From Verrucomicrobiota bacterium (lineage in GTDB: Bacteria > Verrucomicrobiota > Verrucomicrobiia > JAWXBN01), in contig JAWXBN010000005.1 of NCBI GenBank assembly GCA_034440155.1, positions 1 to 36,829 on the forward strand: a stretch of DNA of 36,829 nt, in the 5' to 3' direction. A model generated the notes under the pieces. That model did not search any database, was not told the origin of the DNA, and saw only the letters and a list, made by a program, of their open reading frames with translations. Both the position numbers and the translations under genes were made by a program. Position 1 is the stretch's first letter; the number at the start of each line of letters is the position of its first letter. Shown in pieces: positions 1-36,829 of this stretch.

Positions 1-76
1 CGGCAGCCGTACCCTGCGCGATGAGCGCATAACCAAGGGCCGCGAGGATGAGGGTTTTGATTATGTTTAATTTCAT
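1..76 (-). CDS. N-terminus of an exported protein (partial, runs off the window)
   Basis: An ATG at 76-74 on the minus strand opens a frame that stays open to the window edge (25 complete codons). The visible residues start MKLNIIKTLILAALGYAL and continue to an Ala-Gln-Gly-Thr-Ala-Ala stretch, a classic Sec signal peptide: short Lys-containing n-region, hydrophobic core and small residues for cleavage. An AGGA Shine-Dalgarno-like sequence lies about 8 bases upstream of the ATG, which supports this start. The mature protein is outside the window, so its function cannot be called. Confidence 0.6.
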   Translation of the reverse strand, partial: MKLNIIKTLILAALGYALIAQGTAA

Positions 77-152
77 ATTTTTTTCCTGTTGTGAAATTTG
101 ATTTTTATTACTCATATACGTCTAGATAAGTCGTTATTTAGGTTATTTTTTT

Positions 153-620
153 TTAGATTCCCGCCCCACCAATCAATCGATCAGAAAAAACCTCTTCATT
201 TGTCACGACTCGTCCCTGGAAAACATGGGCGAGGGTGGCTTGATCCATCAGGTTTGCTACATAATTCCTGATATCAAGCATGACCCTGCGGAACCGGCAA
301 ACGGGCTCCTGAGAGCATCTCTCGTATCCGCTGAATGAGACACAACCAAGGGGAGCCAAAATACCATCAAAATGCCTGACGATCTCACCGAGAGCAATTT
401 GCTCAGGGGGTTTAGCTAGAATGTAGCCGCCCTTTGTTCCGGGGATACTGTCAGCCCAACCCTTGGACTTTAAATCCAGCATGATGTGTTCGAGAAAACG
501 TTTGGGTATATCATTACGTCTGGCCAATTCACGAATCGGGATCGGTTGTTTAGATTCGTAATACTCGACAAGAGTAAATATGGCTCTCAGTGCATAATCT
601 GTTTTTTTAGATAACTTCAT
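153..620 (-). CDS. Rrf2/IscR-family transcriptional regulator
   Basis: A 155-residue Rrf2 protein. The start at 620 (MKLSKKTDYALRA) is chosen because the Rrf2 winged-helix domain begins exactly there; an upstream in-frame ATG only adds 18 unrelated residues and runs through the promoter. The N-terminal half has the family pattern: KTDYALRA, PIRELARRNDIPKRFLEHI and GWADSIPGTKGGYILAKPP. Three cysteines (C93, C102, C108; spacing C-x8-C-x5-C) lie where IscR, NsrR and RsrR bind an Fe-S cluster, so a redox, NO or iron-responsive repressor is likely (family knowledge). The target is unknown. The desaturase gene lies 74 bases upstream on the same strand, and a palindrome in that gap suggests autoregulation. 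One GCAAWTTGC copy lies at 394-402. Confidence 0.85.
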   Translation of the reverse strand: MKLSKKTDYALRAIFTLVEYYESKQPIPIRELARRNDIPKRFLEHIMLDLKSKGWADSIPGTKGGYILAKPPEQIALGEIVRHFDGILAPLGCVSFSGYERCSQEPVCRFRRVMLDIRNYVANLMDQATLAHVFQGRVVTNEEVFSDRLIGGAGI

Positions 621-633
621 AATAACGACCAGT

Positions 634-662
634 CTTATCGTATATAAGAAAAATAAAGTCAA
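634..662 (-). promoter_or_regulatory. Candidate promoter and palindromic operator of the Rrf2 gene
   Basis: Reading the minus strand, TTGACT (662-657) is followed after 17 bases by GATAAG (639-634), a weak sigma-70-like pair. A perfect inverted repeat CTTAT-N5-ATAAG (634-648) overlaps the -10 position. An operator at this place would let the Rrf2 protein repress itself, as is common in the family. The site is short and in AT-rich DNA, so chance is possible. Confidence 0.3.
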
Positions 663-694
663 GCAGTCATTCAAAAAGATTAAACATAAAAAAG

Positions 695-1774
695 TCAGGC
701 TTCCGACTTGGCTTCCAGTAACACTGACTCGTCACCGGCAATTTCGTAGGTATCATTTTCAGGGAGTTTGGCGAAAAATGAGTAACCGGGTTCCTGTTTC
801 TGGCGTTTTAATACCGCAAATATGCCTTTCCATGTTTCAACCAATCCACGTGGGCTCGCGGGGAGGTGGGCTTCCAGCGCCGTGTGCAATTTGCCTAGAT
901 TATAACAGGGAACGGAAGGATACATGTGGTGCTCGATATGATAATTCATCCTCCAATAAAGAAAGCTGGGAAAGGGATGGAGGATAAAGGTACGGCAGCA
1001 GAGGCGGAAGTCTGGAACATTTGGCGGGAGGCCAACGTGTTGCGGAAAACCGACAAAAAAAGCCAACCAGCTCCCGATAAAGGGAGCAAGAGTCACAAGC
1101 ACGATTAATGGCCAGAGATGAAAATAGATGAAGGCACCCAAGAGCAGGGCATTTCCGATCAGGATGAACCGTGACCAGTCGGCGAGGTCCTTGCGGAGCT
1201 TTAGATTGCTCTCAGGCATGATGAGGGGTTCCCAAGTCCCCTGCAATTTGCCGAAGGCATAACGGAGATTTGTCAGGACAGAAACCCTGAGGAGGTAGGT
1301 ATTAAAGATGAAGCTATTAAACCATGTCATGGGATTAACCGTAATCGGCTGGATAATCTCCTGATCGAGATCGTCGTATGTCGTGTATTGATGGTGTTTG
1401 ACGTGGCTAGCGCGGTAGTGATGGTAATTCCAGATGGTCAGGAAAGAAACGATCCTGATGGCCATATCATTCAGCCAAGGGGTTTTAAATGTGGATTTGT
1501 GACTGAGCTCGTGGATCGCCGCCGATGGTCCGAGGAAAGTATAAAATGTCCCGTGGATATAACACAGCAGGGCCGTCACATACCATGGCCACTGGTACCA
1601 AGAGTAATAAGCTAGAGCACCAGTGCAAAACACCAAGGCCAAGTGCCCGCCAAATTGCCACCAACCTTTGGCGTCACTCCGTTTCATGAGTTCGCTCATG
1701 ATCTTTTTATCGACGGGCACACGGTGCCATTTGATTTGTTCTTTTTCCGTGGGGGTAGCAGGTGCTGTGCTCAT
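695..1774 (-). CDS. Membrane fatty-acid desaturase family protein
   Basis: A 359-residue integral membrane di-iron desaturase or hydroxylase. The three histidine boxes are present: HELSH (88-92), HHYRASHVKHH (118-128) and HIEHH (279-283), with an additional QHVG at about 245. Hydrophobic stretches at about 42-80, 105-117 and 202-242 fit the usual four-helix topology with the histidine boxes on the cytoplasmic side. Family members introduce double bonds into acyl chains or hydroxylate lipids or carotenoids; the substrate cannot be read from sequence. The ATG at 1774 has no obvious ribosome binding site. The gene sits 17 bases downstream of lysA on the same strand and probably shares its transcript. 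Two GCAAWTTGC copies (886-894, 1243-1251) each encode Lys-Leu. Confidence 0.85.
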   Translation of the reverse strand: MSTAPATPTEKEQIKWHRVPVDKKIMSELMKRSDAKGWWQFGGHLALVFCTGALAYYSWYQWPWYVTALLCYIHGTFYTFLGPSAAIHELSHKSTFKTPWLNDMAIRIVSFLTIWNYHHYRASHVKHHQYTTYDDLDQEIIQPITVNPMTWFNSFIFNTYLLRVSVLTNLRYAFGKLQGTWEPLIMPESNLKLRKDLADWSRFILIGNALLLGAFIYFHLWPLIVLVTLAPFIGSWLAFFVGFPQHVGLPPNVPDFRLCCRTFILHPFPSFLYWRMNYHIEHHMYPSVPCYNLGKLHTALEAHLPASPRGLVETWKGIFAVLKRQKQEPGYSFFAKLPENDTYEIAGDESVLLEAKSEA

Positions 1775-1791
1775 GATATAATATATTGTTA

Positions 1792-3078
1792 CTAGACTTT
1801 TTCGCCTTCGATTAAATCTTGGAAGCTTTGCCGAGTACGGATCACACGGGCTTTGCCTCCATCGACGAGGATTTCAGCGGGGAGGGGACGGGAGTTATAA
1901 TTCCCGCCCATGACAAAACCGTAGGCACCGGCACTCATGATCGAAAGTAATTCCCCCTCTTTTGGCGCGGGCAATTTGCGGTCGTGGGCAAAACAATCGC
2001 CACTCTCGCAGACAGGGCCGACGATATCGGCCACGACCTGTTTTGAGGAGGACTTTTTGACTGGGATAATCTCGTGGAAACTATCATAGAGAGCCGGGCG
2101 GATCAGATCATTCATGGCCGCATCAACGATGACGAAATTTTTAATCCCTGTCTTTTTGACGAATTGGACTTCTGTCAGGAGTACCCCGGCATTTCCGGCA
2201 ATAAAACGGCCGGGCTCAATCACGATTTTTACTCCGAGTGGTTTGAGCAGGGGAATCAAATGATCAGCGTATTCTTGTGGAGTCAGGAATTTTTTGGATT
2301 CCTTGCCCTTCCACCATTTCGGCTCAGCACTGGCCAGCGCGTGATCATAAACGATTTCGATCCCGCCGCCGATATCAAATGTTTTAAAGGTGGCATGTTT
2401 GCCTTTGAGGTCTTTGACCAAGGGAATGACTTTTTTGACGGCGGCGACAAAGGGTTTTACATCGCCGATGCGAGAGCCGATATGCATCTGCAGGCCGTAA
2501 ATCTCAATATGGGATAATTTTGCCGCATGGGCATAAACGGCGGGAACCTGCTCAAAAGCGATTCCAAATTTATTTTCATAAGTGCCCGTGGTGATTTTTT
2601 TATGTCCGCCGGCCTCGACATTAGGATTCACCCGGACAGCGATGCGGGCTTTTGTGCGCAATTTGCGTGCGACTTTATTTATCCTGTCGAGCTCGGGCAA
2701 GCTCTCGACATTAAAGCAGCCGATATCCCGTTTGAGTGCGTACTCGATTTCAGCTTCAGTTTTTCCGACCCCGGCAAAAACACATTTACGGACATCCCCG
2801 CCGGCTTTTTCGACACGGAAAATCTCCCCGGCACTCACGGTGTCAAATCCCCCGCCCAGTCGCGCAATTTGCTTCAAAAGCGCGAGATTAGAATTCGCCT
2901 TCATGGCGTAACAAACCTGGTGATCCAGAGGTGAAAGGGCTTTGTCTAATTTTTGATAATGGTCTTGGAAGGTCGCTAAAGAATATACGTAGAGCGGTGT
3001 GCCATGTTTTTTAGCCAGTGCGGCCAGAGAAACATTTTCACAATGGAGTACAGCGCCTTTATAACGGAATGAATGCAT
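1792..3078 (-). CDS. lysA: Diaminopimelate decarboxylase
   Basis: A 428-residue fold-type III PLP enzyme that decarboxylates meso-diaminopimelate to L-lysine, the last step of lysine synthesis. The PLP lysine is K60 in YAMKANSNLALL. The glycine-rich phosphate loop is at about 237-239 (DIGGGIEIVY), EPGR is at 288-291, and the active-site CESGD at 357-361 belongs to the second subunit's contribution in the dimer. Length and motif order match LysA rather than arginine or ornithine decarboxylases. argH lies 68 bases upstream on the same strand, so the two amino-acid genes may be co-transcribed. Three GCAAWTTGC copies lie in the gene (1971, 2658, 2864). Confidence 0.95.
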   Translation of the reverse strand: MHSFRYKGAVLHCENVSLAALAKKHGTPLYVYSLATFQDHYQKLDKALSPLDHQVCYAMKANSNLALLKQIARLGGGFDTVSAGEIFRVEKAGGDVRKCVFAGVGKTEAEIEYALKRDIGCFNVESLPELDRINKVARKLRTKARIAVRVNPNVEAGGHKKITTGTYENKFGIAFEQVPAVYAHAAKLSHIEIYGLQMHIGSRIGDVKPFVAAVKKVIPLVKDLKGKHATFKTFDIGGGIEIVYDHALASAEPKWWKGKESKKFLTPQEYADHLIPLLKPLGVKIVIEPGRFIAGNAGVLLTEVQFVKKTGIKNFVIVDAAMNDLIRPALYDSFHEIIPVKKSSSKQVVADIVGPVCESGDCFAHDRKLPAPKEGELLSIMSAGAYGFVMGGNYNSRPLPAEILVDGGKARVIRTRQSFQDLIEGEKV

Positions 3079-3146
3079 AGGGGCGCAATTTATAGCGTTC
3101 CTGCTGCAAATTGCAATCGCACTTTGAGAGCAAAAAGGAAGAAAGT

Positions 3147-4529
3147 TTAATCGTTATATCCTTCACGCCGCATCAGCTCTTCCCACCGGTGTAATTGGTC
3201 ATCGACATTTTTAAATGACGGTGCCCCAGTGACTGTACGGGCTGTGATCGAGGCTTTTACTGTCAAGATTTTCTGAATATCTTCATCGAAAGCGACGGAA
3301 AATTCTTTCATTTCCTCGATCTGCAAGTCTGTTAATGCCTTACCGGTCTCTACGCAGCGACCGACCATTTTCCCGATAATCTCGTGGGCATTCCTGAAAG
3401 GAACCCCCTTTTTGACCAGATAGTCAGCCATGTCGGTAGCCAGAAGCATCGCATCATTAACCGCTTTCTTGATGCGGGACTCATGAACGTAAACGGTCTC
3501 GATCATTTTGGATAAAACATTCAGCCCGGACTTCACCGTGTCCACTGAGTCAAATACGGCTTCCTTGTCCTCCTGCATGTCGCGGTTGTACGTCATGGGT
3601 AAACCCTTCATCGTGGTCAGAAGCGACAAGAGGTTTCCGAAGAGTCGACCTGTCTTACCACGGGCGAGCTCGGCGATATCGGGGTTTTTCTTCTGGGGCA
3701 TCAGGCTTGAACCCGTGCTATAAGCGTCGTTGAGGACGATGAATTTGAATTCCGAGGAAGCCCAGAGAATGATGTCTTCACACATACGGGAAATATGGAC
3801 TCCGATGATCGCGATGTCTGAAAGGACCTCCATAAAGAAATCTCGGTCACTGACGGCATCCATACTATTTTTAGTGACATCACTAAAGTCCAGCAGCTTG
3901 GCGACCATTTCGCGGTTGACGGCAATGGTGCTTCCCGCGATGGCGCCGGAGCCTAAAGGCATATAATTGATCCGTTTGGAGGCATCTTGAAGGCGGTTAA
4001 AGTCGCGGTCAAACATCTCGACATAGGCGAGTAGGTGATGGGCAAAAAGAACGGGTTGGGCGCGTTGGAGGTGGGTATAACCGGGCATGACGAGTGTGTC
4101 ATACTTGCGTCCGAGCCCGACCAAGGATTTTTGCATGCGCCGCAGGTGACGCTGGATTTCCTTGACCTCAAAGCGGATGTAGAGGCGTGCGTCCAGAGCG
4201 ACTTGGTCATTACGGCTGCGGGCCGTGTGGAGTTTACCCCCGACCGGACCTATCTTTTTGATCAAGGCCGCCTCGATATTCATGTGAATGTCTTCGAGTG
4301 AAGGATCAAATTCGAATTTATCAGCTTTAATCTCATCACGGATGGCATGGAGTCCGCCGATGATGGTATCCCTTTCTATTGCTGTGAGAATCCCGATATC
4401 CGCCAGCATGGCTGCATGGGCGACACTTCCCTGGATATCATAAGGGTAGAGTCTCCAATCATAGGAGATAGATTCCGTGTAATCCCTGACTTCATCAGCC
4501 GTCTTTTCTTTAAATCTTCCGTGCCACAT
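3147..4529 (-). CDS. argH: Argininosuccinate lyase
   Basis: A 460-residue member of the fumarase/aspartase superfamily that cleaves argininosuccinate to arginine and fumarate. The three conserved blocks are visible: TARSRNDQ (102-109), the YTHLQRAQP block (151-159) containing the catalytic-region histidine, and the signature SSLMPQKKNPD (274-284) with the catalytic serine loop. The length is normal for the family. It is the first gene of a minus-strand run argH-lysA-desaturase-Rrf2. A divergent membrane-protein gene starts 118 bases upstream, so the AT-rich stretch 4530-4647 must hold promoters for both directions; no convincing pair of boxes could be fixed there. Confidence 0.96.
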   Translation of the reverse strand: MWHGRFKEKTADEVRDYTESISYDWRLYPYDIQGSVAHAAMLADIGILTAIERDTIIGGLHAIRDEIKADKFEFDPSLEDIHMNIEAALIKKIGPVGGKLHTARSRNDQVALDARLYIRFEVKEIQRHLRRMQKSLVGLGRKYDTLVMPGYTHLQRAQPVLFAHHLLAYVEMFDRDFNRLQDASKRINYMPLGSGAIAGSTIAVNREMVAKLLDFSDVTKNSMDAVSDRDFFMEVLSDIAIIGVHISRMCEDIILWASSEFKFIVLNDAYSTGSSLMPQKKNPDIAELARGKTGRLFGNLLSLLTTMKGLPMTYNRDMQEDKEAVFDSVDTVKSGLNVLSKMIETVYVHESRIKKAVNDAMLLATDMADYLVKKGVPFRNAHEIIGKMVGRCVETGKALTDLQIEEMKEFSVAFDEDIQKILTVKASITARTVTGAPSFKNVDDQLHRWEELMRREGYND

Positions 4530-4647
4530 AAGAAGCTTAATTTATCTTGAAAGACGGCTTTGAAAAGGTCTTTTTCGTTACTTTCTATAAAAAATATAAA
4601 AATAGTATTTTCAAGAGGCCGAGTAACGCTAAATTGCGGTTCCCTTT

Positions 4648-5337
4648 ATGTTACGATTAAAAATACATGAGTGGTTGGTTTTCTTTGTGATGATCGCTGC
4701 GATTGCCGGGTTTTTCATGCCCTGGGCTAAAATTAATTTCCTGCCCAGTCTGGCTTTGGAAAGGATGGCTGAGAAAGTCGCCCATGACCTCGGCAGTAAA
4801 AATGATTTCTATTTGAAGGATTTTTTTGTCATGAAAGAGTATGAGCTCAGGGCTGCCAATGCTGATTTATGGAAAGGAATGAGTGGATTCCAGCTACCCG
4901 CCATAGTCAATAAAAGAAATACAGATGGGTTAATGGCGAACTTAGCACTACAGGCATTATTCGGACATAAAGGCACGGAGCAAAAGGCTTTACTGGTGTA
5001 CGCTTATCCCTTGATCGTGGTGGCTTCATTCCTGATGTTAATATCTGTCCAGAAAAATAGGCGGCTTTTATTAATTCCATCTGTACTCGCCTTGGTTTTC
5101 TACTTTTGGACGCGCTATAGGATTATCACGACAGAGCTGGAACGCTCCGTCTTGCAATTACAAATCGGGTGGGGACTCTGGATTTGCTTATATAGCCTGC
5201 TCGTGACCGGGATACTCATGTTCTTGTTTGCATTTGCCCCGGCTCGGTTAATGGGTGGTGCAGGAAAGAAAAGTAAAGGAAAAGTCAAATCTACGACGGA
5301 AAATGATGAGGCTACTCCTAGGAAGAAAAAGAAATAG
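4648..5337 (+). CDS. Small membrane protein, function unknown
   Basis: A 229-residue protein that I do not recognise. It has a hydrophobic segment at 9-27, a soluble, probably periplasmic loop at about 28-115, then three hydrophobic segments near 117-135, 140-156 and 172-196. The cytoplasmic tail is very lysine-rich (GKKSKGKVKS and PRKKKK). It ends two bases before the start of the MFS transporter gene, so the two are surely co-transcribed and may act together. The topology (N-terminal helix, extracytoplasmic loop, three helices, basic tail) gives no catalytic clue. Confidence 0.7.
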   Translation: MLRLKIHEWLVFFVMIAAIAGFFMPWAKINFLPSLALERMAEKVAHDLGSKNDFYLKDFFVMKEYELRAANADLWKGMSGFQLPAIVNKRNTDGLMANLALQALFGHKGTEQKALLVYAYPLIVVASFLMLISVQKNRRLLLIPSVLALVFYFWTRYRIITTELERSVLQLQIGWGLWICLYSLLVTGILMFLFAFAPARLMGGAGKKSKGKVKSTTENDEATPRKKKK

Positions 5338-5339
5338 TT

Positions 5340-6683
5340 ATGGGAAAGAAGGAATCCCAAAGTTTTCGCTCAGTTTTAGCTGTCAATGATTTCAGGAATC
5401 TGTGGTTTGGCCAGATTATCTCCTCTGTCGGTGACCGATTTTACCAATTTGCCCTTCTGAGTATTATTTTTGGAATGGATGCCGGACAAAAAACAGGGCC
5501 AGAAGCCGCAAGGATTCTCTTTTTCAGCTTGTTACCGGCAGTCGTTTTTGGACCGTTTTTAGGAATCCTCTGTGACTGTTTTGATCGGAAAAAAATCATG
5601 ATTTTTTCGGATATCGTCAGGGCTGTTTTGGTTCTGACGATTCCTTTCATTTGGATTCAAACAGGTTCACTCGTGGGCGTGTACGGCATTCTATTCTTGA
5701 TGGGAACCATGTCTGCGGCTTTTATTCCGGCGCGACAATCAGCTTTACCTTCGCTTGTGGAGGCGAAGCACCTTGTCGTGGCAAACTCCCTTGCAGCCGC
5801 CGTCGGCGTCATCGCAAATTGCGTGGGTGTAACGATTAGTACGGTTTATACCGCTCTATTCCCGGCAGCAGCGGGTGCTTACAGTGGATTTATCATTAAT
5901 TCCCTGGCTCTTTTTTCGTCCGCGGTTTTTCTATGGAAAATCAAGACCGACCTGAAGCCCCTCCGTCATGAACACCCTTTTGAATCCGTCTGGAGTGAGT
6001 TAAAATTTGGGCTTAAAGCCATTATTGAAGACCGCCTGATCCTGACCATGACCGCGATTTTCGGGTTATTTGCTTTTGTGCTGGGACTCTTTGTGCCGAT
6101 TGTCCTGAGCTTCTTATCGGCTACTGGCGGGATTAATTATGAGGGTTGGCACGAATTAGTGATCCGTGGGACCGACCTGATTGAGGCCATTGGTTTTAAG
6201 CGCCCCACGATCCAGATGGAGAATCTGGCTCTTGGCATCTTGACCGCTGCAATGGCGGTCGGATTAGGGACTGGAATCATCCTTGTCGCCAAGAAAAAGA
6301 AAATCTCTCACGCATCAGCATTGCCTTACTTTAGTCTTTTAATGATGGGGGTTTTCTTCTGTGCCATGGCTAATACCCAGAGTTACACGGCACTCTTTGT
6401 GATTGTAATCCTGTTGGGATTTTTTACGGGCGGGGTGGTAATACCGATTGATACCCGTTTACAACTCCATGTCCCGGACAAATTGCGCGGACGTGTGTTT
6501 TCCGCCCGGCAAATGGTTTTTAATTCGATCCTACTCTTGGCCCAACTCTTTTTGATCACCGGCACACTCTTCTCCATTTTTGGTCCGGCGAACCTCCTTT
6601 TCGCTCTCGGGATCATGACTGTCAGTGTCTCAATCATCGCCTTTGTGGTGACGCCAAATAATTTGCGCAGTGGCCGGTTCTAA
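5340..6683 (+). CDS. Major facilitator superfamily transporter (MFS_3/EntS-like exporter)
   Basis: A 447-residue polytopic protein with about 12 hydrophobic segments. The opening, NDFRNLWFGQIISSVGDRFY, is typical of the MFS_3 exporter group related to the enterobactin exporter EntS and to macrolide-efflux proteins. The loop motif between helices 2 and 3 reads GILCDCFDRKKIMIFSD, the MFS 'G-x3-D-x2-R-R/K' signature. A loop of about 50 residues in the middle (around 258-310) is longer than usual. Substrate unknown; export is likely from the subfamily. It follows the unknown membrane protein by two bases. One GCAAWTTGC copy at 5814-5822 encodes Ala-Asn-Cys. Confidence 0.85.
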   Translation: MGKKESQSFRSVLAVNDFRNLWFGQIISSVGDRFYQFALLSIIFGMDAGQKTGPEAARILFFSLLPAVVFGPFLGILCDCFDRKKIMIFSDIVRAVLVLTIPFIWIQTGSLVGVYGILFLMGTMSAAFIPARQSALPSLVEAKHLVVANSLAAAVGVIANCVGVTISTVYTALFPAAAGAYSGFIINSLALFSSAVFLWKIKTDLKPLRHEHPFESVWSELKFGLKAIIEDRLILTMTAIFGLFAFVLGLFVPIVLSFLSATGGINYEGWHELVIRGTDLIEAIGFKRPTIQMENLALGILTAAMAVGLGTGIILVAKKKKISHASALPYFSLLMMGVFFCAMANTQSYTALFVIVILLGFFTGGVVIPIDTRLQLHVPDKLRGRVFSARQMVFNSILLLAQLFLITGTLFSIFGPANLLFALGIMTVSVSIIAFVVTPNNLRSGRF

Positions 6684-6840
6684 TTTTACAAAATCCCAGA
6701 TAATGAAACGGGGATCGAGTCAAACAGGGGTGATACTTTAAAAAAATGTTTTAGAGAGTGGTGGACGGTTAAGTCAAAAAGTCTTTGGCATTTTTCAATG
6801 CTTGTATTGGCCGAGTCCTTGTGAGTATCTCAAACGTGAG

Positions 6841-7167
6841 ATGTCACGAAAAAGAGGGACTTACAAGGCTAATGGTATGGGGAGTGGAAGATCCGGATCT
6901 TTACCATTGCTGGCTCACCATGATGATTTACTCAAGGTTATTACTGTAATTGCCGCAGGGGTTATACTCGTCTCTGCTTTAGCTTATGGATTCTTGGAGC
7001 TATATTGGCGTACTCCCATTCGTTTCCGTCATGGCCTTTTTCTTAAAGGGGTGCCTTTTCGCCAAGAAACCCTTATCGGAGCCGTTCACCGCTCCAATCA
7101 ACCACTCGTGTGGAATCTCATCATTGATACGGCGTTATTAAATCAAGGGGATATTAGGTTTTCCTGA
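6841..7167 (+). CDS. Hypothetical one-helix membrane protein
   Basis: A frame of 108 codons from the ATG at 6841 (MSRKRGTYKANG), which has a GTGAG directly upstream; an in-frame ATG at 6802 would add 13 residues. There is one strong hydrophobic helix at about 31-51 between a basic N-terminus and a C-terminal part (RTPIRFRHGLF through to DTALLNQGDIRFS) that would be extracytoplasmic. I recognise no family. The 3' end overlaps the end of the convergent hemH by 14 bases. Coding status is moderately supported by the clean helix and basic flank only. Confidence 0.5.
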   Translation: MSRKRGTYKANGMGSGRSGSLPLLAHHDDLLKVITVIAAGVILVSALAYGFLELYWRTPIRFRHGLFLKGVPFRQETLIGAVHRSNQPLVWNLIIDTALLNQGDIRFS

Positions 7168-8182
7168 CCAAATCGACAACAGCATCCACCCAGTCGTCGT
7201 TGCTATTCAGGCTGGGGATCAGTTGCAAGTCTTCACCCCCGGCGTGGGTGAACTCTTCTTTCCCACGAACGGCGATTTCTTCAAGAGTTTCTAAACAATC
7301 GCAGACAAATGAAAGGCAGAAGACCAGAAGCCGTTTTTTACCCTTTTTACCGAGTTCCTTAAAAACTTCGTCAGTGTAAGGTTTGATCCAAGGACTACTC
7401 CCGAGGCGGGATTGGAATGTGATTTTATATTGGTCCGGCGAGAGTCCTAGTTCACGGGCAATTTGCCGTGTAGTCTCAAAACATTGGGCCCGATAACAAA
7501 AACGGTTTGCATCGGAGATTTCTGCACAGCAGGTATCATCCCTCTTCAGGCAATATCCGGTTTGTCCTTCGCTCTTGGTAATATGGCGTTCGGGCAGTCC
7601 GTGATAACTGAAAACAAAGAAATCGGGTTTGAACTGCGCAATTTGCTCCCGCGCGCAATTTGCGTAGGCCGTGATAGTTTTTGGATCGTGGTAGAAGGGG
7701 GGGACGACTTTGACAAAAGGGGTATTCCAGAGGGAATTTACCACTTCTAATGCCCGCTGGATGGCGGAACCCGTCGATGAAGAGGCATATTGGGGAAAGA
7801 GCGGGAAAATGGTGAGTTCATCGACTCCGGTGGCAGCCAAGGCTTTGAGTTTTGATTCAATGGAGGGGGAGCCATATCTCATCGCATAGGCGACTGTGTA
7901 GTCGGGTAATTTTTCGGTGACTTTCCGGCAGAGGTCATCGGTGTGGAAGAGCAGGGGAGATCCCCGTTCCGTCCAGATGGTGGCATAAGCTTCGGCACTT
8001 TTTTTCGGGCGGAAAGGCAGGATAAAAAGATTCAGGAGAAACCAACGGCCCAATGGGGAAATGTCGATGACACGCGGGTCGGAGAGGAATTGCGCCAGAT
8101 AAGGACGGACTTTTTCAGCGGTGGGTGCTTCAGGAGTCCCGAGGTTAACCAAGAGCAGACCTTTTTTGCGGGGAGTATTCAT
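7154..8182 (-). CDS. hemH: Ferrochelatase
   Basis: A 342-residue ferrochelatase inserting iron into a porphyrin in the last steps of haem synthesis. The ATG at 8182 (MNTPRKKGLLLVNLGTPEAP) is chosen because the family begins here and it follows the trhO stop by one base. The catalytic histidine is H194 in FSYHGLPERH, the conserved glutamate E298 in CDCLETLEEI, and FQSRLGSSPWIKPYT (256-270) is the substrate-cleft motif. A cysteine-rich insertion (C211, C218, C219, C229, C234) follows the catalytic histidine, with C289, C294 and C296 near the C-terminus; some bacterial ferrochelatases hold an Fe-S cluster in this way. Three GCAAWTTGC copies occur, two of them only 8 bases apart (7638-7646, 7655-7663). 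Confidence 0.95.
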   Translation of the reverse strand: MNTPRKKGLLLVNLGTPEAPTAEKVRPYLAQFLSDPRVIDISPLGRWFLLNLFILPFRPKKSAEAYATIWTERGSPLLFHTDDLCRKVTEKLPDYTVAYAMRYGSPSIESKLKALAATGVDELTIFPLFPQYASSSTGSAIQRALEVVNSLWNTPFVKVVPPFYHDPKTITAYANCAREQIAQFKPDFFVFSYHGLPERHITKSEGQTGYCLKRDDTCCAEISDANRFCYRAQCFETTRQIARELGLSPDQYKITFQSRLGSSPWIKPYTDEVFKELGKKGKKRLLVFCLSFVCDCLETLEEIAVRGKEEFTHAGGEDLQLIPSLNSNDDWVDAVVDLVRKT

Positions 8183-8183
8183 A

Positions 8184-8927
8184 TCAGACCCAAATCTTCC
8201 CGACGTAGCTGCCGATTTCAAGCTTGTCTTTCACGGTAGCACGTTTATCGAAGACAAAACATTCCCCTTCCCAGAGGCTTTTTTCCGGCGGGATATCTTC
8301 TAAATATTTAAGGATCCCGCCTTTAAGATGGTAAACTTCCTTAAACCCTTTTTTGAGCATGTAAGAGCTGGCTTTTTCGCAACGGATGCCGCCAGTGCAG
8401 AACATGGCGACTTTTTTATGTTTCGCGGGATCGAGGTTCTCCTCCACGTATTTGGGGAATTGGCTAAAGTGATGTGTTTGAGGATCGAGTGCCCCTTTGA
8501 ATGTGCCTAGTTCATATTCGTATTCATTACGTGTATCGATGACGACGACTTCTGGGTCGCTAATGACTTGGTTCCATTCCTCGCTATTGAGATATTTCCC
8601 CACGATTTTGGCAGGATTAGCATCCCTGCAACGCATGGTCACAATTTCATTTTTAATTTGGATTTTGAGTTTGTAGAAGGGTTTGAATGGAGACACGGAT
8701 GTTTTATATTCAATCTCGCCGAATCCAAGGTCTTGAATCGCATATTTGAGGGCGTCCAAAACATCGACCTGACTCCCGGCGATAGTTCCATTGATTCCTT
8801 CCCCAGCGATCAGCACTTTTCCGACCATTCCCCGGGCCTTGCAGAATTCCTTGAAAGCAAGTTGCCTGTCCTCGGGGTTCGGGACTTCGATAAATTTATA
8901 AAATGCGGCAATAAAGTATTCGGACAT
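8184..8927 (-). CDS. trhO: tRNA uridine hydroxylation/rhodanese-domain protein (TrhO/YceA, UPF0176)
   Basis: A 247-residue protein: an N-terminal UPF0176 domain (about 1-100, AFYKF, GEGINGTIAG) and a rhodanese domain (about 115-215). The rhodanese active-site loop is CTGGIRC (177-183), and DTRNEYEYELGTF (131-143) is the family's conserved acidic block. TrhO proteins help form 5-hydroxyuridine at tRNA position 34 (family knowledge). The ATG at 8927 is preferred because MSEYFIAAFYKF is the family N-terminus; a TTG at 8987 would add 20 residues and overlap the glycerol-operon leader. hemH begins one base after the stop, so the genes are translationally close. Confidence 0.88.
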   Translation of the reverse strand: MSEYFIAAFYKFIEVPNPEDRQLAFKEFCKARGMVGKVLIAGEGINGTIAGSQVDVLDALKYAIQDLGFGEIEYKTSVSPFKPFYKLKIQIKNEIVTMRCRDANPAKIVGKYLNSEEWNQVISDPEVVVIDTRNEYEYELGTFKGALDPQTHHFSQFPKYVEENLDPAKHKKVAMFCTGGIRCEKASSYMLKKGFKEVYHLKGGILKYLEDIPPEKSLWEGECFVFDKRATVKDKLEIGSYVGKIWV

Positions 8928-9109
8928 ATTTAATGAAGTTAAATTAACCTCTCCCCCATTTTCTATGGATTTTTTGGTTTGAGGCAATGCTTTTTCAACT
9001 TGTTATTGTTGATTTAGAAATAAAGAGGAGTTCCAGCACGTCACAGGTTAGGGAACTTTTGAGCAAATTTCCGGCGATAGTGGCAATCATTTTTTTTGAT
9101 TTACCGGAA

Positions 9110-9937
9110 ATGAAGATTGATTTTAGACGAACGGAACTAAAAATACCGATAAATAACTGGACAAGATTTTATTGGTCACGATATATTATCTTTGTGTCAC
9201 CTGCTTTCGCCGAATTTATAGGAACGGCTCTACTCATCATCTTGGGGAACGGTGTGGTCGCAAACTGTTTACTGAACCGTAGCAAGGGGAAAAATGGTGG
9301 ATGGATCGTTATTTCCGTCGGATGGGCTTTGGCTGTTTTTGTCGGGGTCTTTGCCGTGGCGCGTGTCAGCGGGGCTCATTTGAACCCGGCAGTGTCAGTG
9401 GCTATGGCTATTACCGGTCACTTTTCTTGGGGCTTGGTTCCTTCCTATATCGTAGCCCAGATTTTGGGAGCGATGACCGGGGCTGGCATTGTCTGGCTGG
9501 CCTATCTGCCTCACTGGAAAATCTCGACGGATCCGGCGGCAAAGCTCTCTATTTTTTGTACTACTCCCGCGATCCGTTGTTATCCCGCAAATCTGATTTG
9601 TGAAATAATCGGCACATTTGTCCTGATCTTCGGGATTTTGGCAATGAAAGGAGCCACGGGACAATCACCCGATGGTGCTGTCTACCCGATTAATCTCGGA
9701 GCCTTGGGAGCCTTACCTATTGGTTTACTCGTCTGGGCCATCGGTCTTTCCCTTGGAGGGCCGACCGGATACGCGATTAATCCGGCCCGCGATCTGGGAC
9801 CACGCATTGCACACGCACTCCTGCCTATTGCCGGAAAAGGAACCAGTGATTGGGGTTACTCATGGATTCCCATTGTGGGCCCCTTGGTCGGGGGCATCCT
9901 AGCCGCATTAGCCTATCAGGAACTCGGATCATTTTAA
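9110..9937 (+). CDS. glpF: Glycerol uptake facilitator (aquaglyceroporin)
   Basis: A six-helix MIP-family channel. Both half-helix motifs are seen: HLNPAVSVA (NPA at 92-94) and YAINPARDLGPR (NPARD at 224-228); the aspartate after the second NPA-R marks the glycerol-conducting branch rather than strict water channels. glpK follows after 13 bases and then glpD, fixing the role in glycerol import. The start is uncertain: ATG 9110 has a weak GGA upstream; a GTG at 9194 would begin right at SPAFAEFIGTALLI, the usual family start; and an ATG at 8987 would add 41 more residues of unconvincing sequence. Confidence 0.9.
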   Translation: MKIDFRRTELKIPINNWTRFYWSRYIIFVSPAFAEFIGTALLIILGNGVVANCLLNRSKGKNGGWIVISVGWALAVFVGVFAVARVSGAHLNPAVSVAMAITGHFSWGLVPSYIVAQILGAMTGAGIVWLAYLPHWKISTDPAAKLSIFCTTPAIRCYPANLICEIIGTFVLIFGILAMKGATGQSPDGAVYPINLGALGALPIGLLVWAIGLSLGGPTGYAINPARDLGPRIAHALLPIAGKGTSDWGYSWIPIVGPLVGGILAALAYQELGSF

Positions 9938-9950
9938 TCATTCAAAACTT

Positions 9951-11447
9951 ATGAAATATATCCTCTCCCTCGATCAAGGTACGACGAGTTCACGCGCCAT
10001 TATTTATGACGAGAATTTACACCAGGTGGCCGCTGTGCAAAAAGAATTCACCCAGTACTTTCCCCAAACTGGGTGGGTAGAACATGATCCGGAGGAAATT
10101 TGGGCATCAGTCCTTGCCACTGCCCGTGCTGCTGTAGCCAAGGCTATGATTAAACCCGGAGAGATCGCTGCGATCGGGATCACGAATCAGAGGGAGACAA
10201 TTGTCGTCTGGGAAAAGTCCACAGGCAAACCTGTTTATCCTGCGATTGTCTGGCAAGATCGCCGCACGAGTGAATACGTTGCCGCATTGAAGGAAGGCGA
10301 CAAAGAAAATCTTGTCCAGCAACGGACGGGATTACTTTTGGATCCCTATTTTTCCGCGAGTAAACTCCACTGGATCCTCCGTCAGATTCCTGACGGTCAT
10401 ACACGGGCGGAGGCTGGTGAACTCTCTGCGGGGACAATCGATAGTTGGCTCATCTCAAAGCTGACCGGTGGGAAAAGTCACATTACGGATGTGACAAACG
10501 CTTCGCGTACCATGCTGATGAATATCCGGACAGGTCAGTGGGATAAGGATTTGCTCGCCCTCTTCGACATCCCGCGCAATTTGTTGCCGGAAATCGTCTC
10601 CAGTAGTGGGGCTTTGGCCATGGCAGATGCTACCCATTTTGGCGAAAAAATCCCGATTTGTAGTGCGGTGGGAGACCAACAGTCCGCCCTTTTCGGGCAA
10701 TTATGTACGAAGCCCGGACTAGTCAAATGTACTTACGGGACGGGTTGTTTCATGCTTCTTTTTACCGGGACGGATGCGATCTCCAGTAGTAACCGTTTAT
10801 TGACCACTGTCGCCTGGCGCTTGGGCAACGAGCCGATGCAATATGCGCTGGAAGGAAGTGTCTTTATGGGAGGGGCCTCCATTCAATGGTTACGGGACGG
10901 GCTGGGGATTATTAAAACGGCACCGGAGGTTAATGATCTTGCGGGCAGTGTGAATGATAGTGGCGGGGTGATTCTCGTGCCCGCTTTCACGGGGCTCGGG
11001 GCTCCGTACTGGGACCCTTCCGCGCGGGGGACTTTGTTAGGTTTGAGTCGGGGAACCACCGCCGCACATATTGCACGGGCGACCCTCGACGGCATTGCAT
11101 TCCAAGTTGCCGATTTATTGATCTCCATGGAAAGGGATAGTGGCCGGCGGATATCCATTCTCCGTGTGGATGGTGGGGCTTCGGCGAGCAATTTGCTCAT
11201 CCAGACCCAATCCGATTTATTAGGAACGACGGTGGAGCGCCCGATAAATATCGAGAGCACGGCTCTCGGTGCAGCTATGATGGCAGGCCTCGGGGCAGGG
11301 ATTTGGCCGGATATTGATTTCCTCACTCAAATCCGCGAGGTGGACCGCAAATTTACCCCAAATATTACTGCCAAAGAACGAAGGGCGCGGATGAAAATAT
11401 GGAAAAAAGCGGTGAAACGTGCACAAGGATGGGAAACTAATTTATGA
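9951..11447 (+). CDS. glpK: Glycerol kinase
   Basis: A 498-residue FGGY-family kinase that phosphorylates glycerol to sn-glycerol 3-phosphate, trapping it after entry through GlpF. The N-terminus SLDQGTTSSRAIIYD is the ATP phosphate-binding loop. ITNQRETIVVW and AIVWQDRRT are glycerol-kinase signatures, GDQQSALFGQ holds the catalytic-site aspartate, and GTGCFMLL and GGASIQWLRDGL are ADP-binding elements. It is a full-length protein. It overlaps glpD by four bases (ATGA), implying translational coupling. A GCAAWTTGC copy at 11188-11196 encodes Asn-Leu-Leu; it is the last perfect copy before a 9.9-kb gap. Confidence 0.97.
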   Translation: MKYILSLDQGTTSSRAIIYDENLHQVAAVQKEFTQYFPQTGWVEHDPEEIWASVLATARAAVAKAMIKPGEIAAIGITNQRETIVVWEKSTGKPVYPAIVWQDRRTSEYVAALKEGDKENLVQQRTGLLLDPYFSASKLHWILRQIPDGHTRAEAGELSAGTIDSWLISKLTGGKSHITDVTNASRTMLMNIRTGQWDKDLLALFDIPRNLLPEIVSSSGALAMADATHFGEKIPICSAVGDQQSALFGQLCTKPGLVKCTYGTGCFMLLFTGTDAISSSNRLLTTVAWRLGNEPMQYALEGSVFMGGASIQWLRDGLGIIKTAPEVNDLAGSVNDSGGVILVPAFTGLGAPYWDPSARGTLLGLSRGTTAAHIARATLDGIAFQVADLLISMERDSGRRISILRVDGGASASNLLIQTQSDLLGTTVERPINIESTALGAAMMAGLGAGIWPDIDFLTQIREVDRKFTPNITAKERRARMKIWKKAVKRAQGWETNL

Positions 11448-13012
11448 ATAGAAACAAATTGCTCGAGCGACTCGATTCAGAAAAAGACTGGGACGTGATT
11501 ATTATCGGTGGAGGCGCGACTGGACTCGGTGTCGCTGTTGATGCGGCCACAAGGGGATTTCGCACGCTCCTTCTGGAAGCCCATGATTTTGCCAAAGGCA
11601 CTTCCAGCCGGAGCACCAAACTCGTCCATGGAGGCGTACGCTATTTGGAGCAGGGGGATATCCCTTTGGTCCTTGAAGCCTTGCGCGAAAGGGGATTGAT
11701 GCACCAAAATGCCCCGCACCTTGTCCATCACCTTTCGTTTATTGTGCCCCGTTACCAATGGTGGGAGGGGCCATTTTTTGGTATCGGTTTAAAAGTCTAT
11801 GATGCCTTAGCAGGAAAACTCAATCTCGCCCCGTCAAAAATGCTTTCACGCGAGGAAACGATAAAACAAATCCCAAATATCGAAACGGAAAAACTCTTGG
11901 GTGGGGTCGAATATTTTGATGGTCAATTTGATGACGCCCGTTTGGCCGTGACCCTAGCCCGGACGGCCCATGACCATGGTGGATGTCTTTTGAATTATAT
12001 AAAAGTCACGGGGCTGACCAAGAAAGAGGGGATGACTGCCGGTGTGAATTGTGAAGATGTGATATCGGGGAAAACTTATTCATTAAATGCCTCCGTGGTC
12101 ATTAATGCCACGGGTATTTTTTCCGATAATATCCGTCTGATGGATGACGTCAATGCCTCGCGTGCCGTACAACCCAGCCAGGGAGTCCACCTGGTTTTTG
12201 ACCGTTCATTCCTCCAAGGAGATTCGGCAATTATGGTTCCCCATACCGATGATGGACGGGTTCTTTTTGTCATCCCGTGGCATGGAAAGGTCTTGGTGGG
12301 AACCACGGATACTGCGATGGATCACGCTGACCTCGAGCCCCGTGCGATGAAAGAAGAAATCGGGTTCATCCTGCGGAATGCCGCCCGTTATCTGGCCCGT
12401 GATCCTAAAGAAGAGGATATCTTGAGTGTTTTTGCCGGGCAACGTCCTCTTGTCAGGCCGCCCGGAAAAAATGGTGCAGCAACCAAAACCATTTCGCGGA
12501 ATCATGAGGTGCTAGTTTCTGACTCAGGACTCCTGACCATCGTCGGAGGGAAATGGACGACTTACCGGAAAATGGCCGAAGACACCGTCGACCATGCCAT
12601 TACCCTCGGTGGATTGCCTCATCGGCCCTGTGTCACGACAAATCTCCAGTTGCATGGCTGGAGAAGCCCCCATGCTGAAGCTTTACCTGAAGCCTTAGCG
12701 GTTTATGGTTCGGAATCATCCCAGTTGGATGAATTGATAAAGGAATTTCCCGCGTTGGGGCAGCCATTACACCATAGCCTCCCCTATTTATTAGCCAGCA
12801 TTGTCTGGGCGGCTCGCCATGAAATGGCTTTGACAGTGGAGGATGTCCTTTCCCGGCGCACCCGCAGTCTTCTCCTCAATGCCCAAGCTTCAATCGAGGC
12901 AGCCCCGGTGGTGGCCGGGATTTTGGCCAATGAACTCGGGAGGAATGATGAATGGCTTAAAAATCAAGTTAAAGAATATACCACCCTCGCTAAAGGATAT
13001 CTCAACTCGTGA
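11444..13012 (+). CDS. glpD: Aerobic glycerol-3-phosphate dehydrogenase
   Basis: A 522-residue FAD enzyme that oxidises glycerol 3-phosphate to dihydroxyacetone phosphate and passes electrons to quinone at the inner membrane. The Rossmann FAD motif is IIIGGGATGLGVAVDAA (about 19-35). The GlpD signatures KGTSSRSTKLVHGGVRYLE and GGKWTTYRKMAEDTVDHA are complete. The C-terminal helical domain (about 400-522) includes WAARHEMALTVEDVLSRRTR, typical of GlpD. Third gene of glpF-glpK-glpD and the last before a 410-bp non-coding gap. It carries no perfect GCAAWTTGC. Confidence 0.97.
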   Translation: MNRNKLLERLDSEKDWDVIIIGGGATGLGVAVDAATRGFRTLLLEAHDFAKGTSSRSTKLVHGGVRYLEQGDIPLVLEALRERGLMHQNAPHLVHHLSFIVPRYQWWEGPFFGIGLKVYDALAGKLNLAPSKMLSREETIKQIPNIETEKLLGGVEYFDGQFDDARLAVTLARTAHDHGGCLLNYIKVTGLTKKEGMTAGVNCEDVISGKTYSLNASVVINATGIFSDNIRLMDDVNASRAVQPSQGVHLVFDRSFLQGDSAIMVPHTDDGRVLFVIPWHGKVLVGTTDTAMDHADLEPRAMKEEIGFILRNAARYLARDPKEEDILSVFAGQRPLVRPPGKNGAATKTISRNHEVLVSDSGLLTIVGGKWTTYRKMAEDTVDHAITLGGLPHRPCVTTNLQLHGWRSPHAEALPEALAVYGSESSQLDELIKEFPALGQPLHHSLPYLLASIVWAARHEMALTVEDVLSRRTRSLLLNAQASIEAAPVVAGILANELGRNDEWLKNQVKEYTTLAKGYLNS

Positions 13013-13422
13013 AAATCTTTAATCGGGGGAGGGGTTCATTTTTACAGTATTAAGATTTGATCCCAGTGAGTCTAATATCGTCAAAAGTAAGGGGAAAATA
13101 GATTAGCGAAGATTATCTTGATCTCCTCGGAAAAAACTCATTACCCTCGTCCACGCTCGTTGGCAGAGAGGAGAAGAATTCTTATCTTCAGGTAAAACCT
13201 CATGTGTATCGAAGTTTTTATGTGTTTCTATGGATAAATAAGGTGATAAAAGGAAGCTGGATGTAATCGTTTGACTAAAAAATAAAAACTTGCATTTAAG
13301 GAATTCTTTAAGTATGAATTTTAGGCTAATTAAAATTTCGAGTGTTTTCTTCTCTTCTTTTACTCATGAAATTAAAATAGTTAGGTAATTATTAAAAAAA
13401 TATTTACAGTCTAATTTTAGAA
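13013..13422. other. 410-bp AT-rich non-coding gap
   Basis: No open frame or RNA gene is recognisable here. It holds a long imperfect inverted repeat (13108-13189) and a TTGACT (13271-13276) that could be a -35 box for the gene at 13423, although the sequence 17 bases on (ATTTAA) is a poor -10. No clear Rho-independent terminator for glpD was found. Confidence 0.6.
13108..13189. repeat. Imperfect 82-nt inverted repeat in the glpD downstream gap
   Basis: The left arm has GAAGAT (13108-13113) and TCTCCTC (13122-13128). The right arm has GAGGAGA (13168-13174) and ATCTTC (13184-13189). The arms pair in register with mismatched inner segments of 8 and 9 bases, leaving a loop of about 39 bases. 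It could be a transcript-end structure, an mRNA stabiliser or a small repeat element; sequence alone does not decide. Confidence 0.4.
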
Positions 13423-14466
13423 ATGGGCGAATTATTTAACATACGAAAAGACCAGAGTAGGATCGACCAAGACTATTTTTCTGCGTTTTGGCATAATATT
13501 GCCAAGCAAAGGACTGATACATTAGTCGCACAGTTTACTACTTGGTGCCAAAATGATTTTGCTGAAGAAGCCACTTTTCAAGACTCATGGGATCAGACCC
13601 AAAGGATTCTTTATAACCTGCAACCATTCCTGGAAAGTAAAAATATTGATCAGGTGTCTTGTTTAATTTTGACTTCACTACTGCAAAATCTGAATAAAGA
13701 CAAAGAGACTAATTTGATGCTTGCCCGGAAGTGGTTACACAGCATCAAGACCCCCTTAAATCTCCGTGAAAAAATCTGCCGGTTCTTGATTTATCAGGAT
13801 GAGACCCTCAAAATCAGCCAGAAATTTGCCGACAGTGAAGTAGAAGCCGTCAAAACAGTAATTAAGACCTCTTGGTTGGCAAATAATGCAGACTTATTAC
13901 TCCTTCAAAATGTAAAGGGGGAAGTGCTGAAATATACAGAGCATGGGGAGAACCTTCTAATATGGAAACTGATCTGTGAGGAATACTGTTGTTACGACAG
14001 CCCTTATAATTTTTCTACACCGCAGGATAAATTCCATTTCTTCTATAATATTCCGAAAACAAGCCATACACGGACTCTGAGCATGGCGCAAAAGGGGGTG
14101 ACTCTTTTGACCGGATTGGCTCCTGAATATTGGGAAAATTGGATATCAGAGCACCAACCCAACACATCATTGCTGGTGGGGTTGAATACCTCGACAGGGA
14201 TCAATGCATTACCCTATATTAATCTTGACACGAGGATAGGTGAACAAGAGCTTGAGGCATTACTCCTCAAATATATCCATAACCAATGGCACACCGTGAT
14301 AGCTGTGGAGAATCTCGAAACCCGGGTCAGGAATAGTTGTTTGGCCAAAATCGGGCAGGAATCATTTACCAAGGTGGTATATGCCGAGGGTATTGAGCCC
14401 GGGAAAAATATTCCCGAACCCATCGAGGGACATGAGTTTTACCTGAATTCCTTCCAGACACATTAG
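13423..14466 (+). CDS. Degenerate HD-domain/P-loop kinase-like protein (probable pseudoenzyme)
   Basis: A 347-residue protein. Two regions resemble the large family of HD phosphohydrolase plus AAA/polynucleotide-kinase-like fusions. First, residues about 60-205 follow its HD half: SLLQNLNK stands where active members have ALLHDIGK, REKICRFL matches the REAVCALV block, and LLLLQNVKGE ... ICEEYCCYDSPYNF matches 'LLALAEADVRG ... ELCEELGCLDGPYPF'. Second, residues about 228-325 follow its kinase half: GVTLLTGLAPEYWENWI in place of 'VTLLSGLPGSGKDTWI', then TVIAVENLETRVRN in place of 'FIWNATNLTRQMRS'. The HD pair has become Gln/Asn and the Walker A Gly-Lys-Ser/Thr is gone, so neither site should work. 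Alternative: an unrelated helical protein with chance resemblance. There is no signal peptide or membrane helix. The sigma-factor gene lies 206 bases downstream. Confidence 0.55.
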   Translation: MGELFNIRKDQSRIDQDYFSAFWHNIAKQRTDTLVAQFTTWCQNDFAEEATFQDSWDQTQRILYNLQPFLESKNIDQVSCLILTSLLQNLNKDKETNLMLARKWLHSIKTPLNLREKICRFLIYQDETLKISQKFADSEVEAVKTVIKTSWLANNADLLLLQNVKGEVLKYTEHGENLLIWKLICEEYCCYDSPYNFSTPQDKFHFFYNIPKTSHTRTLSMAQKGVTLLTGLAPEYWENWISEHQPNTSLLVGLNTSTGINALPYINLDTRIGEQELEALLLKYIHNQWHTVIAVENLETRVRNSCLAKIGQESFTKVVYAEGIEPGKNIPEPIEGHEFYLNSFQTH

Positions 14467-14606
14467 GATTTGTTTCCAAAGAACGATTAAATCCCGTTCT
14501 ACAATCAAGATGGGCGAAGAAGTGTCATTCGATCTTCAATAGGGGGGAAATAGAGGGTCTTTTTAATGACTGTCACAGAACTTTCTGTCGGGATAACAGT
14601 TTTACT

Positions 14607-14636
14607 TTGATTCGGAAACCGTTCTCAAGCTAGATT
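14607..14636 (+). promoter_or_regulatory. Candidate promoter of the ECF sigma operon
   Basis: TTGATT (14607-14612) and TAGATT (14631-14636) are separated by 18 bases, a reasonable sigma-70-type pair, 36 bases upstream of the sigma gene start. The overlapping GGAAAC at 14614 resembles the -35 element of ECF-dependent promoters, but no matching -10 motif could be fixed 16 bases later, so autoregulation is only possible. Confidence 0.35.
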
Positions 14637-14672
14637 AGGACAGAGACCGTTTTAGCCAATATTCAAGTCAAA

Positions 14673-15308
14673 ATGCCGGAATCCCAAGAATCATCTGAAA
14701 ACCCGATACCCGTTTCATCCCCGAAAACCCTTTCGGAAATGAACGATATTGAATTGGTGGCATTGGTTAAGGACGGAAAAACGAATGCTTACGATGAGTT
14801 GATTAACCGATATAAGGGTAAAATATATAGTACGATCTATAACATGACCTCAAATCACGAAGATACGAATGACTTAATGCTGGAGGTATTTGAGAAAGCC
14901 TATTTTTCAATTGAAAAATTCAAGGGGAAGTCAAGTTTTTCTACGTGGATATATCAGATTACCAAAAATCATGTGATTAACTTCTGTAGCAGGCGCAAGA
15001 ATCAGAGTGACAAGAATTTCAGCCTGAATGAAATCGAAATGGATGATGAAAATAGGTCGGTTTTAAAGGAGCTTGTTTCACCAGAAAATACAGACAGGGA
15101 TGTCAATATAAATGAATTACAGAAAAATTTGAACGAATCACTCCAGAAACTGTCTAATGAACATAGATTAACTGTGGTTTTGCATGATGTAGAAGGTAAG
15201 ACCAGCGGTGAAATTGGAGCAATCATGGGTTGCTCTGAAGGAACAGTCCGGTCGAGATTACATTATGCTCGACAGCAGTTACAAAATAGTCTAAAGAAAT
15301 ACTTGTAA
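14673..15308 (+). CDS. RNA polymerase ECF sigma factor
   Basis: A 211-residue sigma-70-family protein of extracytoplasmic-function type. Region 2 spans about 25-108 (LVKDGKTNAYDELINRY, the NDLMLEVFEKAY core-binding helix, and FSTWIYQITKNHVINFCSRRK for -10 recognition). Region 4 spans about 155-205 (HRLTVVLHDVEGKTSGEIG, then the helix-turn-helix CSEGTVRSRLHYAR). No region 3 is present, as expected for ECF factors. The N-terminal 20 residues are a polar, Ser/Pro-rich extension. It is followed after four bases by a membrane protein with anti-sigma character, then an HtrA-like protein, which is the usual order of an envelope-stress operon. Base composition is visibly AT-richer than the flanking metabolic genes. 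Confidence 0.93.
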   Translation: MPESQESSENPIPVSSPKTLSEMNDIELVALVKDGKTNAYDELINRYKGKIYSTIYNMTSNHEDTNDLMLEVFEKAYFSIEKFKGKSSFSTWIYQITKNHVINFCSRRKNQSDKNFSLNEIEMDDENRSVLKELVSPENTDRDVNINELQKNLNESLQKLSNEHRLTVVLHDVEGKTSGEIGAIMGCSEGTVRSRLHYARQQLQNSLKKYL

Positions 15309-15312
15309 AATT

Positions 15313-15774
15313 ATGACACAAACCGATATAGAAAAATTACAGAAGTTGTTAGAAATAAAAAAGTTAGAGCAACCAAGTGAATTCTATTTTGAAAGTGTTG
15401 TTTCCTCTTTTCACCGCCGTATTGACGCACATCAGGCTGAGGCTGGTTGGTTGAATAAAATTATCGGTATATTTGATTTTTCACCTCGGATGCAAGCTGT
15501 TTATGCGACAGGAATCGCTTGTATCATTGCGATTGGTATTTTTACTGCTCAAAATGTGGATCATCGTAAAAATACTTCCAAAACACCACTTTTAGCCTCA
15601 CAAAAGGCAAATTTTGTAAATGACAGTACCGATCAACTCTATAAAGCGCAGAATGCCGATAATATTCGTGAGTTAATTTTAGCCAGTAATGTGATGGCTG
15701 ATGCTGACCCCGTAAAAACAAGTTATGTTTTAGATGTACAACCTGTATCTTATGAAAATGGGCTTAGCTTCTAA
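15313..15774 (+). CDS. Putative membrane-anchored anti-sigma factor
   Basis: A 153-residue protein with a charged N-terminal part (1-58), one transmembrane helix (about 61-79) and an extracytoplasmic tail of about 74 residues. The segment LEQPSEFYFESVVSSFHRRI recalls the short 'PPpgYFd-x-F' region found in small one-helix proteins next to ECF sigma genes in Verrucomicrobia. No zinc-binding HxxxCxxC is present, so it is not a ZAS-type anti-sigma. The call rests on position (four bases after the sigma gene), topology and this segment. The final 23 bases overlap the next gene, suggesting coupled translation. Confidence 0.6.
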   Translation: MTQTDIEKLQKLLEIKKLEQPSEFYFESVVSSFHRRIDAHQAEAGWLNKIIGIFDFSPRMQAVYATGIACIIAIGIFTAQNVDHRKNTSKTPLLASQKANFVNDSTDQLYKAQNADNIRELILASNVMADADPVKTSYVLDVQPVSYENGLSF

Positions 15775-16846
15775 AGTAAAGATCCTCGTTTTTTCTTCAA
15801 TAATCTTATTAGGATTAACGGGCCTATCCCGTTCACAATCTATTGAAACTAACGCCTCAGCGACAGTTTTTGATCAAGTCGGCAAGGAAGTTAGCAAGAT
15901 ATTTGAAAAATCAAAAGATTCTGTCATAAAAGTTAAAAGTTTTATTATCAGCCAAGAGACTGACCCAAAGGGAACGACGCTAGAAGCTACGGGTTTTTTT
16001 ATTGATGATAATGGGACGATTTTAACGACCTACAGTGTGCTGCGTGGAGCAGAGAGCACATGGATAGAAATCGGTGATAAACGTTACGATGCAAAGGTTA
16101 TTGGTGCTGACCCTCGGAGCAGGGTGGCAATGTTAAAGATAAACTATAAGTCGAAGGCTTTTTTAGATATCGCAAACTCAGGAAACCTCGAAATTGGGCG
16201 TGCAGTGCTTTCGATCGGGTATCCGTATAATCTGCCCAGTTCTCCTAATTTCGGTTTTATCGGTGGCTTTGACACAAAATACCAAGAGAATTTTTTTGTA
16301 ACAACACACATCAGAGCCAATCTCCCGATTAGTCCAGGACAGGCCGGTAGTCCTCTTTTGACTTCTGACGGTAAAGTTGTAGGAATGCTCGTGGCAGGAA
16401 TGGAAGATGGAAAAGCCTGTTACGCCCTTCCATCAAATGCCATTAAGAAGGTGAAGTCTGACATGGAGAAATACAATGGTGATGTTAAACATGCTTGGGT
16501 AGGTGTTAATGTGATCAAGGCAGCTCCTGTGGCAGACGAGAGGACAGTCGTTATCAGAAATTTGAATCCTGGTACGCCTGCCGAGCAATCAGGGCTCCAG
16601 AACGGTGATGTGGTTCTAAAGATTGATAATTATAATATTCGGGAGCCTAAAGATGTTCTCGACGCTTCTTTTTATGCAAAAGTAGGGGAACCTATTACCA
16701 TCACTGTACTCCGTGATGGTAAGAAAGTGGAGTCTACCGTCACCCTTACGACCAGACCAGCTACTTCACAATCAGTCGAAAAACTTCCCACTTCTTTGGC
16801 TCCTGAAAATTTTGATAAGTTACAAATCGGCGGCAAGTTGCCTTGA
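15752..16846 (+). CDS. HtrA/DegP-like protease-fold protein with PDZ domain, catalytic triad lost
   Basis: A 364-residue exported protein. Signal peptide at about 8-30, trypsin-like domain at about 50-235, one PDZ domain at about 245-335 (GTPAEQSGLQNGDVVLKIDN) and a polar tail. The HtrA framework is clear, but each catalytic position is replaced: the 'ILTNNHVV' histidine is S95 (ILTTYSVL), the 'TDLAVLK' aspartate is R124 (SRVAMLK), and the nucleophile in 'PGNSGGPLL' is A198 (PGQAGSPLL). It therefore cannot act as a serine protease by the normal mechanism. It sits where DegS/HtrA genes often sit, after a sigma/anti-sigma pair, and may be a peptide- or misfolded-protein sensor. Start 15752 is preferred; an ATG at 15734 adds six residues. 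Both overlap the upstream gene. Confidence 0.82.
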   Translation: MKMGLASKVKILVFSSIILLGLTGLSRSQSIETNASATVFDQVGKEVSKIFEKSKDSVIKVKSFIISQETDPKGTTLEATGFFIDDNGTILTTYSVLRGAESTWIEIGDKRYDAKVIGADPRSRVAMLKINYKSKAFLDIANSGNLEIGRAVLSIGYPYNLPSSPNFGFIGGFDTKYQENFFVTTHIRANLPISPGQAGSPLLTSDGKVVGMLVAGMEDGKACYALPSNAIKKVKSDMEKYNGDVKHAWVGVNVIKAAPVADERTVVIRNLNPGTPAEQSGLQNGDVVLKIDNYNIREPKDVLDASFYAKVGEPITITVLRDGKKVESTVTLTTRPATSQSVEKLPTSLAPENFDKLQIGGKLP

Positions 16847-16916
16847 GTTATTTTGTCTTATTCTATTGCTGATTAATTATTGACTTTACAGTGGATCACT
16901 TAATACTCTGTATCAT

Positions 16917-17531
16917 ATGATGTCCCGCATTCTTTCTTCGTTGATTGTTTTTACTCTTATTTTAACAGCATGTTCATCCACACGGATGACGAATACTTGG
17001 AAGGATAGCAGCTATTCAGCGGGTTATCTCAATAATGTATTGGTCTTGTGCTCAGAGTCAAATTCAGCGGCAACCAGGACATTTGAAGATACTTTTGTAA
17101 GCAGGCTTCAAGCAATGGGAATCAAAGCCACACCGGGTTATCAAGTTGTCCCCCAAGGGCAAACTCTTAACGAGCCACAGTTGACTTCACTCATCCAAAG
17201 CCAGGGTTATCAATATGTACTGGTTTCCAAGGTAAAATCTGTCGAGACAAAAACCGAACAAGTGGCAGGGGCTGTATATGATCCGGGCATGTATAATACT
17301 TATTATGGGGGAGGAGCTGGATCGGCCCCATTTGCTCCGAGCAGCACCATTAAATTTAACATAGCCACTCTCGAATCAAAAGTGTATACCGTTCAAAATG
17401 CAAAAGTGATTTGGGTGGGACAATCCAAGTCATTTGATCCCCATGCTTCCGCGAATTATGTCAATGGGGTTATATCAACCATTCTGGATGGCTTGGCGAA
17501 GGACAATCTGATTCCTACAGTTAAACAGTAA
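16917..17531 (+). CDS. Putative lipoprotein, function unknown
   Basis: A 204-residue protein with a lipoprotein signal: hydrophobic core SLIVFTLILTAC with lipobox LTAC, the cysteine being about residue 19. The mature part starts STRMTNTWKDSS, a 'TW' motif shared by several small outer-membrane-associated lipoproteins (DUF4136-like; the resemblance is weak). A Gly/Tyr-rich stretch (YNTYYGGGAGSAP) lies at about 127-139. It lies 70 bases after the HtrA-like gene and directly before the TraB/GumN gene, so it probably belongs to the same envelope operon. Two adjacent ATG codons make the start uncertain by one residue. Confidence 0.7.
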   Translation: MMSRILSSLIVFTLILTACSSTRMTNTWKDSSYSAGYLNNVLVLCSESNSAATRTFEDTFVSRLQAMGIKATPGYQVVPQGQTLNEPQLTSLIQSQGYQYVLVSKVKSVETKTEQVAGAVYDPGMYNTYYGGGAGSAPFAPSSTIKFNIATLESKVYTVQNAKVIWVGQSKSFDPHASANYVNGVISTILDGLAKDNLIPTVKQ

Positions 17532-17567
17532 ATGACTTGTCGGCGTAGGGATACGACCAAAGATTTC

Positions 17568-18497
17568 ATGGAAAAAATAAAACGTCTGCTTGTTTTATGT
17601 CCTTTATATAGGGGATTAAGGGCGTTTTTTTTAGTTTTAATATTCTTCAGCTCACCATTTGTCTTCTCACAACAATCGGTAACGCCTACCCCGTCGAAAA
17701 CTTTTATTTGGAAAGTTTCTAAAGACGGAAAAAACCTTTATCTGGCCGGTTCAGTCCATCTTCTGAGGCCTAAAGACATGCCATTACCTTCCCGATTCAG
17801 GGAGGTTTTTGACAAATCAGAAGAGTGTTACTTTGAAATGGATACAAGGGAAGCCCAGTCCCCACAGGCTATGCTCTTAATCCAGCAAAAGGGGATGTAC
17901 CAAGGGGATGATGATTTGCGGAAACATATTTCAAAGGAAACGGCATCAAAACTTGATGAGTATTTGCGTTCCCAAGGTTATCCGGAGAACACCTTTGATA
18001 TGATGCGGCCTTGGTTCCTTTCGATGAATCTGATCATGATGGAGTCGATGAAAATGGGGGCGGCTCCGGATTTGGGACTCGACCAACAAATCAGTCAATG
18101 GGCCATAGATGCAGGTAAACCCCTCAAAGGATTTGAGACCATGGAGGATCAAATCGGATTGTTGTCAGGATTCCCAGATAAAGTCCAAGATGAATTCCTC
18201 CTCTCGAGTATTCAGGATATCTCTAAACTGGAGAAATTTTATGATGATACCATACTCGCATGGAAAACAGGGAATGCTGCCAAGCTGAATGAACTGATGA
18301 ATGAGTCTGTAGAAAAATCACCTGAACTTTATGATTTAATCCTTGTGAAGAGAAATAAGAACTGGTTACCCAAGATAGAGAGTGCCCTTGACTCAGGGAA
18401 GACTGCTTTTGTGATTGTCGGAGCTGCACATATTACGGGCAAGGACGGTTTATTAGAGTTATTGAAAGCCAAAGGTTATTTAATCGAGCAGATGTGA
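17568..18497 (+). CDS. TraB/GumN (Tiki-like) family putative metalloprotease
   Basis: A 309-residue protein with a signal anchor or cleavable signal at about 18-35. The TraB/GumN family marks are intact: the first GxxH is GSVH (61-64), the conserved glutamate is E90 in CYFEMD, GLDQ is at 170-173, RNKNW at 262-266, and the second GxxH is GAAH (285-288) in VIVGAAHITGKDGLLELL. Eukaryotic Tiki relatives with this pattern are metal-dependent proteases (family knowledge); bacterial members are mostly uncharacterised. ATG 17568 is preferred because it begins a normal signal peptide; an ATG at 17532 overlaps the lipoprotein stop. The 3' end overlaps the convergent PEP-CTERM gene by 18 bases. It is the last gene of the sigma-led cluster. 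Confidence 0.85.
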   Translation: MEKIKRLLVLCPLYRGLRAFFLVLIFFSSPFVFSQQSVTPTPSKTFIWKVSKDGKNLYLAGSVHLLRPKDMPLPSRFREVFDKSEECYFEMDTREAQSPQAMLLIQQKGMYQGDDDLRKHISKETASKLDEYLRSQGYPENTFDMMRPWFLSMNLIMMESMKMGAAPDLGLDQQISQWAIDAGKPLKGFETMEDQIGLLSGFPDKVQDEFLLSSIQDISKLEKFYDDTILAWKTGNAAKLNELMNESVEKSPELYDLILVKRNKNWLPKIESALDSGKTAFVIVGAAHITGKDGLLELLKAKGYLIEQM

Positions 18498-19523
18498 GCG
18501 TTTGTCCCGGGCACGGGGAGAGAATCGGCGTAAAAGAATCCATCCTATAATCATCGATAGGACCAATAATAAATGAGTGTGGGGCTCAGGAATAGCCAAA
18601 ATATTATAGAAGATCACTCCATTAACCGAGATCAGATCAATACCCCCGGCACCCCCTGTCGCACTGGAGGAGTTTGTCGGATAATAGGTGGGATTTGTCC
18701 AATCAAAAAGATTGGTCATATTTCCTCCTGTTGTCGTATCAGATGCAAAAAGTGAGTACCCATAAACTGTTTGTCCATTAGTGATCCCAAGATCAGAGAT
18801 CGAGAATGAGAGGCCTCCTACACCTTGTGAACCGGTCTCAGTATTGCTGTAACTATTGGTAATCACATCCCCTGTGTTATAACGAAAGAGACGGTAGGAG
18901 ACTGTCCCAAGGGCATTTGTCGAGCCCCAATTTGTGGGTGCATAAAAAAGTGTAGAATAGGCTGTCGGCTGCATTGTGTTCGTATTGAGTCCGGTGACAA
19001 TTGAGATGGCAAAAGGATCATGCGCGTTAACATTCCCCCTGTCAAAAACGGCAAAATTCATATTTGTCGTTGCAGTGATTCCATTTTTGAAAAAGAAATC
19101 CAAACGTTCAATATTTCCAATATTGGGACCATAATTAGGATTGGGATTTGAAAATGTGTTATCTGTGCCACTCGTCAGGTCATTATCGAGGAGTACCTGT
19201 GAATAGTTCGTGTCATAATTTCCCACAAAAACAGCATTATTGGTCGCTGTGTACTGATACCACATGGAGGATTGATTTGTGACGGTCATATTTCTCCGGA
19301 AAAAAGCAATGTCAGCCACTCCTGTATTTGAAAATGTCCCATATGAGGACGTAATACTTGTCAGTGATATTTTAGTACCCAAAAAGGGGAACCCTTTATT
19401 AGTCGTCGCGGCAGTACTATTTGTCGTCAGTGTTACTCCGGTAATCAATGACTGAGCTAAACCTACTGCCTGAATACAGAGGAAAACACTAAGAGTTAAA
19501 AATAATATTTTGATTCTTTTCAT
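18480..19523 (-). CDS. PEP-CTERM sorting-domain protein
   Basis: A 347-residue secreted protein with signal peptide (about 1-24) and a Thr/Asn/Ser-rich mature region of low complexity typical of surface or exopolysaccharide-associated proteins. The C-terminus has the tripartite PEP-CTERM signal: IPEP (311-314), a hydrophobic helix (about 316-331) and a basic end beginning RR (332-333). Such signals are processed by exosortase (family knowledge); no exosortase gene is in this window. There is no recognisable enzymatic domain. Convergent to and overlapping the TraB/GumN gene by 18 bases. Confidence 0.8.
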   Translation of the reverse strand: MKRIKILFLTLSVFLCIQAVGLAQSLITGVTLTTNSTAATTNKGFPFLGTKISLTSITSSYGTFSNTGVADIAFFRRNMTVTNQSSMWYQYTATNNAVFVGNYDTNYSQVLLDNDLTSGTDNTFSNPNPNYGPNIGNIERLDFFFKNGITATTNMNFAVFDRGNVNAHDPFAISIVTGLNTNTMQPTAYSTLFYAPTNWGSTNALGTVSYRLFRYNTGDVITNSYSNTETGSQGVGGLSFSISDLGITNGQTVYGYSLFASDTTTGGNMTNLFDWTNPTYYPTNSSSATGGAGGIDLISVNGVIFYNILAIPEPHTHLLLVLSMIIGWILLRRFSPRARDKRSHLLD

Positions 19524-19632
19524 GTATGCGTCAAAGCCCTGATCCCTTAAAGCAATTTATGTGTCAGGTATTCTTTTATTCTAAAAATGGTAACAAAATC
19601 CCGATAAGCGGTAGTTTTAATACTATTTTAAA

Positions 19633-19668
19633 GGAGTAAGTGAGTCAGGATTCTCCACCCAGTACTCC
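19633..19668 (-). terminator. Probable Rho-independent terminator
   Basis: On the minus strand, GGAGTA pairs with TACTCC, with an inner stem GTGGAG/CTCAC (one bulged base) around a loop of about 8 bases, followed by TTTAAAAT. It lies 47 bases past the stop of the minus-strand gene at 19715-20740 and probably ends that operon. Confidence 0.5.
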
Positions 19669-19714
19669 GCTTTTGATTTCTATACGACTGAAAAGGAATT
19701 CAGGAGAAAGATAA

Positions 19715-20740
19715 TTAAGGGGCTTTTTGATCGAAACGGCTTTTGAAGGTGGCCATTTGTTTTTGAATCTCACCTTTCATTTTCGCGAGACCGACGGTTT
19801 TTTTGACATTATTTAGCATGCCAGTGATCAAGTCTGTGAATGTGGAGTTATAATAAAAAACAAAGAAACCCTTCTCCGTTTGGACACCACCGATGACAAT
19901 AAGGAGGGAGTTATATGAATGGGAAACATAGTACTGCCGTGAAATGGCGAGGAAAGAATCAGGCTGGGGTTTGAAAAATGTGAAATGACTCAGGATAAAG
20001 TCGGGACGATCCTCGATATCCTGGCAGGTGAGTTGGAAAAACTGTTCAGCCCCTTTTGGTTGATTCATCGGATAGGCATCAACGGCATCTTTGATATTGA
20101 TTATCCCTGGGAAAAGATCGGGAAGGCACAGGGCGGCGGCCCGGATTTCATTGGCGACGGAAGTTTCCCCGGATTTCCGGGCATAAGGTGCTACCCCAAA
20201 GAGTCCTGATAATCGGTAACTTTCTGCCCGGGTGAATAGGTCTTGTGTAACACGAGGTGTAATGCCCGCTTTTGCATTGTCTGTTTCGAGGGTGAGACTC
20301 GTGAACTGAGAGATTTCATCCTTAGAAAGGTTTAGAGTCAGGCCGGGGGCAGCATTCTTGTAAATAATAGCGGCTTCTTCAGTCATACATTTCTCGATGA
20401 CGGGTTGGATATTTGTCTGCCCGAGCACTGGGTACATCTCCGTAATGGCCAAAGCGGATTTACTCGTATTGATGATATTTCCTTCTTTGATCACTTTTTC
20501 AAATTCATCACACGTTGTCTGGAGCAGGAAAAATCCGGACAAAAAAAGTTGTTCATCCGCTGTCTTTGTTGCTTGTTTAAAAATAATCTGTCCTGAAGAG
20601 ATTTTGGTTATGTCTTCGCTTGTTAATCCACAGGCTTGGGTGATTTGGTCGAAGCGATTAGTTTGTGCACACACGGGGACAATAATGCCCGTGCAGATCA
20701 AGCACCATAGAATCAATAATGAGGTGATTTTTATCTGCAT
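19715..20740 (-). CDS. Secreted protein, function unknown
   Basis: A 341-residue protein with a clear signal peptide (hydrophobic core SLLILWCLICTGIIV, cleavage near CAQT at about residue 25). The mature part is mostly predicted helix with several cysteines, and ends with a basic helix (KMKGEIQKQMATFKSRFDQ). I recognise no family. A central block reading SHSYNSLLIVIGGVQTEKG suggests a small beta-rich core. It starts 16 bases after the metG stop and is probably translated from the same message, which is an odd partner for a tRNA synthetase. Confidence 0.65.
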   Translation of the reverse strand: MQIKITSLLILWCLICTGIIVPVCAQTNRFDQITQACGLTSEDITKISSGQIIFKQATKTADEQLFLSGFFLLQTTCDEFEKVIKEGNIINTSKSALAITEMYPVLGQTNIQPVIEKCMTEEAAIIYKNAAPGLTLNLSKDEISQFTSLTLETDNAKAGITPRVTQDLFTRAESYRLSGLFGVAPYARKSGETSVANEIRAAALCLPDLFPGIINIKDAVDAYPMNQPKGAEQFFQLTCQDIEDRPDFILSHFTFFKPQPDSFLAISRQYYVSHSYNSLLIVIGGVQTEKGFFVFYYNSTFTDLITGMLNNVKKTVGLAKMKGEIQKQMATFKSRFDQKAP

Positions 20741-20756
20741 GGTAGATTATTCCGTT

Positions 20757-22301
20757 TTAGCCCTTTTTCTCTTCAAAGAGTTTTGGGAAGAGAGGAACTG
20801 CCTCCCCGATTTTTTGGGCGACAGGAATTTGCCCCCAAGTCAACCCTTGGTTAAAATCAGCGGATGTTTCAGAAAACCCGAGTTGTCCTTGGATTTTTCC
20901 GGACATCTCAGGCATGACAGGAGAGATCAGAACAGAAACCAGTCGGATTGACTCCATGAGGTTATAAAGGACCGTATCAAGTTTATCCGATTTAGTCGGG
21001 TCTTTGGCTAGTGCCCAGGGGGCGGATTCCTCGACATAACGGTTGGCCCGCTGGACAATTTGCCAAGCATTTGATAAAGCATCATGGATTTGCACATGGT
21101 TATACCCCTCCAGAACTGGGGCGATTTGCGCGGAAGCAAATTGCTCGACCTCTGTATCAACAGCATCTTTAACCTTTGCCGCGGGGATTTCCCCATCACG
21201 GTAGCGTTTGAGCATGTTAAGCGAACGGTTGAGCAAATTGCCCAAGTCATTAGCGAGGTCGCCGTTGTAACGCCCGAGGAAACTCTCATGGGAAAAGTCG
21301 CTGTCGTAGCCCACTACCATTTCCCTCATCAGATAATACCGGAATGCATCCACGCCAAATTGGTCAATGTAGGTGAGGGGATCAACGACATTACCTATGG
21401 ATTTACTCATCTTTTCTTGATCCACAGTCCACCATCCGTGCGTAAGAAGCGTTTTGGGTAGGGGCAAATCAAGGGCTTTGAGCATACAAGGCCAATAGAT
21501 GGCGTGGGCAGGGATCAGGATGTCCTTGCCGATATCATGGTAGTCAACAGGCCAGAAATTGCCGAACTCTTCAGTTCCATAACCAACGACGGAAATGTAA
21601 TTGATCAGGGCGTCAAACCAGACATAAGTCACATACTCGGCGTCAAAGGGGAAGGGAATCCCCCATGCCAGCCGGTTCTTCGGGCGAGAAATACACAGGT
21701 CACTCAGGGGTCGCTGGAGAAAACCCAGTACTTCCTTACGTCGGAACTCCGGAAAGATAAAGTCCGGGTTGTTGGTCACGTGACTAATCAACCATTCTTG
21801 GTATTGGCCAAGTTTGAAATAATAATTTTCTTCGGTGAGCTGGACTACTTCACCAAAAATCTCGGGGAATTTACCATCCTCTCCACGTTCCTTTTCCGTG
21901 ACAAATTGCTCTTGGCGGGTCGAATAAAAGCCCTCAAATTGTCCTTTATAAATGAGTCCTTGGTCGTAAAGTTTTTGAAGGATATCTTGAACGACTTTTT
22001 TATGGCGGGGCTCGGTCGTACGGACAAAGTCGTCATTCGAGAGGTTAAGCTTTTTGCACAGGGTCAAAAAATGTGCGCTCATCTCATCACAAAAAGCTTG
22101 TGGTTCTATGCCCATTTTTTGAGCGGACTGCTGAACCTTCTGTCCATGTTCATCGACTCCGGTCAGGAAATAGACTTCCTGGCCTTGGCTCCTCTTGAAA
22201 CGGGCGATGACATCGGCCAAAACCTTTTCGTAAGCATGACCCAGATGAGGTTTGCCATTCACATAATCAATCGCAGTCGTAATATAAAATTTCTTCGCCA
22301 T
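20757..22301 (-). CDS. metG: Methionyl-tRNA synthetase (short, zinc-free type)
   Basis: A 514-residue class Ia synthetase charging tRNA-Met. HLGH at 19-22 is the HIGH motif and KMSKS lies at 299-303, both in good context. The connective region (FYSTRQEQFVTEKE, about 128-140) lacks the Cys-x2-Cys zinc knuckles of the E. coli enzyme, as in the short mitochondrial-like type. The anticodon-binding helical domain ends the protein; the C-terminal dimerisation (tRNA-binding EMAP-like) domain is absent. Third gene of MOSC-mobA-metG with gaps of 20 and 39 bases. Two GCAAWTTGC copies occur (21136, 21233), the first perfect copies after the 9.9-kb gap. Confidence 0.96.
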   Translation of the reverse strand: MAKKFYITTAIDYVNGKPHLGHAYEKVLADVIARFKRSQGQEVYFLTGVDEHGQKVQQSAQKMGIEPQAFCDEMSAHFLTLCKKLNLSNDDFVRTTEPRHKKVVQDILQKLYDQGLIYKGQFEGFYSTRQEQFVTEKERGEDGKFPEIFGEVVQLTEENYYFKLGQYQEWLISHVTNNPDFIFPEFRRKEVLGFLQRPLSDLCISRPKNRLAWGIPFPFDAEYVTYVWFDALINYISVVGYGTEEFGNFWPVDYHDIGKDILIPAHAIYWPCMLKALDLPLPKTLLTHGWWTVDQEKMSKSIGNVVDPLTYIDQFGVDAFRYYLMREMVVGYDSDFSHESFLGRYNGDLANDLGNLLNRSLNMLKRYRDGEIPAAKVKDAVDTEVEQFASAQIAPVLEGYNHVQIHDALSNAWQIVQRANRYVEESAPWALAKDPTKSDKLDTVLYNLMESIRLVSVLISPVMPEMSGKIQGQLGFSETSADFNQGLTWGQIPVAQKIGEAVPLFPKLFEEKKG

Positions 22302-22340
22302 AAATAGTATCTTCTAAAAAACAGGTTAAATGCCTTAAAA

Positions 22341-22928
22341 TCAAGGCTTAGTATTCATATTCTCAAGGAATTTAATTTCATGGTCTAGCAGTGGGGCTGC
22401 ATTCACCAGTTTGGCTCTCAGCGCCTGAGTGATAAGTTTCTGGAGCGAATATTCCCCTTGCGCAATTTGCTCTTTGATCAGGGGTAGAAGCGATTTTGGG
22501 TATATCGCACAAAGAGGTTCATAAAATCCATCATGAGAATATACAAAACCTGTTCCTGATTCTAGAGCAACTTGCGCGAGCGTTTTTTGAAGGAAAGGCA
22601 GTGTGAGTGCCACGATATCCACCGCGAGCAGGAATAAGTATTGTGTCTGGCATTCTCCCAGTAAGCACCTGATTCCTTCAATAGGACCAAGGGTTTCCAC
22701 CTCGTCAAAAACAAGTTTCCTATCTTTGTCCGCGGGAAGGTTTTGTTTGGGCCGGCATGAAACGAGGATTTCTTTTGCACCTAAACCTTTTACCAGCGCA
22801 ATTTGTTTGTCTAAAAGTGTTTGGCCGTTAACAGGGAATAAGGCTTTGTCTTGTCCGAACCGGGTGGAGTAGCCTCCGGCAATGATTCCTGCACTAAAAC
22901 GGATTTTTTCTTTGGGATCAATTTGCAT
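22341..22928 (-). CDS. mobA: Molybdenum cofactor guanylyltransferase
   Basis: A 195-residue nucleotidyltransferase of the MobA type, which attaches GMP to molybdopterin. The N-terminal AGIIAGGYSTRFGQDKAL (13-30) is the G-loop with the catalytic Arg and Lys. FDEVETLGPIEGI and LAVDIVAL (the metal-binding aspartate) follow in the correct order, and YEPLCAIYP is the family's C-terminal block. Full length. A MOSC-domain gene lies 20 bases upstream on the same strand, supporting a role in molybdoenzyme maturation. One GCAAWTTGC copy (22462-22470) encodes Gln-Ile-Ala. Confidence 0.88.
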   Translation of the reverse strand: MQIDPKEKIRFSAGIIAGGYSTRFGQDKALFPVNGQTLLDKQIALVKGLGAKEILVSCRPKQNLPADKDRKLVFDEVETLGPIEGIRCLLGECQTQYLFLLAVDIVALTLPFLQKTLAQVALESGTGFVYSHDGFYEPLCAIYPKSLLPLIKEQIAQGEYSLQKLITQALRAKLVNAAPLLDHEIKFLENMNTKP

Positions 22929-22948
22929 CGAATGAATGGGTAGCGGGG

Positions 22949-23434
22949 TTATTTTTGCCGCCGGATCGTCCCTGACGTCAGGGCTTTGGCGCGGAGGCCA
23001 CCTTTTCCCTTCAGGGCCTCTTCAGCCCCGGGGCCAAATGACTCATTCATCCAGTAGCATGGCTTAGCTTCTTCGATTCCGAGAAAGAGGACACCTTGGA
23101 CCTCAAATTCACGTCCGATAAGGGTATTAAGGTCTATTCCTTGAGTAATGATATTCCTGCGGAAAGCGGCCGTGGTTTTACCTTTGATCTTGAGGTCACG
23201 GGCGAGCTGCTCGAATGTTTCCTGTTCAAAAAAAGTCACTTGTCCTTTATAATTCTCCTTAAAATCAAAAAAACGGTCGCCAATGACACCTTTTCCGGCC
23301 TCGATTTCAATCAGATCACAGTCAATGATTTCGTGTTTGTCCGCCGGTTTTCCGTGGTGGCCAAAGTAGTTATGCCCTGGTGAAATATATAAATTAACGA
23401 TATCCACATTCAAAACATCTCGTTTCTTGTCCAT
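22949..23434 (-). CDS. MOSC-domain protein
   Basis: A 161-residue protein made almost entirely of a MOSC domain, the beta-barrel shared with the C-terminus of molybdenum-cofactor sulfurases. Visible family features: GVIGDRFFDF (49-58), the TFFE and FRRNIIT blocks, and the conserved cysteine C126 in EEAKPCYWMNE, with FGPGAEEALKGKGGLRA after it. MOSC domains carry sulfur or act with molybdenum cofactor (family knowledge), which agrees with the adjacent mobA. The start at 23434 (MDKKRDVLNVDIVNLYISPG) is preferred; an upstream frame to 23530 would run into the divergent promoter region of the ATPase gene. Confidence 0.87.
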   Translation of the reverse strand: MDKKRDVLNVDIVNLYISPGHNYFGHHGKPADKHEIIDCDLIEIEAGKGVIGDRFFDFKENYKGQVTFFEQETFEQLARDLKIKGKTTAAFRRNIITQGIDLNTLIGREFEVQGVLFLGIEEAKPCYWMNESFGPGAEEALKGKGGLRAKALTSGTIRRQK

Positions 23435-23534
23435 AAAATATTTAACGGTTAAAAATTGTAAATAAAACGTGAAATCCATACGGACTATGTTACTTTTTTC
23501 ACTTACTTCAATAGAATAATTCACTGACACTCAT

Positions 23535-26246
23535 ATGGCTGGTTGTTGTTCAAATCCAAATACTGATCTTCAGGGAGAATTGAATGAGGAGAGTTCATCT
23601 GCCTTATCAAATTCTTCCCGTTCCATGCAATGGTTTCGTATCGGGGTTGCTCTTTTGGTTTCAGGACAAGCCATGGTATTCAGTCTTGCCGTGAATATCT
23701 CCCCGCCCACAGGCTCGGTTCGCCTGATTATCCACGGGATTCTGGCTTTATCGGCTCTTGTCGTCATTTTGGTGGCGGGTCTCCCGATCATCCGGCTGTC
23801 TTTTACTGCATTGTTTAAAAAGAAAATCGTAGTTGAGCAACTTTTCCTTCTCGGCATTATCGGGGCCTTTTGTGGCTCCCTCCAGTCTACTCTCACTGGT
23901 GTGGGAGGAATCTATTATGAAGTCGTCGCTATCCTTGTGGCGATTTATTCATTTAATACCCTTTTGTCCGAGGGGCGTCGCCAGAAATCAATCTCTTCCG
24001 CCCGTGCCTTCCGTGCGCAATTTGCCCAATGTCGGGTGGTTACCTGTTGTGGTTCAATCAAAGAAAAGCCAGTGAAGGAAGTCGAGATAGGGGATAAAAT
24101 CAGGGTTTCTATGGGTGAAGGTATCCCTGTCGATGGAGTAGTGCGCGAAGGAATTGCGTTTGTACAGGAAACCGGCATGACTGGGGAACCTTACCCAGTG
24201 GTCAAACGGGAAGGGGATGCTGTTCTGGCTGGAACAATTTGCGTGGACAATTCACTGACCATTGAAGCAACCAAAGACGGAAGTCACCGCGAGCTCGACA
24301 GTCTCTTGAAAATCGTCGAGGAAGCCCGCTTTAAACCTTCGGGAATACAGTCGATGGCTGACCGGATGGTCTCATGGTTTTTGCCGGTGGTGACGGCTTG
24401 CTCGATTGTCGCTTTTGCCGGTTGGACATTTTTGGGGCAGTGGGAAGTCGGGCTCTTTAATGCGATGGCTGTGCTGATTGTGGCTTGCCCTTGTGCAATG
24501 GGGCTCGCGACACCCATCGGCCTATGGAGTGCGATCGCCGCCTTGGCCAAACGCGGGCTGATCCTACACACGGGGGAATTCATCGAGAGGATTGCCGCCA
24601 TTGATACGGTTGTTTTTGATAAGACCGGCACTCTCAGTGATGAAAAACTCCAGGTCGAAGAAGTCATCGTCGATGACGGGCTCGACCGTGAAGAAGTTCT
24701 TGGCCTGATCCATTTTGTCGAGAGCCATTCTAACCACCCTATCGCTAAAGCATTCCAATCCCTCGTAACAACCCTGGATACTTCTGGATTCAGGCTTTTG
24801 AAAATGGATGCCTTGCCTGGCCAAGGAATTGAGGCGTCTATCGAGGATTCCGCAGGAAGAGGGGTATCTTTAGTCATTGGGAATAACAATTTGCTACACA
24901 CAGACCAAAAGCCCGCAGCTGATCTGCTCACACAGAAACGTTATTCGAGCACGGAAAGTCCACTTGTTTTAAATGTCCTCATCAATCAAAAACTCGTTTC
25001 CCTGATTTATTTACGTGAAGCCGCTCGCAACGAGTCCAAGGAGGTTACCGGCTACTTGCACCGGGCGGGTATCCGCACCGTGATCATGTCCGGGGATAAA
25101 GAAGAAAACGTCCGTAAACTGAGTTTGGGTGCCGATGAGATACAGGGAGGTTTAACTCCCCAAGAAAAGGCAGATAGGATAAAGGCATTACAGGATTCGG
25201 GTAAAAAAGTCCTTTTTGTCGGTGATGGGGCTAATGATGCACCAGCCCTTTCGATTGCCTACTCCAGTATTGCCATGGGTAGTGGCACTTCCTTGGCGCA
25301 TGAGTCCGCCCAAGCCACCCTTTTCGGGGGCAATTTGCTCCATGTTATTGATGCCATTTGTTTAAGCCGCCTGGTCATCCGCCGGATCCGCTCAAATATC
25401 CTGTTTGCCTTTTTTTATAATATTATCGGTATATCCCTAGCGATGCTCGGACTGATCCATCCCGTCTTGGCAGCCATTCTCATGCTCATTTCCAGTGCCA
25501 CAGTCAGTTGGCGGGCATTCCGGCTTGGCGAAAAAATCCAAGAGGGTGACCTCGGCCGTTTCCGTAATCTACTCTCGCAGACCGATACGATTCCCTTTGA
25601 AAGCGAGGGACTCGTTCCTTTGATTAAAGAAATGGTTTTCCGTGAAAAGACAGCTTCTGTCCTTGCTCTTTGTGTCGCGTTACAAGGCCCGTTTTTATCT
25701 TACTTAGCACGCCTGGATTTTCAATCAGGTGTCTTGGTGACATTTGTTTTTGTTTTAATAGCCATCGTAGGATTTATTTTCTGTATCCGTCCGGGTGCGA
25801 CCTATACTTTGCGAGCTTGTTATGGCATGTTAGCACTCGGTAATCTCGCTATGATAGCCGGATGGTGGGCAGATGCCGGTTTCGGAGCGATTGTCCGTGA
25901 CGGGATATGCCTTTGTGCTTGTGAGAAATCAATACTGGGTAAAGGTCTCCTGTCGCATATTAACCTCATGCATATTGGGATGATTGCTGGGGGAATACCG
26001 GGTATGGCCTATGGGAACTCTATCCTGCCTAAAGCCTACGAAAGCGTGTTTATAAAATATGCCCATTTACTGACCTGTCTGGTCGGCATGTATATCGGGA
26101 TGATGCTCGGAGCGTTGGTCATGGCACAATTCAAAGTGGGGGATCCTCACCTCTATGTTGTGTGCAGCTTTTTTGCCATGACGATCGGGATGCTCTTGGG
26201 CATGATCCTTGTCTGCGTGACTTGGTTTAAACTTAATAAGGATTAG
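23535..26246 (+). CDS. Copper-type P1B ATPase with a C-terminal membrane extension
   Basis: A 903-residue heavy-metal P-type ATPase. Actuator loop TGEP (216-219), metal-binding membrane motif CPC (318-320), phosphorylation site DKTGT (362-366), the P1B-specific HP (401-402) and hinge GDGANDAP (563-570) are all intact, so it should be active; CPC suits Cu(I) or Ag(I). There is no N-terminal HMA domain, only MAGCCSNP. The core ends near residue 665. Residues about 671-903 form an extra region with about six hydrophobic segments, rich in Met, Gly, Cys and His (CLCAC at 792-796, HINLMHIGM at 808-816). I know no such standard extension. The divergent MOSC gene starts 100 bases away, and the ResB gene follows after 10 bases. 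Confidence 0.93.
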   Translation: MAGCCSNPNTDLQGELNEESSSALSNSSRSMQWFRIGVALLVSGQAMVFSLAVNISPPTGSVRLIIHGILALSALVVILVAGLPIIRLSFTALFKKKIVVEQLFLLGIIGAFCGSLQSTLTGVGGIYYEVVAILVAIYSFNTLLSEGRRQKSISSARAFRAQFAQCRVVTCCGSIKEKPVKEVEIGDKIRVSMGEGIPVDGVVREGIAFVQETGMTGEPYPVVKREGDAVLAGTICVDNSLTIEATKDGSHRELDSLLKIVEEARFKPSGIQSMADRMVSWFLPVVTACSIVAFAGWTFLGQWEVGLFNAMAVLIVACPCAMGLATPIGLWSAIAALAKRGLILHTGEFIERIAAIDTVVFDKTGTLSDEKLQVEEVIVDDGLDREEVLGLIHFVESHSNHPIAKAFQSLVTTLDTSGFRLLKMDALPGQGIEASIEDSAGRGVSLVIGNNNLLHTDQKPAADLLTQKRYSSTESPLVLNVLINQKLVSLIYLREAARNESKEVTGYLHRAGIRTVIMSGDKEENVRKLSLGADEIQGGLTPQEKADRIKALQDSGKKVLFVGDGANDAPALSIAYSSIAMGSGTSLAHESAQATLFGGNLLHVIDAICLSRLVIRRIRSNILFAFFYNIIGISLAMLGLIHPVLAAILMLISSATVSWRAFRLGEKIQEGDLGRFRNLLSQTDTIPFESEGLVPLIKEMVFREKTASVLALCVALQGPFLSYLARLDFQSGVLVTFVFVLIAIVGFIFCIRPGATYTLRACYGMLALGNLAMIAGWWADAGFGAIVRDGICLCACEKSILGKGLLSHINLMHIGMIAGGIPGMAYGNSILPKAYESVFIKYAHLLTCLVGMYIGMMLGALVMAQFKVGDPHLYVVCSFFAMTIGMLLGMILVCVTWFKLNKD

Positions 26247-26256
26247 GATTCATCTG

Positions 26257-28194
26257 ATGATTGTAAATACTGGTGGCATACCGACAAGGGAACAATTGAT
26301 TAAGCAAAGGCAGAAAGAGTCTCCTTACTGGTGGCTAGTCCACCAGCTTGGCTCCTTGAAACTGGCCATGTTTCTCATTTTCACAATCGCCCTTGCCATC
26401 GCCATCGCGACCTTTGCTGAATCATCCTTTAGTACCAAAGTCGCCCAGGAATATATCTATAAAGCACCGTGGTTTAATCTTTGGTTGATTGTTCTTTGCG
26501 TGAATCTTTTTTCCGTCACATTGACCCGGTGGCCGTGGCAGAATAAACACCTCGGATTTATTGTGACGCATTACGGGATTATTACTTTACTTGTCGGAGC
26601 CATGATCGGTCGTATCTGGGGTTTTGAAGGGAATGTAACCCTCGATAAGGATAAACCCCTTGGACGGATTATTACCAACCGCACCATCCTCCAAGTCGAT
26701 AGTCCGAGGGACCATGCGACTTATATTACTGATGTCGATGTCTCGATGCATCCTCCTCGTCCGGAAAAAACAGTGGTCATGCCAATCCCGGACAGTGACA
26801 GGAAAATTATCCTCAGTGATTATACCGAGAGTATCCAAGCTCAACCTTATCTGGAGGCCGCCATCGATAACCCCGAGTCAGTCCCGGGAGTCAATCTCCG
26901 TTTACAAAGTGCCATGATGTCGCAGACTTTTGAGGTTCCTCTCTGGCTCAAGAAAGGTTCAGGCCTCGAGTCTTACGACCTTTTCGGATTGGCGACTTTA
27001 AAGATCGTCAAGGAACTTCCCACTTTTGACCCTGCTAAAATGATTAAACCCGGAGAAGGGATTCCTTTCAGTGAAAATCAAATTGTTTTCGCGAAGAGTC
27101 CGGAATCTACTGTGATCGATAATTCATGGGGGAAACCCAGCGGTTATATCGTTACTTTTTTGGTAGCTGAGGAGGGGACTCAAGACCGTGTGAAAATCAT
27201 TTCACCCGAGGGACTCGAAAAGACTTTCGACCTAACGGCTAAATTGCCCGCCAAATTTATCCTTGAAGATGGGGTCAATGTTTCAGTTTCGGAAAGATGG
27301 ACTGACTTCGCCATTGTCAAGGGCCGTCCGGGAAATGCGAGTAAGGAGAAAAATAATCCGGCTCTTTTCATTAATCTCTCTGGCCGTATCCAGCCAGGCC
27401 CACGGGCATCAAAATCTTTACCTCATCCAGAGTTAATCATGGCTATCCAGCCCGACGGTAGAATCATGTATATGGTCATGAGAGGGGAATATGTGACTAT
27501 GGCGGGGAAAAGTACTGAAGGTGAGCCTATTATCCCCGGTTGGGCTGATTGGTCGGTCACTCCGTTATCTGTTTTTCAAAAAGCCATTCCTCTGACAAAA
27601 AATGTTGTCCTCACTGATACCCAAGTACAGACGCTGGATCCTAAAACATTAACTCCTGCTCTTAAGGCCTCGATCAGGACATCTGAAGGTCAGGAAGGTC
27701 CGGTTCAGTGGATTCCCAGCGGAGAGGTCGTCACTCTTGAAGGTCCCGATGGCAGCCCACAGCGTGTGGGATTTGGCCTCCAAGCTCATCAAATCCCATT
27801 CCTGATTACTCTTCAGGAGTTCCAGGTTCCCCGACGACAAGGAACCGATGATCCAGCGGATTATATCAGTACCATTCAGTTCAACCATCTTAAAACTGGT
27901 GATACTTCCATCCAGACTTCTAAAATGAATCACCCAGCTACTTATCCGAATGAATGGTGGCGTCCACTTACAGGGTTGACCTATAAATTTTCCCAAGCCC
28001 AATGGGATCCTAATAACCTTAACCAGACCACACTCCAAGTCCTGTATGACCCTGGCTGGTTTTTTAAGTGGATTGGTTCATTGGGTATTTGCGCAGGGAT
28101 ATTCATTATGTTCTACTGCAAACCATATGCTAAACCGGCCACTTCTAAAAATAAGGAAATTAACCCCACCACTGATACGGCAACAATATTATGA
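26257..28194 (+). CDS. ResB/Ccs1-like cytochrome c biogenesis protein
   Basis: A 645-residue protein. Three hydrophobic segments near the N-terminus (about 33-53, 73-90 and 100-120, the last with the conserved histidine in GFIVTHYGII), a large extracytoplasmic part of about 480 residues and a final helix (about 608-628) give the ResB/Ccs1 topology. ResB and CcsA together deliver haem across the membrane and attach it to apocytochrome c (family knowledge). The stop overlaps the ccsA start by four bases, so the two are translationally coupled. The upstream Cu-ATPase may supply copper for the same respiratory chain. Confidence 0.82.
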   Translation: MIVNTGGIPTREQLIKQRQKESPYWWLVHQLGSLKLAMFLIFTIALAIAIATFAESSFSTKVAQEYIYKAPWFNLWLIVLCVNLFSVTLTRWPWQNKHLGFIVTHYGIITLLVGAMIGRIWGFEGNVTLDKDKPLGRIITNRTILQVDSPRDHATYITDVDVSMHPPRPEKTVVMPIPDSDRKIILSDYTESIQAQPYLEAAIDNPESVPGVNLRLQSAMMSQTFEVPLWLKKGSGLESYDLFGLATLKIVKELPTFDPAKMIKPGEGIPFSENQIVFAKSPESTVIDNSWGKPSGYIVTFLVAEEGTQDRVKIISPEGLEKTFDLTAKLPAKFILEDGVNVSVSERWTDFAIVKGRPGNASKEKNNPALFINLSGRIQPGPRASKSLPHPELIMAIQPDGRIMYMVMRGEYVTMAGKSTEGEPIIPGWADWSVTPLSVFQKAIPLTKNVVLTDTQVQTLDPKTLTPALKASIRTSEGQEGPVQWIPSGEVVTLEGPDGSPQRVGFGLQAHQIPFLITLQEFQVPRRQGTDDPADYISTIQFNHLKTGDTSIQTSKMNHPATYPNEWWRPLTGLTYKFSQAQWDPNNLNQTTLQVLYDPGWFFKWIGSLGICAGIFIMFYCKPYAKPATSKNKEINPTTDTATIL

Positions 28195-29876
28195 TGAAAC
28201 GATTTTTTTCTCTATTACCCGCCTTACTCCTCTTTTTACCCGTATGGTTAAGTGCTCAAGTTGATCCAACGACATTAGACGGGCTCGTTATCCAATCAGG
28301 CGGACGCCAGAAACCATTCGGTGTTTTCACAGCCGAAACCCTCCAGTCATTGACCGGTAAAAAGGAATTCAAACCCAGTTTCTCAGAAAAAATACTTCCT
28401 GCCGGTGAGGTTCTTTTGGAAATCTGGTTTAATCCACAAAAATGGTCCAAGGAAGAAATCATCCTCGTGGACTACCAGCCCTTACGCAAATTGCTCGGGA
28501 TGGATGGGAAAAAGAAATTAGCCTCTTTCGAGTCGATAGTCTCAAATCAGGAATTTGTGAGAGCCTTTGAGAGCCTGCAAAAACAGAAACGCCAAAAACC
28601 CAATGATAAACTCGACCCCCTACAAAAGGATGTAGAGTCGGTTTCAGGCCGTTTGCATATTTTTGAAGGGCTTGTGTCAGGTGATGCGTACCGGGTGATT
28701 CCTCCTGCGCCGAACGGGAGTATCGAGTTTATCCCCGTGCAGTTACTAGGTTCTGCCTACCAGAAGGAACAGGCATTGCCTGTGGCGGAAGCCTTTGACC
28801 AGATGAGGTCGGCATACCTAAAAAATGATCCTTCTGAATTTAAGGTGGCTGCTACCCGGTTTAAAGAGCTTGCCGGAGGAATTAACCCCGCAGCGAGTAT
28901 TAGCCCGTGGAAAGTGCATTTAGAGAATTTTTATTTTAAATTCCATCCTTTCCGCTGGGCTTGGATCGCTTATTTGGGGGCATTTGTTTCCTTGCTGGCG
29001 ATTATGAATCAGAAAAAGGGTTATCGGATTGCTTGGGCACTGGTATTGACGGGCTTATTGCTCCAAATATCCGGATTTGTCATGCGTATTATTATTTCGG
29101 AGAGGGCGCCGGTGACAAATATGTATGAGACAGTCATCTGGTTATCCTTTGGTGTCTCGATTTTTGCTATTATCCTCGAGTGGAAATATCGCTGTCGTTA
29201 TTATCTGCTTGGTGCTTTACCCGTCTCTATTTTATCTCTTTTACTCGCGGACTCCCTGCCGAATGTCTTGAATGACTCGATACGGCCTTTGATGCCCGTG
29301 CTCCAGCATAATTTCTGGCTTACTGTGCATGTGCTGATGATCACATCTTCTTATGCAGCATTTGCCCTCGCTTTGGGAGTGGCCCATATTATTCTCGGAA
29401 AAGTCCTCTTCTCAAAAAAACATACTATTGAGGCCTCACTCTATAATTACCTCTATAAAACCATTCAGATCGGGGTTTTATTGTTAGCCATCGGTACGAT
29501 TCTTGGTGGTGTCTGGGCAAATTATTCTTGGGGCCGCTTCTGGGATTGGGATCCGAAAGAAACTTGGGCATTGGTGGCCTTTATGAGTTACTTATTTATC
29601 TTGCATGGACGGATTGCCGGTTGGTGGGGTGGTTTTGGATTGGCCATCGGTTCGGTGATTGGATTCATGGCTATTCTTATGGCTTGGTATGGGGTTAATT
29701 TTGTTTTGGGGGTAGGGCTGCACAGTTATGGATTTGGTGCGGGCGGTATTGAGTACGCACTAGCTTTTGTAATTGCTGAATTGATTTTTGCGGGGGCCGC
29801 ACTCTATACTTACACAAAAATCAAAACCCAAACACGCACGCACGACAAAGCCCTAGATGCAGTGGATAAAAACTAA
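28191..29876 (+). CDS. CcsA/ResC-like cytochrome c biogenesis protein with N-terminal periplasmic domain
   Basis: A 561-residue protein. It has a signal peptide (1-22, FFSLLPALLLFLPVWLSAQ), an extracytoplasmic region of about 230 residues, then a polytopic part from about 255. The haem-handling WWD motif is WGRFWDWDPKETW (447-459), with conserved histidines at 380 (WLTVHVLMITSSYAA) and in GLHSYGFG near the end. This is the CcsA core preceded by an extra domain, an arrangement common in Bacteroidetes and PVC bacteria. It overlaps ResB by four bases and the PHP gene by one base. One GCAAWTTGC copy lies at 28486-28494 (Lys-Leu). Confidence 0.88.
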   Translation: MMKRFFSLLPALLLFLPVWLSAQVDPTTLDGLVIQSGGRQKPFGVFTAETLQSLTGKKEFKPSFSEKILPAGEVLLEIWFNPQKWSKEEIILVDYQPLRKLLGMDGKKKLASFESIVSNQEFVRAFESLQKQKRQKPNDKLDPLQKDVESVSGRLHIFEGLVSGDAYRVIPPAPNGSIEFIPVQLLGSAYQKEQALPVAEAFDQMRSAYLKNDPSEFKVAATRFKELAGGINPAASISPWKVHLENFYFKFHPFRWAWIAYLGAFVSLLAIMNQKKGYRIAWALVLTGLLLQISGFVMRIIISERAPVTNMYETVIWLSFGVSIFAIILEWKYRCRYYLLGALPVSILSLLLADSLPNVLNDSIRPLMPVLQHNFWLTVHVLMITSSYAAFALALGVAHIILGKVLFSKKHTIEASLYNYLYKTIQIGVLLLAIGTILGGVWANYSWGRFWDWDPKETWALVAFMSYLFILHGRIAGWWGGFGLAIGSVIGFMAILMAWYGVNFVLGVGLHSYGFGAGGIEYALAFVIAELIFAGAALYTYTKIKTQTRTHDKALDAVDKN

Positions 29877-30706
29877 TGACCAAACAAGAGAATATATGCG
29901 ACCTTCATCTCCATTCGACTTGCTCGGATGGGACTGATTCGCCCAGTGAGGTGGTTCGTAGGGCAGCAGAAAAGGGTTTCAGGGCGATTTCCCTGACCGA
30001 TCATGACACCGTCCAAGGGTTAAAAGTCTTTCATCAGGCTGGAAAAGAGTATGGAGTGGAAACGATTAACGGGGTGGAGATCACTTCAGAGATTAATGGC
30101 CGTGAAATCCATATCCTCGGATATTTTGTGGATATGGATGATCCTGTACTTTTATCCTCACTAAAGGACCAGGAAAATCACCGCCTCACACGCGTGAGCA
30201 GGATGTTAGTAAAACTCCAGGCCTTGGGGCTTCAAATTTCCGAAGAGGATATGAAGGTTTACTCAGATAAAGGCACGGTCGGTCGCCCCCACCTCGCCAT
30301 GGCCCTCGTGCAAAAAGGTTATGCCCACTCGATCGATGATGCTTTCGGCAGGTATTTGATCAGGTCGGGTTCTGCTTTTGTGGAGAAACCAAGGATATCC
30401 GCAAAAGAAGCGATCCGGGTGATCCGAGCCTCCAGCGGGGTAGCTATTTTGGCCCATCCCGGGATTACCCACGTAGACACCAGCATCCGCAATCTCGTCG
30501 CTCAAGGTCTCCAAGGCATTGAGGTCTGGCATATTCGTCATGATGAAAAACAGAATATGCGTTACCTCAAAATCTGCCACGAGCTCAATCTTGCCGCGAC
30601 TGGAGGTTCAGATTGCCATGGGCATTTGAAGGGCCCCGAGCTTATGGGCAAAGTCCGTGTCCCTTACGAAAGAGTTGAACAACTCAAGAGCCTGAAAGCG
30701 GCTTGA
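29876..30706 (+). CDS. PHP-domain phosphoesterase (TrpH/RNase AM-like)
   Basis: A 276-residue PHP metallo-phosphoesterase. Metal ligands appear in order: HLHS (H11, H13 in DLHLHSTCSDGT), TDHD (D42-D44), the E and H of the EITSEINGREIHILGY block, the histidine in ILAHPG and the C-terminal GGSDCHG. This pattern matches the E. coli YciV/RNase AM group, which removes 5' nucleotides from short RNAs or hydrolyses 3',5'-nucleoside bisphosphates. The start codon overlaps the ccsA stop by one base (TAATG), so it is translated from the ccs operon although no functional link is obvious. Confidence 0.87.
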   Translation: MTKQENICDLHLHSTCSDGTDSPSEVVRRAAEKGFRAISLTDHDTVQGLKVFHQAGKEYGVETINGVEITSEINGREIHILGYFVDMDDPVLLSSLKDQENHRLTRVSRMLVKLQALGLQISEEDMKVYSDKGTVGRPHLAMALVQKGYAHSIDDAFGRYLIRSGSAFVEKPRISAKEAIRVIRASSGVAILAHPGITHVDTSIRNLVAQGLQGIEVWHIRHDEKQNMRYLKICHELNLAATGGSDCHGHLKGPELMGKVRVPYERVEQLKSLKAA

Positions 30707-30743
30707 GCTTAAAATTCCTTATCCTGAACTACTAGAAATAATC

Positions 30744-30768
30744 GGGAGCTTTTGTGATTCTTGCTCCC
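30744..30768. terminator. Possible bidirectional terminator hairpin
   Basis: GGGAGC (30744-30749) pairs perfectly with GCTCCC (30763-30768) around a 13-base loop, exactly between the convergent PHP gene and the acetolactate-decarboxylase-like gene. There is no proper T-run on either strand, so termination is plausible by position but not proven. Confidence 0.35.
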
Positions 30769-30776
30769 TTGATATC

Positions 30777-31730
30777 TCAAGCCAAAGACAGATTCCGGAT
30801 GGGTTGCCACGAGACGTCGAGGTTTTTGATTTCCATGACGAGGTCTTTGAGTGGCCAGACGGAGATTTTAACCCCGCCGGTTTTCATCCGTACAATGTGC
30901 CCACCGCAATTCGAACCAGTTTCAAAACCGTGGATATGGAGGGGATGAGTAGCTACTGAGATAATATTTTGGACCGTTGGGTTTGCGGCGTATATCCCGC
31001 CGACACTCCATTGTCCGGGGCCGTATTCAGCGAGTTTAAGGTTATTTTTGGCATTGTAGCCGTCGGTGAGTTTGAGTCCTTCTAAGGGAAGGTAAAAAGC
31101 CGTTGCATAGCTGACAAAGTCGAATGGTCCATTCACGTGGACTGCGGCCAAACCGATATTAGATTCAATCATTTTTTCTTGGATCCATTCGTGGAGATGG
31201 TCTGTCTCGGGGGTTTCCCATGTCTGAACGGTAGAGGGATCACAGACCGCTGCCGCGAGGAATGGAAATGTAGGAATATCGCCGTTTTCGCCCAAGGAAG
31301 GGGTTTGAAGCACCGGACCTGATTCAGAAGGGCGTTGCCGTGTGATATCGATAATGTGCATGGGGGAAACCCCCTCCGGATCAGACCAATAAACCTTCGG
31401 TTCACCGACAGTCCCTTGGATAATGATTTCCCCATTTCGCTTGAACCAATTAGTCGTTCCTATCCCGATCAGAGGCCAGTCTTTTGGATAAACGGAGATC
31501 TCATTGGCCACACTTTTCCATTGTACCGTATGGAAAAAATCGCCCAACAGGAGGCGTTCAACCGTGTTATATGAAAAGAGTGAGGCTCGGAGCGATGTCA
31601 TCGGGGTCATGAAGGAAATGGATACCTCGAAGGCCTCTTTTTGGCTACATCTTTTTCTCGTTTTATCCAGATGACTTACCATCACAAACTCCCTCCCGGT
31701 AAGTGCCCAAAGCAATTTGCCCATGCGCAT
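30777..31730 (-). CDS. Acetolactate decarboxylase-like protein
   Basis: A 317-residue protein whose C-terminal half shows the alpha-acetolactate decarboxylase metal site: H265-x-H267-x10-H278 (LHIHGFETGSNCGGHIV), the same spacing as 'HLHF ... GGHV' in the known enzymes. Upstream, IGIGTTNWFKRNGEIIIQG matches 'GLGTF-x-LDGE', VHVNGPFDFV matches the 'I-x-G-x-F' strand, and SVGGIYA corresponds to 'vGf'. The fold is therefore likely the same, but the protein is longer and diverged, so the substrate may not be acetolactate. No acetolactate synthase or butanediol gene is nearby. The start is uncertain: ATG 31730 or 31724, or a TTG at 31751. A GCAAWTTGC copy lies at 31712-31720, inside the first codons. 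Confidence 0.6.
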   Translation of the reverse strand: MRMGKLLWALTGREFVMVSHLDKTRKRCSQKEAFEVSISFMTPMTSLRASLFSYNTVERLLLGDFFHTVQWKSVANEISVYPKDWPLIGIGTTNWFKRNGEIIIQGTVGEPKVYWSDPEGVSPMHIIDITRQRPSESGPVLQTPSLGENGDIPTFPFLAAAVCDPSTVQTWETPETDHLHEWIQEKMIESNIGLAAVHVNGPFDFVSYATAFYLPLEGLKLTDGYNAKNNLKLAEYGPGQWSVGGIYAANPTVQNIISVATHPLHIHGFETGSNCGGHIVRMKTGGVKISVWPLKDLVMEIKNLDVSWQPIRNLSLA

Positions 31731-31751
31731 ACGGAAAGCCAGGCCTGACAA

Positions 31752-31904
31752 AAAATAGGGGACACCCCTTGTCGTTGGGGCAAGAATGAGAGATTACAAT
31801 TTGCATCAGTAACAGTGGCGGGTTATAGTCTCGCGGATTGCCTGCGAGGAAAATCATGCAGGAGAATGTATAGACCTTTACTTTAATAAGGAATTTAAAA
31901 AGTC
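31752..31904 (+). promoter_or_regulatory. Leader region upstream of ftsY with strong hairpins
   Basis: CTCGCGG (31830-31836) pairs with CC-T-GCGAG (31841-31848) leaving a four-base loop. A competing pair CCTGC/GCAGG (31841-31845, 31858-31862) would exclude it. Further up, GGGG (31758-31761) can pair with CCCC (31765-31768), which can instead pair with GGGG (31777-31780). The gap may thus hold a switching 5' leader for ftsY-ribD, but it matches no riboswitch I recognise. An AGGAA about 12 bases before the ftsY ATG may serve as ribosome binding site. Confidence 0.3.
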
Positions 31905-32795
31905 ATGTTTGGAATAATCAATAAGCTGAAAACAGGGCTGCAAAAAGCGCGGGTCGGGATAGTCAGGGCTTTTAGCGGTGAAAAACTGGATTTTGATTCG
32001 CTTGAGGCGGCCTTGCTCCAGGCTGACTTCGGACTTTCCATGACGGAGAAAGTCATGAAAGCTGTCCGTGAACGTGCCAGTGTGACCGTAAAGGTCGATG
32101 ACTTACGTGAAGTAGCCATTAATGAAATCCTCTCTGTCTATGGGGACAATGAGGAATATCCCCTGGCAACAGCCTCCACCGGCCCGACGGTTATTCTCGT
32201 GGTCGGAGTCAATGGTACGGGAAAAACGACGACTTGTGCCAAAATCGGGTACCGCCTCAAAAATGCCGGACAGAAGCCTACCCTTGTGGCGGCGGATACA
32301 TTCCGGGCTGCGGCGATTGAACAGCTCAAAATGTGGAGTGAACGCTTGGGAATACATTCTGTCCTCGGCACCTATGGGGCTGATCCCGCTTCGGTGGCTT
32401 ATGATGGGGTGACCCAAGGTATGACAAATCAGTCGGACGTTATTTTGATTGATACAGCCGGGCGCCTCCATAATAAAGCGCATCTCATGGCTGAACTCGA
32501 AAAAGTCCGTCGTGTTATCGGTAAAAAAATCCCGGATGCGCCACACGAGACGATCCTGGTGCTGGACGGTTCCACCGGTGCTAATGCCCTGAATCAAGCG
32601 CGCGAATTCCACAAGATTACCCCGCTAACTGGATTAGTCATAACCAAGCTAGATGGGACCAGTAAAGGTGGCATCATTGTCGCAATCCAGAATGAACTCA
32701 AAATCCCTGTCAAATTCATCGGATTAGGCGAGCAAGCCGACGATTTGCAGCCATTCCAACCAAAGGAATTTGTCCGGAGTTTATTCACGGAATAG
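31905..32795 (+). CDS. ftsY: Signal recognition particle receptor FtsY
   Basis: A 296-residue SRP-family GTPase (NG domains only) that docks ribosome-SRP complexes at the inner membrane for co-translational insertion. N domain about 1-85; the G1 P-loop is GVNGTGKTTT (101-110), DTFRAAAIEQL (131-141) is the insertion-box region, DTAGR lies at 183-187, and TKLD (247-250) gives guanine specificity. The acidic A domain of E. coli FtsY is absent and membrane contact would rely on the N-terminal helix FGIINKLKTGLQKAR. GVNGTGKTT marks FtsY rather than Ffh ('GLQGSGKTT'). It leads ribD by 24 bases. Confidence 0.96.
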   Translation: MFGIINKLKTGLQKARVGIVRAFSGEKLDFDSLEAALLQADFGLSMTEKVMKAVRERASVTVKVDDLREVAINEILSVYGDNEEYPLATASTGPTVILVVGVNGTGKTTTCAKIGYRLKNAGQKPTLVAADTFRAAAIEQLKMWSERLGIHSVLGTYGADPASVAYDGVTQGMTNQSDVILIDTAGRLHNKAHLMAELEKVRRVIGKKIPDAPHETILVLDGSTGANALNQAREFHKITPLTGLVITKLDGTSKGGIIVAIQNELKIPVKFIGLGEQADDLQPFQPKEFVRSLFTE

Positions 32796-32819
32796 GGGAT
32801 ACTTTATTCTGGGAGATTT

Positions 32820-33950
32820 ATGAAAAAAACAGATCGGATAGACGGGAGATTCATGCGGCAGGCCCTGAATTTAGCCATGAAAGGGGCTGGCACCGTTTCC
32901 CCAAATCCGATGGTGGGGGCTGTGATTGTTAAAGCAGGGAAAATAATCGGGAAAGGTTACCACCAAAAAGCAGGTCTTGCCCATGCGGAGGTTAATGCCG
33001 TCCGGGACGCCAAAGCACGAAAAGCAAATTGCGCGGGGGCCACGATTTATGTAACCCTGGAGCCTTGTTCTTCAATTGGCCGCACCGCACCTTGCACCGA
33101 TTTAATTATTCGTGAGCAATTTGCGCGGGTGGTCATCGGATGTCTCGATCCTGATAAGCGGCATGCAGGAAAAGGGTTCGCAATCCTCGGGAATGCTGGG
33201 ATACAAGTAGATGCCGGATGTTTGGAGGATGAGTGTCTGGCCCTTAACCGCATTTTCTTTACTCATAAAATCCTCAAACGCCCGTATTTCATTGGAAAAA
33301 TCGCCCTGACTAAGGACGACAAAATCAATGGGCACCCCGGTAAATGGATCACCACAGCTCTTTCCCGAAAACACGCCCATTATTTAAGATTCCAGACTGA
33401 TGCCGTTATGGTGGGGGCCGGAACTGTTCTTGCGGATAACCCTTCACTCACCCTCCGACACGGTTACGATTCTAAGGGTAAGGAGCAACCCTGGCGTATT
33501 ATCCTTGATTCAAAAGGACTCGTGCCAGCCACGAGCAAATTGCTCTCGGATGAATTCCGCAATAAAACGCTCCATCTCAGCGGAAAATCATTTCCCAAAC
33601 AAAAAGGCCGATTGGTCCCGCAGCAAATTGCACGGTGGCTGGCCGGTAAAAATATTTCCTCTTGTCTGATTGAAGGCGGGGTAAAGGTGCTGGAATCCTT
33701 TTTTAAAGCGGGATTGATTGATGAATTCTACCTCTACGAATCGACCACGGTTAAGTCAGTGGATTCAAATTCCCTAGATGGGCGCAAATTGCTGCGTTAT
33801 CTCGGGAGGCAGAGCTACAGGGTAGAGTCTCGGGGCGCAAAGTCTCGGGATCGCTTGACCCGTTACATTTCATCATCGTCACAGGCGTTATTACGGACGA
33901 TTTCAGCTAAACGTCGCCGCCGTGCGGCTGTGCTTCCTAAAAGGAAATAG
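32820..33950 (+). CDS. ribD: Bifunctional riboflavin deaminase/reductase
   Basis: A 376-residue enzyme for the second and third steps of riboflavin synthesis. The deaminase domain (about 1-145) has zinc ligands in HAE (55-57) and PCSSIGRTAPC (82-92; the usual 'PCSH' histidine is serine here). The reductase domain (about 150-350) has KIALTKDDKINGHPGKW, DAVMVGAGTVLADNPSLTLR and LIEGGVKVLESFF. A GGGAG ribosome binding site lies five bases before the ATG. The last 29 codons, rich in Arg and Ser, lie antisense to the C-terminus of the next gene and are probably an extension past the domain. Five GCAAWTTGC copies fall in this gene, the densest run in the window. Confidence 0.94.
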   Translation: MKKTDRIDGRFMRQALNLAMKGAGTVSPNPMVGAVIVKAGKIIGKGYHQKAGLAHAEVNAVRDAKARKANCAGATIYVTLEPCSSIGRTAPCTDLIIREQFARVVIGCLDPDKRHAGKGFAILGNAGIQVDAGCLEDECLALNRIFFTHKILKRPYFIGKIALTKDDKINGHPGKWITTALSRKHAHYLRFQTDAVMVGAGTVLADNPSLTLRHGYDSKGKEQPWRIILDSKGLVPATSKLLSDEFRNKTLHLSGKSFPKQKGRLVPQQIARWLAGKNISSCLIEGGVKVLESFFKAGLIDEFYLYESTTVKSVDSNSLDGRKLLRYLGRQSYRVESRGAKSRDRLTRYISSSSQALLRTISAKRRRRAAVLPKRK

Positions 33951-34708
33951 ATACCGTAAACCAGAAGGAAAATAAGCTGGATATCGATCAGGAAAAAGCG
34001 GACCCAAAAATAGATTGAGCAGATGAGTAGTGCAGGGATAGTCGCACAACATGATATTTTTGAAATCTGACTGATTGTCAGGAAAGAACCGGTCAGTTTC
34101 TCAAGGGCAAATGTGCTCCCGATAAAAAATAGATTAATAAAGAAGCCGTAGAAGAGGATCATGAACCCGACAAAAAAAAGGCCAAAAACGAAGATGATCA
34201 TCTTTAGGCTGGCTGAGAGGTAGTCCTCGACATATTTGGCATTGATCCGGCCATCCGGCAGATGCTTGAAGGTAATCTCTTGTTTCGCGGGGAAAGGGCC
34301 TTTGAGTGCCTCCATCTGGATGCCTTGGGAAGCTACGGCGAAGGTCATTGAAAGATTTGAGGACGTGATCGTAGGATAATTTGTCGAGGAAGTGTCAATG
34401 ACCAGCTCATAGGGTTCACTCCCGCCAGTAGCTGCCTCGATTTTACCCTTATAGATAAAAGGGGTTGTGGATTCCGAAGAGAGGACTCCCGCTTTTATGG
34501 TCAGAGGTGGGAGGGTTTTTTCGACCCAAGCACCACTTTCCTCTGCGATTTGTTTGGCAAACGGAATCATGCTGAGGGCATTGGCCACGATGATGATGAT
34601 AATAAAGCGGAAGAGTAACCAAAAGATTTGACCGAATGAATGGTCGATGACTTTCGCATAAAAGCTCATTGTACTGAGACTTTGGAGAATAGAGATGAAT
34701 AAGGGCAT
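33863..34708 (-). CDS. DUF1189-like membrane protein
   Basis: A 281-residue protein from ATG 34708, ten bases after the def stop; an ATG at 34744 inside def would add 12 residues. It has an N-terminal helix (about 28-50), an extracytoplasmic beta-rich domain (about 60-165, with PFIYKGKI and YELVIDTSST reminiscent of DUF1189's 'iDTTg') and a block of three or four helices at about 165-262. The tail AARRRRLAEIVRN is basic. The role is unknown; in the family these are predicted membrane proteins without assigned function. Its 3' end overlaps ribD by 88 bases in convergent orientation, which is unusually long. Confidence 0.6.
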   Translation of the reverse strand: MPLFISILQSLSTMSFYAKVIDHSFGQIFWLLFRFIIIIIVANALSMIPFAKQIAEESGAWVEKTLPPLTIKAGVLSSESTTPFIYKGKIEAATGGSEPYELVIDTSSTNYPTITSSNLSMTFAVASQGIQMEALKGPFPAKQEITFKHLPDGRINAKYVEDYLSASLKMIIFVFGLFFVGFMILFYGFFINLFFIGSTFALEKLTGSFLTISQISKISCCATIPALLICSIYFWVRFFLIDIQLIFLLVYGIYFLLGSTAARRRRLAEIVRNNACDDDEM

Positions 34709-34718
34709 GGATAAAACT

Positions 34719-35288
34719 TTAGTCTTTAAGTCCGAGTTCTGCACGGGTTTGTTTCAGCAATTTGCGTATGGAGGGTTTGGCCTTTTCTTTGTCACGCTGG
34801 ATCATGCGGTCGATAAAAAGGATCCCATTCAAGTGGTCCACCTCGTGCTGGATCGCACGGGCCAAAAGGCCAGCAGCCCTAAAATGCAGGATGGATCCGT
34901 CGAGTTTGGAGGCTTTGACCTCGGCAACTGGCGCGCGCAGGATATTACCACCGATTTCTGGGAAACTCAGACATCCTTCCGTCCCGCTTTCGAGTTCACC
35001 AGAGGGTTTGATGACGGGATTAATCAGGATCAGGGGCATATAATCCTCAGGATCCACTTCGACACCGGAGAACCACATTTTAGAAGGCCGATCCGCCCCT
35101 GAAATATCCACCACGGCCATTTGCAAAGCTTGATTTACCTGTTGGGCTGCCAAACCGACCCCCGCAGCATGATACATGGTATCGAGCATGTCGTCAGCGA
35201 ACTCGTGGATTTCGGGGGTGATTTTAGTGATTTTTTTACCCTTCTGCCACAAGACAGGATGCCCGTACCTGACGATCTCAAGAATCAT
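34719..35288 (-). CDS. def: Peptide deformylase
   Basis: A 189-residue metalloenzyme that removes the formyl group from new proteins. All three motifs are complete: GVGLAAQQV (43-51), EGCLSFPEI (104-112, metal ligand C106) and QHEVDHLNG (147-155, H148 and H152 ligands, E149 catalytic). The start codon overlaps the exbD stop as TAATG, so translation is coupled to the exbD message, with a GAGG about 7 bases upstream inside exbD. One GCAAWTTGC copy (34757-34765) encodes Lys-Leu. Confidence 0.96.
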   Translation of the reverse strand: MILEIVRYGHPVLWQKGKKITKITPEIHEFADDMLDTMYHAAGVGLAAQQVNQALQMAVVDISGADRPSKMWFSGVEVDPEDYMPLILINPVIKPSGELESGTEGCLSFPEIGGNILRAPVAEVKASKLDGSILHFRAAGLLARAIQHEVDHLNGILFIDRMIQRDKEKAKPSIRKLLKQTRAELGLKD

Positions 35289-35716
35289 TACTTAACCTCT
35301 TGAATGTCCGGTTTACGGGTAAGAGCCTTGATATTATCGATCTTCTCGAGTTTGGCAGCATCCATCACCTTGATAATCGTGCCGAAGGTTGCTTTTTCAT
35401 CACTGCGGATTTCAAGAGTCAGATTTGGCTGTTTTTCTTTGGCATCTTTAAAAGTCTGGTCAAGGTTCGAAAAAGTCACAGGCGTAGCGGCAATCCACAT
35501 TTTATCATCCTTATCGATAGTCAGGATGAGAGGTTCATTTTCTAGATTGCTACCATCCTGTGATTGTTTTGCCTCGGGGAGCTTGAGCTGGACCTCGGGT
35601 AAAGCCTTTTTAAAGGTCGTTGTCACCATGAAGAAAATCAAGAGAATAGCCAAGATGTCCATGAGAGACACAAGGATAATCTGGGGGGTACGTTTTCTTT
35701 TAACGACAAATTGCAT
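35288..35716 (-). CDS. exbD: ExbD/TolR-family biopolymer transport protein
   Basis: A 142-residue protein with a basic N-terminus (MQFVVKRKRTPQ), a single helix (about 13-33, IILVSLMDILAILLIFFMVTT) containing the proton-path aspartate D20 of the family, and a periplasmic domain of about 105 residues. Together with the ExbB-like protein 12 bases upstream it should form the proton-driven stator that energises the TonB/TolA-like protein. ExbD and TolR cannot be separated by sequence alone here; the tandem with a TonB-like partner favours neither firmly. Confidence 0.88.
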   Translation of the reverse strand: MQFVVKRKRTPQIILVSLMDILAILLIFFMVTTTFKKALPEVQLKLPEAKQSQDGSNLENEPLILTIDKDDKMWIAATPVTFSNLDQTFKDAKEKQPNLTLEIRSDEKATFGTIIKVMDAAKLEKIDNIKALTRKPDIQEVK

Positions 35717-35728
35717 AAGACAAAAAAA

Positions 35729-36334
35729 CTAGCTCCTATAAACTTTGGATAAAAGATCTGTACAGACACTTTCCATCAAGACCCCGGCACTTTCGATCTT
35801 CCGGGAGAAATAACTCCAGGCGATCAGCGCGGGAATGGCGATGCCTATCCCCGCGACGGTATTATTTAAGGCTTCCGCAATACCATGGGCGATGATCTGG
35901 GTTTGCAAATCACTGGAGGCTGTCCCAAGGCCTTGGAAAATCCGCATCAATCCGGACACTGTCCCGAGCAAACCAAGCAGGGGTCCGATCCCGATACAGA
36001 TTTCCAGAAAGACCAAACCACGTTCCATTTTATTAATTTCGACCCTAGCTTTTGTCTGGATCGCCTCTAAATTTTCATTTTTTGGCCAGTCAAAATGGCT
36101 GATGGCTGTTAAGATCACGGTGGCCAAGGCAGATTTATCATCTTCGCAAATTTTCTTTAATGTCGGAATATCGTCGATGTCACGGACGGCCTCAGTCGCA
36201 TCGATAATGCTATAGGGTACTATTTTTTTCCGGACAAGGGCGACACCCCTTTCCAATATAATGGCGAGTCCGACGACTAAACACGCCAAGATTGGATACA
36301 TGAAAATACCGCCTTTTGTAATGAATTCAAACAT
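35729..36334 (-). CDS. exbB: ExbB/TolQ-family proton channel protein
   Basis: A 201-residue MotA/TolQ/ExbB protein. Hydrophobic segments at about 10-28, 120-145 and 160-182 match the three-helix family topology. The conserved region reads LEICIGIGPLLGLLGTVSGLM, then GIAEALNNTVAGIGIAIPALIAW, the classic TolQ/ExbB block. ATG 36334 (MFEFITKGGIFMYPIL) is preferred; an upstream in-frame start at 36373 would overlap the preceding gene by 26 bases. Gene order tonB-like, exbB, exbD is the standard set for energised outer-membrane transport or envelope constriction. Confidence 0.92.
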   Translation of the reverse strand: MFEFITKGGIFMYPILACLVVGLAIILERGVALVRKKIVPYSIIDATEAVRDIDDIPTLKKICEDDKSALATVILTAISHFDWPKNENLEAIQTKARVEINKMERGLVFLEICIGIGPLLGLLGTVSGLMRIFQGLGTASSDLQTQIIAHGIAEALNNTVAGIGIAIPALIAWSYFSRKIESAGVLMESVCTDLLSKVYRS

Positions 36335-36347
36335 AGGTAGGGGATAG

Positions 36348-36829
36348 CTAATAGAGTGCGAAACTAATTTCAAATTCTTTTTTATCCCCCAGAGTTGCTG
36401 CTACCTCTGACGGGAAAGGGTTATACGGGACTCCTCCACGATAGATGGCGTCGTGGCATAGTCCCGTAAAAATCACATCGTTACTATCACTGACAAGCCG
36501 GATATTTGTCACCGTGCCATTGGCTAGGAGGTCAAATTTCGCACGGACATTGCCGACCTTTAAAAGGCCGATTTTATTCGGGTCTGACACGAGACCGAGC
36601 CAACGGCTTTTAATAGACATCAGGATATACTGGACATATTTGCCCAAGGGACTCGCGGCAGTATCATAGGAGGTTATCGAACTAATCGAGGCCCTGCGTC
36701 CCCCTTCGATTGCCGTTTGTTGTTCAAATGTCGATGGGGATGCGGAAGGGGAGGATGCTTGAGCCCCTGGATTTAGCGGGGAGGGCGGTGGGCCGGAGGA
36801 ACGGGGGTTCAGTGCAGCAAGTTGTGCTA
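36348..36829 (-). CDS. TonB/TolA-like energy transducer (partial, 5' end outside window)
   Basis: The frame is open from the stop at 36348 to the window edge, about 160 codons. The visible part begins with a Pro/Ser/Ala-rich linker (…PRSSGPPPSPLNPGAQ…), as in TonB and TolA periplasmic spans, followed by a compact C-terminal domain of about 90 residues. That domain has KSRWLGL, VGNVRAKFDLLANGTVTNI, and a final CHDAIYRGGVPYNPFPSEV, matching the 'W … G-x-v-x-v-x-F … G … A-x2-x-P-F-P' pattern of TonB/TolA C-terminal domains in this phylum. The N-terminal membrane anchor lies outside. It immediately precedes exbB and exbD. Confidence 0.72.
   Translation of the reverse strand, partial: AQLAALNPRSSGPPPSPLNPGAQASSPSASPSTFEQQTAIEGGRRASISSITSYDTAASPLGKYVQYILMSIKSRWLGLVSDPNKIGLLKVGNVRAKFDLLANGTVTNIRLVSDSNDVIFTGLCHDAIYRGGVPYNPFPSEVAATLGDKKEFEISFALY

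Follow-up and report, generated by a model that had tools for sequence, protein, structure and literature searches.

GCAAWTTGC, a highly iterated palindrome of a probable verrucomicrobial genome and a candidate DNA uptake word

Iteration of the palindrome in the genome and in the window

The 9-mer GCAAWTTGC is a palindrome iterated throughout the genome from which the analysed DNA derives (G000; 2,763,229 bases, assembly 97% complete). It occurs 1,522 times, as compared to 7 occurrences of the reversed word and to approximately 20 expected copies, and the sites are spread over the sampled contigs. Together with weaker symmetric flanks, it is tentatively interpreted below as a self-recognition word that would mark DNA for uptake in natural transformation. 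The comparison of genome counts with a Markov model, proposed in an earlier sequence-only reading of this DNA, was carried out on a sample of 928 kb: the 495 sites found there lie far above the 6.3 expected (order-3 model, sites masked), which corresponds to an approximately 80-fold excess. A 1.22-Mb sample with 668 perfect sites gives a density of about 0.55 per kb, and GCAAATTGC comes out on top of the word ranking. Copy numbers do not exceed 165 in any of the other 386 genomes counted, of which 383 belong to the same class and 3 were reached via named loci. The three best matches of LysA (59–62%) are Verrucomicrobiota records, indicating, for this one gene, a host that is not cyanobacterial; the genome probably belongs to Verrucomicrobiota.

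The window, i.e., the whole stretch of 36,829 nucleotides that was analysed, had been reported to contain 25 copies, and our recount gives the same number over the same span (394–34765). Of 100 dinucleotide shuffles, none attains 25 copies (mean 0.66, maximum 4); the strong excess that had been claimed is therefore real, while the expectation guessed at the time (about 0.3) is not the one obtained by shuffling.

Predicted genes contain 24 of the 25 sites. The first (GCAATTTGC, 394–402) lies in the ORF at 153–674 (−), and the next two (886–894 and 1243–1251) in that at 695–1774 (−), which is desaturase/hydroxylase-like by a weak match below cut-offs. Three sites (1971–1979, 2658–2666, and 2864–2872) are located in lysA (1792–3078, −), followed by the sole intergenic one (3106–3114) in the lysA/argH spacer. 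An MFS-like ORF (5340–6683, +; below cut-offs) carries the site at 5814–5822, while hemH (7154–8221, −) has three, at 7458–7466, 7638–7646, and 7655–7663, the last two being 17 bp apart. Further sites are found in glpK (9951–11447, +) at 11188–11196, in metG (20757–22301, −) at 21136–21144 and 21233–21241, and in a mobA-like ORF (22341–22928, −; below cut-off) at 22462–22470. Two copies (24017–24025 and 25330–25338) belong to a heavy-metal P-type ATPase ORF (23535–26246, +), one (28486–28494) to a ccsB-like ORF (28191–29876, +; below cut-off), and one (31712–31720) to the ORF at 30777–31751 (−). Five are clustered in ribD (32820–33950, +), at positions 33024–33032, 33116–33124, 33535–33543, 33623–33631, and 33784–33792, and the last (34757–34765) is in a peptide deformylase ORF (34719–35288, −).

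Architecture of the site

The whole site is a symmetric dyad of about 21 bp, roughly CCC-N-GM-GCAAWTTGC-KC-N-GGG, with one spacer base. With both strands pooled, C is found at ±6 in 65% of the cases, T (37%) or G (34%) at ±5, and G is enriched at ±8 to ±10 (38, 41, and 34%), conservation ceasing near ±10. Orienting the sites by their centre base confirms the symmetry of the dyad, as each side looks the same. Palindromic extension of the flanks, as described in the sequence-only reading, is indeed present, but the description was incomplete: the dinucleotides flanking the left and right sides combine almost independently (GC/GC, 26 observed vs. 25.8 expected; TC/TC, 24 vs. 28.7), so that GAG…CTC and GCG…CGC do not constitute two separate classes. 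The spacer is fixed at one base, with 538 sites when any centre base is allowed; spacer lengths of 0, 2, and 3 give 6, 7, and 4 sites, respectively.

Words with one mismatch are enriched as well, for instance those with C or G at the centre (43 vs. 2.6 expected) or A as first base (79 vs. 6.4), and flank conservation is kept in all seven one-mismatch classes tabulated. Flanks are hardly conserved around ACAAWTTGT, which has two mismatches and 18 copies (C at +6, 0.28). The ratio of one-mismatch to perfect words is 716/668 = 1.07 (1.22-Mb sample, chance words included); for Neisseria, the available part of the dialect paper gives 1.15 and 1.45 in two genomes (PMC3630211).

Placement in genes and proteins

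In the 928-kb sample, 406 of the 495 sites fall within genes, as compared to about 39 after synonymous codons were shuffled within genes. The use of all three frames, already noticed in the window, extends to this sample (36, 193, and 177 sites vs. 3.1, 9.5, and 26.6 after shuffling). Because the excess over the synonymous shuffle concerns every frame, codon usage or amino-acid pairs, which had been named as a possible explanation of the enrichment, are ruled out as its cause. When the DNA is divided into fifths by base composition, site density is 0.31 per kb at the AT-rich end and 0.80 at the GC-rich end, while the expectation is flat. A first count gave 19 sites in spacers of convergent genes (0.90 per kb vs. 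0.52); without repeats and gaps >1 kb this enrichment is not significant (18/59, P = 0.12). No site occurs in the 18.4 kb of a contig that carries a type III-B Cmr cluster (simulated P = 0.005 for a run that long). In another site-free run (L006, 9933–20000), the N-termini resemble those of ordinary core genes; the absence of sites does not, therefore, mean foreign DNA.

The sites sit in somewhat less conserved protein stretches, as judged from alignments with homologues, and the effect is modest. At 102 sites, identity is 0.283 for the codons of the site itself, 0.352 for the 10 flanking codons on each side, and 0.399 elsewhere, the corresponding values for the same peptides encoded without the word (n = 592) being 0.347, 0.379, and 0.394. 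The near-minus-far difference is −0.047 at motif sites, and exceeds that of the control by −0.032, only just (95% interval −0.064 to −0.001); for site minus far, motif minus control is −0.069 (−0.118 to −0.017), whereas the site-near difference does not go beyond the peptide control (−0.037; 95% interval −0.090 to 0.018). Neisseria uptake sequences have likewise been found in permissive regions, as stated in the accessible part of PMC2397512.

An uptake word as the leading interpretation

Among the roles envisaged in the sequence-only reading, that of an uptake word fits best and that of a methyltransferase target is disfavoured. Although we hold it to be somewhat less likely than not, the interpretation of GCAAWTTGC and its flanks as a self-recognition word for natural transformation is the leading one. 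From the sequence data we infer a model comprising competence, a receptor, sequence-biased uptake, and drive. The DNA-binding part of a type IV pilus uptake machine would prefer dyad-bearing DNA, which would enter the cells more often and recombine at the homologous place; biased conversion would then spread new and near-match sites through the population, up to about one per 1.8 kb, and sites would persist mainly at positions of proteins or spacers that tolerate the word. It is also a fair possibility, though again less likely than not, that a symmetric (dimeric) receptor recognises this palindrome as the uptake word of a lineage resembling Verrucomicrobiota, a word which would have originated independently of those of Neisseriaceae and Pasteurellaceae and would be the first palindromic one.

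The search for com genes suggested earlier revealed ComEC with three Pfam domains (NCBIfam equivalog score 119, under the cut-off of 190) and a DprA homologue (40% identity), and six PilT-family ATPases score over the cut-off, with four further matches below it. E. coli HofQ and HofM queries gave no match in a 44% genome sample, an insensitive test, and the pilus secretin was consequently not identified. With the DUS of Neisseriaceae and the USS of Pasteurellaceae, GCAAWTTGC shares a strong core with weaker flanks, a density of about 0.5 per kb, a one-mismatch ratio near 1, a somewhat permissive placement, and the presence of pilus and ComEC genes in the genome; this candidate word differs in being palindromic and in that a core-genome preference is not seen. 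Neisseria uptake words favour the core genome. In our small comparison set, genes with a homologue carry 0.49 sites per kb vs. 0.51 for those without, most of the latter being probably false negatives given the size of the set; the lack of a higher density in genes with a homologue counts against the uptake reading. So does palindromy, as the uptake words known so far lack it (PMC1939737).

Alternative explanations

The symmetric dyad of about 21 bp, with its fixed one-base spacer and its distribution over the sampled contigs, would also suit the binding site of a putative abundant chromosome-organising or partition protein (a nucleoid protein, or one resembling an SMC loader). We consider this unlikely, though it is the strongest of the alternatives: the 91 close pairs show no helical phasing, spacers of divergent genes are not enriched (0.54 per kb), and maintaining some 1,500 separate 9-bp sites against their coding cost would presumably require more than a binding benefit.

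Doubtful, too, is a methylation-independent biased conversion, in which a repair or recombination enzyme would turn near-matches into a word that is itself functionless. The flanks conserved in the seven one-mismatch classes are what precursors or decay products should display, the sites occupy all frames and spacers, and the search with five Pfam families detected no DNA methyltransferase; however, the long, symmetric, and graded flanks resemble those bound by a protein dimer, and we know of no enzyme that converts near-matches without a mark or a template.

An improbable third possibility is that the word, like HIP1 of cyanobacteria, is made and kept by a sequence-specific DNA methyltransferase, e.g., through methylation-directed mismatch repair as put forward by Elhai. 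The likeness to HIP1 (GCGATCGC) and the alternate HIPs, as described in the available part of PMC4390886, is considerable: all are palindromes iterated in genes and spacers, their densities are similar (about 0.5 per kb), palindromic extensions occur, and the near-match words include many outer-base changes. MutS is also found in the genome. Against this, the check for orphan methyltransferases detected no DNA methyltransferase in the 97%-complete genome with five Pfam families: PF01555, PF00145, PF02086, and PF02384 have no match, and the sole match of PF07669, below cut-off, is PrmC. The pattern [DNS]PP[YFW] has 8 matches in 1,008 gene calls (44% sample), of which the two examined fit PF03602/PF05175 and PF05175, rather than DNA-methyltransferase families. 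Moreover, the near-matches vary at the centre base as well as at the outer ones, unlike those of HIP1, and GCAAWTTGC has an odd centre, is not GC-rich, and belongs to another phylum with one known carrier. The earlier statement that the word matches neither HIP1 nor the Neisseria or Haemophilus uptake words was borne out: it is not a known uptake word, differs from GCGATCGC, and is not among the alternate HIPs listed in PMC4390886.

Finally, it is most improbable that the sites are what is left of a small mobile element or of a REP-type repeat: a separate dispersed repeat (GTGTAGGGCGA core) lies within 200 bp of 22 of 668 sites, and two out of three counts give gap fractions at the sites that slightly exceed the background (0.057 vs. 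0.037, n = 44; 0.047 vs. 0.034, n = 102), but the third is flat (0.037 vs. 0.040; 73 sites, motif residues only), the prevalence of sites within genes and the end of conservation near ±10 do not fit, and insertion would gap most sites, whereas only 4 of 102 are gapped in most alignments, which largely refutes this explanation and makes an origin by substitution likely.

Relation to other iterated words

The literature search returned no description of GCAAWTTGC, in agreement with its having been called apparently undescribed, and a search on novel uptake words yielded no papers. To our knowledge, only a few lineages have iterated words of such strength (HIP1, DUS, and USS). Chi sites are also short over-represented words; they are, however, asymmetric, one-directional, and far less over-represented than this palindrome with its approximately 80-fold excess. 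The 18-bp repeat of Caldithrix abyssi is likewise a dispersed palindrome of a non-cyanobacterium, but, according to the accessible part of its report, it has 38 exact copies vs. the 1,522 of GCAAWTTGC, which are mostly in genes, and the predicted coding regions that 13 of the 38 overlap are considered misannotated by its authors (PMC5317091). The present word is strong, its phylum is unrelated to theirs, and the five-family search found no DNA methyltransferase in its genome; it thereby separates iteration from methylation and offers an independent case in which the forces behind such words can be tested. Should it be a true uptake word, sequence-biased sex would have arisen at least one further time, and with another geometry.

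Among the top five 8-mers of 20 related genomes, each sampled over at most 20 kb, there is no iterated palindrome of comparable strength (the loci L095 and L105, with a GC reading of 0.0, yielded no words), and the same holds for 400 kb of G363. A scan with LysA yielded 30 loci, none close enough for a site-by-site comparison, and the comparison genomes listed are no nearer than the same class. Per 20 kb, TTGGCCAA has 6 sites in L102 and TTTGCAAA 5 sites in L097. In L109, a non-palindromic 8-mer occurs 14 times vs. 0.9 expected and 12-mers are repeated 7 times, which suggests that it is part of a repetitive gene. A scan for close pairs, aimed at viral contigs rich in the word, gave at least 120 stretches; among the 15 densest of 120 loci, only L210 has more than two sites, and these belong to 37-bp units repeated in tandem. 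Among the stretches listed, L140, L154, and L183 have two close pairs each.

Abundance and structure of the GCAAWTTGC word

We confirmed the positions of all 25 GCAAWTTGC sites that the sequence-only reading had reported in the window (394-34765), a count far above chance. The genome holding the window (G000; 2.76 Mb in 132 contigs, completeness 97.17%) contains 1,522 sites, versus 7 for the word read backwards. The genome-wide excess over a Markov expectation was likewise borne out: a 928-kb sample of G000 has 495 sites against 6.3 expected (order-3 model, masked), the latter corresponding by arithmetic scaling to about 19 in all of G000. The top over-represented 9-mer of the G000 sample is GCAAATTGC (z 159).

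The core is GCAA-W-TTGC with a spacer of one base: the 928-kb sample has 538 copies with any single centre base, whereas spacer lengths of 0, 2, and 3 occur 6, 7, and 4 times. In the flank profile (494 of the 495 sites, those with complete flanks, both strands pooled), K stands at +/-5 in 71%, C at +6 or G at -6 in 65%, and G is favoured at +8 to +10 (38, 41, and 34%). The dyad symmetry of the site is real, because in a larger sample (1.22 Mb; 667 of 668 sites), with each site oriented by its central base, the left and right flanks match at every position (for instance C at 6, 0.66/0.62; G at 9, 0.43/0.39). The earlier suggestion that the flanks extend the palindrome thus stands for their symmetry; the left and right flank dinucleotides combine about independently. 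Codons are not the cause of the flanks, since their conservation extends to intergenic spacers and, by and large, to every reading frame, though it is weaker at the 36 frame-0 sites.

Some changes to the word are tolerated, namely C or G at the centre (43 sites vs 2.6 expected) and A as first base (79 vs 6.4), and AA/TT is strict, with 2 to 12 copies of the changed words (A side of the table). All seven tabulated one-mismatch classes keep the flank conservation, which is weakest next to a changed outer base. This suggests that the word is recognised in a graded manner, or that such variants are stages in the gain and loss of sites.

Placement of the sites

Using hexamer-based gene calls made for this analysis, 406 of the 495 sites lie wholly within genes, 3 across gene ends, and 86 between genes (0.51 per kb in genes, 0.68 in intergenic DNA). 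Codon usage, raised earlier as a possible full explanation, fails as one: the in-gene sites divide by frame as 36/193/177, versus 3.1/9.5/26.6 after synonymous shuffling, which excludes codon choice for given proteins as the source of the word. Density ranges from 0.31 to 0.80 per kb across five GC classes, for which the expectation is flat. Site density is no higher in genes whose homologues appear in the small comparison set (0.49 vs 0.51 per kb).

At 102 alignable sites, identity to homologues rose from 0.283 in the codons of the site to 0.352 within 10 codons on each side and 0.399 elsewhere; the control, the same peptides encoded without the word (592 places), gave 0.347, 0.379, and 0.394. 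The excess over control was -0.069 for site vs far (95% -0.118 to -0.017), -0.032 for near vs far (95% -0.064 to -0.001), and a non-significant -0.037 for site vs near. The sites thus occupy somewhat less conserved protein stretches, a modest effect that stems in part from peptide type. Gap fractions at sites and background were 0.057/0.037, 0.037/0.040, and 0.047/0.034 in three counts; only 4 of the 102 sites are gapped in most alignments, and most are gap-free against homologues.

The longest run without sites is an entire 18.4-kb contig (C27, read as L031; P 0.005 by simulation), which carries a type III-B CRISPR Cmr2/3/4 cluster, with Cmr3 below its cut-off, and a WYL-domain regulator. Another site-free run (locus L006, 9933-20000) seems, judging by N-termini, to contain core metabolic genes, so lack of sites does not always mean foreign DNA. 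Among site-rich genes, an 8-oxoguanine glycosylase-like gene (L266 6177-7085) has six sites within 0.9 kb and ribD of the window has five.

Possible roles of the word

GCAAWTTGC would most likely be an uptake word, a reading that we hold tentatively, because the way it is iterated, its graded variants and flanks, and its location in permissive stretches match descriptions of Neisseria uptake sequences (PMC2397512, PMC3630211). Known uptake words, according to an excerpt of PMC1939737, are not palindromes, unlike the word of G000; its geometry would be new for an uptake word if the reading is true.

The search for com genes proposed earlier was partly successful. G000 encodes ComEC with DUF4131, Competence, and Lactamase_B domains, a DprA homologue whose matched stretch contains two palindrome sites, and six PilT-family ATPases above cut-off, including two tandem pairs (L022 8848-11312; L054 11260-13513; L060 240-1301; C98 28731-29753). 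A pilus secretin was not identified with E. coli HofQ/HofM against a 44% sample of G000, an insensitive test. In one Gram-negative species, transformation is undetectable after deletion of comEC, pilQ or pilT (excerpt of PMC8897410), and the predicted ComEC, DprA, and PilT set is therefore consistent with competence, though short of proof. MutS is also present. Two neighbouring prepilin-like genes at L017 12059-13378 share an identical 45-residue N-terminus.

Less likely than an uptake word, though still live rivals, are a site for a chromosome-organising protein and, at somewhat lower probability, a word produced by biased conversion independent of methylation. A word made through methylation, as with HIP1, the cyanobacterial palindrome linked to methyltransferases (excerpt of PMC4390886), or serving as a methyltransferase target as once proposed, is unlikely because PF01555, PF00145, PF02086, and PF02384 have no match in G000 (about 3% of the genome lies outside the assembly), where the same searches matched 11, 10, 4, and 13 of 14 control genomes, and the sole, weak PF07669 match is PrmC, not a DNA methyltransferase. 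The GC-rich palindromes of six bases GGCGCC, GCCGGC, GTCGAC, GGGCCC, and CGGCCG, together with CCAGG, are under-represented about 2- to 3-fold in the G000 sample, a deficit seen despite no DNA methyltransferase being found with the five Pfam families.

Occurrence elsewhere and other repeats

The best matches of the G000 LysA, in a search that may have passed over records very close to G000, are three Verrucomicrobiota records (59-62% identity), and from this one gene we infer that the host probably belongs to that phylum. Among 383 other genomes of the class and three reached through LysA loci, none of them shown as nearer to G000 than class level, no count exceeds the 165 of G066 (4.3 Mb). 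In the literature searched, with subscription papers and preprints outside it, whole-word matching of the 9-mers and relatives led only to a paper that is unrelated by title and abstract, which is not proof of absence; iterated or over-represented palindromes led, again by title and abstract, to work on HIP1 or cyanobacteria, on the Caldithrix genome, and on unrelated topics.

G000 also carries a dispersed repeat with the core GTGTAGGGCGA, followed roughly by SCGGCCC...TTGCC, in 24 copies in the 928-kb sample (L042, L045, L040, L020, and other stretches); four copies lie ~180 bp apart at L045 1577-2121 (reverse-strand numbering). Of 668 palindrome sites, 22 fall within 200 bp of a copy. Two other genomes of the class each have a mildly prominent word: TTGGCCAA in G268 (6 sites per 20 kb, L102) and TTTGCAAA in G171 (5 sites per 20 kb, L097).
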